Below are positions 1 through 64,000 of a DNA stretch of 64,000 nt, one piece after another. Source of the stretch: Primulina eburnea. Its lineage: Eukaryota > Streptophyta > Magnoliopsida > Lamiales > Gesneriaceae. The stretch is from positions 45,498-109,497 of the forward strand of contig NW_027331331.1 in NCBI RefSeq assembly GCF_022965805.1, in the 5' to 3' direction. The notes under the pieces are model-generated. The model did not search any database and had not been told where the DNA came from. It saw only the letters and a program-made list of their open reading frames with translations. How positions within the stretch are numbered: position 1 is the stretch's first letter; each line of letters starts with the position of its first letter. The translations under genes and the position numbers were made by a program.

Positions 1-814
1 AACTCATACTCAAATCCTATGCACAAAACCATATTCAAAATCGATATAATGTACTTCTACTATGCTGAATTTCATAATAATTGCATATGATATCTGTTCT
101 TCGATCTGTTTACAAATATATCATGCTCAATACGTCAAGAACATCATATAACTATCATATTCCAATTCCTCTAACATCTAAATCGTGAAACTTGCTAGAA
201 TTAAGCAATACTTACATCACTTTGTAGCTTTCAAAGCAAGGAACACAATTCTTAACTCGGATTATGATTTGGATGGCTAAATCGTGAAATATCTAAATTC
301 AAGAGCAAGAACTCTCCTTCTTCCTCAAGTTTCCCTTTTCTCTCCTTCACTCGGCTGTGTCATTTGAGCAAGAAGGAAATGAAGCCAGCTCTATATATAC
401 TTTGCATGATTTATAACACATGGCTTATTCTTCAAAGGCCACGCATGACCGCGGGTGCGGTGATCTTAGGAGCGTGGGTGCGCCATTCTCTCGGCCACCC
501 TATTATTTTCCATAATGCACCGACCGCGGGTGCGGTCATGTAACTACCGCGGGTGCGGTCTCAGCACCGCGGGTGCGGTATGGTTAGGACCGCGGGTGCG
601 GTCTTGCAAACTCAAATTAGGGCACCCTACTGTCAATGCACCGCGGGTGCGGTCTAAATCTACCGCGGGTGCGGTGTTATACATTCTAAATTTCATATTT
701 TATCGCATCGTTCCGCCCCGTCTGTTCTTGCGTTTCATATTCAACTATCTACAAGAATCTCAGGCATTACATTTCTCAATTTCTGTCTATTCATATTCGA
801 TCTAGGGCATTACA
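1..814 (-). mobile_element. Partial LTR (minus orientation), 5' end of an LTR of the TGTAATGCCC family
   Basis: Read on the minus strand, the sequence begins at 814 with TGTAATGCCCTAGA, the same start seen in the solo LTRs at 18242 and 53512. Satellite units begin immediately at 815. The part near 130-240 (reverse strand) resembles the post-TATA part of the solo LTR at 33158-35048. A TATA-like stretch (reverse of ctatatatac) lies near 390-400, followed on the minus strand by a pyrimidine-rich leader. The short ORF at 515-805 on the plus strand only translates the GC-rich repeats. The rest of the LTR, and any internal region, lie left of the window, so I cannot tell a solo LTR from a full element. 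Confidence 0.75.
441..680. repeat. Array of GC-rich 13-mer CCGCGGGTGCGGT inside an LTR
   Basis: About seven copies of CCGCGGGTGCGGT (near 451, 527, 548, 566, 589, 642, 663), separated by 5-60 bp of AT-richer spacer. The same 13-mer recurs in the LTRs of the element at 32392-42091 (35477-35712 and 41664-41895). The copies lie upstream of the TATA-like box in the LTR's own orientation, so they occupy the U3 region. Confidence 0.85.
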
Positions 815-3800
815 TTAGTCCTAGGCAACCCCAAAATAAAGTCCATAGAAATGTAATCCAAGTTCTTTTTAAGAATAGCACGCAAAAGTGTTCCCAAAAT
901 TCTATTGACAACTTCAGTTTGTCCATCCGTTTGAGGATGACAAGTAGTAGAAAACAACAATTTGTGCCAAGTTTAGCTCATAAAGTATTCCAAAAGTAAC
1001 TCAAGAATTGAACATCGCGACGAGAAACAATAGTCCTAGGCATGCCATGCAACCTAGCGACTTCTCTAAAGATCAAATCCGCAATGTTTGAAGAATCATC
1101 GGTTTTATGACAAACTATAAAATATGCCATATTAGAGAATCTATCCACAACAACAAAAATAGAATCCCTCCCCTTCTTAGTCCTAGGCAACCCCAAAATA
1201 AAGTCCATATAAATGTCAATCCAAGTTCGTTTTAAGAAGAGCACGCAAAAGTGTTCCCAAAGTTCTATTCACAACTTCAGTTTGTCCATCCGTTTGAGGA
1301 TGACAAGTAGTAGAAAACAACAATTAGTGCCAAGTTTAGCTCATAAAGTATTCCAAAAGTAACTCTAGAATTTAACATCGCGACGAGAAACAATAGTCCT
1401 AGGCATGCCATGCAACCTAGCGACTTCTCTAAAGATCAAATCCGCTATGTTTGAAGCATCATCGGTTTTATGACAAGCTATAAAATGTGCCATATTTAAG
1501 AATCTATACACAACAACAAAAATAGAATCCCTCCCCTTCTTAGTCCTAGGCAACCCCAAAATAAAGTCCATAGAAATGTCAATCCAAGTTCTTTTTAAGA
1601 ATAGCATGCAAAGGTGTTCCCAAAGTTCTATTGACAACTTCAGTTTGTCCATCCGTTTGAGGATGACAAGTAGTAGAAAACAACAATTTTGTGCCAAGTT
1701 TAGCCCATAAAGTATTCCAAAAGTAACTCAAAAATTTAACATCGCAACGAGAAACAATAGTCCTAGGCATGCCATGCAACCTAGCGACTTCTCTAAAGAA
1801 CAAATCCGCAATGTTTGAAGCATCATCGGTTTTATGACAAGCTATAAAATTTTTCATCTTAGAGAATTTATCTACAACAACAAAAATAGAATCCCTCCCC
1901 TTCTTAGTCCTAGGCAACCCAAAAATAAAGTCCATAGAAATGTCAATCCAAGTTCTTTTTAAGAATAGCACGCAAAAGTGTTCCCAAAGTTCTATTGACA
2001 ACTTCAGATTGTCCATCCGTTTGAGGATGACAAGTAGTAGAAAACAACAATTTTGTGCCAAGTTTAGCCCATAAAGTCTTCCAAAAGTAACTCACGAATT
2101 TAACATCGCGACGAGAAACAATAGTCCTAGGCATGCCACGCAACCTAACGACTTCTCTAAAGAACAAATCCGCAATGTTTGAAGCATCATCGGGTTTATG
2201 ACAAGCTATAAAATGTGCCATCTTAGAGAATCTATCCACAACAACAAAAATAGAATCCCTCCCCTTCTTAGTCCTAGGCAACCCCAAAATAAAGTCCATA
2301 GAAATGTCAATCCAAGTTATTTTTAAGAATAGCACGCAAAAGTGTTCCCAAAGTTCTATTGACAACTTCAGTTTGTCCATCCGTTTGAGGATGACAAGTA
2401 GTAGAAAACAACAATTTTGTGCCCAGTTTAGCCCATAAAGTATTCCAAAAGTAACTCAAGAATTTAACATCGCGACGAGAAACGATAGTCCTAGGCATGC
2501 CATGCAACCTAGCGACTTCTCTAAAGAACAAATCAGCTACGTTTGAAGCATCATCGGTTTTATGACAAGCTATAAAATGTGCCATCTTAGATAATCTATC
2601 CACAACAACAAAAATAGAATCCCTCTCCTTCTTAGTCCAAGGCAACCCCAAAATAAAGTTCATAGAAATGTCAATCCAAGTTCTTTTTAAGAATAGCACG
2701 CAAAAGTGTTCCCAAAGTTCTATTGACAACTTCAGATTATCCATCCGTTTGAGGATGACAAGTAGTAGAAAACAACAATTTTGTGCCAAGTATAGCCCAT
2801 AAAGTCTTCCAAAAGTAACTCAAGAATTTAACATCGCGACGAGAAACAATAGTCCTAGGCATGCCATGCAGCCTAGCTACTTCTCTAAAGAACAAATCCG
2901 CTATGTTTGAAGCATCATCGGTTTTATGACAAGCTATTAAATGTGCCATCATAGAGAATCTATCCACAACAACAAAAATAGAATCCCTCCCCTTCTTAGT
3001 CCTAGGCAACTCCAAAATAAAGTCCATAGAAATGTCAATCCAAGTTCTTTTTAAGAATAGCACGCAAAAATGTTCCCAAAGTTCTATTGACAACTTAAGT
3101 TTTTCCATCCGTTTGAGGATGACAAGTAGTAAAAAACAACAATTTGTGCCAAGTTTAGCTCATAAAGTATTCCAAAAGTAACTCAAGAATTTAACATCGC
3201 GACGAGAAACAATAGTCCTAGGCATGCCATGCAACCTAACGACTTCTCTAAAGAACAAATCCGCAATGTTTGAAGCATCATCGGTTTTATGACAAGCTAT
3301 AAAATGTGCCATCTTAGAGAATCTATCCACAACAACAAAAATAGAATCCATCCCCTTCTTAGTCCTAGGCAACCCCAAAATAAAGTCCATAGAAATGTCA
3401 ATCCAAATTCTTTTTAATAATAGCACGCAAAAGTGTTCAAAAAATTCTATTGACAACTTCAGTTTGTCCATCCGTTTGAGGATGACAAATAGTAGAAAAC
3501 AACAATTTGTGCCAAGTTTAGCTCATAAAGTATTCCAAAAGTAACTCAAGAATTGAACATCGCGACGAGACACAATAGTCTTAGGCATGCCATGCAACCT
3601 AGCGACTTCTCTAAAGATCAAATCCGCAATGTTTGAAGAATCATCGGTTTTATGACAAGCTATAAAATGTGCCATATTAGAGAATCTATCCACAAAAACA
3701 AAAATAGAATCCCTCCCCTTCTTAGTCCCAGGCAACCCCAAAATAAAGTCCATAGAAATGTCAATCCAAGTTCTTTTCAAGAATAGCACGCAAAAGTGTT

Positions 3801-6800
3801 CCCAAAGTTCTATTGACAACTTCAGATTGTCCATCCGTTTGAGGATGACAAGTAGTAGAAAACAACAATTAGTACCAAGTTTAGCTCATAAAGTATTCCA
3901 AAAGTAACTCAAGAATTTAACATCGTGACGAGAAACAATAGTCCTAGGCATGCCATGCAACCTAGCTACTTCTCTAAAGAACAAATCCGCTATGTTTAAA
4001 GCATCATCGGTTTTATGACAAGCTATAAAATGTGCCATCTTAGAGAATCTATTCACAACAACGAAAATAGAATCCCTCCCCTTCTTAGTCCTAGGCAACC
4101 TAAAATAAAGTCCATAGAAATGTCAATCCAAGTTCTTTTTAAGAATAGCACGCAAAGGTGTTCCCAAAGTTCTATTGACAACTTCAGTTTGTCCATCAGT
4201 TTGAGGATGACAAGTAGTAGAAAACAACAATTTTGTGCCAAGTTTAGCCCATAAAGTCTTCCAAAAGTAACTCAAGAATTTAACATCGCGACGAGAAACA
4301 ATACTCCTAGGCATGCCACGCAACCTAAAGACTTCTCTAAAGAACAAATCCGCAATGTTTGAAGCATCATCGGTTTTATGACAAGCTATAAAATGTGCCA
4401 TCTTAGAGAATCTATCCACAACAACAAAAATAGAATCCCTCCCTTTCTTAGTCCTAGGCAACCCCAAAATAAAGTCCATAGAAATGTCAATCCAAGTTCT
4501 TTTTAAGAATAGCACGCAAAAGTGTTCCCAAAATTCTATTGACAACTTCAGTTTGTCCATCCGTTTGAGGATGACAAGTAGTAGAAAACAACAATTTGTG
4601 CCAAGTTTAGCTCATAAAGTATTCCAAAAGTAACTCAAGAATTTAACATCGCGACGAGAAACAATAGTTCTAGGCATGCCATGCAACCTAGCGACTTCTC
4701 TAAAGAACAAATCAGCTACGTTTGAAGCATCATCGGTTTTATGACAAGCTATAAAATGTGCCATCTTAGAGAATCTATCCACAACAATAAAAATAGAATC
4801 CCTCCCCTTCTTAGTCCTAGGCAACCCCAAAATAAAGTCCATAGAAATGTCAATCCAAGTTCTTTTTAAGAATAGCACGCAAAGGTGTTCCCAAAGTTCT
4901 ATTGACAACTTCAGTTTGTCCATCAGTTAGAGGATGACAAGTAGTAGAAAACAACAATTTTGTGCCAAGTTTAGCCCATAAAGTCTTCCAAAAGTAACTC
5001 AAGAATTTAACATCGCGACGAGAAACAATAGTCCTAGGCATGCCACGCAACCTAACGACTTCTCTAAAGAACAAATCCGCAATGTTTGAAGCATCATCGG
5101 TTTTATGACAAGCTATAAAATGTGCCATCTTAGAGAATCTATCCACAACAACAAAAATAGAATCCCTCCCTTTCTTAGTCCTAGGCAACCCCAAAATAAA
5201 GTCCATAGAAATGTCAATCCAAGTTCTTTTTAAGAATAGCACGCAAAAGTGTTACCAAAATTCTATTGACAACTTCAGTTTGTCCATCCGTTTGAGGATG
5301 ACAAGTAGTAGAAAACAACAATTTGTGCCAAGTTTAGCTCATAAAGTATTCCAAAAGTAACTCAAGAATTTAACATCGCGACGAGAAACAATAGTTCTAG
5401 GCATACCATGCAACCTAGCGACTTCTCTAAAGAACAAATCAGCTACATTTGAAGCATCATCGGTTTTATGACAAGCTATAAAATGTGCCATCTTAGAGAA
5501 TCTATCCACAACAATAAAAATAGAATCCCTCCCCTTCTTAGTCCTAGGCAACCCCAAAATAAAGTCCATAGAAATGTCAATCCAAGTTCTTTTTAAGAAT
5601 AGCACGCAAAAGTGTTCCCAAAGTTATATTGACAACTTCAGTTTGTCCATCAGTTTGAGGATGACAAGTAGTAGAAAACTACAATTTTGTGCCTAGTTTA
5701 GCCCATAAAGTCTTCCAAAAGTAATTCAAGAATTTAACATCGCGACGAGAAACAATATTCCTAGGCATGCCATGCAACCTTGCGACTTCTCTAAAGAACA
5801 AATCCGCTATGTTTGAAGCATCATCGGTTTTATGACAAGCTATAAAATGTGCCATCTTAGAGAATCTATCCACAACAAAAAAAATAGAATCCCTCCTCTT
5901 CTTAGTCCTAGGCAACCCCAAAATAAAGTCCATATAAATGTCAATCCAAGTTCGTTTTAAGAAGAGCACGCAAAAGTGTTCCCAAAGTTCTATTCACAAC
6001 TTCAGTTTGTCCATCCGTTTGAGGATGACAAGTAGTAGAAAACAACAATTAGTGCCAAGTTTAGCTCATAAAGTATTCCAAAAGTAACTCTAGAATTTAA
6101 CATCGCGAGAGAAACAATAGTCCTAGGCATGCCATGCAACCTAGCGACTTCTCTAAAGATCAAATCCGCAATGTTTGAAGCATCATCGGTTTTATGACAA
6201 GCTATAAAATGTGCCATATTTGAGAATCTATCCACAACAACAAAAATAGAATCCCTCCCCTTCTTAGTCCTAGGCAACCCCAAAATAAAGTCCATAGAAA
6301 TGTCAATCCAAGTTCTTTTTAAGAATAGCACGCAAAGGTGTTCCCAAAGTTCTATTGACAACTTCAGTTTGTCCATCCGTTTGAGGATGACAAGTAGTAG
6401 AAAACAACAATTTTGTGCCAAGTTTAGCCCATAAAGTATTCCAAAAGTAACTCAAGAATTTAACATCACGACGAGAAACAATAGTCCTAGGCATGCCATG
6501 CAACCTAGCGACTTCTCTAAAGAACAAATCCGCAATGTTTGAAGCATCATCGGTTTTATGACAAGCTATAAAATTTTTCATCTTAGAGAATTTATCTACA
6601 ACAACAAAAATAGAATCCCTCCCTTCTTAGTCCTAGGCAACCCAAAAATAAAGTCCATAGAAATGTCAATCCAAGTCCTTTTTAAGAATAGCACGCAAAA
6701 GTGTTCCCAAAGTTCTATTGACAACTTCAGATTGTCCATCCGTTTGAGGATGACAAGTAGTAGAAAACAACAATTTTTGCCAAGTTTAGCCCATAAAGTC

Positions 6801-9800
6801 TTCCAAAAGTAACTCAAGAATTTAACATCGCGACGAGAAAAAATAGTCCTAGGCATGCCATGCAACCTAGCGACTTATCTAAAGAACAAATCCGCTATGT
6901 TTGAAGCATCATCGGTTTTATGACAAGCTATAAAATGTGCCATCTTAGAGAATCTATCCACAACAATAAAATAGAATCCCTCCCCTTCTTAGTCCTAGGC
7001 AACCCCAAAATAAAGTCCATAGAAATGTCAATCCAAGTTCTTTTTAAGAATAGCACGCAAAAGTGTTCCCAAAATTCTATTGACAACTTCAGTTTGTCCA
7101 TCCGTGTGAGGATGACAAGTAGTAGAAAACAACAATTTGTGCCAAGTTTAGCTCATAAAGTATTCCAAAAGTAACTCAAGAATTTAACATCGCGACGAGA
7201 AACAATAGTCCTAGGCATGCCATGCAACCTAGCGACTTCTCTAAAGAACAAATCAGCTACGTTTGAAGCATCATCAGTTTTATGACAAGCTATAAAATGT
7301 GCCATCTTAAAGAATCTATCCACAACAACAAAAATAGAATCCCTCCCATTCTAAGTCCTAGGCAACCCCAAAATAAAGTCCATAGAAATGTCAATCCAAG
7401 TTCTTTTTAAGAATATCACGCAAAAGTGTTCCCAAAATTCTATTGACAACTTCAGTTTGTCCATCCATTTGAGGATGACAAGTAGTAGAAAACAACAATT
7501 TTGTGCCAAGTTTAGCCCATAAAGTCTTCCAAAAGTAACTCAAGAATTTAACATCGCGACGAGAAACAATAATCCTAGGCATGCCACGCAACCTAACGAC
7601 TTCTCTAATGAACAAATCCGCAATTTTTGAAGCATCATCGGTTTTTGACAAGCTATAAAATGTGCCATCTTAGAGAATCTATACACAACAACAAATATAG
7701 AATCCCTCCCTTCTTAGTCCTAGGCAACCCCAAAATAAAGTCCATAGAAATGTCAATCCAAGTTCTTTTTAAGAATTGCACGCAAAAGTGTTCTCAAAAT
7801 TCTATTGACAACTTCAGTTTGTCCATCCGTTTGAGGATGACAAGTAGTAGAAAACAACAATTTTGTGCCAAGTTTAGCCCATAAAGTCTTCCAAAAGTAA
7901 CTCAAGAATTTAACATCGCGACGAGAAACAATAGTCCTAGGCATGCCACGCAACCTAACGACTTCTCAAAAGAACAAATCCGCAATGTTTGAAGCATCAT
8001 CGGTTTTTGACAAGCTATAAAATGTACCATCTTAGAGAATCTATACACAACAACAAATATAGAATCCCTCCCCTTCTTAGTCCTAGGCAACCCCAAAATA
8101 AAGTCCATAGAAATGTCAATCCAAGTTCTTTTTAAGAATAGCACGCAAAAGTGTTCCCAAAATTCTATTGACAACTTCAGTTTGTCCATCCGTTTGAGGA
8201 TGACAAGTAGTAGAAAACAACAATTTTGTGCCAAGTTTATCCCATAAAGTCTTCCAAAAGTAACTCAAGAATTTAACATCGCGACGAGAAACAATAGTCC
8301 TAGGCATGCCACGCAACCTAACGACTTCTCTAATGAACAAATCCGCAATGTTTGAAGCATCATCGGTTTTATGACAAGCTATAAAATGTGCCATCTTAGA
8401 GAATCTATACACAACAACAAATATAGAATCCCTCCCCTTCTTAGTCCTAGGCAACCCCAAAATAAAGTCCATAGAAATGTCAATCCAAGTTCTTTTTAAG
8501 AATTGCACGCAAAAGTGTTCCCAAAATTCTATTGACAACTTCAGTTTGTCCATCCGTTTGAGGATGACAAGTAGTAGAAAACAACAATTTTGTGCCAAGT
8601 TTAGCCCATAAAGTATTCCAAAAGTAACTCAAGAATTTAACATCGCGACGAGAAACAATAGTCCTAGGCATGCCATGCAACCTAGCGACTTCTCTAAAGA
8701 ACAAATCCGCAATGTTTGAAGCAACATTGGTTTTATGACAAGCTATAAATTTTGTCATCTTAGAGAATTTATCCACAACAACAAAAACAGAATCCCTCCC
8801 CTTCTTACTCCTAGGCAACCCCAAAATAAAGTCCATAGAAATGTCAATCCAAGTTCTTTTTAAGAATTGCACGCAAAAGTGTTCTCAAAATTCTATTGAC
8901 AACTTCAGTTTGTCCATCCGTTTGAGGATGACAAGTAGTAGAAAACAACAATTTTTTGCCAAGTTTTGCCCATAAAGTCTTCCAAAAGTAACTCAAGAAT
9001 TTAACATCGCGACGAGAAACAATAGTCCTAGGCATGCCACGCAACCTAACGACTTCTCAAAAGAACAAATCCGCAATGTTTGAAGCATCATCGGTTTTTG
9101 ACAAGCTATAAAATGTGCCATCTTAGAGAATCTATACACAACAACAAATATAGAATCCCTCCCCTTCTTAGTCCTAGGCAACCCCAAAATAAAGTCCATA
9201 GAAATGTCAATCCAAGTTCTTTTTAAGAATTGCACGCAAAAGTGTTCCCAAAATTCTATTGACAACTTCAGTTTGTCCATCCGTTTGAGGATAACAAGTA
9301 GTAGAAAACAACAATTTTGTGCCAAGTTTAGCCCATAAAGTATTCCAAAAGTAACTCAAGAATTTAACATCACGACGAGAAACAATAGTCCTAGGCATGC
9401 CACGCAACCTAACGACTTCTCTAAAGAACAAATCCGCAATGTTTGAAGCATCATCGGTTTTATGACAAGCTATAAAATGTGCCATCTTAGAGAATCTATA
9501 CACAACAACAAAAATAGAATCCCTCCCCTTCTTAGTCCTAGGCAACCCCAAAATAAAGTCCATAGAAATGTCAATCCAAGTTCTTTTTAAGAATAGCACG
9601 CAAAAGTGTTCCAAAGTTCTATTGACAACTTCAGATTGTCCATCCGTTTGAGGATGACAAGTAGTAGAAAACAACAATTTTGTGCCAAGTTTAGCCCATA
9701 AAGTCTTCCAAAAGTAACTCAAGAATTTAACATCGCGACGAGAAAAAATAGTCCTAGGCATGCCATGCAACCTAGCGACTTATCTAAAGAACAAATCCGC

Positions 9801-12800
9801 TATGTTTGAAGCATCATTGGTTTTATGACAAGCTATAAAATGTGCCATCTTAGAGAATCTATCCACAACAACAAAAATAGAATCACTCCCCTTCTTAGTC
9901 CTAGGAAACCCCAAAATAAAGTCCATAGAAATGTCAATCCAAGTTATTTTTAAGAATAGCACGCAAAAGTGTTCCCAAAATTCTATTGACAACTTCAGTT
10001 TGTCCATCCGTTTGAGGATGACAAGTAGTAGAAAACAACAATTTGTGTCAAGTTTAGCTCATAAAGTATTCTTAAAGTAACTCAAGAATTTAACATCGCG
10101 ACGAGAAACAATAGTCCTGGGCATGCCATGCAACCTAGCGACTTCTCTAAAGAACAAGTCAGCTACGTTTGAAGCATCATCGATTTTATGACAAGCTATA
10201 AAATGTGCCATCTTAGAGAATCTTTCCACAACAACAAAAATATAATCCCTCCCCTTCTAAGTCCTAGGCAACCCCAAAATAAAGTCCATAGAAATGTCAA
10301 TCCAAGTTCTTTTTAAGAATAGCACGCAAAAGTGTTCCCAAAATTCTATTGACAACTTCAGTTTGTCCATCCGTTTGAGGATGACAAGTAGTAGAAAACA
10401 ACAATTTTGTGTCAAGTTTAGCCCATAAAGTATTCCAAAAGTAACTCAAGAATTTAACATCGCGACGAGAAACAATAATCCTAGGCATGCCACGCAACCT
10501 AACGACTTCTCTAATGAACAAATCCGCAATGTTTGAAGCATCATCGGTTTTATGACAAGCTATAAAATGTGCCATCTTGGAGAATCTATACACAACAACA
10601 AATATAGAATCCCTCCCCTTCTTAGTCCTAGGCAACCCCAAAATAAAGTCCATAGAAATGTCAATCCAAGTTCTTTTTAAGAATTGCACGCAAAAGTGTT
10701 CCCAAAATTCTATTGACAATTTCAGTTTGTCCATCCGTTTGAGGATGACAAGTAATAGAAAACAACAATTTTGTGCCAAGTTTAGCCCATAAAGTCTTCC
10801 AAAAGTAACTCAAGAATTTAACATCGCGACGAGAAACAATAGTCCTAAGCATGCGACGCAACCTAACGACTTCTAAAAAGAACAAATCCGCAATGTTTGA
10901 AGCATCATCGGTTTTTGACAAGCTATAAAATGTGCCATCTTAGAGAATCTATACACAACAACAAATATAGAATCCCTCCCCTTCTTAGTCCTAGGCAACC
11001 CCAAAATAAAGTCCATAGAAATGTCAATCCAAGTTCTTTTTAAGAATTGCACGCAAAAGTGTTCCCAAAATTCTATTGACAACTTCAGTTTGTCCATCCG
11101 TTTGAGGATAACAAGTAGTAGAAAATAACAATTTTGTGCCAAGTTTAGCCCATAAAGTCTTCCAAAAGTAACTCAAGAATTTAACATCACGACGAGAAAC
11201 AATAGTCCTAGGCATGCCACGCAACCTAACGACTTCTCTAAAGAACAAATCCGCAATGTTTGAAGCATCATCGGTTTATGACAAGCTATAAAATGTGCCA
11301 TCTTAGAGAATCTATACACAACAACAAAAATAGAATCCCTCCCCTTCTTAGTCCTAGGCAACCCCAAAATAAAGTCCATAGAAATGTCAATCCAAGTTCT
11401 TTTTAAGAATAGCACGCAAAAGTGTTCCCAAAGTTCTATTGACAACTTCAGATTGTCCATCCGTTTGAGGATAACAAGTAGTAGAAAACAACAATTTTGT
11501 GCCAAATTTAGCCCATAAAGTCTTCCAAAAGTAACTCAAGAATTTAACATCGCGACGAGAAAAAATAGTCCTAGGCATGCCATGCAACCTAGCGACTTAT
11601 CTAAAGAACAAATCCGCTATGTTTGAAGCATCATCGGTTTTATGACAAGCTATAAAATGTGCCATCTTAGAGAATCTATCCACAACAACAAAAATATAAT
11701 CCCTCCCCTTCTAAGTCCTTGGCAACCCCAAAATAAAGTCCATAGAAATGTCAATCCAAGTTCTTTTTAAGAATAGCACGCAAAAGTGTTTCCAAAATTC
11801 TATTGACAACTTCAGTTTGTCCATCCGTTTGAGGATGACAAGTAGTAGAAAACAACAATTTGTGCCAAGTTTAGCTCATAAAGTCTTCCAAAAGTAACTC
11901 AAGAATTTAACATCGCGACGAGAAACAATATTCCTACGCATGCCATGCAACCTAGCGACTTCTCTAAAGAACAAATCTGCTACGTTTGAAGCATCATCGG
12001 TTTTATGACAAGCTATAAAATGTGCCATCTTAGAGAATCTATCCACAACAACAAAAATAGAATCCCTCCCCTTCTAAGTCCTAGGCAACCCCAAAATAAA
12101 GTCCATAGAAATGTCAATCCAAGTTCTTTTTAAGAATAGCACGCAAAAGTGTTCCCAAAATTCTATTGACAACTTCAGTTTGTCCATCCGTTTGAGGATG
12201 ACAAGTAGTAGAAAACAACAATTTTGTGCCAAGTTTAGCCCATAAAGTCTTCCAAAAGTAACTCAAGAATTTAACATCGCGACGAGAAACAATAATCCTA
12301 GGCATGCCACGCAACCTAACGACTTCTCTAAAGAACAAATCCACAATGTTTGAAGCATCATCGGTTTTATGACAAGCTATAAAATGTGCCATCTTAGAAA
12401 ATCTATACACAACAACAAATATAGAATCCCTCCCCTTCTTAGTCCTAGGCAACCCAGAATAAAGTCCATAGAAATGTCAATCCAAGTTCTTTTTAAGAAT
12501 TGCACGCAAAAGTGTTCCCAAAATTCTATTGACAACTTCAGTTTGTCCATCCGTTTGAGGATGACAAGTAGTAGAAAACAACAATTTTGTGTCAAGTTTA
12601 GCCCATAAAGTATTCCAAAAGTAACTCAAGAATTTAACATCGCGACGAGAAACAATAATCCTAGGCATGCCACGCAACCTAACGACTTCTCTAATGAACA
12701 AATCCGCAATGTTTGAAGCATCATCGGTTTTATGACAAGCTATAAAATGTGCCATCTTGGAGAATCTATACACAACAACAAATATAGAATCCCTCCCCTT

Positions 12801-15800
12801 CTTAGTCCTAGGCAACCCCAAAATAAAGTCCATAGAAATGTCAATCCAAGTTCTTTTTAAGAATTGCACGCAAAAGTGTTCCCCTATTGACAACTTCAGT
12901 TTGTCCATCCGTTTGAGGATGACAAGTAGTAGAAAATAACAATTTTGTGCCAAGTTTAGCCCATAAAGTCTTCCAAAAGTAACTCAAGAATTTAACATCG
13001 CGACGAGAAACAATAGTCCTAGGCATGCCACGCAACCTAACGACTTCTCTAAAGAACAAATCCGCAATGTTTGAAGCATCATCGGTTTTATGACAAGCTA
13101 TAAAATGTGCCATCTTAGAGAATCTATACACAACAACAAAAATAGAATCCCTCCCCTTCTTAGTCCTAGGCAACCCCAAAATAAAGTCCATAGAAATGTC
13201 AATCCAAGTTCTTTTTAAGAATAGCACGCAAAAGTGTTCCCAAAGTTCTATTGACAACTTCAGATTGTCCATCCGTTTGAGGATAACAAGTAGTAGAAAA
13301 CAACAATTTTGTGCCAAGTTTAGCCCATAAAGTCTTCCAAAAGTAACTCAAGAATTTAACATCGCGACGAGAAAAAATAGTCCTAGGCATGCCATGCAAC
13401 CTAGCGACTTATCTAAAGAACAAATCCGCTATGTTTGAAGCATCATCGGTTTTATGACAAGCTATAAAATGTGCCATCTTAGAGAATCTATCCACAACAA
13501 CAAAAATATAATCCCTCCCCTTCTAAGTCCTTGGCAACCCCAAAATAAAGTCCATAGAAATGTCAATCCAAGTTCTTTTTAAGAATAGCACGCAAAAGTG
13601 TTCCCAAAATTCTATTGACAACTTCAGTTTGTCCATCCGTTTGAGGATGACAAGTAGTAGAAAACAACAATTTTGTGCCAAGTTTATCCCATAAAGTCTT
13701 CCAAAAGTAACTCAAGAATTTAACATCGCGACGAGAAACAATAATCCTAGGCATGCCACGCAACCTAACGACTTCTCTAAAGAACAAATCCACAATGTTT
13801 GAAGCATCATCGGTTTTATGACAAGCTATAAAATGTGTCATCTTAGAGAATCTATCCACAACAACAAAAATAGAATCCCTCCCCTTCTTAGTCCTAGGCA
13901 ACCCCAAAATAAAGTCCATAGAAATGTCAATCCAAGTTCTTTTTAAGAATAGCACGCAAAAGTGTTCCCAAAATTCTATTGACAACTTCAGTTTGTCCAT
14001 CCGTTTGAGGATGACAAGTAGTAGAAAACAACAATTTGTGCCAAGTTTAGCTCATAAAGTATTCCTAAAGTAACTCAAGAATTTAACATCACGACGAGAA
14101 ACGATAGTCCTAGGCATGCCATGCAACCTAGCGACTTCTCTAAAGAACAAGTCAGCTACGTTTGAAGCATCATCGGTTTTATGACAAGCTATAAAATGTG
14201 CCATCTTAGAGAATCTATCCACAACAACAAAAATATAATCCCTCCCCTTCTAAGTCCTAGGCAACCCCAAAATAAAGTCCATAGAAATGTCAATCCAAGT
14301 TCTTTTTAAGAATAGCACGCAAAAGTGTTCCCAAAATTCTATTGATAACTTCAGTTTGTCCATTCGTTTGAGGATTACAAGTAGTAGAAAAAACAATTTT
14401 GTGCCAAGTTTATCCCATAAAGTCTTCCAAAAGTAACTCAAGAATTTAACATCGCGACGAGAAACAATAGTCCTAAGCATGCCACGCAACCTAACGACTT
14501 CTCTAATGAACAAATCCGCAATGTTTGAAGCATCATCGGTTTTATGACAAGCTATAAAATGTGCCATCTTAGAGAATCTATACACAACAACAAATATAGA
14601 ATCCCTCCCCTTCTTAGTCCTAGGCAACCCCAAAATAAAGTCCATAGAAATGTCAATCCAAGTTCTTTTTAAGAATTGCACGCAAAAGTGTTCCCAAAAT
14701 TCTATTGACAACTTCAGTTTGTCCATCCGTTTGAGGATGAAAAGTAGTAGAAAACAACAATTTTGTGCCAAGTTTAGCCCATAAAGTCTTCCAAAAATAA
14801 CTCAAGAATTTAACATCGCGACGAGAAACAATAGTCCTAGGCATGCCACGCAACCTAATGACTTCTCAAAAGAACAAATCCGCAATGTTTGAAGCATCAT
14901 CGGTATTTGACAAGCTATAAAATGTGCCATCTTACAGAATCTATACACAACAACAAATATAGAATCCCTCCCCTTCTTAGTCCTAGGCAACCCCAAAATA
15001 AAGTCCATAGAAATGTCAATCCAAGTTCTTTTTAAGAATTACACGCAAAAGTGTTCCCAAAATTCTATTGACGACTTCAGTTTGTCCATCCGTTTGAGGA
15101 TGACAAGTAGTAAAAAACAACAATTTTGTGCCAAGTTTAGCCCATAAAGTCTTCCAAAAGTAACTCAAGAATTTAACATCACGACGAGAAACAATAGTCC
15201 TAGGCATGCCACGCAACCTAACGAATTCTCTAAAGAACAAATCCGTAATGTTTGAAGCATCATCGGTTTTATGACAAGCTATAAAATGTGCCATCTTAGA
15301 GAATCTATACACAACAACAAAAATAGAATCCCTCCCCTTCTTAGTCCTAGGCAAGCCCAAAATAAAGTCCATAGAAATGTATATCCAAGTTATTTTTAAG
15401 AATAGCACGCAAAAGTATTCCCAAAGTTCTATTGACAACTTCAGTTTGTCCATCCGTTTGAGGATGACAAGTAGTAGAAAACAACAATTTTGTGCCAAGT
15501 TTAGCCCATAATGTATTCCAAAAGTAACTCAAGAATTTAACATCGCGACGAGAAACAATAGTCCTAGGCATGCCATGCAACCTAGCTACTTCTCTAAAGA
15601 ACAAATCCGCTATGTTTGAAGCATCATCGGTTTTATGACAAGCTATTAAATGTGCCATCTTAGAGAATCTATCCACAATAACAAAAATAGAATCCTTGCC
15701 CTTCTTATTCCTAGGCAACTCCAAAATAAAGTCCATAGAAATGTCAATCCAAGTTATTTTTAAGAATAGCACGCAAAAGTATTCCCAAAGTTCTATTGAC

Positions 15801-18241
15801 AACTTCAGTTTGTCCATCCGTTTGAGGATGACAAGTAGTAGAAAACAACAATTTTGTGCCAAGTTTAGCCCATAATGTATTCCAAAAGTAACTCAAGAAT
15901 TTAACATCGCGACGAGAAACAATAGTCCTAGGCATGCCACGCAACCTAACGACTTCTCTAAAGAACAAATCCGCAATTTTGAAGCATCATCGGTTTTATG
16001 ACAAGCTATAAAATGTGCCATCTTAGAGAATCTATCCACAACAACAAAAATAGAATCCCTCCCCTTCTTAGTCCTAGGCAACCCCAAAATAAAGTCCATA
16101 GAAATGTCAATCCAAGTTTTTTTTAAGAATAGCACGCAAAAGTGTTCCCAAAATTCTATTGACAACTTCAGTTTGTCCATCCGTTTGAGGATGACAAGTA
16201 GTAGAAAACAACAATTAGTGCCAAGTTTAGCCCATAAAGTATTCCAAAAGTAACTCAAGAATTTTACATCGCGACGAGAAACAATAGTCCTAGGCATGCC
16301 ACGCAACCTAACGACTTCTCTAAAGAACAAATCCGCAATGTTTGAAGCATCATCGGTTTTATGACAAGCTATAAAATGTGCCATCTTAGAGAATCTATAC
16401 ACAACAACAAAAATAGAATCCCTCCCCTTCTTAGTCCTAGGCAACCCCAAAATAAAGTCCATAGAAATGTCAATCCAAGTTCTTTTTAAGAATAGCACGC
16501 AAAAGTGTTCCCAAAGTTATATTGACAACTTCAGTTTGTCCTTCAGTTTGAGGATGACAAGTAGTAGAACACAACAATTTTGTGCCAAGTTTAGCCCAAA
16601 AAGTCTTCCAAAAGTAACTCAAGAATTTAACATCGCGACGAGAAACAATAGTCCTGGGCATGCCATGCAACCTAGCGACTTCTATAAAGAACAAATCCGC
16701 AATGTTTGAAGCATCATCGGTTTTATGACAAGCTATAAAATGTGCCATCTTAAAGAATCTATTCACAACAACGAAAATAGAATCCCTCCCCTTCTTAGTC
16801 CTAGGCAACCTAAAATAAAGTCCATAGAAATGTCAATCCAAGTTCTTTTTAAGAATAGCACGCAAAGGTGCTCCCAAAGTTCTATTGACAACTTCAGTTT
16901 GTCCATCAGTTTGAGGATAACAAGTAGTAGAAAACAACAATTTTGTGCCAAGTTTAGCCCATAAAGTCTTCCAAAAGTAACTCAAGAATTTAACATCGCG
17001 ACGAGAAACAATAGTCCTAGGCATGCCACACAACCTAACGATTTCTCTAAAGAACAAATCCGCAATGTTTGAAGCATCATCGGTTTTATGACAAGCTATA
17101 AAATGTGCCATCTTAGAGAATCTATCCACAACAACAAAAATAGAATCCCTCCCCTTCTTAGTCCTAGGCAACCCCAAAATAAAGTCCATAGAAATGTCAA
17201 TCCAAGTTCTTTTTAAGAATAGCACGCAAAAGTGTTCCCAAAATTCTATTGACAACTTCAGTTTGTCCATCCGTTTGAGGATGACAAGTAGTAGAAAACA
17301 ACAATTTGTGCCAAGTTTAGCTCATAAAGTATTCCAAAAGTAACTCAAGAATTTAACATCGCGACGAGAAACAATAGTCCTACGCATGCCATGCAACCTA
17401 GCGACTTCTCTAAAGAACAAATCAGCTACGTTTGAAGCATCATCAGTTTTATGACAAGCTATAAAATGTGCCATCTTAGAGAATCTATCCACAACAACAA
17501 AAATAGAATCCCTCCCCTTCTAAGTCCTAGGCAACCCCAAAATAAAGTCCATAGAAATGTCAATCCAAGTTCTTTTTAAGAATAGCACGCAAAAGTGTTC
17601 CCAAAATTCTATTGACAACTTCAGTTTGTCCATCCGTTTGAGGATGACAAGTAGTAGAAAACAACAATTTTGTGCCAAGTTTAGCCCATAAAGTCTTCCA
17701 AAAGTAACTCAAGAATTTAACATCGCGACGAGAAACAATAATCCTAGGCATGCCACGCAACCTAACGACTTCTCTAAAGAACAAATCCACAATGTTTGAA
17801 GCATCATCGGTTTTATGACAAGCTATAAAATGTGCCATCTTAGAAAATCTATACACAACAACAAATATAGAATCCCTCCCCTTCTTAGTCCTAGGCAACC
17901 CAGAATAAAGTCCATAGAAATGTCAATCCAAGTTCTTTTTAAGAATTGCACGCAAAAGTGTTCCCAAAATTCTATTGACAACTTCAGTTTGTCCATCCGT
18001 TTGAGGATGACAAGTAGTAGAAAACAACAATTTTGTGCCAAGTTTAGCCCATAAAGTCTTCCAAAAGTAACTCAAGAATTTAACATCGCGACGAGAAACA
18101 ATAGTCCTAGGCATGCCACACAACCTAACGACTTCTCTAAAGAACAAATCCGCAATGTTTGAAGCATCATCGGTTTTATGACAAGCTATAAAATGTGCCA
18201 TCTTAGAGAATCTATACACAACAACAAAAATAGAATCCCTC
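815..18241 (-). repeat. Satellite array, block 1: about 48 units of 363-364 bp derived from a Ty3/gypsy integrase core
   Basis: Hallmark strings such as gtcctaggcaaccccaaa and catcgcgacgagaaac recur every 363-364 bp across the block. On the minus strand each unit encodes a core from [18 protein letters not shown] through [34 protein letters not shown] and [14 protein letters not shown] to [10 protein letters not shown]. That is the catalytic core of a chromovirus-type Ty3/gypsy integrase, without the HHCC finger and C-terminal domain. The intact-frame unit is 364 bp (121 codons plus one base), so each junction shifts frame. A 363-bp variant lacks one T of the TTTT run in the region read as GTKLL. 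Scattered ORFs of 60-200 codons are relics; I do not call them genes. Two main unit types differ at RLHG/RLRG and other linked sites. Confidence 0.95.
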
Positions 18242-18367
18242 TGTAATGCCCGAGATTGAATTATTATAATCAGACGTTGATTAATTGACATGATTGAAGT
18301 CATACGAACTCAAATGATGAGGTCGGGCGTCGGTGCAAGGAAAACAAGATTTTTGTACAGAACTTGT

Positions 18368-18521
18368 GGCGCCCGAGCGGCAGAAAGTTACCGCTCGAGC
18401 GCCAATGCACCATAAGAAGGGATTTGGACAGAATGTCTGGCGCCCGAGCGGTAGTTTTTGACCGCTCGAGCGCCAGGCGATGGTGAGATGAGTACCCGGG
18501 CAGAAGGTTCGGCGCCCGGGC
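18368..18521. repeat. GC-rich inverted repeats (hairpins) in the solo LTR; the third is interrupted by the nested element
   Basis: Two hairpin-forming units, 18368-18403 and 18439-18474, pair GGCGCCCGAGCGGT-type and ACCGCTCGAGCGCC-type arms around a short loop. A third unit begins GGCGCCCGGGC at 18511. It is split after 18521 by the gypsy element and resumes at 27344 with tgtaatttttaaccgccc and a degenerate right arm. Confidence 0.8.
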
Positions 18522-18649
18522 TGTAAGGCTCGAAGATTTAGTTATCATAATCAGACTGATTTTGTTAATAATTAAGGTAATTGTAGATGTATTATATTGG
18601 ATTTAAAAAGGAAGGCAAAATGTATAAAAGAGAGGAGAAAGGTCGAAGC

Positions 18650-18915
18650 TCCAGCGCACATGCGCGAAGATATGCGCGCACATGCGCGTAAATTCCAGTA
18701 GCTTCGGCGCACGTGCGCGAGATAATGCGCGCATATGCGCGATACCTCCAGCAGCTATGGCGCACATGCGCGAGTTTAGTCGCGCATATGCGCGGTTGGT
18801 CCAGAAGCTTGGGCGCATATGCGCGAAAGGAACGGCGCATATGCGCGAGGTGTTGAATTGCCGAGACAGTAGGTCTCGCGCACATGCGCGAGTATTGCCG
18901 CGCATATGCGCGAGA
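18650..18915. repeat. Array of near-palindromic CGCGCATATGCGCG / CGCACATGCGCG motifs in U3
   Basis: About ten copies of a self-complementary motif with a CGCG-flanked CATATG or CACATG core, spaced roughly 15-40 bp apart. The 3' LTR copy is at 25507-25770 with a few base changes. A related array occurs in the solo LTR at 53640-53870. The density of CpG and alternating purine-pyrimidine is extreme compared with the AT-rich remainder of the LTR. Confidence 0.85.
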
Positions 18916-18956
18916 CGTGTAATGCCAAGGATGAGCCATGTGTTCGAACCATGCAA

Positions 18957-18967
18957 GATATATATAG
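18957..18967 (+). promoter_or_regulatory. Putative TATA box of the 5' LTR
   Basis: The stretch agatatatatagggg lies directly downstream of the CG-rich motif array. It is repeated at 25809-25819 in the 3' LTR. Transcription would be expected to start about 30 bp downstream, near 18990-19000; the start itself is not visible. Confidence 0.55.
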
Positions 18968-20150
18968 GGGATGGCTTATTTCCTTCTCATTTCAGCTGAG
19001 AATCACTGGGAAACTCCAGAGCAATTCCTCAAGATTCACTCATTTTAGAACTTAGATTTTACAAGATTTATACATCCAAACTTTGATACAAGTGGAGATT
19101 CTTGTTCCTCTCATCAAAGGCTTTAAAAGGATGTAAGTAGCTTTGAATTCCAACATGATTCAGATTTTATGTGTTGAAGAAATTAAGATGTGATAGTTAT
19201 AATGTGTTCTTGTAGTTATTGACACCGTAGAAATATAATCGGATCGAAGAACGGATGTTATATGTAATTGTTACGATTTTTATAGCATGTTTAGGGCTAA
19301 ATATGCAGATGTTGAGTACAATTACATGTTTGGGATGATAATTATGAGTTGAGGGTATTGATTATTGATATAGGTTAAGATATAGTTTGACCGGTATCGA
19401 GAAATCACGTCGTTATGCCGTCAAAGTTATACCGAAACTCATGATTGATTGTATATGTGTTGTTGAATTGGGGATTGATATTGTATGTCTCCACATTGCC
19501 ATTTCAGATTCAGCACACCTCACTTCGACTTCGAGACCTCGACATCGTTAAAGGTTTAGCAAAGAAAGGTATAAGTCAAGTTTTGTTTGGGGAGATGTAA
19601 CTCAAATAAGATATTATTTGAGTTTCCCAACCAAAATCACATACTAGTATTATTAGAGATATTGTAACATGTTTATGAATTGTGTATAGTATTATATTCA
19701 ATCTTTTAACATGTTTATGCTTTGATTTCAGAATTGTATTCAAGCATGTATAATCAGTGTGATATTCAGATATGAATATGATTATACGTTGTGTACATAT
19801 TGATATTCATTGCATCTAAGATAGGAGAGTCTTTGACAGGCATTGTCAAATAGCTAGACGTTTCGGTGTATCTCAGCATAGGAGTAGGTATTACTCTTAT
19901 TGCCGCCGTTGATTCAGCTCAGACCGAAGTCTAGGAATGAGACGTACATTACCCCGATTGGAGGGTAGGTAGTGACGTCTTATTCACACCGGGATCCCTA
20001 GAGTTCTAGTCGAGTCGAGTCCAGACATGGTTTGATTCGCATTGCATTGCATGTGCATATGATGTCATTCATGATAGCATGTTTCATGTTTAATTGATTA
20101 TATGCATGTATACATGTTTATACTGGGATTTGTTCCCACCGGTTTTCCAG

Positions 20151-20184
20151 CTGTTGTTATGTCTGTATGTGTGCATAACAACAG
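20151..20184 (+). other. Hairpin in the LTR R/U5 region, 10-bp perfect stem
   Basis: CTGTTGTTAT (20151-20160) pairs perfectly with ATAACAACAG (20175-20184) around a 14-nt loop. The same structure is at 27003-27036 in the 3' LTR, and in related LTRs at 28807-28841, 33442-33485 (minus) and 55162-55195. The eighth pair is T-A here, T-G in the 3' LTR and C-G in the others, so pairing is kept while the bases change. Confidence 0.7.
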
Positions 20185-20491
20185 GTGGGGCAGGATCTGG
20201 GTCACGCAGAGGATGAGAGACGGACATAGCGTGGTGATCACGGGCCTAGCAGAAAAAAACTAGTAGTTGTACTTTTGATATGTATTGTATTTAATTACTA
20301 GTTGTCGAATATGGATAGAACAAGACATGTTGTATCTTTTGTTTATAGATTATGTTGTTAATATCTATGGTGTATGCTTGAGTTATATAACATTAGAATC
20401 AATGTTAAAAGCAAAAATCTTGACCCACTTTTATAGTAATGATCCATTTAATCCCAAGAATAAGAATTAGAGCCCGGGTCCCCACAATAGG

Positions 20492-20503
20492 TGGTATCAG
20501 AGC
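20492..20503 (+). promoter_or_regulatory. Primer-binding site (initiator tRNA-Met type)
   Basis: TGGTATCAGAGC starts 5 bp after the 5' LTR end and is the standard plant LTR-retrotransposon site complementary to the 3' end of initiator tRNA-Met. Confidence 0.95.
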
Positions 20504-20738
20504 CGTAGGTTCTGTAGATTGAGATAAGATAGAATGAGCGGGGTAGATCGAGTCATCTTCCTTGCTTATGATGTGCTAGCATGTTTATTGCTTTCGTTAT
20601 TACATGTTGTTTATTATCTAATTGATTACAGCGTGTAATAAACTGAATCAGAACCGATTCTAGGTCAGAGGTAACTGACTAGAGGAGGGCTGAGACAGTT
20701 GTATATCTTGTATTCTAATCCGTTGGATTATTAGATAC

Positions 20739-23700
20739 ATGCCTCCTAGAAGAGCAGTTGTGCCAGTACGACCACCAGCGCTAGAACAGGGTAGCACATC
20801 CGGAGATCCTATGGATGTTACGGCGACCCCTATGGAGACGCTGTTGAAGCGATTCCAGTCATTCCGACCCCCGACCTTAAAAGGTACCGAGAATGCCATC
20901 GAGTGCGAAAGTTGGCTTGAGGATATTGAAATGTTATTCGACTCTTTGGAGTACAGTGATGAGAAGAGAGTGAAGCTCATTGGCCATCAACTGCAAGACA
21001 TTGCTAAACATTGGTGGTTGAATATCAAAAGAGCACTAGAACAGCGTGGCACTGAGATTACATGGAAAGTGTTCAAGACTGAGTTCTATCAGCGATTCTT
21101 CCCTGTATCCTATCGCAAAGATAAAGGCGCTGAATTTGCAAACCTGAGGCAAGGGCAATTGAACATTGAAGAGTACGTTGCTAAATTTTCTTCTTTGCTT
21201 CGCTTTGCACCTCACGCTTCAGGTAATGATGAGGCCATGGCAGATCAGTTTATAAATGGCCTGAATCCAGATATCTTTACGTTGGTCAATACTGGGAGAC
21301 CCGATAATTTCTCGGACGCATTGAATCGTGCCAAAGGAGCTGAAGCAGGATTGCTTAGGCAACGGAGTGTTCCGTATGTTGCTCCAAGTCCGAGACCGCC
21401 ACTACCTCCATCACAAGTTCCTCCTCCTCGATTCGAAAGTGGTGGTAGTAGCAGCGGACGCAAAGACCAGTTGAAAGCAAAGGGTAAACAGTTTAAGAGG
21501 GCAGGGAGCAGTTTTTCGAGCTCCAGCGGGTCAAGACAGAGAGGTTTTGGCCAGAGTCTAGAGGTGGCAAGTGGATATTGCAGTACTTGTGGAGGTAAGC
21601 ATGCCACAGAACAATGTCAAGGTGTAGTGGGCAGGTGTAACGTATGCAAACAACAGGGCCATTTTGCCAAGGTCTGTCCTCAGAGAAGTAGTGCATCGAG
21701 ATTCCAGGCTGCAGGATCGTCTGCCTCCGTGACTCAGCCTGAGAGGCAAGCGTCATCTGTTCACTCATTTCAGCCGCCACCAGCACAGACCCAGCCTCGA
21801 GCCAGAGGTGTCCAGCCAGTGAGTCAGCCTCAGAGACAACAGGCTCAGGTGTTTGCCTTAACTGAAGAGCAAGCACAGGATGCCCCAGTTGATGTCATTG
21901 CAGGTAACTGTTTTCTTTGCGGTTATCCTGCTTATATACTGATAGATACGGGTGCATCGCATACATTCATATCAGAACGATTTGCATTATTGCATTCTCT
22001 GCCTGTTGAATCGTTACTAGATGTCGTGTCTATTACTTCTCCGTTAGGAAGTGGTTTGATATCGGTAACTACGGTTAGACATTGCATTCTACAGTTTGAG
22101 GGGCATGAAATTGACCTAGATTGTATAGTGTTGGGTCTGGCTGATTTTTATTGTATAGTCGGTATCGACATGCTAACAAAGTACAGAGCTACCGTGGATT
22201 GTTTCCACAAGATTGTCAGATTCAGACCCGAAATGACAGACGAGTGGAAATTCTACGGGAAGGGTTCCAGATCTCGGATTCCCTTGATTTCGGCTCTTAC
22301 TATGAACAGATTGTTACAGAAAGGAGCAGATGGTTTCTTTATTTATGCTGTAGATATGCAAAAGTCGAGCCCGGCGTTGGCAGATATACCAGTAGTGCGG
22401 GAATTTGCTGATATTTTTCCAGATGAGATCCCAGGATTACCTCCGGTTCGTGAGGTAGACTTTAGTATTGATCTTACACCAGGTACCGTCCCTATTTCGA
22501 GAGCTCCGTACAGGATGGCACCCATCGAACTAAAAGAACTGAAAGCACAGTTAGAAGATCTTCTAGCCAAGGGATATATCCTACCTAGTGTATCTCCTTG
22601 GGGTGCTCCGGTGCTATTTGTGCGGAAGAAAGATGGTTCGATGCGTTTGTGTATTGATTACAGGCAACTAAACAAGGCAACGATCAAGAATAAATATCCT
22701 TTGCCTAGGATCGATGACTTATTTGATCAGCTGCAGGGATCCTCTGTGTATTCTAAGATTGACTTGCGATCCGGATATCATCAGCTTCGAGTTCGAGATG
22801 TAGATATACCGAAGACAGCATTTCGAACCAGGTATGGGCATTACGAATTTATTGTTATGCCTTTTGGTTTAACAAATGCTCCTGCGGTATTTATGGGATT
22901 GATGAATCAAATCTTTCAGAGGTATTTGGATGATTTTGTAATTGTTTTCATTGATGACATTTTGGTGTATTCGAAGAGTAGAAATGAGCATGCAGAGCAT
23001 CTCAGAATTGTTTTGCAGACGTTGAGAAACGAGCGACTGTATGCTAAATTATCAAAGTGTGAGTTTTGGCTGAACCGAGTTGTATTAATGGGGCATATCT
23101 TATCTGGAGATGGTATTTCTGTTGATCCGAGTAAAGTGGAAGCGGTGATCAGTTGGTCGAGACCGACTTCTGTACCAGAAATACACAGTTTCATGGGCCT
23201 AGCCGGATACTACCGAAGATTTATTCAAGATTTCTCCAGTATTGCCAAGCCAATAACTCAATTGACGCAAAAGAATGCACCGTTTGTTTGGTCAGAGGAG
23301 TGCGAGTCTAGCTTTCTAGAGTTGAAGAAAAGGATGACCAGTGCTCCAGTACTGACGATACCTTCAGGTACGGGTGATTTCGTTGTATATTGTGATGCTT
23401 CTCATAGAGGTTTGGGATGTGTTCTTATGCAGCGAGGCCATGTGATCGCATATGCCTCGAGACAATTGAATCCACATGAAGTTCGATACCCCATTCATGA
23501 TCTGGAATTGGCGGCTATCGTATTTGCATTAAAGATTTGGCGTCATTATCTCTATGGCGAAAAATTTGAGATCTTCTCCGATCACAAGAGCCTAAAGTAC
23601 CTATTCTCTCAATCAGAACTGAACATGAGGCAGCGTAGATGGCTAGATCTTCTGAAAGATTTTGACTGTGAAATCAAATATTATCCAGGGAAGTCAAATG

Positions 23701-23825
23701 CAGCAGCAGATGCCTTGAGTCGTAAGGTATGTTCTCTGTCCTTATCGACGATAGGTGTTAACAAGTTAGTTGAAAATTGCTGTACATCTGGATTAGAATT
23801 TGATACAGATAGTAAGCCACTATGA
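20739..23825 (+). CDS. gag-pol: Gag-protease-RT-RNase H polyprotein of the 8.8-kb gypsy element
   Basis: This 1028-codon ORF encodes the capsid and replication enzymes of the retrotransposon. The start [10 protein letters not shown] follows a leader of about 235 bp after the primer-binding site. A retrotransposon gag domain spans roughly residues 55-170. CX2CX4HX4C zinc knuckle ([14 protein letters not shown]) lies near residues 300-313, preceded by a CX2C...C cluster near 281. The aspartic protease motif [10 protein letters not shown] is at about 401-410. RT shows [13 protein letters not shown] and the catalytic FIDD (Asp739-Asp740). RNase H shows [10 protein letters not shown] with Asp886 and [21 protein letters not shown]. 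The frame ends at TGA 23823-23825, then continues open in the same frame into integrase. This fits one nonsense mutation in a single gag-pol frame; programmed readthrough is a less likely alternative. Confidence 0.95.
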
Positions 23826-25277
23826 CTGTTTACGATCCAAATTGAGCCCAATTTGATTATGAGGATCAAGGAAGCACAACGAACCGATCAGAATGTGCAG
23901 AGATCGATTCAAATGGTCAGAGCAGGGCATCTGTCAGAATATCAGGTGCGTGAGCATATCTTGTACGTCAATAACCGTCTTGTTGTGCCAGATGTTTCAG
24001 ATTTGAAGCATCAGATTATGTCCGAAGCACACTGTAGTCGGTTTAGCATCCATCCTGGTGGCAGGAAGATGTACAATGATCTGAAAACCCAGTTCTGGTG
24101 GAAGCAGATGAAGTCAGACATCGCAGAGTATGTGTCTAAATGCTTGAACTGCCAACAGGTGAAGGCTGAGAGGAAGAAGCTCGGAGGGTTACTTCAGAGT
24201 TTGTCAATTCCGGAATGGAAATGGGATCACATTTCCATGGATTTTGTGACGAAGTTACCCCGATCTTCCCGAGGCTGTGATGCCATTTGGGTCGTTATCG
24301 ACAGATTGACCAAATCAGCTTGTTTCATCCCGTACCGAATGACTTACAGACACGATCAGATGGCGGAGATATATATTCGAGAGGTAGTCAGATTGCATGG
24401 AGTGCCGAAGTCTATCGTATCAGATCGTGATCCACGATTCACTTCACACTTCTGGCACAGTCTACAGCAGGCCTTAGGTACGACATTACATCTGAGTACT
24501 GCTTATCATCCTCAGACAGACGGACAGTCAGAACGGACTATCCAGACATTAGAGGATATGTTGAGAGCCGTTGTGCTAGATTTTGGCACTAGTTGGCAAG
24601 ATTCTCTATCTCTTTGTGAATTTTCTTACAATAATAGCTATCAGACGAGTATTGAAATGGCACCGTTTGAAGCTTTGTATGGCAAGAAGTGCAGATCTCC
24701 GCTATATTGGGATGATATCTCAGAAGTACCAGAACTTGGGCCAGATATGATTCGTGACATGTCAGAGAAAGTGAAACTCATTCAGAAGAGGATGAAGACA
24801 GCCCAAGATCGACAAGCAAAGTATGCCAATACCAGACGTAGACCGTTAGTATTTGAGGCAGGAGATAGAGTATTCTTAAAGATTTCTCCATTCAGAGGCG
24901 TTGTTCGATTTGGCAAACGCGGGAAACTATCTCCTCGATACATTGGTCCTTACGAGATTCTTGAGAAAATTGGCGATCGAGCTTATCGACTTGCTCTTCC
25001 TCCATCTCTATCTGGAATACATGACGTGTTTCATGTATCAATGTTGCGAAGATATATGCCAGATATTTCTCATGTCATTCATCCTGACGAAGCTGAACTT
25101 GATCAGACTTTGAGATACGTGGAGCAACCGATACAGATCCTTGATCGGAAAGAAAAGAAGCTCAGAACGAAGATTATTCCCTTAGTAAAAGTCCAATGGA
25201 GACGTCATGGCATCGAAGAAGCGACTTGGGAGACAGAAGCAGATATGCGACAGAAACATCCCGAGTTATTTTCATGA
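23826..25277 (+). CDS. gag-pol: Integrase part of the same gypsy polyprotein, downstream of an in-frame stop
   Basis: The frame is open from 23826, directly after the TGA; the first ATG is at 23853 and gives 474 codons. The HHCC zinc-binding region (H...H...CLNC) is at about residues 60-100 from that ATG. The DDE core has Asp in SMDFVTKL, Asp in SDRDPRF and Glu in DGQSERT, with exactly 35 residues between the second Asp and Glu. The C-terminal part includes GDRVFLKISPF and a chromodomain-like end (VQWRRHGIEEATWE). Integrase inserts the cDNA into the genome, and a chromodomain-like tail would fit chromatin targeting. Unless the stop is bypassed, this copy makes no integrase. The ORF at 24901-25113 in another frame is a shadow. 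Confidence 0.92.
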   Translation: MFTIQIEPNLIMRIKEAQRTDQNVQRSIQMVRAGHLSEYQVREHILYVNNRLVVPDVSDLKHQIMSEAHCSRFSIHPGGRKMYNDLKTQFWWKQMKSDIAEYVSKCLNCQQVKAERKKLGGLLQSLSIPEWKWDHISMDFVTKLPRSSRGCDAIWVVIDRLTKSACFIPYRMTYRHDQMAEIYIREVVRLHGVPKSIVSDRDPRFTSHFWHSLQQALGTTLHLSTAYHPQTDGQSERTIQTLEDMLRAVVLDFGTSWQDSLSLCEFSYNNSYQTSIEMAPFEALYGKKCRSPLYWDDISEVPELGPDMIRDMSEKVKLIQKRMKTAQDRQAKYANTRRRPLVFEAGDRVFLKISPFRGVVRFGKRGKLSPRYIGPYEILEKIGDRAYRLALPPSLSGIHDVFHVSMLRRYMPDISHVIHPDEAELDQTLRYVEQPIQILDRKEKKLRTKIIPLVKVQWRRHGIEEATWETEADMRQKHPELFS

Positions 25278-25361
25278 TGTAAGTAATTTTCAGTCTTGAT
25301 TATATTACTTGTCATGTATGTTTAATAATTGCCTACGATTTCGAGGGCGAAATCATTTCTT

Positions 25362-25374
25362 AGAGGGGGAGAAA
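25362..25374 (+). promoter_or_regulatory. Polypurine tract of the 8.8-kb gypsy element
   Basis: AGAGGGGGAGAAA lies immediately upstream of the 3' LTR, where it would prime plus-strand DNA synthesis. Confidence 0.9.
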
Positions 25375-27338
25375 TGTAAGGCTCGAAGATTTAGTTATCA
25401 TAATCAGACTGATTTTGTTAATAATTAAGGTAATTGTAGATGTATTATATTGGATTTAAAAAGGAAGGCAAAATGTATAAAAGAGAGGAGAAAGGTCGAA
25501 GCTCCAGCGCACATGCGCGAAGATATGCGCGCACTTGCGCGTAAATTCCAGTAGCTTCGGCGCACGTGCGCGAGATAATGCGCTCATATGCGCGATATCT
25601 CCAGCAGCTATGGCGCACATGCGCGAGTTTAGTCGCGCATCTGCGCGGTTGGTCCAGAAGCTTGGGCGCATATGCGCGAAAGGAACGGCGCATATGCGCG
25701 AGGTGTTGAATTGCCGAGACAGTAGGTCTCGCGCACATGCGCGAGTAATGCCGCGCATATGCGCGAGACGTGTAATGCCAAGGATGAGCTATGTGTTCGA
25801 ACCATGCAAGATATATATAGGGGATGGCTTATTTCCTTCTCATTTCAGCTGAGAATCACCGGGAAACTCCAGAGCAATTCCTCCAGATTCACTCATTTTA
25901 GAACTTAGATTTTACAAGATTTATACATCCAAACTTTGATACAAGTGGAGATTCTTGTTCCTCTCATCAAAGGCTTTAAAAGGATGCAAGTAGCTTTGAA
26001 TTCCAACATGATTCAGATTTTATGTGTTGAAGAAATTAAGATGTGATAGTTATAATGTGTTCTTGTAGTTATTGACACCGTAGAAATATAATCGGATCGA
26101 AGAACGGATGTTATATGTAATTGTTACGATTTTTATAGCATGTTAGGGCTAAATATGCAGATGTTGAGTACAATTACATGTTTGGGATGATAATTATGAG
26201 TTGAGGGTATTGATTATTGATATAGGTTAAGATATAGTTTGACCAGTATCGAGAAATCACGTCGTTATGCCGTCAAAGTTATACCGAAACTCATGATTGA
26301 TTGTATATGTGTTGTTGAATTGGGGATTGATATTGTATGTCTCCACATTGCCATTTCAGATTCAGCACACCTCACTTCGACTTCGAGACCTCGACATCGT
26401 TAAAGGTTTAGCAAAGAAAGGTATAAGTCATGTTTTGTTTGGGGAGATGTAACTCAAATAAGATATTATTTGAGTTTCCCAACCAAAATCACATACTAGT
26501 GTTATTAGAGATATTGTAACATGTTTATGAATTGTGTATAGTATTATATTCAATCTTTTAACATGTTTATGCTTTGATTTCAAAATTGTATTCAAGCATG
26601 TATGATCAGTGTGATATTCAGATATGAATATGATAATACGTTGTGTACATATTGATATTCATTGCATCTAAGATAGGAGAGTCTTTGACAGGCATTGTCA
26701 AATAGCTAGACGTTTCGGTGTATCTCAGCATAGGAGTAGGTATTACTCTTATTGCCGCCGTTGATACAGCTCAGACCGAAGTCTAGGAATGAGACGTACA
26801 TTACCCCGATTGGAGGGTAGGTAGTGACGTCTTATTCACACCGGGATCCCTAGAGTTCTAGTCGAGTCGAGTCCAGACATGGTTTGATTCGCATTGCATT
26901 GCATGTGCATATGATGTCATTCATGATAGCATGTTTCATGTTTAATTGATTATATGCATGTATACATGTTTATACTGGGATTTGTTCTCACCGGTTTTCC
27001 GGCTGTTGTTATGTCTGTATGTGTGCATGACAACAGGTGGGGCAGGATCTGGGTCACGCAGAGGATGAGAGACGGACATAGCGTGGTGATCACGGGCCTA
27101 GCAGAAAAAAACTAGTAGTTGTACTTTTGATATGTATTGTATTTAATTACTAGTTGTCGAATATGGATAGAACAAGACATGTTGTATCTTTTGTTTATAG
27201 ATTATGTTGTTAATATCTATGGTGTATGCTTGAGTTATATAACATTAGAATCAATGTTAAAAGCAAAAATCTTGACCCACTTTTATAGTAATGATCCATT
27301 TAATCCCAAGAATAAGAATTAGAGCCCGGGTCCCCACA
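25375..27338 (+). repeat. 3' LTR of the 8.8-kb gypsy element
   Basis: Aligns along its full length with 18522-20486. Differences include a few changes inside the CG-rich motifs (25507-25770), one missing T near 26140 and two changes flanking the hairpin region. It ends GGGTCCCCACA, followed by the CGGGC duplication. Confidence 0.95.
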
Positions 27339-28806
27339 CGGGCTGTAATTTTTAACCGCCCGCGCGTCGCTTGCATAACACGAAAATCAGCCACGTTTCA
27401 AATTGCATGCAACATATGATATATATATAAATTCCTTCTTTCTTTAGAACTCAGAAAGGGGAAAAACGAGAGGAAGTCGAGAAAAGATTACGAGAAATCC
27501 TTACGCCTTTTGTGAGAAATCCGTCCGTCCGAATTAGAATCCGACTTCAGTACTGTGTTCCTATCAACACAGGCTACAACTGGACGTAATTTTTGTTACG
27601 TTTAGACATGTTTTGAAATTATGCTATGGTCAGAATTGAATAGGATTCATATATGATGTTCTTGTCATGTTAGACATCATAGAATCGAAGTTAGATTGCG
27701 AAACAGACTGTTTATACAATTGTTATGATTTTGAGAGTCTATTGGACTAGGATTTCATATCAGAATTGTATTATCGTTCAGAGTTTGAGTTGTATCGATA
27801 TTGAGTATGAATTCTGGTATTATATCTGTGATGTTTAAACTGACGGGGTTATCAAGACTGTATTGTTATGCCGTCGAAACATCAGTTGATTTAGATTAAT
27901 CAAATTCAGATATGATTCAGATTGTATTGTGATATCGAGGACATGAATTGAATTGTATCTTGTTCAGATATTGATCAGATTATGTACTGAGTTGAGTATT
28001 GATCAGAACAGATTGTGTATTGAGTTATGTACTGATACGTTGTATTCGATATTGTCATTTCAGATTTGAGATGGACAGAGTTGAATACAGGTCATCGTCT
28101 TCGTCAGACAGGGACGACAAAGGTATAATTCATGTGATATTCGAGAAGACATAACTCAAATCAGATCTCATTTGAGTTTCCCAATAAAATCACATACTAG
28201 ATTATTGTTTATATTGTTACCTGATTATGCTTTGATTATAGAATTGTATTCAAGCATGTCAGATAATTGTGATATTCAGTTATGAATATGATTATGCTTT
28301 GTTTACAGATTGTTATTCATTGCATTTAAATAGGAAAGTCTTGACAGCCATTGTCAGACTTCTAGACGTTCGGTGTATCTCAACTTAGGAGTAGCCATTA
28401 CTCCTATTGCCAGCCGTCGATACAGCTCGGACCGAAGTCTAGGAATAAGACGTACAGTCGCCCCGAGTGGTTGGGTAGGTGACAGCCAGTGACGTCTTAT
28501 TCACCCCGAGATCCCTAGAGTTATAGATCGAGTCAAGCCTAGACATGATTTGATTAGGACTTCATGCTTATATGGATGTGGCTCCTAGATCATGGGACCC
28601 ATCGTTATTGCTTCAAGTTGTGCTAGCATGTTTTTATGATTTAGATTGTTTATATGCATGTTTATCTGATTTGAGTTGCATGCTTAATTTCATAGATTAT
28701 GAAATATATTGTGTTTATACATGATCGGATGTTTTATGAATTAGTTTGTTTATATACATGCTTACCATGTTTTATACTGGGATTTATTCTCACCGGAGTT
28801 ATCCGG

Positions 28807-28841
28807 CTGTTGTCGTGTTTTGTATGTGTGCATGACAACAG
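28807..28841 (+). other. Hairpin in the interrupted solo LTR
   Basis: CTGTTGTCGTG (28807-28817) and CATGACAACAG (28831-28841) form an 11-bp stem with one G-T wobble. It corresponds to the hairpin at 20151-20184 of the nested element, but with a C-G pair at position 8. Confidence 0.65.
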
Positions 28842-29143
28842 GTGGGGTTGGATCAGGGTCGAGATGACGATGAGAGAAGACGAGTTAGCGTGGTGATTCC
28901 GGACTTGCAGTAGATTGGATTTTACTACTAGAACTTTAGTAGTGAACCTTAGATTAGAATGTTGTACATTTTTGTATTTTAATACTGAATTTGTATTTTT
29001 ATATACAGACATGTATAGTATTTAGATTCCATTACCTTCCGCAGTTATAATTTCAAAAGAAAATTTTTAGACCCTGTTTATCAGAACTGATAATTTAAAT
29101 CCGAATAACGATTAAGAAGATGATTAGCGTCCGGGTCCCCACA

Positions 29144-32100
29144 CCCTCCCCTTCTTAGTCCTAGGCAACCCCAAAATAAAGTCCATAGAAATGTCAATCC
29201 AAGTTATTTTTAAGAATAGCACGCAAAAGTGTTCCCAAAGTTCTATTGACAACTTCAGTTTGTCCATCCGTTTGAGGATGACAAGTAGTAGAAAACAACA
29301 ATTTTGTGCCAATTTTAGCCCATAAAGTCTTCCAAAAGTAACTCAAGAATTTAACATCGCGACGAGAAACAATAATCCTAGGCATGCCACGCAACCTAAC
29401 GACTTCTCTAAAGAACAAATCCGCAATGTTTGAAGCATCATCGGTTTTATGACAAGCTATAAAATGTGCCATCTTAGAGAATCTATACACAACAACAAAA
29501 ATAGAATCCCTCCCCTTCTTAGTCCTAGGCAACCCCAAAATAAAGTCCATAGAAATGTCAATCCAAGTTATTTGTAAGAATAGCACGCAAAAGTGTTCCC
29601 AAAGTTCTATTGAAAACTTCAGTTTGTCCATCCGTTTGAGGATGACAAGTAGTAGAAAACAACAATTTTGTGCCAAGTTTAGCCCATAATGTATTCCAAA
29701 AGTAACTCAAGAAATTAACATCGCGACGAGAAACAATAGTTCTAGGCATGCCATGCAACCTAGCTACTTCTCTAAAGAACAAATCCGCTATGTTTGAAGC
29801 ATCATCGGTTTTATGACAAGCTATTAAATGTGCCATCTTAGAGAATCTATCCACAACAACAAAAATAGAATCCCTCCCCTTCTTAGTCCTAGGCAACTCC
29901 AAAATAAAGTCCATAGAAATGTCAATCCAAGTTCTTTTTAAGAATAGCACGCAAAAGTGTTCCCAAAGTTCTATTGACAACTTCAGTTTTTCCATCCGTT
30001 TGAGGATGACAAGTAGTAAAAAACAACAATTTGTGCCAAGTTTAGCTCATAAAGTATTCCAAAAGTAACTCAAGAATTTAACATCGCGACGAGAAACAAT
30101 ATTCCTAGGCATGCCATGCAACCTAACGACTTCTCTAAAGAACAAATCCGCAATGTTTGAAGCATCATCGGTTTTATGACAAGCTATAAAATGTACCATC
30201 TTAGAGAATCTATACACAACAAAAAATATAGAATCCCTCCCCTTCTTAGTCCTAGGCAACCCCAAAATAAAGTCCATAGAAATGTCAATCCAAGTTCTTT
30301 TTAAGAATTGCACGCAAAAGTGTTCCCAAAATTCTATTGACAACTTCGGTTTGTCCATCCGTTTGAGGATGACAAGTAGTAGAAAACAACAATTTTGTGC
30401 CAAGTTTAGCCCATAAAGTCTTCCAAAAGTAACTCAAGAATTTAACATCACGACGAGAAACAATAGTCCTAGGCATGCCACGCAACCTAACGAGTTCTCT
30501 AAAGAACAAATCCGCAATGTTTGAAGCATCATCGGTTTTATTTCAAGCTATAAAATGTGCCATCTTAGAGAATCTATACACAACAACAAAAATAGAATCC
30601 CTCCCCTTCTTAGTCCTAGGCAACCCCAAAATAAAGTCCATAGAAATGTCAATCCAAATTCTTTTTAAGAATAGCACGCAAAAGTGTTCCCAAAATTCTA
30701 TTGACAACTTCAGTTTGTCCATCCGTTTGAGGATGACAAGTAGTAGAAAACAACAATTTGTGTCAAGTTTAGCTCATAAAGTATTCCAAAAGTAACTCAA
30801 GGATTGAACATCGCGACGAGAAACAATAGTCCTAGGCATGCCATGCAACCTAGCGACTTCTCTAAAGATCAAATCCGCAATGTTTGAAGAATCATTGGTT
30901 TTATGACAAGCTATAAAATGTGCCATATTAGAGAATCTATCCACAACAACAAAAAAAGAATCCCTCCCCTTCTTAGTCCTAGGCAACCCCAAAATAAAGT
31001 CCATAGAAATGTCAATCCAAGTTCTTTTTAATAATAGCACGCAAAAGTGTTCCTAAAGTTCTATTGACAACTTCAGGTTGTCCATCCGTTTGAGGATGAC
31101 AAGTAGTAGAAAACAACAATTTTGTGCCAAGTTTAGCCCATAAAGTCTTCCAAAAGTAACTAAAGAATTTAACATCGCGACGAGAAACAATAGTCCTAGG
31201 CATGCCATGCAACCTAGCTACTTCTCTAAAGAACAAATCCGCTATGTTTGAAGCATCATCGGTTTTATGACAAGCTATAAAATGTGTCATCTTATAGAAT
31301 CTATTCACAACAACGAAAATAGAATCCCTCCCCTTCTTAGTCCTAGGCAAACTAAAATAAAGTCCATAGAAATGTCAATCCAAGTTCTTTTTAAGAATAG
31401 CACGCAAAGGTGTTCCCAAAGTTCTATTGACAACTTCAGTTTGTCCATCAGTTTGAGGATGACAAGTAGTAGAAAACAACAATTTTGTGCCAAGTTTAGC
31501 CCATAAAGTCTTCCAAAAGTAACTCAAGAATTTAACATCGCGACGAGAAACAATAGTTCTAGGCATGCCACGCAACCTAACGACTTCTCTAAAGAACAAA
31601 TCCGCAATGTTTGAAGCATCATCGGTTTTATGACAAGCTATAAAATGTGCCATCATAGAGAATCTATCCACCACAACAAAAATAGAATCCCTCCCCTTCT
31701 TAGTCCTAGGCAACCCCAAAATAAAGTCAATAAAAATGTCAATCCAAGTTCTTTTTAAGAATAGCACGCAAAAGTGTTCCCAATATTCTATTGACAACTT
31801 CAGTTTGTCCATCCGTTTGAGGATGACAAGTAGTAGAAAACAACAATTAGTGCCAAGTTTAGCCCATAAAGTCTTCCAAAAGTAACTCAAGAATTTTACA
31901 TCGCGACGAGAAACAATAGTCCTAGGCATGCCACGCAACCTAACGACTTCTCTAAAGAACAAATCCGCAATGTTTGAAGCATCATCGGTTTTATGACAAG
32001 CTATAAAATGTGCCATCTTAGAGAATCTATACACAACAACAAAAATAGAATCCCTCCCCTTCTTAGTCCTAGGCAACCCCAAAATAAAGTCCATAGAAAT

Positions 32101-32391
32101 GTCAATCCAAGTTCTTTTTAAGAATAGCACGCAAAAGTGTTCCCAAAGTTATATTGACAACTTCAGTTTGTCCATCAGTTTGAGGATGACAAGTAGTAGA
32201 AAACAACAATTTTGTGCCAAGTTTAGCCCATAAAGTCTTCCAAAAGTAACTCAAGAATTTAACATCACGACGAGAAACAATAGTCCTAGGCATGCCATGC
32301 AACCTAGCGACTTCTATAAAGAAAAAATCCGCAATGTTTGAAGCATCATCGGTTTTATGACAAGCTATAAAATGTGCCATCTTAGAGAATC
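29144..32391 (-). repeat. Satellite array, block 2: about 9 integrase-derived units
   Basis: This continues block 1 in phase after the solo LTR. Units follow the same 363-364 bp period. Several share rare variants with distant units: the motif giving ELPRTKKG plus the start MEKLKLS at 29558-29995 matches the unit at 2737-3108, and gcccataatgtattcc near 29685 matches units near 15509 and 15871. The block ends at GAATC, where the minus-strand gypsy element inserted. Confidence 0.95.
31375..32130 (-). pseudogene. Longest relic ORF in the satellite (251 codons spanning two units)
   Basis: Two consecutive integrase-core units are read through because the upstream unit is a 363-bp variant. At the deletion the frame changes from AKLGT to [19 protein letters not shown], and that alternative frame enters the next unit in the integrase frame (TWIDIF). 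The translation carries VSRRDVKF in both units, so the catalytic second Asp is absent. There is no gag, HHCC finger, promoter or start context. I treat it as a by-product of unit length. Comparable read-throughs occur at 15893-16498 (201 codons) and 9207-9770 (187 codons). Confidence 0.75.
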
Positions 32392-33441
32392 TGTGACACC
32401 CTGACCCGTAACATTAAAATAATACAGCGAAAATAAAATTTTCTTAAAAATATGGAAGGAGTTTCAAAATACATTTCATGAAAATGTTTACAAAATAAAT
32501 ACATGATCATTCAAATGATATACAAAATACAAAATAATCATTCTTATGATCATGTCCCAAAATGATACAAAATAATCTTCCTTCCAACGGTGTATGCATA
32601 TGACTCCCATCCACGATCACTGTCTTGGTCGGTTACTCTTATCTGCATCACATGAAAATAATTGAAATGAGAATAAATCTCAGCAAGTGGAACTCTAACA
32701 TAGCAATGATACAATATATACTCTGAAAAACATGACTTTGAAATCATAAATACCATCAACTCTGAAACATGAATACTGTAGCAATAACTGTAGCAATAGC
32801 ACATCAATAAGATAGCAATAAGATGGTATTCTCTTTTCTCTGGTTGGATTGATATCAATAGTATCTCTGCTCTGGTGCTAATATCCCTATCGATATAAAC
32901 CGATAACTCTGAGGGATAAAAGCCTATGGTCGTTGATCAACTAATTGCATGCAATGCTCTGACTATGATTAATCAATCCAATAAAACATTTGAACTCTGA
33001 ATATCATTTAAAGTCGTCGTTTCGCAATCTCTATCTTTTCTCTTGTATTCCCTTTTTAACAATAGTGAGACATACAATGCCTCCAATAGATAATCAATGA
33101 AATCAATACATAACAATGGATCAATGGAAGGGAATAACACTTTGAAACCTTTAAAACTGTGGGGACCCGGACAATAATCAAATTCTTAATCATCATTGGG
33201 ACTAATTAATCGATTATAAAACAGGGTCTAAAAATTTTTCTTTTTAAAATGCGGAACGTAGTGAAATCAAGACATATATACATATCAGTATATATAAAAT
33301 ACAAGTCCTGTATCATAAACATTTATTCAACTAGAGTTTAACAACTAATATCAAGTGTCCAAACCCTATCTCAGATCAAAGTCCGAAGTCTCCACTCTAA
33401 CTCGATCTCTCCTCATCTCCTCGACCCTGAACATGTCCCAC

Positions 33442-33485
33442 CTGTTGTCAAGTACACATATAGACAAGACAACAGCCGGATAATT
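33442..33485 (-). other. Hairpin in the solo LTR
   Basis: CTGTTGTC (33442-33449) and GACAACAG (33478-33485) form an 8-bp perfect stem at the position equivalent to 55162-55195 and 20151-20184. It is flanked by ccggaattatccgg-like sequence. Confidence 0.6.
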
Positions 33486-33681
33486 CCGGTGAGAATATAA
33501 TCCCAGTATAAATCAACGAAACATGCAATCATATAAACAAATATAAAGCATGTAATCAGGTAACAGATATATGTAACAAAGTCTGAAACATAATCAATAT
33601 CAAACTGTCGACAATACTCGTAGCTACATCATTCAGACTAGACTCAATCCTAGTCTAGGGATCCCGATTCCAGAAGTTGGC

Positions 33682-33985
33682 ATGCATATATCGACTAACA
33701 GTAATAGAAAAGACTCCAGTTTTATCCACGCCGATATGGTATCGATCAACAGTAATAGAAAAGACTCAAGTTCTATTCACATCGATACGGTATCGATTAC
33801 CAGTAATAGAGGAAGCTATTATTCTATCCACATCAATATAGTACCGATTAACAGTAATAGAAGCAACTCTAATTCTATCCACATCGATATGACATCGATT
33901 AACAGTAATAGAAGAGCTACTAATCTATCCACATCGATACAATACTGATTACCAGTAATAGAAAAAGCCACCATCCTATCCACAT
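33682..33985. repeat. 51-bp minisatellite, about 6 copies
   Basis: The string cagtaatag recurs at about 33699, 33750, 33801, 33852, 33903 and 33953, a period of 50-51 bp. Each unit contains atcgat and ctatccacatcgata elements. Because 51 is divisible by three, it produces a spurious 17-residue repeat ORF on the plus strand. A shorter, irregular version is in the sister solo LTR at 54779-54965. Confidence 0.85.
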
Positions 33986-35476
33986 CGATAGCCAAACATC
34001 CAGTGACAGTCTTTGGCACATCCGCCAATACACCATCTTATGACATCGTGCAATGTGCCCGTGGTGATCCCACCACTAACGGCACTTCTGTCATAAGATT
34101 ACTCTTCTAATACCTGTAATCTATAACTCAACAAAACAAGTATATCAATCAATCAATGCAAATATCAATGCAATAAAGTAAAGTATGTGATTTAGGGAAA
34201 CCCAAGTCTAAACCGACTCAAGTCCATCTCCCAATACCACATTGACTTATACCTTTCTTTCGTCGGTTTCTGGCTCAGTCGAAGTCCTGAACTCACAGTC
34301 TGTCTGGCAATGACAATATCAATAATTTCATGTCAATATACCTTTCAAATCAATAACAATCTGATCAATCTTGATTTAATTCAAAATCAACAGCATAACG
34401 GTACAAACTCAGTATCCCCGTCAATACCATATCACCAGATAACAGTTACAATCCATAACCCATATCCAATACAATCCGTAATTCAACCGTATTTCAAATC
34501 TGTCCGGTATAAATCAATATACCCCAGAAAATTCATAACAATTCCATAATCAGTCCGTTTTCTGATCTGACTTCGATTCTACGATGTCTAACATGTCTAG
34601 AACATCATATATGAATTATATCAAATTCCTACAACATCATATTTCAAAACATGCCAAAACGTAGGAAAACTTACGTCCAATTGCAGCTCTCGTCGAGAGG
34701 AGTACGGTACTGTGTCCGGATTTAAATTCTGATAACCGAATTTGCCAAAATCGCAATTATACAGTACGAATAACTTTGAGGGAAATTTGCTTTGGAGTTC
34801 TCGATTCTTTATTCTGAAGTTTGAGGGAAATAACATTATATATTTGCATGCAAGGACAAGTGTCATATTCAAGTCCAATTTGCACTTTAGCCCCTTAAGT
34901 CTTCACTATTTTCAATTTGGTCCTGAAAACTCTTTTTAATTCTATTTCAATCCTAATTAATTACAAACATCGTGTAATTTAATTCATCATTCCAAAATTC
35001 TTAATTTAAATAATCTCGGATTAAAGTGATATAATCTCGGGCCTTACAAAAACACAATACATATAATATCATGTGAGAAAAGGGATGAAATTCCACTTAC
35101 AAACCAATAGAACACCTCCAACTAAACTCTTGGTACACCACCTACAACAATAATCCATAAATAATAACAATATCAACTCTATATCCACAAATACAAGTCA
35201 AATAATCCATTAACCAACTCAAACATCAAGCCCAAGTCAACCCTTAACTCAAAACCTTAAAAGAATCGCACCAAAAACTTACCTAAGCTTCCTTATACCA
35301 CGGAGAACATCGATCTCAAGTCGGAAATCCAAATAACTCCAAGAATCAAAGGTAGGAAGCAAAAGAAATGGAGGAAAACCCTTGGAAATGGAGAGAAAAA
35401 TCGGAAATGAAGAAGGAGATAAGGTATGGTATGGCCAACAACTCCCAAAAAGCAACTAAATATCTCACCCATACTT

Positions 35477-35712
35477 ACACCGCGGGTGCGGTCACACAAG
35501 CACCGCGGGTGCGCTAAGCTCACGGCATTCCAACAAAATTCCCATGCACGATGACCGCGGGTGCGATGCTGCAATTACCGTGGGTGCGGTCTCACCGCGG
35601 GTGCGGTGCTTACACTGCCGCGGGTGCGGTGTCTTCACGGTGAAACCATCAAAATCCAACATAAATGACCGCGGGTGCGGTCCTTGCAAGGGTGCGGGTG
35701 CTGTACCACTTC
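35477..35712. repeat. CCGCGGGTGCGGT motif array (decayed copy) in the 3' LTR
   Basis: About eight motif copies. Several have C-to-T or similar changes relative to the equivalent copies at 41664-41895. The ORFs at 35492-35767 (minus) and 35544-35738 (plus) only translate this array. Confidence 0.85.
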
Positions 35713-35905
35713 GGCCAAGAACAAACCAAGGCAACTGAAAATCGAACCGAAACACTGAAACGAACAATCAACAACATCTAACACCTCAATAACAATAATA
35801 ACCAATAATACTATGGCCCAAAACACAACTCTAAACATCTAATCACATAACCCAAATAAACAAGTAAAGCTTAAACCGTACCGTACACCGGGCTCGGCTA
35901 TTACA

Positions 35906-35918
35906 ATCTCCCCTCCTT
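35906..35918 (-). promoter_or_regulatory. Polypurine tract of the minus-strand gypsy element
   Basis: On the minus strand AAGGAGGGGAGAT directly precedes TGTAATAGCC, the start of the 3' LTR. Confidence 0.85.
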
Positions 35919-35945
35919 AGAGGAATTTCGTCCGCGAAATTGACG

Positions 35946-36920
35946 TCACTGCACGAACAACTCAGGATACTTCTCTCTCATCTCAATCTCTGGTTCCCAC
36001 GTAGCCTCTTCGATCAAATGGTTCCTCCAAAGGACTTTAACGATGCCGATCTCTTTGTTCCTCAATACTCTAACTGTGCGATCCAGGATCTGAATCGGAA
36101 TCTCTTGGTAAGTCAGATTCGGCGTCAAGTCCAATGGCTCGTGGCGAAGAACATGGGAAGGATTCGCAATATAATTCCTGAGCATCGATACATGAAACAC
36201 ATTGTGAACTCTGTCAAGATCGGGCGGTAGGGCTAATCTGTAGGCTCTGTCACCAACTCTGTCCAAGATCTCGAAAGGGCAAATAAATCTCGGACTCAAC
36301 TTACCCTTCTTGCCAAATCTCATCACACCCTTGAGAGGTGCAATCTTCAGAAATACATGATCGCCAACCTCGAACTGCAAAGGTCTACGACGAACATCTG
36401 CATAGCTCTTCTGCCTCGACTGCGCTGTCTTCATCCTCTCACGGATCACGGCAACAACATCGGCCGTCTGCTGGACCAACTCTGGTCCCAACATCTTTCT
36501 CTCACCAACCTCATCCCAATACAAAGGCGATCTGCACTTCCTGCCATAAAGAGCCTCATGCGGTGCCATGCCAATCGACGCCTGGTAGCTATTGTTGTAC
36601 GTGAACTCCACAAGTAGCAATTTAGAATCCCTGCTACCAGAATAATCAATAGTACAAGCCCTGAGCATATCCTCAAGAATCTGAATGACTCTCTCTGACT
36701 GACCGTCGCTCTGAGGGTGATAAGCTGTACTGAAAGCTAATCGAGAACCCATAGCTCTGTGCAGACTCTTCCAAAACTCGGAGGTAAATCTGGGATCACG
36801 ATCAGACACAATCGACACAGGGACACCATGAAGTCTAACAATCTCTGCAATATAATCCTCGGCATACTGATTCATGGAGTACGTTGTCTTGACTGGGAGA
36901 AAGTGCGCTGACTTGGTCAA
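35946..36920 (-). pseudogene. Integrase C-terminal two thirds of the minus-strand gypsy element
   Basis: 324 codons from [10 protein letters not shown] to the end. It shows [12 protein letters not shown] and DGQSERVIQILEDML (second Asp and Glu of the DDE core), the NNSYQASIGMAPHEALYGRKCRSP motif region, GDHVFLKIAPLKG and a chromodomain-like end (VKVLWRNHLIEEATWE). It is in a different frame from the upstream integrase part: a deletion of roughly 20 bp near 36920 removed the segment that normally links KGYNSI to RLTKSAH. The frame ends at a natural-looking stop after KYPELFVQ. Confidence 0.92.
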
Positions 36921-37375
36921 ATAGAATTATAACCTTTCTGCACTCTGGGAAGACCAGTCACGAAATCCATCGTAATGTGCTCCCACTTCCACTGAGGAAT
37001 CGGCAAAGATAGCAATGTCCCAGCAGGTCTCTGGTGCTCAATCTTCACCTGCTGACAAGTAAGGCACTGAGAAATGAACAAAGCAACATCTTTCTTCATA
37101 CCTGGCCACCAATAGAGTCGACGAAGATCCTGATACATCTTCGTACTGCCTGGATGAATCGAATAAGGTGCGGTATGAGCCTCTGTCAAGACGTCTCTAC
37201 GAATATCGCCGCCAATAGGAACACAAATACGGCCTCTGAAAGTCACCAATCCATCATCATTCGAACCAAACTCTGAATTCCCTCTCTCCTCTGCTCTAGC
37301 TCTCAACTCTGTCAACTGAACATCAGTCGACTGCTCTCTACGGATCCTGTCCGTCAAAGTAGATCGAATAACCAA
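36917..37375 (-). pseudogene. Integrase N-terminal part (HHCC finger and first catalytic Asp)
   Basis: 152 codons containing H...H ([17 protein letters not shown]), the CLTCQQVK Cys pair of the zinc-binding domain, and [18 protein letters not shown] with the first catalytic Asp. It then runs into a stop created by the deletion near 36920. The sequence upstream of its first ATG is open in the same frame back to the stop at about 37427, so it is a continuation of the RNase H fragment. Confidence 0.9.
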
Positions 37376-37426
37376 CGTTGAAAGACAAGCAATGGTACCT
37401 GGAATAACCAGATCTATCTCCTCTCT

Positions 37427-37885
37427 CTACAAATCCATCAACAATGGCCTCTGAATCAAAGAACTCAATGAAGCACTCGACTTGCGACTCAACGCATCTG
37501 CCACAACGTTCGCCTTCCCTGGGTGGTAACTGAGAGTAACATCATAATCCTTGACAAGCTCTAACCACCTCCTCTGCCGCATGTTGAGCTCTTTCTGGGA
37601 GAACAGATACCTCAAACTCTTGTGGTCTGTGAAGATCTCACACTTTTCGCCATACAGATAATGTCTCCAAATCTTCAGGGCGAAAACCACAGCTGCTAAC
37701 TCCAAATCGTGCGTCGGATAATTTTTCTCATAATCCTTCAACTGGCGAGAAGCATAGGCAATGACCTTACCTCGCTGCATCAGCACTGCACCAAGGCCTC
37801 TCTTCGACGCATCGGTATAGACAACAAAATCCTCTGAACCACTAGGCAAAGAAAGAATATGAGCTGTCGTCAATCTATCCTTCAA
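37427..37885 (-). pseudogene. RNase H part of the minus-strand gypsy element
   Basis: 152 codons with [39 protein letters not shown] and [24 protein letters not shown], the standard gypsy RNase H motifs including Asp and Glu. It ends with VVADALSRK and a TAG that fits a CAG-to-TAG change in the linker before integrase. Upstream, a TGA at about 37916 separates it from RT in the same frame. Confidence 0.92.
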
Positions 37886-37915
37886 CTCCTGAAATGCACT
37901 CTGGCAATCGATAGA

Positions 37916-38860
37916 TCACTCGAATTTCACAGTCTTCCTAGTCAGATTGGACAATGGCAGGGCAATCTTGGAAAAATTTGAAATGAAACGGCGATAGTAA
38001 CCCGCCAAACCAAGGAAACTGCGTACCTCTGAAACAGAAGTAGGAATAGGCCAATTCTGAATCGCCTCTATCTTCAATGGATCGACAGCAATACTATCTC
38101 TCGAAACAACATGGCCTAGGAAAGAAATCTGATCCAGCCAAAACTCACACTTCTTCAATTTGGCAAACAACCTCTTCTCTCGCAACAACTGAAGAACCAC
38201 TCTGAGATGCTCTGCATGAAGCTCTCTGGTCTTGGAATAGATCAAGATATCGTCGATGAAAACAATGACGAAGCTATCCAAGAACGGCTTGAACACACGG
38301 TTCATCTGGTCCATGAAGACTGAAGGGGCATTGGTCAAACCAAAAGACATCATGAGAAACTCATAATGACCGTACCTGGTCCGGAACGCTGTCTTAGGGA
38401 TATCAGACTCCCTAACCTTCAACTGATAGTAGCCAGACCGAAGATCAATCTTCGAGAACACAGTGGCACCATGGAGCTGATCAAACAAATCATCTATCCG
38501 TGGCAACGGATAATTGTTCTTGACAGTCACTTTGTTGAGCTCCCTGTAGTCGATACACAGCCGCAAAGATCCATCCTTCTTCTTAACAAAAAGAACCGGA
38601 GCTCCCCAAGGCGAAGAACTCGGTCGAATGAAACCCTTGTCCACTAGATCCTGCAACTGCGCCTTCAACTCCTTCATCTCAGTAGGAGCCATCCGGTACG
38701 GAGCCTTAGAGATAGGAACCGTACCAGGAGCTAGATCGATAACGAACTCAACATCTCTGTCCGGCGGCAAACCCGGAACATCATCCTCAAACACATCAGC
38801 AAACTCCCTCACAACATCAATATCATCTATATTCAACTTAACCATACCATCAACATCCAC
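37916..38860 (-). pseudogene. Reverse transcriptase part of the minus-strand gypsy element
   Basis: 314 codons. Visible motifs are [73 protein letters not shown], the catalytic [11 protein letters not shown] and [13 protein letters not shown]. The domain is essentially complete. The frame differs from the protease fragment upstream because of a 1-bp indel near 38870. It ends at TGA (37916-37918), where the family normally has Trp, consistent with a TGG-to-TGA change. Confidence 0.93.
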
Positions 38861-39540
38861 AATAGAAGCAAGAAACCCATCGCAACTCTACACAGCAATC
38901 TCTCAGCCTCAAGACAAGAAATAAAAGGAAGGACCAGCGAAGTACCTGAGCTGGCGAGAGCTCCTCCCTGGCCACCATCTGCAAAAGTCACCTTCTTAGC
39001 AACACAATCGATAACTGCATGGTATGTCGAAAGCCAATCCATGCCAAGAATAACATCAAAGGCAACCATAGGGATAACAATCAAATCAGCGAAGACAACT
39101 CGCTCCTCAATACGAACAGGGCACGCAAACACAATCGACGTCGGGCACAACACGTCCCCCGAAGGCAAAACAACACTAAGCTGGAGGGGAAGAACAGAAG
39201 GAACTATACCCAAAGATCTCAAAAACAATTCAGACATAAAAGAATGAGTAGCACCAGTATCTATCAATGTCATAGCTACTCTGCCTAAAATCAAAATAGT
39301 ACTAGAGATCAATGAAGAATCATGATTAATACCTTCCTTGGTCATCGAAAAGATACGACCCTGCACCTTCCCTTGGCTAGCTCCTTGTGGACAATTCCAG
39401 GCAACGTGGCCTGCCGTGCCACAACGATAACAAGTATGAGTGCCAAATCTGCACTCTCCCCTATGATGCTTGCCACACTTCGGAAACAGCGGCTTCTCGG
39501 GATCAACTAGAACTGGCGGTGGTCTAGGACTCGGCTCCAT
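38833..39540 (-). pseudogene. Zinc knuckle and protease part of the minus-strand gypsy element
   Basis: 235 codons with CGKHHRGECRFGTHTCYRCG and a CX2CX4HX4C knuckle (CYRCGTAGHVAWNC), then the aspartic protease motif LIDTGATHSFMS and the ILGMDWLSTYHAVIDC segment typical of gypsy proteases. The last residues ([13 protein letters not shown]) are out of frame. The proper continuation is in the frame that becomes RT, so a single-base indel lies near 38865-38880. Confidence 0.9.
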
Positions 39541-39585
39541 CTTGCCCTTGCCCTTGAAACGATCCCTGCCCCTCTGATTAGAACC

Positions 39586-39837
39586 CTAGACTCTCTGAGC
39601 AACATCTTGATGCCTCTCTTGCCTCTCCCTGGCGATGTCCTTCTCATCCTGCTCGGCTAACAAAGCTTTGGACACGATCTCCTTGAAAGTAACAGCCTTG
39701 GACATGTTGATATCACGACGAATCTCAGCTCTAAGGCCTCGAATGAAATGAGCGCCTTTATCTTTGTCATTGGAAGCAATGTACGGAGCAAATAAGCAAC
39801 CCTCCTCAAACTTCAGAATATACTGACCAACATCCAT
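39586..39837 (-). pseudogene. Gag middle fragment of the minus-strand gypsy element
   Basis: 83 codons (MDVGQYILKFEEGCLFAPYI...) matching the C-terminal half of a retrotransposon gag domain, in the same frame as the first gag fragment and the protease fragment. It is bounded upstream by a TAG near 39848 (consistent with CAG to TAG) and downstream by a TAG at about 39586 before GSNQRGRDRFKGKGK. Confidence 0.85.
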
Positions 39838-39972
39838 GCTCCCCTATCGAAGCTCCAAGAACTCCGTAACCTTCCTCGCTCGAAGTGCATCGGGAAAATA
39901 CTTGTCGTAGAACAGGTCAGTGAACTCTGACCACTTCAGTGTCGCAACATCAACTCCAACTTTCGTGGCATT

Positions 39973-40344
39973 TCACCAGATACGTGCAGCTTTAACCAAC
40001 ATGAACACTGCACAGCTAATCCTGTCTTTGTCCTCATACTGGAGATGATCGAAGATAGCTTCAAGCGCCTTGACCCACTCGACAGCAACTAGAGGATCGG
40101 TGCTACCTGCGAATTCCGGTGGATCCATTCTCTTGAAAGCAGAAAAGACGGCATCAGTGCCAACAGCCTGAGCAACCTGACCTCTCACTTGGCCTCGACC
40201 CTGTCCTGCTCCTTGCAATCGGAGCAACTGCTGAATCTGATCGCTATGAACTTTGGCCTGCTCCTTAAGCAACTTGCCGAACTCGTCGACAACTCTCGAG
40301 GAAGAACTATCCTCACCCTCTGCCGCCTTACGCTTAGGAGGCAT
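39973..40344 (-). pseudogene. Gag N-terminal fragment of the minus-strand gypsy element
   Basis: 123 codons starting MPPKRKAAEGEDSSSSRVV. It contains MDPPEFAGSTDPLVAVEWVKALEAIF, the start of the retrotransposon gag domain, and ends AARIW before TGA, consistent with a TGG-to-TGA change. The start lies about 115 bp after the primer-binding site, a normal leader length. Between 39973 and 39838 the same frame stays readable as gag apart from the stops. Confidence 0.9.
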
Positions 40345-40458
40345 ACTCTACAATTGCTCACAAGACACCAATCAATATATAACAATGGATAGATGCAAGA
40401 AAACTTACCCGGACAGTTGAGAGTAGACGAAGTCATATGCATTGGTCCGAAGAACACC

Positions 40459-40470
40459 GCTCTGATACCA
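40459..40470 (-). promoter_or_regulatory. Primer-binding site (initiator tRNA-Met type)
   Basis: On the minus strand TGGTATCAGAGC lies 5 bases after the 5' LTR end (GTGTCACA), a perfect match to the usual plant primer site. Confidence 0.95.
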
Positions 40471-40475
40471 CTAAA

Positions 40476-42091
40476 TGTGACACCCTGACCCGTAACATTA
40501 AAATAATACAGCGGAAATAAAATTTTCTTAAAAATATGGAAGGAGTTTCAAAATAAATTTCATGAAAATGTTTACAAAATAAATACATGATCATTCAAAT
40601 GATATACAAAATACAAAATAATCATTCTTATGATCATGTCCCAAAATGATACAAAATAATCTTCCTTCCAACGGTGTATGCATATGACTCCCATCCACGA
40701 TCACTGTCCTGGTCGGTTACTCTTATCTGCATCACATGAAAATAACTGAAATGAGAATAAATCTCAGCAAGTGGAACTCTAACATAGCAATGATACAATA
40801 TACTCTGAAAAACATGACTTTGAAATCATAAATACCATCAACTCTAAAACATGAATACTGTAGAAATAACTGTAGCAATAGCATATCAATAAGATAGCAA
40901 TAAGATGGTATTCTCTTTTCTCTGGTTGGATTGATATCAATAGTATCTCTGCTCTGGTGCTAATATCCCTATCGATATAAACCGATAACTCTGAGGGATA
41001 AAAGCCTATGGTCGTTGATCAACTAATTGCATGCAATGCTCTGACTATGATTAATCAATCCAATAAAACATTTGAACTCTGAATATCATTTAAAGCCGTC
41101 GTTTCGCAATCTCTATCTTATCTCTTGTATTCCCTTTTTAACAATAGTGAGACATACAATGCCTCCAATAGATAATCAATGAAATCAATACATAACAATG
41201 GATCAATGGAAGGGAATAACACTTTGAAACCTTTAAAACACAATACATATAATATCATGTGAGCAAAAGGATGAAATTCCACTTACAAATCAATAGAACA
41301 CCTCCAACTAAACTCTTGGTACACCACCTACAACAATAATCAATAAATAATACCAATATCAACTCTATATCCACAAATACAAGTCAAATAATCCATTAAC
41401 CAACTCAAACATCAAGCCCAAGTCAACCATTAACTCAAAACCTTAATAGAATCGCACCAAAAACTTACCTAAGCTTCCTTATACCACGGAGAACGTCGAT
41501 CTCAAGTCGGAAATCCAAATAACTCCAAGAATCAAAGGTAGGAAGCAAAAGAAATGGAGGATAACCCTTGGAAATGGAGAGAAAAATCGGAAATGAAGAA
41601 GGAGATAAGGTATGGTATGGCCAACAACTCCCAAAAAGCAACTAAATATCTCGCCCATACTTACACCGCGGGTGCGGTCACACAAGCACCGCGGGTGCGC
41701 TAAGCTCACGGCATTCCAACAAAATTCCCATGCACGATGACCGCGGGTGCGGTGCTGCAATTACCGCGGGTGCGGTCTCACCGCGGGTGCGGTGCTTACA
41801 CTGCCGCGGGTGCGGTGTCTTCACGGTGAAACCATCAAAATCCAACATAAATGACCGCGGGTGCGGTCCTTGCAAGGGTGCGGGTGCGGTACCACTTCGG
41901 CCAAGAACAAACCAAGGCAACTGAAAATCGAACCGAAACACTGAAACGAACAATCAACAACATCTAACACCTCAATAACAATAATAACCAATAATACTAT
42001 GGCCCGAAACACAACTCTAAACATCTAATCACATAACCCAAATAAACAAGTAAAGCTTAAACCGTACCGTACACCAGGCTCGGCTATTACA
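40476..42091 (-). repeat. 5' LTR of the minus-strand gypsy element
   Basis: On the minus strand it runs from TGTAATAGCCGAGCC at 42091 to GGGTGTCACA at 40476, about 1616 bp. It shows the uninterrupted sequence that the solo LTR split in the other LTR, which confirms the AAAAC target site. Confidence 0.95.
41664..41895. repeat. CCGCGGGTGCGGT motif array in the 5' LTR
   Basis: About eight copies, most matching the 13-base consensus, in U3 of the minus-strand LTR. The positions match those at 35477-35712. The motif is shared with the otherwise different LTR at 441-680. Confidence 0.85.
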
Positions 42092-45000
42092 GAATCTATT
42101 CACAACAACGAAAATAGAATCCCTCCCCTTCTTAGTCCTAGGCAACCTAAAATAAAGTCCATAGAAATGTCAATCCAAGTTCTTTTTAAGAATAGCACGC
42201 AAAGGTGTTCCCAAAGTTCTATTGACAACTTCAGTTTGTCCATCAGTTTGAGGATGACAAGTAGTAGAAAACAACAATTTTGTGCCAAGTTTAGCCCATA
42301 AAGTCTTCCAAAAGTAACTCAAGAATTTAACATCACGACGAGAAACAATAGTCCTAGGCATGCCACACAACCTAACGATTTCTCTAAAGAACAAATCCGC
42401 AATGTTTGAAGCATCATCGGTTTTATGACAAGCTATAAAATGTGCCATCTTAGAGAATCTATCCACAACAACAAAAATAGAATCCCTCCCCTTCTTAGTC
42501 CTAGGCAACCCAAAAATAAAGTCCATAGAATTGTCAATCCAAGTTCTTTTTAAGAATAGCACGCAAAAGTGTTCCCAAAATTCTATTGACAACTTCAGTT
42601 TGTCCATCCGTTTGAGGATGACAAGTTGTAGAAAACAACAATTTGTGCCAAGTTTAGCTCATAAAGCATTCCAAAAGTAACTCAAGAATTTAACTTCGTG
42701 ACGAGAAACAATAGTCCTATGCATGCCATGCAACCTAGCGACTTCTCTAAAGAACAAATCAGCTACGTTTGAAGCACCATCGGTTTTATGACAAGCTATA
42801 AAATGTGCCATCTTTGAGAATCTATCCACAACAACAAAAATATAATCCCTCCCCTTCTAAGTCCTAGGCAACCCCAAAATAATGTCCATAGAAATGTCAA
42901 TCCAAGTTCTTTTTAAGAATAGCACGCAAAAGTGTTCCCAAAGTTATATTGACGACTTCAGTTTGTCCATCAGTTTGAGGATAACAAGTAGTAGAAAACA
43001 ACAATTTTGTGCCAAGTTTAGCCCATAAAGTCTTCCAAAATTAATTAAAGAATTTAACATCGCGACGAGAAACAATATTCCTAGGCATGCCATGCAACCT
43101 ATCGACTTCTATAAAGAACAAATCCGCTATGTTTGAAGCATCATCGGTTTTATGACAAGCTATAAAATGTGTCATCTTAGAGAATCTATCCACAACAAAA
43201 AAATAGAATCCCTCCCCTTCTTAGTCCTAGGCAACCCCAAAATAAAGTCCATATAAATGTCAATCCAAGTTCGTTTTAAGAAGAGCATGCAAAAATGTTC
43301 CCAAAGTTCTATTCACAACTTCAGTTTGTCCATCCGTTTGAGGATGACAAGTAGTAGAAAACAACAATTAGTGCCAAGTTTAGCTCATAAAGTATTCCAA
43401 AAGTAACTCAAAAATTTAACATCGCGACGAGAAACAATAGTCCTAGGCATGCCATGCAACCTAGCGACTTCTATAAAGAAAAAATCCGCAATGTTTGAAG
43501 AATCATCGGTTTTATGACAAGCTATAAAATGTGCCATCTTAGAGAATCTATCCACAACAACAAAAATAGAATCCCTCCTCTTCTTAGTCCTAGGCAACCC
43601 CAAAATAAAGTCCATAGAAATGTCAATCCAAGTTCTTTTTAAGAATAGCACGAAAAGGTGTTCCCAAAGTTCTATTGACAACTACAGTTTGTCCATCCGT
43701 TTGAGGATGACAAGTAGTAAAAAACAACAATTTTGTGCCAAGTTTAGCCCATAAAGTATTCCAAAAGTAACTCAAGAATTTAACATCGCGACGAGAAACA
43801 ATAGTCCTAGGCATGCCATGCAACCTAGCGACTTCTCTAAAGAACAAATCAGCTACGTTTGAAGCATCATCGGTTTTATGACAAGCTATAAAATGTGCCA
43901 TCTTAGAGAATCTATCCACAACAACAAAAATATAATCCCTCCCCTTCTTAGTCCTAGGCAACCCCAAAATAAAGTCCATAGAAATGTCAATCCAAGTTCT
44001 TTTTAAGAATAGCACGCAAAAGTGTTCCCAAAGTTATATTGACAACTTCAGTTTGTCCATCAGTTTGAGGATGACAAGTAGTAGAAAACAACAATTAGTG
44101 CCAAGTTTAGCTCATAAAGTATTCCAAAAGTAACTCAAGAATTTAACATCGCGACGAGAAACAATAGTCCTAGGCATGCCATGCAACCTAGCGACTTCTA
44201 TAAAGAACAAATCCGCAATGTTTGAAGCATCATCGGTTTTATGACAAGCTATAAAATGTGCCATCTTAGAGAATCTATCCGCAACAACAAAAATAGAATC
44301 CCTCCTCTTCTTAGTCCTAGGCAACCCCAAAATGAAATCCATAGAAATGTCAATCCAAGTTCTTTTTAAGAATAGCACGAAAAGGTGTTCCCAAAGTTCT
44401 ATTGACAACTACAGTTTGTCCATCCGTTTGAGGATGACAAGTAGTAAAAAACAACAATTTTGTGCCAAGTTTAGCTATAAAGTATTCCAAAAGTAACTCA
44501 AGAATTTAACATCGCGACAAGAAACAATAGTCCTAGGCATGCCATGCAACCTAGCGACTTCTCTAAAGATCAAATCCTCAATGTTTGAAGCATCATCGGT
44601 TTTATGACAAGCTATAAAATGTGCCATATTTGAGAATCTATCCAGAAAAACAAAAATAGAATCCCTCCCCTTCTTAGTCCTAGGCAACCCCAAAATAAAG
44701 TCCATAGAAATGTCAATCCAAGTTCTTTTAAGAATAGCACGCAAAGGTGTTCCCAAAGTTCTATTGACAACTTAAGTTTGTCCATCAGTTTGAGGATGAC
44801 AAGTAGTAGAAAACAACAATTTTGTGCCAAGTTTAGCCCATAAATTATTCCAAAATTAACTCAAGAATTTAACATCGCGATGAGAAACAATAGTCCTAGG
44901 CATGCCAGGCAACCTAGCGACTTCTCTAAAGAACAAATCCGCAATGTTTGAAGCATCATCGGTTTTATCACAAGCTATAAAATTTGTCATCTTAGAGAAT

Positions 45001-45637
45001 TTATCCACAACAAAAAAAATAGAATCCCTCCCCTTCTTAGTCCTAGGCAACCCCAAAATAAAGTCCATATAAATGTCAATCCAAGTTCGTTTTAAGAAGA
45101 GCACGCAAAAATGTTCCCAAAGTTCTATTCACAACTTCAGTTTGTCCATCCGTTTGAGGATGACAAGTTGTAGAAAACAACAATTAGTGCCAAGTTTAGC
45201 TCATAAAGTATTCCAAAAGTAACTCAAGAATTTAACATCGCGACGAGAAACAATAGTCCTAGGCATGCCATGCAACCTAGCGACTTATCTAAAGAACAAA
45301 TCCGCTATGTTTGAAGCATCATCGGTTTTATGACAAGCTATAAAATGTGCCATCTTAGAGAATCTATCCACAACAACAAAAATAGAATCCCCCCCCCTTC
45401 TTAGTCCTAGGCACCCCCAAAATAAAGTCCATATAAATGTCAATCCAAGTTCTTTTTAAGAATAGCACGCAAAAGTGTTCCCAAAATTCTATTGACAACT
45501 TTAGTTTGTCCATCCGTTTGAGGATGACAAGTAGTAGAAAACAACAATTTGTGCCAAGTTTAGCTCATAAAGTATTCCAAAAGTAACTCAAGAATTTAAC
45601 ATCGCGACGAGAAACAATAGTCCTAGGCATGCCATTC
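42092..45637 (-). repeat. Satellite array, block 3: about 10 integrase-derived units
   Basis: Resumes in phase with block 2 after the gypsy element. The first unit carries the same rare variant block (tctattcacaacaacgaaaa with ggcaacctaaaataaag) seen at 4050-4260, 16760-16970 and 31300-31510. Units here include several with frame-breaking changes and a C homopolymer near 45391. The block stops abruptly within a unit at 45637, where the copia LTR begins. Confidence 0.95.
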
Positions 45638-47709
45638 TGTTAGAGTAGGTGCACGTCGAGCCAAGTGTTGGCCGACTGTTCACAATGAAACTCTTTGTAT
45701 AAACGATCTTTATTTTAATAATATTTGAATTTATTAATTTGGCGCATCTTTATCTTTATACCCATGCTAGTTGCATAGATAAAGTCCTTGAATATACAAA
45801 TAGTAGAAAGAATATGAGATGCTCATATGATGAGTATCATGAAACTCATATTTGGAATACTGTATATTCTAAACCGTTCCTAGTCGATTCAGCCGCCACT
45901 AAGAAGGATAAAGGCCGCTCGAGTTAGAGACTAGTATCTACGATGTGAGTACCATGTTTCATTGGAAGGGGACATTGTGATGTCCGAGCATGCAGATAAG
46001 TGCTCCTGGTAGAGTGCACTGAACAACCCTCTATAAAGGACTTTCCAAGTGGTTCTCACTTATCGAGTGGAAATGTCCTAGTTTATGGTTGTACACCATT
46101 AGTCCTTATGACCCGGGACAACATTGAGACTCTATGTGCTAGCGTTTCACTTTGACTTGTTTACTGACTCTTATGGGGTCATCAGGTGGCAAGATTGGGT
46201 GTTACGGCGAAACATATAGGAGTCGATGCATTGTAGCCGGGGATTCACCGCTTACCTACGGGTATGGATATCCTATGTGTTTTTCATGTATGTGTGGGTT
46301 GAAATCTCTGATCAGAGTATGGTGGTAATTATGAAAGGGGTTTCATAGATTACACCATCGATGCAACCACAACATGACACATAGTATCGATTCATTGACA
46401 ACTCTCGATAAACCAATAGTTGTCGAATCGATCGGGATATATGAGTTGAAGGGACCGTACTGTACGCTAACCATAATTGAATGGTTCTTGCAGGCACTAT
46501 CATGTGATACCTAGGGAATCACGTAAGCGATGCTGCTAGGCGTTTAACGTGATTGGTTGGGTACTACCAGACTTGAGTTATGACGTTCTTACTATCAAGG
46601 AGTTGATAAGTAAGAATGGAGCAATTGGGGTATGCTCGAATAAGGACATGTTTAGTCCAAATCACATGGAGATGTGAACCCACGGCTAGTTGTATCAATG
46701 AACCATTGAGGGCCACACAAGTACTAGCTTTGTAAATCTCGATGAGAAGTAAAATAGTTCAATGTGTTGAACGACTTATAAATGTGTTTATAAGCGTAAA
46801 GAAAAATAGAAGTATGACTTCTATGAGAGAAATATAAATTTTAATTTATGGAAGTGTTCCTAGATTAAAATTTGGCCAAGTAAATAATGTAGTTGAAAAT
46901 TGTGATTTTCATAAACATTATTGAGGACTAAATTAAATTAATTCAAGTGTTGAATTAATTAAACACTAGTGGACTTAGTAGAGTCTAAATAATTAAATAA
47001 TTCAAGTGTTGAATTAATTAAATTATATTGAGTCTTGTAGAGCTCAATTAAAATAATTATTTAACTAGTGGGACTTGAATAATTTCAAGTAGTATTTAAT
47101 TAATCTCAAATGTGTTTGAGATAATTAAAATTTAGTCCATGGTTTTTAATGTGTTAAAAACCATATAATGTGAGACATGCTAGGGTTTGCATGCTTGGGA
47201 GATGAAAAGGTTGTGAATACTTTTTATTAAAAAAATTCAAAAGCATGCAATTTTTGAGAGACAACTTTACACAACAACCAAGGCTAGTCTCCCACACTCC
47301 ACTCTCTCACTTGGCCGAAAATTGGAGGAGATTTACTCTCAAATTTTTCTCTCTTTTGTTCTTCATTTTTCTTGGAGAATAAAACTTTCTCATTGAAAAA
47401 TCCTCTTGATTTTCTAGTGCAAATCAAGAGGGGTTTTACCTTGCTTAGTGGTGGGCCTAATTCTTGAAGGAAAGGAGGTGTGCTTGTAGATTGTCATCCA
47501 CTTCAAGAGCTTAGTTGCTAGTAAACTAAGTTGGTGCCATCATCAACCTTGTGAGGTTGATAGGTAATGAAATTTCTAACACCCTATGTATGTTTTGGTG
47601 TTATTTTGTAAATATTGCACAAAAGATGGGGTGGCCGAAAATTCTTGAATTTTAAATAAAATTTTTGACTTCCGTTGCGCTTCCGGCCACCGTAACCGAT
47701 CCGCTTTCA
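45638..47709 (+). repeat. 5' LTR of the copia element
   Basis: The start is certain from the repeat at 63266. The end is inferred from a primer-binding-site-like sequence at 47712, giving ...CTTTCA at 47709, about 2.07 kb. Only the first 735 bp can be compared with the 3' LTR; a handful of substitutions are visible. The ORFs within it (45739-45927 and 46312-46503) show no recognisable domain; the first is also present in the 3' LTR at 63367-63555. Confidence 0.75.
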
Positions 47710-47711
47710 AG

Positions 47712-47723
47712 TGGTATCCGAGC
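47712..47723 (+). promoter_or_regulatory. Probable primer-binding site of the copia element (one mismatch)
   Basis: TGGTATCCGAGC differs from the standard TGGTATCAGAGC by one base. It is the only such match between the LTR start and gag. Confidence 0.65.
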
Positions 47724-49509
47724 TATGGTTACGATTTTTGTGTAATATTTGCATAATATTATGTTGAGATCGATTTCTAACCGCTTGAGAATTTTTGTGC
47801 ATAGAATATGCAAGGTCCAAAATTTTGAAGAAACAAAAAAAAAAAACATTTTTTCGGGCAGCCGAGGTGCTGCCCGAGGGGGCTGCCCGAAAATTTCGGA
47901 CAGCCGAGGGGCAGCCCCCGAAATGATTCTTTTAAAATAAATAAAAAAAATTTTTGTTGTGGCCGGAATCCGGCGACGGAGCTCCGGCGACGGCGATGAC
48001 GGCTAGGGTTTCCAAAAGTGTTTTGGAGAATCTTAGTGTCATGGGCCTTGAGATGTTGGGCCATTGGATGGACAACATAAATTGTGAAATTTAAATGGGC
48101 CAAAATATTTTTGGTGAAAAATGGTTTTTGGGCCCTTAAGTTTAAATTTACAATTGTTGCACATATTTTCTCATAAAGTAAATAATTGAAGTTGGACTTT
48201 AATTATTTATAGTAAATTGTGATTTACAAGAAATTCGATTATAAATAAATTAATTTGAAAGTAGACAAAGGTGTTTGTATACTTTGTTAATTTAATTTAT
48301 AATTATGGCGGTTAGTGATTGGATCAAGATATATAATATTGGATCAATTAATTATTTTGATAATTAATTGATGGTGTATGATATGTGCTATTATGCATGA
48401 AGGATGATCAAAAGCCCAAGCCCAATTTGCTAGGTGTATGCTAGGATATTTGTGTTGTATGATTGTAATAATTATCAATTTAAAGTGGGCTTGGTTTATG
48501 GCCCGTTCCCACCCCATGAGATGTATCCCTATGTGCCATGGATATTTAATTGTAAATATTAGAATAGTGGAAGATCAAGATTGGAAGATGGTGGCCTTGG
48601 TGATTATGAAGATCGAAGACATGTAATATTGGATGCTAATGTAATAATGTAGTTGCATTTGCATCCCGTGCATTTACCCTAGGATTGGACCTAGGCCCGT
48701 GTTTGGCTCACACGGGCCATTAGTATTGGGGCAATTGATCATCCTTGTACTGTTTTCTATTTATAATATATGCATGATATGTTTTAAATAATGAGTATGT
48801 GCGTTATTATTATTATAATAACAAAGTTGCATGAATCCGGCAAACATACGATCAAACATGGCGAGCTTTTAAATAAAATTAATGATGAGACCTTTCAAAA
48901 TTAAAAACCCTCATTTTGAATAAGATTCAAAATTAATATCAAGCCCGAAAAGGGGAATTATAAATTTGTTTATAATTTCCTTGTCTTCCATCGACAATGG
49001 GTGCATGATGAATGCTACCCGTACTCGGGGCTCGGCTCATATTATTGGGGGAGCTTTGGGTGCCGGAAAGCTGTGACATCCATTGACATGGTGATGTGAA
49101 CTACGTGGAACTCCCATGATTTCGGCTCATATTATTGAGGGAACTCATGGCGACCGTCCATTAAGGTTCAACATCGATGGGTAAGGCTTGACACGTGAAG
49201 ATGAACGACGTCATATTATTGGGTCCTAATCAAACGTGAGACAAAAGTTTACGTAGAGGGTTGCATGGCGATGCAATTGGAAACTACCTTTTAGGAGTTG
49301 TGATGGCCGATATTATTCGGGATCACAATTCGCTAATTGGACCTTACGTACCTACTGAGGAAAGTGTTTCCCGTTTTCACTAGAGGGTAGTGAAAATGTC
49401 AAAACAGTGGGAGCGATAATTTAAAAAGTAAAAGTCCAAACTTTATATCTTATTAAATATTTTAAAATAGTCATTAACATTTATCTGTTTTACTTTTCAG
49501 TACAAATCT
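47724..49509 (+). other. Long untranslated leader of the copia element, about 1.8 kb
   Basis: No convincing coding region is visible. A GC-rich inverted or tandem block (gcagccgagg, ctgcccgagg, ggctgcccg) lies at about 47855-47925. From about 48840 to 49380 there are several short repeated phrases (ggctcatattattg, gtcatattattgggtcc, gatattattcggg). The leader ends with a pyrimidine-rich ttttacttttcag at 49488-49500 that resembles a plant 3' splice site, 15 bp upstream of the gag ATG. The small ORFs in this stretch look random. Confidence 0.55.
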
Positions 49510-52149
49510 TTGACAATGTCATCAATTCGCAACCCGTTTTCCGTAATTCTCGAAAAATACGTTCTAACCGGACCAAACTATATCACTTGGCTAAGAAATC
49601 TAAAGATTGTCTTGAACTCGGAGAAAATCGCATACACACTGACTGAGTCGCCCCCTGATGAGGCTCCGACTAACTGCAGTCCCGAGGAACTGCAGACCTA
49701 CAAGGATTGGTGCGACCATGACTTGAAGGCCAAGTGTTATATGCAGGCTTCGATGAACGATGAGCTGCAAAGGCGATTCAAGGATGCTAAGAATGCTGCT
49801 GACATTCATATGCACCTCAAGGAGCTCTTCGGTGAGCAAACTCGGCCTTTGAGGCATGCCACAGTAAAGGAGCTCATCACTTTACGCATGCGAGATGGGA
49901 CTTCGGTCCATGAGCATGGCCTAAAGTTGATTGGGCTCGTGGACAAGCTTGTTGGCATGGATTTGATCTTGCCATCGGAGTTGACCACGGATGTGCTGTT
50001 GCTTTCGCTGCCTAGCTCTTTCGATCCTTTTGTCGTGAACTTCAATATGAACAAGCTCGAGCCCAGCCTTGAAGAGTTGGTGAACATGCTTGTGACCTTT
50101 GAGTCCACCATCAAAAAGGAAAAGTCGGTTCTTTTTGTGGGCTCTTCATCTGGCACGAAGACCGGTCCACCTGGGAAAGGAAAGAAGCGTTCTTTCAAGC
50201 GCCCCAAGAAGAGCGAGCCCTTGAAGAGGCAGACTCCGAGTCCCGTAGTGGCAGCCGCGCCAGCCAAGGCTGAGAAGACAGTTGACATCTGTCATCACTG
50301 CAAGAAGCCTGGACATTGGAGGCGTAACTGCAGGGAATATCTTGCGCAGAAGGGTTCTGGCAAGGGTATGTTCTATATTGAAGTAAATATCTCGATTAAT
50401 TCTACTTCTTGGGTATTAGATACCGGCTGTGGCTCACATCTCTGTAATGATTTGCAGGTGATGGGAAGAAGTAGGAGGCTCCGAGAGGGTGAGACCTTCC
50501 TGAGGATGGGCAATGGAGCAAGGGTTGCTGCCAAAGCCGTAGGAGATGTTTATTTAATATTGAACAATGATTTTAAGCTTGTTTTGAGAGATGTTTTGTA
50601 TGTACCAGACTTGGTTAAAAACATTATTTCCATTTCTATGCTTGATATTGATGGATTTTCTTGTTTATTTGGCAAAGGTGTTTGCAATATTTACAAGAAT
50701 GAATGTTTAGTTGGTACCGGTGAACTTGAAAACAATCTCTACACCTTAAAATTAAAAGATATTCCACTTAACAATGTCCAAACGATAACAACAACAAATA
50801 AGCGCAAACAAGATACTCTTAATTCGGCACAATTATGGCATGCTCGATTAGGTCATATATCCCTAAGAAGGATGAACAAGTTAGTGGGAGTTGGCATGTT
50901 TGATATGTCCGATAATAATGCTCTCACGACTTGTGAATCCTGTCTAAAAGGAAAGATGACCAAAATTCCCTTTAAGGGCCATGCGGAGCGAGCCAAAGGG
51001 TTATTGGATTTGATCCATACCGATGTGTGCGGTCCGCTTAGCATCACCACTAAGCATGGACATTCCTACTTCATCACCTTTACCGATGACTTTTCGAGGT
51101 ATGGGTATGTGTATTTGATGAAATACAAGTCTGAAGCCTTTGAAAGGTTCAAAGAATTCAGAAGTGAAGTAGAGAAACAATTGGGACGAAGCATCATGAC
51201 ACTTCGATCGGATCGAGGTGGTGAGTACTTGAGTGCCGAGTTCCAAGAGTATCTTAGAGAGAATGGGATTCTCTCGCAGTGGACTCCGCCCGCTACACCA
51301 CAGTTGAAGGGTGTTTCGGAGCGTCGTAACCGGACTTTGATGGACATGGTTCGGTCTATGATGGGGTTCACGGAGTTACCGCCATCCTTTTGGGGATATG
51401 CGCTTGAAACAGCGGCACTGTTGTTGAACAATGTCCATACAAAGGAAGTTGACAAGACTCCATATGAGATATGGATGGGTAAGCCTCCCAAGTATTCTTA
51501 TCTTAGAATATGGGGGTGCCCTGCTTATGTGAAGCAGACAGTGGGAGATAAATTGGATAGTCGATCCATTTTATGCTACTTTGTGGGAGATCCAAGGAAT
51601 TCCGTTGGATATTGTTTCTATCATCCCCAAGAAACAAAGGTGTTTGTTTCTAGGAACGCAACTTTTTTGGAAAAGGAATTTCTATTGGATAGAAAAGGCG
51701 AGATGATAGAACTCGAAGAGGTTCGAGAGACACCCACAGTTGTAGAACCCACACCCAATGAGCTAAGTGAGGAGATACAAGCTCCTAGAAGACCCGAGAG
51801 GGTCTCGAGACCACCTGTGAGGTATGGTCTGCTTCTTGAAGAGGGCCATGATGAGCCTAATCTTGGATGTGATCCAAGGACCTTCAAGGAAGCGTTATCG
51901 GATGCCGATTCATCCAAGTGGCTTGAAGCAATGGAATCTGAGATGAATTCCATGCATTCGAACCAAGTGTGGAATCTTGTGGATCCACCTGAGGGAACTG
52001 TTCCCATAGGATGTAAATGGATTTACAAGAGGAAACTTGGGGCGGATGGGAAGGTATTGACCTTCAAGGCGCGATTGGTAGCAAAAGGATATACTCAAAG
52101 GCAAGGTGTTGACTATGAGGAAACCTTTTCTCCAGTTGCGATGTTCTAG
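49510..52149 (+). CDS. gag-pol: Copia gag-protease-integrase-RT (N-terminal) polyprotein
   Basis: 879 codons. The start is the second ATG-like choice after ttgaca; MTMSSIRNPF fits a copia gag N-terminus. Gag (UBN2-like) is at about residues 20-215. The zinc knuckle CX2CX4HX4C (CHHCKKPGHWRRNC) starts at Cys261. Protease shows WVLDTGCGSHLCN (Asp304). A GAG-pre-integrase region follows with H...H...CESCLKGK. The integrase core has Asp505 (HTDVCGPL), Asp568 (SDRGGEY) and Glu604 (GVSERRNRT), with 35 residues between the last two. RT begins at WLEAMESEMNSM and reaches EETFSPVAMF before TAG at 52147-52149. Integration comes before RT in the order, which defines Ty1/copia. The same frame continues to 52348, so the TAG is a nonsense mutation. 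Confidence 0.95.
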   Translation: MTMSSIRNPFSVILEKYVLTGPNYITWLRNLKIVLNSEKIAYTLTESPPDEAPTNCSPEELQTYKDWCDHDLKAKCYMQASMNDELQRRFKDAKNAADIHMHLKELFGEQTRPLRHATVKELITLRMRDGTSVHEHGLKLIGLVDKLVGMDLILPSELTTDVLLLSLPSSFDPFVVNFNMNKLEPSLEELVNMLVTFESTIKKEKSVLFVGSSSGTKTGPPGKGKKRSFKRPKKSEPLKRQTPSPVVAAAPAKAEKTVDICHHCKKPGHWRRNCREYLAQKGSGKGMFYIEVNISINSTSWVLDTGCGSHLCNDLQVMGRSRRLREGETFLRMGNGARVAAKAVGDVYLILNNDFKLVLRDVLYVPDLVKNIISISMLDIDGFSCLFGKGVCNIYKNECLVGTGELENNLYTLKLKDIPLNNVQTITTTNKRKQDTLNSAQLWHARLGHISLRRMNKLVGVGMFDMSDNNALTTCESCLKGKMTKIPFKGHAERAKGLLDLIHTDVCGPLSITTKHGHSYFITFTDDFSRYGYVYLMKYKSEAFERFKEFRSEVEKQLGRSIMTLRSDRGGEYLSAEFQEYLRENGILSQWTPPATPQLKGVSERRNRTLMDMVRSMMGFTELPPSFWGYALETAALLLNNVHTKEVDKTPYEIWMGKPPKYSYLRIWGCPAYVKQTVGDKLDSRSILCYFVGDPRNSVGYCFYHPQETKVFVSRNATFLEKEFLLDRKGEMIELEEVRETPTVVEPTPNELSEEIQAPRRPERVSRPPVRYGLLLEEGHDEPNLGCDPRTFKEALSDADSSKWLEAMESEMNSMHSNQVWNLVDPPEGTVPIGCKWIYKRKLGADGKVLTFKARLVAKGYTQRQGVDYEETFSPVAMF

Positions 52150-52348
52150 TCCATTAGGATATTGCTAGCCATAGCTGCATGGTATGACTATGAGATATGG
52201 CAGATGGATGTGAAGACAACCTTCCTTAATGGGGATATTAAGGAAGAGATTTACATGTCTCAACCTGAGGGGTTTACATCTATCGGAAGTGAGCATATGG
52301 TATGCAAACTTCAAAGATCTATTTATGGTCTTAAGCAGGCATCGAGGA
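52150..52348 (+). pseudogene. Copia RT middle fragment up to the gypsy insertion
   Basis: In frame with the upstream ORF after the TAG: IRILLAIAAWYDYEIWQMDV, then KTTFLNGDIKEEIYMSQPEGF and LQRSIYGLKQASR, the standard copia RT segments. The insertion falls within the codons for QASR-SWN. The GAGGA at 52344-52348 is duplicated at 62147-62151. Confidence 0.93.
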
Positions 52349-52454
52349 TGTAGTAGCCCGAATCCTATTTATTTAAATAAACATGATTAAGTATCTTTAA
52401 TTAAGTAAATCATGCGTAATTTGGCTTTAGAGTTCATGTGAGTAAGCCGAGGTG

Positions 52455-53040
52455 TAGCCAGAAAGGGAAGATCAGCCCGGGAAGGGAAGAACAGCCCGGG
52501 AAGGGAAGATCAGCCCGGGAAGGGAAGATCAGCGGGCTGATCAGCCCGGGAAGGGAAGAGCAGCCCGGGAATAGTATTTGGTTGACACGCCTGCCGGGCA
52601 GGTGTCAAGTGCATGGTAATTGTTGGACACGTTCATGCATGTAAGGTGAGGTGTCTTTGTGCATGTTGCCTAGCGACAGATGTCCGGATGCATGGGATTT
52701 GGTTGACACGTTCATGCATGTAAGGTGAGGTGTCTTTGTGCATGCTGCCTAGCAACAGATGTCCGGATGCATGGGATTTGGTTGACACGTTCATGCAGAC
52801 TGAGGTCTATAAATAGGCCATGGGATTTCTCATTGTGGAGGGGGTACTGTGTGTTTAAATGCAAGTTTTAGCTCTCTAGAGCAGCTCAGAAAGGGAAGAG
52901 CAGCCCGGGAAGGGAAGATCAGCCTGGGAAGGGAAGAGCAGCCAGGAAGGGAAGATCAGCCCGGGAAGGGAAGAGCAGCCAGCAAGGGAAGAGCAGCCCG
53001 GGAAGGGAAGATCAGCCCGGGAAGGGAAGAGCAGCCCGGC
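52455..53040. repeat. Two clusters of AGCCCGGGAAGGGAAG(A/AGC) repeats in the 5' LTR
   Basis: Clusters at about 52455-52570 and 52880-53040 consist of 15-19 bp units ending gggaagatc or gggaagagc. Between them lie two copies of a segment of about 90 bp (acacgttcatgcatgtaagg ... cagatgtccggatgc). The 3' LTR counterparts are at 60705-60765 (fewer units) and 61075-61240. Confidence 0.85.
52808..52817 (+). promoter_or_regulatory. TATA box of the gypsy 5' LTR
   Basis: TATAAATAGG in a good context (gaggtc upstream), between the two repeat clusters. It is conserved at 61001-61010 in the 3' LTR. A start near 52840 would place the second repeat cluster in the transcript. Confidence 0.75.
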
Positions 53041-53639
53041 ACAGAGCAGCAGGGCATAGCCGACGGTCCGAGAAGGTCAGTCAGGGAGCTCAATATTGTC
53101 ATGGCTGACGACGGACTAGACCCGATTGATAGGATTTCCTGTGGACTAGGATTGCTTTACTAGAGGTACGAAAGTACTATCCGAGAAATCCTGGTCGAGT
53201 ATACATTCTTATATGTGTTGCATGATTATTTGCTGCATTGATATATGTCATATGATGCATGCTATTATGTCACGCTTATTGCTGCATGTTACATTTCATC
53301 TTGAGCCGTATCTCTTTCGAGATAGCCTTTATTGTTGAGTTGTATCTCTTTCGAGATAAGCCATATCTTGTGGGGCCGCTCAGCCCTGTCTTGTGGACGC
53401 ATGGACACCGAGAGTACACAGTGGCCGACGGGTCCGGAGGGCTTCGGTGATCCGGGACATTTTAGGTCCACGTCTGATCTTGTAGTGGATGCAGTGACCC
53501 AGAGGAGTACCTGTAATGCCCGGAAAATTAATCCTAATAATCGGTAATTATTGAGTTATAATTTGATATGATTATGAAAGGATTAATCGGGATAAGAAAT
53601 ACACATAAGTGTGAAAAGTGTGTGTATTGGTGCAAAGGA

Positions 53640-53870
53640 CTCACGCACATGCGCGAGCTAATGCGCGCACATGCGCGCATTGGACAGTAGGCTTCGCGCA
53701 TATGCGCGGAGTGACTGCACGCATATGCGCGAAAGAGGCAGTAGGGTGCCTCGAGATGACAGTTCCCTCGCGCACATGCGCTGATCGATGCGCGCATATG
53801 CGCGAGGCGAGGTGAGCGGCACGCGCGAGGACGAGGGTCTCGCGCATATGCGCGCATATGCGCGAGAGGC
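53640..53870. repeat. CGCGCATATGCGCG-type motif array in the solo LTR
   Basis: About ten copies of gcgcatatgcgcg or gcgcacatgcgcg, some directly abutting (near 53840-53862). Like the array at 18650-18915 it lies in U3, upstream of the TATA-like box. The ORFs on both strands here (53534-54028, 53618-53815, 53641-53940) only translate it. Confidence 0.85.
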
Positions 53871-54778
53871 TGTGCGCTGAATCTCCAGCTGACACGTATC
53901 GATGTTTGCAAGTAATATATATACATATACATTGCTTCATTTCTGAAAGGGAGACAGCAAATCAGCCGAGGAATGAAGCGTAGCTTTTGGCAATTCAAAA
54001 TCCTACCGTGCAAAATCCGTCTGTCCAAATCGTAATCCGACTTCGGTACGGAAATCCTATCGACATAGGCTACACTTTGACATAAGTTTTGCTACGTTTT
54101 GACATGCTTTGAAATTATGCTAGTGTCAGAATTGAATAGGATTCAGATATGATGTTCTTGATATATTAGACATCGTAGAATCGAAGTCAGATTAAGAAAT
54201 AGACTGATTATGGAATTGTTATGATTTTCTGATTATAATCAGTTGATACCGGACAGATTTGGATTATGGATTGAGTAGGGATTGTACTGGATATAGGTTA
54301 TGGATTGTAACTAGTATCTGGTGAATTGGTATAGACGGGGATATTGGAATTGTACCGTTATACTGTTGATTTTGAATTAAATCCAGATTGATCAGATTAT
54401 TATGGAATTGACTGGTATATTGATATGAGACTATTGATATTGTCAGTACCAGACAGGCTTTGAGTTCAGGACTTCGACTGAGCCAGACACCGACGAAAGA
54501 AAAGTATAAGTCAATGTGGTATTGGGAGATGGACTTGAGTCGGTTTAGACTTGGGTTTCCCTAAATCACATACTTTATTTTATTGCATGGATATTTGCAT
54601 TACATTGATTAATGTACTTGTTCTCTTGTATTTAGATGACAGGTATTAGACAAGTTATCTTGTGACAGAAGTGCCGGATAGTGGTGGTATCACCACGGCA
54701 CATTGCACTGTGTCTCAAGATAGGATGCTAGTGATAGAGCTACAGTCCTTGACGGTTAGGTCAGGACACTGGATGTGT

Positions 54779-54965
54779 GGTTATATCGAGTAATGGAATC
54801 TATTACGGAATTCGATATAGGAACACCATATTTGGTTATATCGAGTAAAGGGTATTGGAATTCTTCTATTACGGAATTCGATATAGGAATACCAGGGCAC
54901 TGGTTATATCGAGTAATAGAAATTATGGTTCCATCCTTTACGGAATTCGATATAGGAATACCACA
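54779..54965. repeat. Irregular minisatellite (ggttatatcgagtaat / acggaattcgatatagg)
   Basis: Three copies of ggttatatcgagtaa (near 54780, 54833, 54903), alternating with ttacggaattcgatataggaa. Unit length varies from about 50 to 70 bp. It is the reverse-complement counterpart of the 51-bp minisatellite at 33682-33985. Confidence 0.8.
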
Positions 54966-55161
54966 TCTGGAAACCGGGATCCCTAGGCTAGGATTGAGTC
55001 TAGTCTGAATTATGATTGATGTCGACAGTTTGATTTAATATTGTTTATGTTTCAGATTTTGATACGTATTCATGTTACCTGATTACATGCTTTATATGAT
55101 TTATATGATTGCATGTTTCATTGATTTATACTGGGGATTATATTCTCACCGGTATATCCGG

Positions 55162-55195
55162 CTGTTGTCTTGTCTGTATGTGTACTTGACAACAG
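55162..55195 (+). other. Hairpin in the solo LTR
   Basis: CTGTTGTC (55162-55169) pairs with GACAACAG (55188-55195). It is preceded by ctcaccggtatatccgg as in the other LTRs. Confidence 0.65.
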
Positions 55196-55927
55196 GTGTG
55201 ACAGGTCCAGGGTCGAGGAGATGAAGAGCTAGATCGTGATTAGAGTGGTGGCACCAGACTTGGACTAGATATAGGGTTAAACACTTGACTTTAGTTTTAA
55301 ACCCTAGTTTGAATAAATGTTGAAATACAGGATTTGTATGTTATATACTGATATGTATATATGTTGTATGTCACTACGTTCCGCATTTTAAAAAAAAAAA
55401 AATTTTAGACCTTGTTTTAATTGATTAATTAGTCCCAATGATGATTAAGAACTTGATTAGCGTCCGGGTCCCCACAGTACCGCGCGGCACTATCCACTTG
55501 GCGCCTCTAGACTGAGCATATTGAAATCTTTTGTGACTCCCGTTTCTTGACTACCCTGGTATCATATCATAGCATGTGCATTTCATATAGGCTTGTATAC
55601 TCATGCTTTTGTACTGGGCGTTCTTATCGCTCACGTCCTCATTTTTCTTTATATTGGACACCCCATTCCCACGGGGCAGGTCTCAGGTTGGAGGGCTCAG
55701 GAGGAGGAGGAGGACGTTGAGTAGCCATTTGTTTTAGTTATCAGTACTGCTTTGTTTCGAGACAGTTGTACCATTTATTGTTGTTTGAATTATTCTGGAC
55801 TTCGATTGGGTTGTATATCTATCGTTTGTTGACCTTTTCCGCCATTATCTCTGATTGTAATTAATTAAGTTAATTGCATGCTTAAATCTTGATTAGTAGG
55901 TGATTCTGGAACGGGTCACTACATTTA

Positions 55928-55939
55928 TGGTATCAGAGC
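55928..55939 (+). promoter_or_regulatory. Primer-binding site of the gypsy element (initiator tRNA-Met type)
   Basis: Perfect TGGTATCAGAGC, 4 bp after the LTR end CACTACA. Confidence 0.95.
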
Positions 55940-56022
55940 ATGCATATGATTTTGGGATATAGATTCTGTTTTAGGATTTCCGTTGACCATTTTACCATTT
56001 TTCCCCATTCTATCTTGTAGCG

Positions 56023-56973
56023 ATGGCTGACCACCTTGGTGATGAGAGTAGTCAAGGGAGTGTAGGTCGTTGGGGTGACCAGGGCGATCGTAGGCGTCAT
56101 CGTGAACATCGTCATCGTCGTGATGGCCCTAGGCGTTTTGAGATGCACCGTTTCATTCAGATAGGGCCTAAGCCTTTAGTCGGTGGCGAGACTCCCGATG
56201 TTGCTAAGGATTGGTTAGAGCGCATGGAGAGTTGTTTCCGTGCATTCCAATGCACCGAAGAGCAGCAGATGGAGACCCTTGGTTTTCTTCTCGAGGGCCA
56301 TGCGCGCAAGTGGTGGCGATCGACTTCTGCGCCGATAGTCCAGGCTCAGGGTAGGGTGACTTGGGCCGAATTCCGTGCAGCTTTCATGCAGCTATATTTT
56401 CCTCCAGCCCTTCGCCAGTCAAAGACGATTGAACTTCTGAATCTTAAGCAGGGTAGTATGTCTGTTGATGCATATCAGCAGAAGTTCTTCGAGTTGTTAC
56501 CCTTTGCTCCTCATATTAGTGGCAGTTCTGAGGCCAAGTATGACCATTTCCTTCAGGGTCTTAACAAGGAGATCTTTGATCGAGTCACTGTCTGCGATAA
56601 TCCTACTTCTTATGATGGGTTAGTGAACCAGTGTCGCCAGGCAGAGATCAGTCTCCAGCGTGGTAGGTCTATTCTTTCTTCTAGACCTCCGAATACTTTG
56701 AGCCCTCGATCTCAGTCTTTCAAGAAGTCAGGTTCTTCTTCTTCTGGATCTGGATCTCTGTCTAGAGGTGTTTTTCGCTTTGGTAAGAAGAAGGTTTCTT
56801 GTGTGCATTGTGGGAAGAACATCCATCGGAGCAGTGCCGATCAGCCGCGGGAGCTTGTTTTCAGTGCGGAGAGATGGGTCATCTTAAGAAGAATTGTCCT
56901 CAGTTGCGAGGTGGAGCAGGATCTGGTTCCGGATCTCAGACGACTGTTCAGCAGAGGACACAAGGTCAGGTAG
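56023..56973 (+). pseudogene. Gag of the 52-62 kb gypsy element, ending out of frame
   Basis: 316 codons starting MADHLGDESSQGSVGRW. The gag domain (DWLERMESCFRAFQCTEEQQ ... TWAEFRAAFMQLYFPPALRQ ... FFELLPFAPHISGS) is at about residues 60-180, followed by a Ser-rich linker and the first Cys pair of the knuckle region (CVHCGK, residue about 260). From there the frame is wrong. The next Cys-His motif continues in the frame starting around 56799, which indicates a 1-bp deletion near 56815, so the last 50 or so residues are not real. Confidence 0.9.
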
Positions 56974-57764
56974 TGGGCGGTTCAAATCTTCGACCTCGTG
57001 CCCAAGGTCAGGTATTTGCGCTGAACCAGGATCAGGCTGCAGATGAGACAGGGAGAGTCATAGCAGGTAATTTTTGTTTATGCGGTATTCCTGCTTTTGT
57101 TCTTATTGATACCGGAGCATCACATTCATTCATTTCTGCACGATTTGTTAAGCGTCATAAGTTACCGTATGTTTCTCTAGACGTCATTCTTTCCGTTTTT
57201 ACTCCGATGGGTCATTCGATGTTAGCAAAGCGTCTAGTAATGGGTTGTCCTTTAGATTTTGAGGGTAACGAGTTGACTGCGAATCTTATGATCCTAGAGA
57301 TGGAAGATTTTGATTGTATTCTGGGTATAGACCTGTTGACTACCTACCGAGCTACTGTGGATTGTTACCAGAAGCTTGTTCAGTTTCGTACGACTGAGAG
57401 CTCTAGTTGGTTTTTCTATGGTGAGGGAGCGCGACCTCCGATGCCAGTGGTATCTGCTCTGAAAGCCTGTCGTGCTTTAGAGTCGGGCGGGGAAGGCTAC
57501 CTCATCTATGCGATTGATTCATCCACAAGTAGTGTTGGTACAGATGATATTCCAGTGGTTTGTGAGTTTCCTGATGTTTTCCCAGATGAGATTCCTGGTT
57601 TTCCTCCGATTAGAGAGGTGGAATTTGGCATCGAGTTAATGCCAGGGACTACACCGATTTCTCGTGCCCCCTATCGTCTTGCTCCGTCAGAGATGAGGGA
57701 ATTGAAGCAGCAATTGCAGGATCTTCTTGATAAAGGTTATATTCGTCCGAGTGTTTCACCTTAG
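56799..57764 (+). pseudogene. Zinc knuckle, protease and start of RT
   Basis: Real homology starts at about 56815, after the frameshift. It shows a CX2CX4HX4C knuckle (CFQCGEMGHLKKNC), the protease motif [12 protein letters not shown] with the ILGIDLLTTYRATVDC segment, and the RT approach RAPYRLAPSEMRELKQQL and LLDKGYIRPSVSP. It ends at TAG (57762-57764), where relatives have Trp in PWGAPVLFV, so TGG to TAG. The ATG at 56799 is only the first one available; translation would have come from gag. Confidence 0.9.
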
Positions 57765-59921
57765 GGAGCTCCAGTCTTGTTTGTCAAGAAAAAGGATGGA
57801 TCGATGCGATTGTGTATTGATTATCGCCAGCTGAATCGTGTGACGATCAAAAACAAGTATCCATTACCTCGTATTGATGACTTGTTCGATCAGCTTCAGG
57901 GTACCTCTGTTTACTCCAAGATTGACTTGTGATCGGGTTATCATCAGATGAGAGTCAGAGATGATGATATTTCCAAGACTGCATTTCGTACTCGATATGG
58001 GCATTACGAGTTTCTAGTTATGCCATTCGGATTGACAAATGCGCCAGCGGTGTTCATGGATCTGATGAACCGAATCTTTCGGGATTTTCTAGATCAGTTT
58101 GTTGTGGTTTTCATCGACGATATCTTGATTTATTCTCACAATGTGGAAGAGCATACCCATCACTTGAGGATGGTGTTGCAGATTCTTCGCGAGAAGCAAT
58201 TGTATGCTAAGCTGAGTAAGTGCGAGTTCTGGATTAATCGTGTAGTATTCCTTGGTCATGTGATTTCCAAGGAAGGAGTTTCTGTGGATCCTAGCAAGAT
58301 TGAGGCAGTGCTGAATTGGTCACGTCCGACGACTGTGGCCGAGATCCGTAGTTTTCTAGGTCTGGCAGGGTATTATCGTTGCTTCATCGTGAATTTCTCT
58401 CAGGTAACTAGACCATTGACGCAGCTTACTCGGAAGGATGTTCCATTTGAGTGGTCATCTGAGTGCGAAGATAGTTTCAGAGAGCTTCGTCGACTTCTGA
58501 CTTCTGCACCTGTTTTGGCGTTACCGTCAGGATCTGATGGTTTCCGTGTTTATACCGATGCCTCCTTTCAAGGCTTAGGGTGTGTGTTGACGCAGAATGG
58601 TCATGTGATCGTTTATGCTTCCAGACAGTTAAAATCTCACGAGGAGAAGTACCCTATTCATGATCTAGAATTAGCTGCTATTGTGTTTGCGCTAAAGATC
58701 TGGCGTCATTATTTGTACGGTGTTCAGTTTGAAATCTTTACTGACCATAAGAGTCTTAAGTATCTGTTCACTCAGGCTGAGTTTAACATGAGACAACGTC
58801 GTTGGATGGATCTACTTAAGGATTATGACTGTGTGATCAAGTACCATCCAGGTTCTGCGAATCTCACAGCCGATGCTCTTAGTCGCAAGGTGAGAGCCTC
58901 TGCACTTCAGACCAATGCTATGTCTAGTGCTGTCCAGGATTGTTGTTCGTTGGGGTTTAAGTTCAAACATCGGAAAGGTATGGAGAGCATTCGTGTTGCT
59001 ACCATTTTATCTGAGCCAACTTTGTTCACTCGGATTCGAGATGCTCAGATGTCTGATCTCAAGACTCAGAGATTAGCTCGGTTGGTTGGTGGAGATAGCA
59101 ATTTCCATTATCAGACTAATGGTCTTCTGTGTTTGTCTAATCGGGTTGTAGTACCAGAGGATGATACTTTGAGGGAAGAGATCTTGTCTCAGGCTCATCG
59201 AAGCAAGTTGAGTGTTCATCCGGGAAGCAATAAGATGTATAAAGATTTGAGGACACGATTTTGGTGGAAAGGGATGAAGCGCAGCATTTATCAGTTTGTC
59301 TCCAAGTGTCTAGTTTGTCAGCAGGTTAAGGCAGAGCACCGTCGACCTGGAGGATTATTGTTGAATTTACCTATTCCTGAGTGGAAGTGGGAGCATATCA
59401 CGATGGACTTTATTACTCACTTGCCATTGTCTTCGAGGAACAGTGATGCTATTTGGGTAGTGGTGGATCGACTCACCAAGTCTGCTCATTTTCTGCCATA
59501 TAACCGTGATTTCACTTTCGATCGTATGGCTCGATTGTATATTCAAGAGATTTTACGTTTGCATGGAGTGCCAGTCAGTATTGTTAGTGACAGAGATCCT
59601 CGTTTTACCTCACGATTTTGGGGTAGTTTCCAGTCAGCATTGGGTACTTCACTAAGTTTGAGTACGGCTTATCATCCAGAGACCGACGGTCAGTCAGAGA
59701 GGACTATCCGTACACTTGAGGATATGTTGCGAGCTTGTGTTATGGATTTCGGAACCGCTTGGCAGGATCATTTGCCTTTGATGGAGTTCGCGTACAACAA
59801 CAGCTATCATCGTAGTATTGGTATGGCACCATTTGAGGCGTTGTATGGGCGACGTTGTCGTACTCCATTATTCTGGGACGAAGTTGGGGAACGACATGTT
59901 GAGGGACCAGAGTTAGTCTAG
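57765..59921 (+). pseudogene. RT, RNase H and integrase N-terminal and core, with an internal stop
   Basis: Same frame as the protease fragment. A second stop, TGA at 57930-57932, falls in DLRSGYHQ (CGA to TGA). From 57933 the frame is open to 59921. RT has the FIDDILIYS catalytic pair near 58115. RNase H has [14 protein letters not shown] and [21 protein letters not shown]. The integrase HHCC region ([16 protein letters not shown] ... CLVCQQVK) is followed by the catalytic core with [16 protein letters not shown] and DGQSERTI. It ends at TAG (59919-59921), consistent with CAG to TAG, shortly after LFWDEVGER. Confidence 0.93.
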
Positions 59922-60431
59922 CAGGCTATTGATAAGGTTGCAGTAATCAAGAAGCGGATTAAGACTGCTCAGGATCGACAGGCTAGTTATGCGAACATCA
60001 AGAGTCGACCTCTTCAATTTCAGCCAGGTGAGAAAGTGTTTCTCCGAGTTTCGCCTTTTCGCAGGATTTTGAGATTTGGTCTCAAGCGTAAGCTGTCTCC
60101 GAGATTTATTGGTCCATTTGAAATATTGGAAAGCGTGGGAGATTTGGCTTACAGACTTGCATTGCCGCCGTACCTATCAAGTATTCATGATGTATTCCAC
60201 GTATCTTTGTTGAGACGATATGTAGCAGATGAGTCTCACATCTTACATCCCTCTGAAGTTCAACTTGATTCGGATTTGTCTTACGTGGAACGACCAGTTC
60301 GGATTCTCGATTGCAAAGACAAGGTGTTGCGGAATAAGATCATTCCTCTTGTCTTAATTCAGTGGCAGCGCAGAGGCACTGAAGAAGCCACTTGGGAGTT
60401 AGAGAGCCGTATGCGTTCAGGGCTCTTTTGA
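59922..60431 (+). pseudogene. Integrase C-terminal part with chromodomain-like end
   Basis: Same frame after the TAG; the first ATG is at 60036. It shows EKVFLRVSPFRR, KLSPRFIGPFEIL, YRLALPPYLSSIHDVFHVSL and VLIQWQRRGTEEATWELE. It ends earlier than relatives (RMRSGLF), so the extreme C-terminus may be altered by a small deletion. The span between 60432 and 60580 holds no gene and forms the 3' untranslated part. Confidence 0.88.
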
Positions 60432-60580
60432 GTTGTACTGTAGTTGTACTATGGATGTATGTGTGTTTTTCCGTTGTAAACCAAACATCGGTTGTATTCA
60501 ACAGTATTTTAGCTGTTTTTCGATGCTGTGATTTCGTTTCGTTCTTCTTCTAGCCTGATTTCGAGGACGAAATCTTTTTA

Positions 60581-60592
60581 AGTGGGGGAGAA
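60581..60592 (+). promoter_or_regulatory. Polypurine tract of the 52-62 kb gypsy element
   Basis: AGTGGGGGAGAA directly precedes the 3' LTR start TGTAGTAGCCC. Upstream, atttcgaggacgaaat forms a short palindrome that also precedes the tract in the other gypsy elements. Confidence 0.9.
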
Positions 60593-62146
60593 TGTAGTAG
60601 CCCGAATCCTATTTATTTAAATAAACATGATTAAGTATCTTTAATTAAGTAAATCATGCGTAATTTGGCTTTAGAGTTCGTGTGAGTAAGCCGAGGTGTA
60701 GCCAGAAAGGGAAGATCAGCCCGGGGAGGAAGATCAGCCCGGGAAGGGAAGAGCAGCCCGGGAATAGTATTTGGTTGACACGCCTGCCGGGCAGGTGTCA
60801 AGTGCATGGTAATTGTTGAACACGTTCATGCATGTAAGGTGAGGTGTCTTTGTGCATGCTGCCTAGCGACAGATGGCCGGATGCATGGGATTTGGTTGAC
60901 ACGTTCATGCATGTAAGGTGAGGTGTCTTTGTGCATGCTGCCTAGCAACAGATGTCCGGATGCATGGGATTTGGTTGACACGTTCATGCAGACCGAGGTC
61001 TATAAATAGGCCATGGTATTTCTCATTGTGGAGGGGGTACTGTGTGTTTAAATGCAAGTTTTAGCTCTCTAGAGCAGCCCAGAAAGGGAAGAGCAGCCCG
61101 GGAAGGGAAGATCAGCCCGGGAAGGGAAGAGCAGCCAGGAAGGGAAGATCAGCCCGGGAAGGGAAGAGCAGCCAGAAAGGGAAGAGCAGCCCGGGAAGGG
61201 AAGATCAGCCCGGGAAGGGAAGAGCAGCCCGGGACAGAGCAGCCGGGCATAGCCGACGGTTCGAGAAGGTCAGTCAGGGAGCTCAATATTGTCAGGGCTG
61301 ACGACGGACTAGACCCGATTGATAGGATTTCCTGTGGACTAGGATTGCTTTACTAGAGGTACGAAAGTACTATCTGAGATATCCTGGTCGAGTATACATT
61401 CTTATATGTGTTGCATGATTATTTGCTGCATCGATATATGTCATATGATGCATGCTATTATGTCACGCTTATTGCTGCATGTTACATTTCATCTTGAGCC
61501 GTATCTCTTTCGAGATAGCCTTTATTGTTGAGCTGTATCTCTTTCGAGATAAGCCATATCTTGTGGGGCCGCTCAGCCCTGTCTTGTGGACGCATGGACA
61601 CCGAGAGTACACAGTGGCCGACGGGTCCGGAGGGCTTCGGTGATCCGGGACATTTTAGGTCCACGTCTGATCTTGTAGTGGATGCAGTGACCCAGAGGAG
61701 TACCACGCGGCACTATCCACTTGGCGCCTCTAGACTGAGCATATTGAAATCTTTTGTGACTCCCGTTTCTTGACTACCCTGGTATCATATCATAGCATGT
61801 GCATTTCATATAGGCTTGTATACTCATGCTTTTGTACTGGGCGTTCTTATCGCTCACGTCCTCGTTTTTCTTTATCTTGGACACCCCATTCCCACGGGGC
61901 AGGTCTCAGGTTGGAGGGCTCAGGAGGAGGAGGAGGACGTTGAGTAGCCATTTGTTTTAGTTATCAGTACTGCTTTGTTTCGAGACAGTTGTACCATTTA
62001 TTGTTGTTTGAATTATTCTGGACTTCGATTGGGTTGTATATCTATCGTTTGTTGACCTTTTCCGCCATTATCTCTGATTGTAATTAATTAATTTAATTGC
62101 ATGCTTAAATCTTGATTAGTAGGTGATTCTGGAACGGGTCACTACA
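60593..62146 (+). repeat. 3' LTR of the 52-62 kb gypsy element
   Basis: 1554 bp, matching 52349-55923 without the solo LTR. It carries the TATA box at 61001-61010 and the AGCCCGGGAAGGGAAG clusters, and shows the empty site of the solo LTR near 61697. It ends CACTACA, followed by GAGGA. Confidence 0.95.
61001..61010 (+). promoter_or_regulatory. TATA box of the gypsy 3' LTR
   Basis: TATAAATAGG, the exact counterpart of 52808-52817. In a 3' LTR it could drive transcription outward into the copia RT remnant. Confidence 0.65.
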
Positions 62147-62151
62147 GAGGA

Positions 62152-63251
62152 GCTGGAACCTCAGATTCGATAGTACAATCAAAGAGTTTGGTTTTACTAA
62201 GAATCCTGAGGAACCCTGTGTGTATAAGAAGGTCAGTGGGAGTGCTGTGACATTCCTTGTTCTTTATGTTGATGACATTCTACTCATTGGGAATGATGTA
62301 GGAATGTTGCAATCAACAAAGATATGGTTAGCAAGTAAGTTCTCAATGCAGGACTTGGGTGAAGCATCTTTTGTATTGGGAATACAGATCTATAGAGATA
62401 GATCAAGAAGATTGCTTGGTCTCACCCAGTCCACATACATTGATACCATCGTGAAGCGGTTCTCGATGGATGAGTCCAAGAGAGGACATCTACCAATGTG
62501 TCATGGCGTGTCCCTATCCAAGTCTATGTCTCCCAAGACTGATGCAGAGATAGCGGCGATGACACGAATTCCGTATGCTTCGGCTATTGGTAGTATCATG
62601 TATGGGATGATATCTACACGTCCTGACGTGGCATTTGCACTAAGTGTAGTGAGTAGATATCAATCCAACCCTGGTCTTCCACACTGGAAAGCTGTGAAAG
62701 ACATCCTCAAGTATTTGAGAAGGACCAATAAGTTGTTTTTGGTCTTTAGGGGTGGAGAACTAAAATTGGAAGGCTATACCGACTCTAGCTTCCAAAGCGA
62801 TGTTGATGACTCGAAGTCAACCTCCGGATTCATATTCATGCTCAATGGTGGTGCTGTCTCTTGGAAGAGTTCCAAGCAAGACAGTACTGCGGATTCCACT
62901 ACTGAGGCAGAATACATTGCTGCATCGGCTGCAGCAAAGGAGGCTGTTTGGATTAGGAATTTCGTCCAAGAGTTGGGCGTCATTCCAAATGGAGTTGCTC
63001 CTATCCCGGTGATGTGCGACAACACGGGAGCCATAGCTCAGGCGAAGGAGCCAAGGTCTCATCAGAAGTCCAAACACGTATTGAGAAAGTACCACATCCT
63101 CAGAGAGATCGTGGAAAGAGGAGATGTCACGATTGACAAAGTCGGCTCCGCAGATAATGTTGCTGATCCACTAACTAAGCCTTTACCAGGACCATCATTC
63201 GAGAAGCATCGCGAATCAATGGGTCTGAAGTATATGGGTAGTTGGCTCTAG
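62152..63251 (+). pseudogene. Copia RT C-terminal part and RNase H
   Basis: The frame resumes after the duplicated GAGGA and is open to the natural stop at 63249-63251; the first ATG is at 62220. RT continues with the catalytic YVDDILLIGND near 62266, then LGIQIYRDRSRRLLGLTQ and RPDVAFALSVVSRYQSNP. RNase H shows EGYTDSSFQSDVDDSKSTSG, SWKSSKQDSTADSTTEAEYI, the CDNTGAI motif and SKHVLRKYHILRE. The stop is followed by a polypurine tract and the 3' LTR, so this is the authentic C-terminus. Confidence 0.95.
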
Positions 63252-63254
63252 TGC

Positions 63255-63264
63255 AAGTGGGAGA
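63255..63264 (+). promoter_or_regulatory. Polypurine tract of the copia element
   Basis: AAGTGGGAGA lies one base upstream of the 3' LTR start TGTTAGAG, the usual plant copia arrangement. Confidence 0.85.
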
Positions 63265-63265
63265 T

Positions 63266-64000
63266 TGTTAGAGTAGGTGCACGTCGAGCCAAGTGTTGGC
63301 CGACTGTTCACAATGAAACTCTTTGTATAAACGATCTTTATTTTATTAATATTTGAATTTTTTAATTTGGCGCATCTTTATCTTTATACCCATGCTAGTT
63401 GCATAGATAAAGTCCTTGAATATACAAATAGTAGAAAGAATATGAGATGCTCATATGATGAGTATCATGAAACTCATATTTGGAATACTGTATATTCTAA
63501 ACCGTTCCTAGTCGATTCAGCCGCCACTAAGAAGGATAAAGGCCGCTCGAGTTAGAGACTAGTATCTGCGATGTGAGTACCATGTTTCATTGGTAGGGGA
63601 CATTGTGATGTCCGAGCATGCAGATAGGTGCTCCTGGTAGAGTGCACTGAACAACCCTCTATAAAGGACTTTCCAAGTGGTTCTCACTTATCGAGTGGAA
63701 ATGTCCTAGTTTATGGTTGTACACCATTAGTCCTTATGACCCGGGACAACATTGAGACTCTATGTGCTAGCGTTTCACTTTAACTTGTTTACCGACTCTT
63801 ATGGGGTCATCAGGTGGCAAGATTGGGTGTTGCGGCGAAACATATAGGAGTCGATGCATTGTAGCCGGGGATTCACCGCTTACCTACAGGTATGGATATC
63901 CTATGTGTTTTTCATGTATGTGTGGGTTGAAATCTCTGATCAGAGTATGGTGGTAATTATGAAAGGGGTTTCATAGATTACACCATCGATGCAACCACAA
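63266..64000 (+). repeat. 3' LTR of the copia element, truncated by the window end
   Basis: The first 735 bp align base for base with 45638-46372, with only scattered substitutions (for example near 63348, 63361 and 63569). The remainder is outside the window. Confidence 0.95.

What the first reader, a model, noticed from the sequence alone, without database searches (positions are those of the whole stretch)
815..45637. A satellite built from the coding core of a retrotransposon integrase
About 67 head-to-tail units of 363-364 bp (about 24.2 kb after removing insertions) each encode, on the minus strand, the DDE core of a Ty3/gypsy integrase and nothing else of the element. Satellites derived from LTRs or untranslated regions are known; one made from an internal pol fragment at this scale is uncommon. 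The unit resembles chromovirus (CRM/Reina-like) integrases, so a centromeric or pericentromeric role is possible. That last point is inference.
Basis: partly seen in the sequence, partly recalled or inferred. Interest (0 to 1): 0.88.

Follow-up and report, generated by a model that had tools for sequence, protein, structure and literature searches.

The report
Satellite DNA from a retrotransposon integrase
A plant genome carries tens of thousands of tandem copies of a 364-base piece cut from the integrase gene of a centromere-type retrotransposon; the piece no longer makes a working protein and behaves as ordinary satellite DNA, possibly in the heterochromatin around centromeres.

Summary
The window has about 67 head-to-tail units of 363/364 bp (24.2 kb), interrupted by LTR retrotransposons with target-site duplications. 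The array belongs to a genome-wide satellite: a junction-specific 28-mer occurs 45,546 times in the 812-Mb assembly; I estimate about 66,000 units, near 3% of the genome, seen on at least 14 of 18 chromosome-size contigs. A unit is 121 codons of an integrase core plus one base. A related full-length element of the same genome differs from 23 such units at 44% of third but only 11% and 5% of first and second codon positions; the units differ from one another equally at all three. The junction carries CTT, present at both breakpoints in the element. Corrections: the second catalytic Asp is missing in 61 of 61 scored motifs, and only 17 of 61 units keep the frame. So this is non-coding DNA founded by a CRM-like integrase fragment whose active-site Asp was lost at or near founding. 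A centromeric role is untested. Satellites from TE coding regions are known; I saw none from integrase.

The parts
815..18241 (-). Satellite block 1, about 48 units of 363/364 bp; sense (integrase) strand is minus
   Evidence: TRF 48.0 copies; blastn
18242..29143 (+). Insertion 1: LTR-type sequence (TGTAATG...CCCACA) with 5-bp TSD CCCTC (18237-18241 / 29144-29148), itself split by a complete chromodomain-bearing chromovirus at 18522-27338 (TSD CGGGC; LTRs K2P 0.0097)
29144..32391 (-). Satellite block 2, about 9 units, continuing in phase with block 1
32392..42091 (-). Insertion 2: Ty3/gypsy LTR element, TSD GAATC (32387-32391 / 42092-42096), LTRs K2P 0.0151; its left LTR carries a nested 1.9-kb LTR-like insertion at 33158-35048 (TSD AAAAC)
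42092..45637 (-). Satellite block 3, about 10 units (both ends partial)
45638..64000 (+). Right-hand insertion: LTR element starting TGTTAGAG; the same LTR sequence again at 63266-64000 where the contig ends (K2P 0.0124 over 735 bp); nested elements inside
   Evidence: contig length
1..814 (.). End of a further repeat, probably inserted, bounding the array on the left; satellite is found again upstream on the contig
29197..29676 (-). Example ORF reading through one junction and one unit; matches residues 1168-1290 of the 7q5b chain; first and second catalytic Asp both replaced
2630..2992 (-). Reference unit used for the searches

Best explanation
The array is a block of a genome-wide satellite whose founding monomer was a 121-codon stretch of the integrase core of a CRM-like Ty3/gypsy element. 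Shown: the unit is codons W..N of the core plus one base (364 bp); in the element copies read, both breakpoints carry CTT, which is kept once at the satellite junction; the line leading to the founder was under purifying selection, while the units now drift without coding constraint; copies are spread over at least 14 chromosomes with about 94-98% identity between most places sampled. Inferred: a microhomology-mediated tandem duplication inside one element copy gave the first dimer, and unequal exchange, gene conversion or circle-based amplification made it a satellite, with later derivatives (about 200-bp, 350-bp and 357-bp forms) and local re-amplification (C15, 99.5%). It makes no working integrase; it most likely acts, if at all, as repetitive heterochromatin in pericentromeric regions (my probability for that location about 0.55), and is now being broken up by LTR retrotransposons.
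For: Array and unit. Copy number: 23,790 + 21,756 exact junction 28-mers, reversed-pattern control 0; 254 of 369 sampled near-matches are exact. Breadth. Integrase identity. Same-genome relatives with D, D and E in place in 5 of 5 compared. Codon positions, 23 units of 364 bp against one element: 13.3 / 6.3 / 53.7 differences of 121; unit against unit 9.0 / 9.0 / 9.1; five elements among themselves 0 / 0 / 8.9; column heterozygosity over 65 units 0.052 / 0.040 / 0.045. Breakpoints: element CCTTGG and AACTTA in the two copies printed, satellite AACTTGG. Shared loss of the catalytic Asp: R in 22 and S in 1 of 23 units, against D in 109, N in 2, H in 1 and motif not found in 8 of 120 database relatives. 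TE insertions with TSDs inside the array.
Against: The parent family is not in hand: in the 12 element loci compared, the element cores are at most about 84% (nt) identical to a unit (higher values there are satellite lying beside the element). A 3-bp microhomology could be chance. Location relative to centromeres was not tested. The codon-position counts include a few frame-disturbed units (lowest aa identity 0.39), though one search uses an alignment and agrees.
Confidence: 0.85

Rival explanations
1. The satellite is the CENH3-bearing centromeric repeat of this species, derived from a CRM integrase and functionally recruited.
For: High copy, at least 14 of 18 chromosomes, listed hits often clustered, for example C13 12.3-13.2 Mb, C9 9.7-10.9 Mb, C10 25.0-25.7 Mb; source is CRM-like. 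CRM-derived tandem repeats in or near maize centromeres are published (PMC3648361, passages seen).
Against: Some chromosomes show hits several Mb apart (C10 25.4 against 30.2 and 31.0; C15 6.25 and 8.4; C8 13.0 to 19.7; C1 14.0 and 32). No CENH3 data. The array in the window is old enough to have been cut by several LTR elements.
Confidence: 0.3
2. The units are still selected to make an integrase-core peptide (for example a dominant-negative or DNA-binding domain).
For: 17 of 61 units keep an open frame across the core.
Against: Equal variation at the three codon positions; the 363-bp units are frame-shifted; a stop just past the junction in the reading frame of the core (NLD*); catalytic Asp lost.
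Confidence: 0.02
3. The tandem array is a local assembly artefact.
For: The window lies on a 109-kb contig that ends inside an LTR.
Against: The same unit is on chromosome-size and many small contigs, in both strands; TSD-flanked insertions inside the array with in-phase continuation.
Confidence: 0.02
4. The satellite spreads mainly as cargo of retrotransposons (units carried inside elements) rather than by satellite-type recombination.
For: Four LTR-satellite junctions at exactly the same unit position on C1, C6 and C626, so some arrays may have been copied together with a CRM-type LTR.
Against: At one of these (L052, C1) the LTR is a solo LTR with TSD TAAAG and satellite on both sides, i.e. 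inserted into satellite. Whether arrays are enclosed by LTRs elsewhere was not tested systematically.
Confidence: 0.08

Closest known systems
CRM1TR and CRM4TR of maize (Sharma et al. 2013, PMC3648361; passages seen)
   Same: Tandem repeats derived from CRM-clade retrotransposons, interrupted by later LTR insertions, origin proposed through illegitimate recombination.
   Different: Those come from LTR + UTR and are described from a few loci; this comes from the integrase core coding sequence alone and is on at least 14 chromosomes.
TE-coding-region satellites: rye E3900 (gag ORF), LINE ORF2-derived satellites, CficCl-61-40 of the Chenopodium album aggregate (CACTA Tnp2) (review and its table, PMC9659126; passages seen)
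   Same: Satellite monomer from a TE open reading frame.
   Different: Different gene; the word integrase does not occur in that review's main text.
Ogre 3'UTR-derived satellites of Lathyrus (PMC7004042; passages seen)
   Same: Plant Ty3/gypsy origin, amplified to satellites.
   Different: Start from short tandem repeats already present in the element's 3'UTR; here a coding stretch was duplicated.
CRM clade of plant chromoviruses (Neumann et al. 2011, PMC3059260; passages and section 6 read)
   Same: Related same-genome elements: integrase without type II chromodomain; LTR ends of the TGATG and T/CATCA type.
   Different: The RARA[RK] motif reported for the CR domain (as told in PMC13270711, passage seen) is RGRLK in the two element copies printed, and the copies listed are dispersed.

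Membership tests
Satellite DNA | Long head-to-tail arrays, high copy, homogenised, many chromosomes | tested here: met
Satellite DNA | Heterochromatic, located at centromere, pericentromere or subtelomere | not testable with these tools
   Only assembly coordinates were available
CRM clade (source element) | LTR termini TGATG ... T/CATCA | tested here: met
   Solo LTR in L052 begins TGATG, ends TATCA, TSD TAAAG; a matching 3' end, within one mismatch, in 11 of 12 element loci. The 5' LTR ends of the element copies themselves were not in the fetched stretches
CRM clade (source element) | Integrase lacks type II chromodomain (groups A and B) | tested here: met
   No PF00385 at E <= 1 in the L057 integrase nor in 10 of 10 long database relatives scanned
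CRM clade group A | CR motif with RARA[RK] | tested here: not met
   Same-genome elements L057 and L063 read GPITRGRLKRF. RARA[RK] is present in 5 of the 11 database relatives read whose sequence reaches that region
CRM clade (source element) | RT/integrase phylogeny groups with named CRM references | not tested
   No labelled reference set was held; the call CRM-like rests on the rows above
Functional Ty3/gypsy integrase | D, D, E catalytic triad | tested here: not met
   Second D absent in 61 of 61 scored motifs
Functional Ty3/gypsy integrase | Purifying selection on the frame | tested here: not met
Centromeric satellite (CENH3-associated) | CENH3 enrichment | not testable with these tools
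   No chromatin data

The most novel reading that the evidence does not exclude
A centromere-type retrotransposon supplied the species' main (peri)centromeric satellite from its own integrase gene, the active site being lost at or near founding; younger relatives of that element now insert into the satellite their lineage created, so element and satellite form a loop in which the transposon builds its own landing site.
Probability: 0.25. Interest if true: 0.7.

Novelty: new variant of a known kind. Interest (0 to 1): 0.5.

Why it matters
It shows that a coding, catalytically central piece of a retrotransposon can become a very abundant satellite of a plant genome (near 3% by estimate). The codon-position switch (selection before founding, none after) marks the birth of a satellite from a gene in the sequence itself, and the 1-base frame offset per unit and the lost active-site Asp argue that the protein played no part in its spread. 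If the satellite proves centromeric, it gives a datable case of a CRM-lineage element founding a centromere repeat.

Tried and rejected
Rejected: the inserted elements in the window as parents (their integrases are about 45-50% identical to the units in the matches listed). Rejected: that non-junction matches to the satellite 24-mer are parent elements; all 10 loci (L021-L030) are satellite arrays or subfamilies. Rejected: simple higher-order structure in block 1; mean identity is flat (95.2-96.0%) over lags 1-24, although one pair 15 units apart is identical. Not decided: preferential insertion of CRM-like elements into the satellite. For: 3 of 12 element loci have satellite directly past the 3' LTR. 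Against or neutral: only 4 + 1 genome-wide LTR-end/satellite hits for one 16-mer within a 0-30 base range in the two orientations, the 4 at one identical unit position; the count of all LTR ends did not complete. Organism not identified: the inserted chromovirus integrase has no near-identical relative in the protein database (highest identity among the 120 listed 63%, P0134 of Primulina huaijiensis); 18 chromosome-size contigs and that hit are only hints. Literature searches for a 363- or 364-bp centromere-linked satellite gave nothing that fits (listings; passages of one Crepis paper).

Full report
What is in the window. TRF and blastn confirm about 67 head-to-tail units, period 363/364 bp, in three blocks totalling 24,221 bp (815-18241, 29144-32391, 42092-45637). 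Mean pairwise identity of 65 near-full units is 95.3%, hardly different between neighbours (95.4%), and flat over lags 1-24 in block 1. The gaps between the blocks are LTR retrotransposon insertions with 5-bp target-site duplications: CCCTC around 18242-29143 (itself holding a complete chromodomain-bearing chromovirus with TSD CGGGC) and GAATC around 32392-42091; block 3 is cut at 45638 by a further LTR element that runs to the end of the contig. LTR divergences are 0.0097, 0.0151 and 0.0124; at 1.3e-8 substitutions per site per year (a recalled rate) that is roughly 0.4-0.6 million years, so the array is at least that old.

What the unit is. On the minus strand the unit translates to the integrase core; a 160-residue reading matches the Ty3 integrase of PDB 7q5b over 123 residues (E 5e-29), and two longer readings pass the Pfam rve cut-off. 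Counting from the junction, a 364-bp unit is 121 codons (W ... N) plus one base; the 363-bp units are one base shorter and so out of frame over part of the core. Reading on in the frame of the core meets a stop just past the junction (...NLD*). Of 61 junction-to-junction units, 17 are 364-bp units without a stop. The second catalytic Asp is R in 59, H in 1 and C in 1 of 61 scored motifs; the first is D in 29, Y in 20, N in 1 and E in 1 of 51.

How common it is. The window is C801:45498-109497 of an assembly of 812 Mb with 18 chromosome-size contigs. A 28-mer across the junction occurs 23,790 + 21,756 times, the reversed control 0 times. In the sequence given to (window and 26 loci, among them ten picked for odd junctions), 254 of 369 near-matches with up to two mismatches were exact. 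Scaling gives about 66,000 units, about 24 Mb or 3% of the assembly if all were full length; shorter subfamilies lower it and more diverged units raise it. Hits are on C1, C15 and C2, C3, C4, C5, C6, C8, C9, C10, C12, C13, C17, C18 (the list is cut, 198 hits in all), i.e. at least 14 of 18; C7, C11, C14 and C16 are not shown to lack it. Many listed hits cluster: 10 of 12 on C2 in 25.1-26.3 Mb, 16 of 19 on C10 in 25.39-25.47 Mb, 13 of 13 on C13 in 12.3-13.2 Mb. Others lie Mb away.

Subfamilies. 351 full units came from 16 places; among the 14 places tabulated, most are 94-98% alike between places and 95-99.5% inside, with C15 at 8.38 Mb 99.5% and C57 98.8% inside; part of C801 upstream of the window and C257 are about 85-88% from the rest and 77-81% inside. 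Arrays with about 190-205-bp period (C2, C174, C278) keep about 208 bp of the unit; a C1 stretch mixes 363- with 357-type and longer units. This fits repeated local re-amplification.

Origin. With a database relative (P0008) as query, the same genome gave 97 scored integrase matches at 75-78% identity over at least residues 1-401 of 433, some in open frames of 1648-1670 aa; a second query (P0011) gave 99, led by a second family. Five elements compared have D, D and E in place. One element against 23 units of 364 bp differs at 13.3, 6.3 and 53.7 of 121 first, second and third codon positions, while units differ from each other by 9.0, 9.0 and 9.1; over 65 aligned units the column heterozygosity is 0.052, 0.040 and 0.045. 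So the line leading to the founder was under strong purifying selection, and the satellite is not. All 23 units share V2I, V9I and loss of the Asp at residue 68 of the unit (22 R, 1 S); mean protein identity to the element is 90%, best 95%, lowest 39% in a frame-disturbed unit. Among 120 database relatives the position is D in 109, N in 2, H in 1 and not matched in 8. In the two element copies printed the left breakpoint reads CCTTGG and the right AACTTA; the satellite junction reads AACTTGG, so CTT is common to both, consistent with a microhomology-mediated tandem duplication. That step, and the later amplification by unequal exchange, gene conversion or circles, is inference. The element cores compared are at most about 84% identical to a unit, so the direct parent has not been found.

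Clade. The related element lacks a Pfam chromodomain, as do 10 of 10 long database relatives scanned. A solo LTR in L052, whose 3' end resembles that of the element copies, starts TGATG and ends TATCA with TSD TAAAG, which agrees with the CRM-clade ends given in PMC3059260 (passages and section 6 read). The CR-domain motif RARA[RK] (told in PMC13270711, passage seen) is RGRLK in the two element copies printed. I call the source CRM-like; a tree with named references was not made.

Relation of element and satellite. In 3 of 12 element loci (L056, L061, L065) the sequence directly past the 3' LTR is satellite; a 3% share would give 0.4. All three have the LTR-end variant CGTATC, shared by one further locus outside satellite, while the 7 scored loci with the CGTG variant are not in satellite (L060 not scored there). 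But a genome-wide search for LTR ends within 30 bases of one satellite 16-mer found only 4 (all at one unit position) + 1 hits in the two orientations, and the total of LTR ends could not be obtained. Targeting is therefore open. Element copies listed are spread along chromosomes.

Known work. CRM-derived tandem repeats of maize come from LTR and UTR (PMC3648361, passages). Ogre-derived satellites come from 3'UTR repeats (PMC7004042, passages). A review lists satellites from gag, LINE ORF2 and a CACTA transposase and does not use the word integrase in its main text (PMC9659126, passages). Searches for an integrase-derived or 363/364-bp plant satellite (listings, with passages opened) showed me no match in the held open-access library; subscription papers, including Cheng and Murata 2003 on a wheat Ty3/gypsy-derived centromeric repeat (not held), were not seen.

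Verdict. A real, abundant, non-coding satellite from the integrase core of a CRM-like retrotransposon: a new variant of a known kind. Its centromeric role is possible and untested.

Noticed in passing
window 18522-27338 and 18242-29143: Complete chromodomain-bearing chromovirus (LTRs 99.0% identical) nested in an older LTR-like insertion.
   Followed up: partly
window 45638-64000: Large LTR element with a copia-type gag-integrase ORF (49510-52146) and nested Ty3/gypsy sequence (repeat pair 52344-53511 / 60588-61704; ORFs 56023-59918); the contig ends inside the outer right LTR.
   Followed up: partly
window 523-604, 18645-18848, 25498-25701, 35554-35630, 41740-41817, 52463-53039, 60707-61234: GC-rich minisatellites (for example ACCGCGGGTGCGGT, AAGGGAAGATCAGCCCGGG) in inserted elements, several within their LTRs.
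   Followed up: no
P0001: A database protein from another contig holds a tandem duplication of the integrase core with a different junction, seemingly an independent duplication of the same region.
   Followed up: no
G000 C1:14036703, C6:11137396, C626:210704 and 214108: Four CRM-type LTR ends joined to the satellite at the identical unit position: an insertion hot spot or copies of one event.
   Followed up: partly
L054-L065, LTR 3' ends: The LTR-end variant CGTATC is in satellite in 3 of 4 loci, the CGTG variant in 0 of 7; small numbers.
   Followed up: no
L020 (C111:179001-189000) and L018 (C5:24035001-24045000): Satellite orientation switches strand within the locus.
   Followed up: no
L015 (C15:8380001-8390000): Array with units 99.5% alike and spacing mostly 364/365, a recent local expansion.
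   Followed up: no
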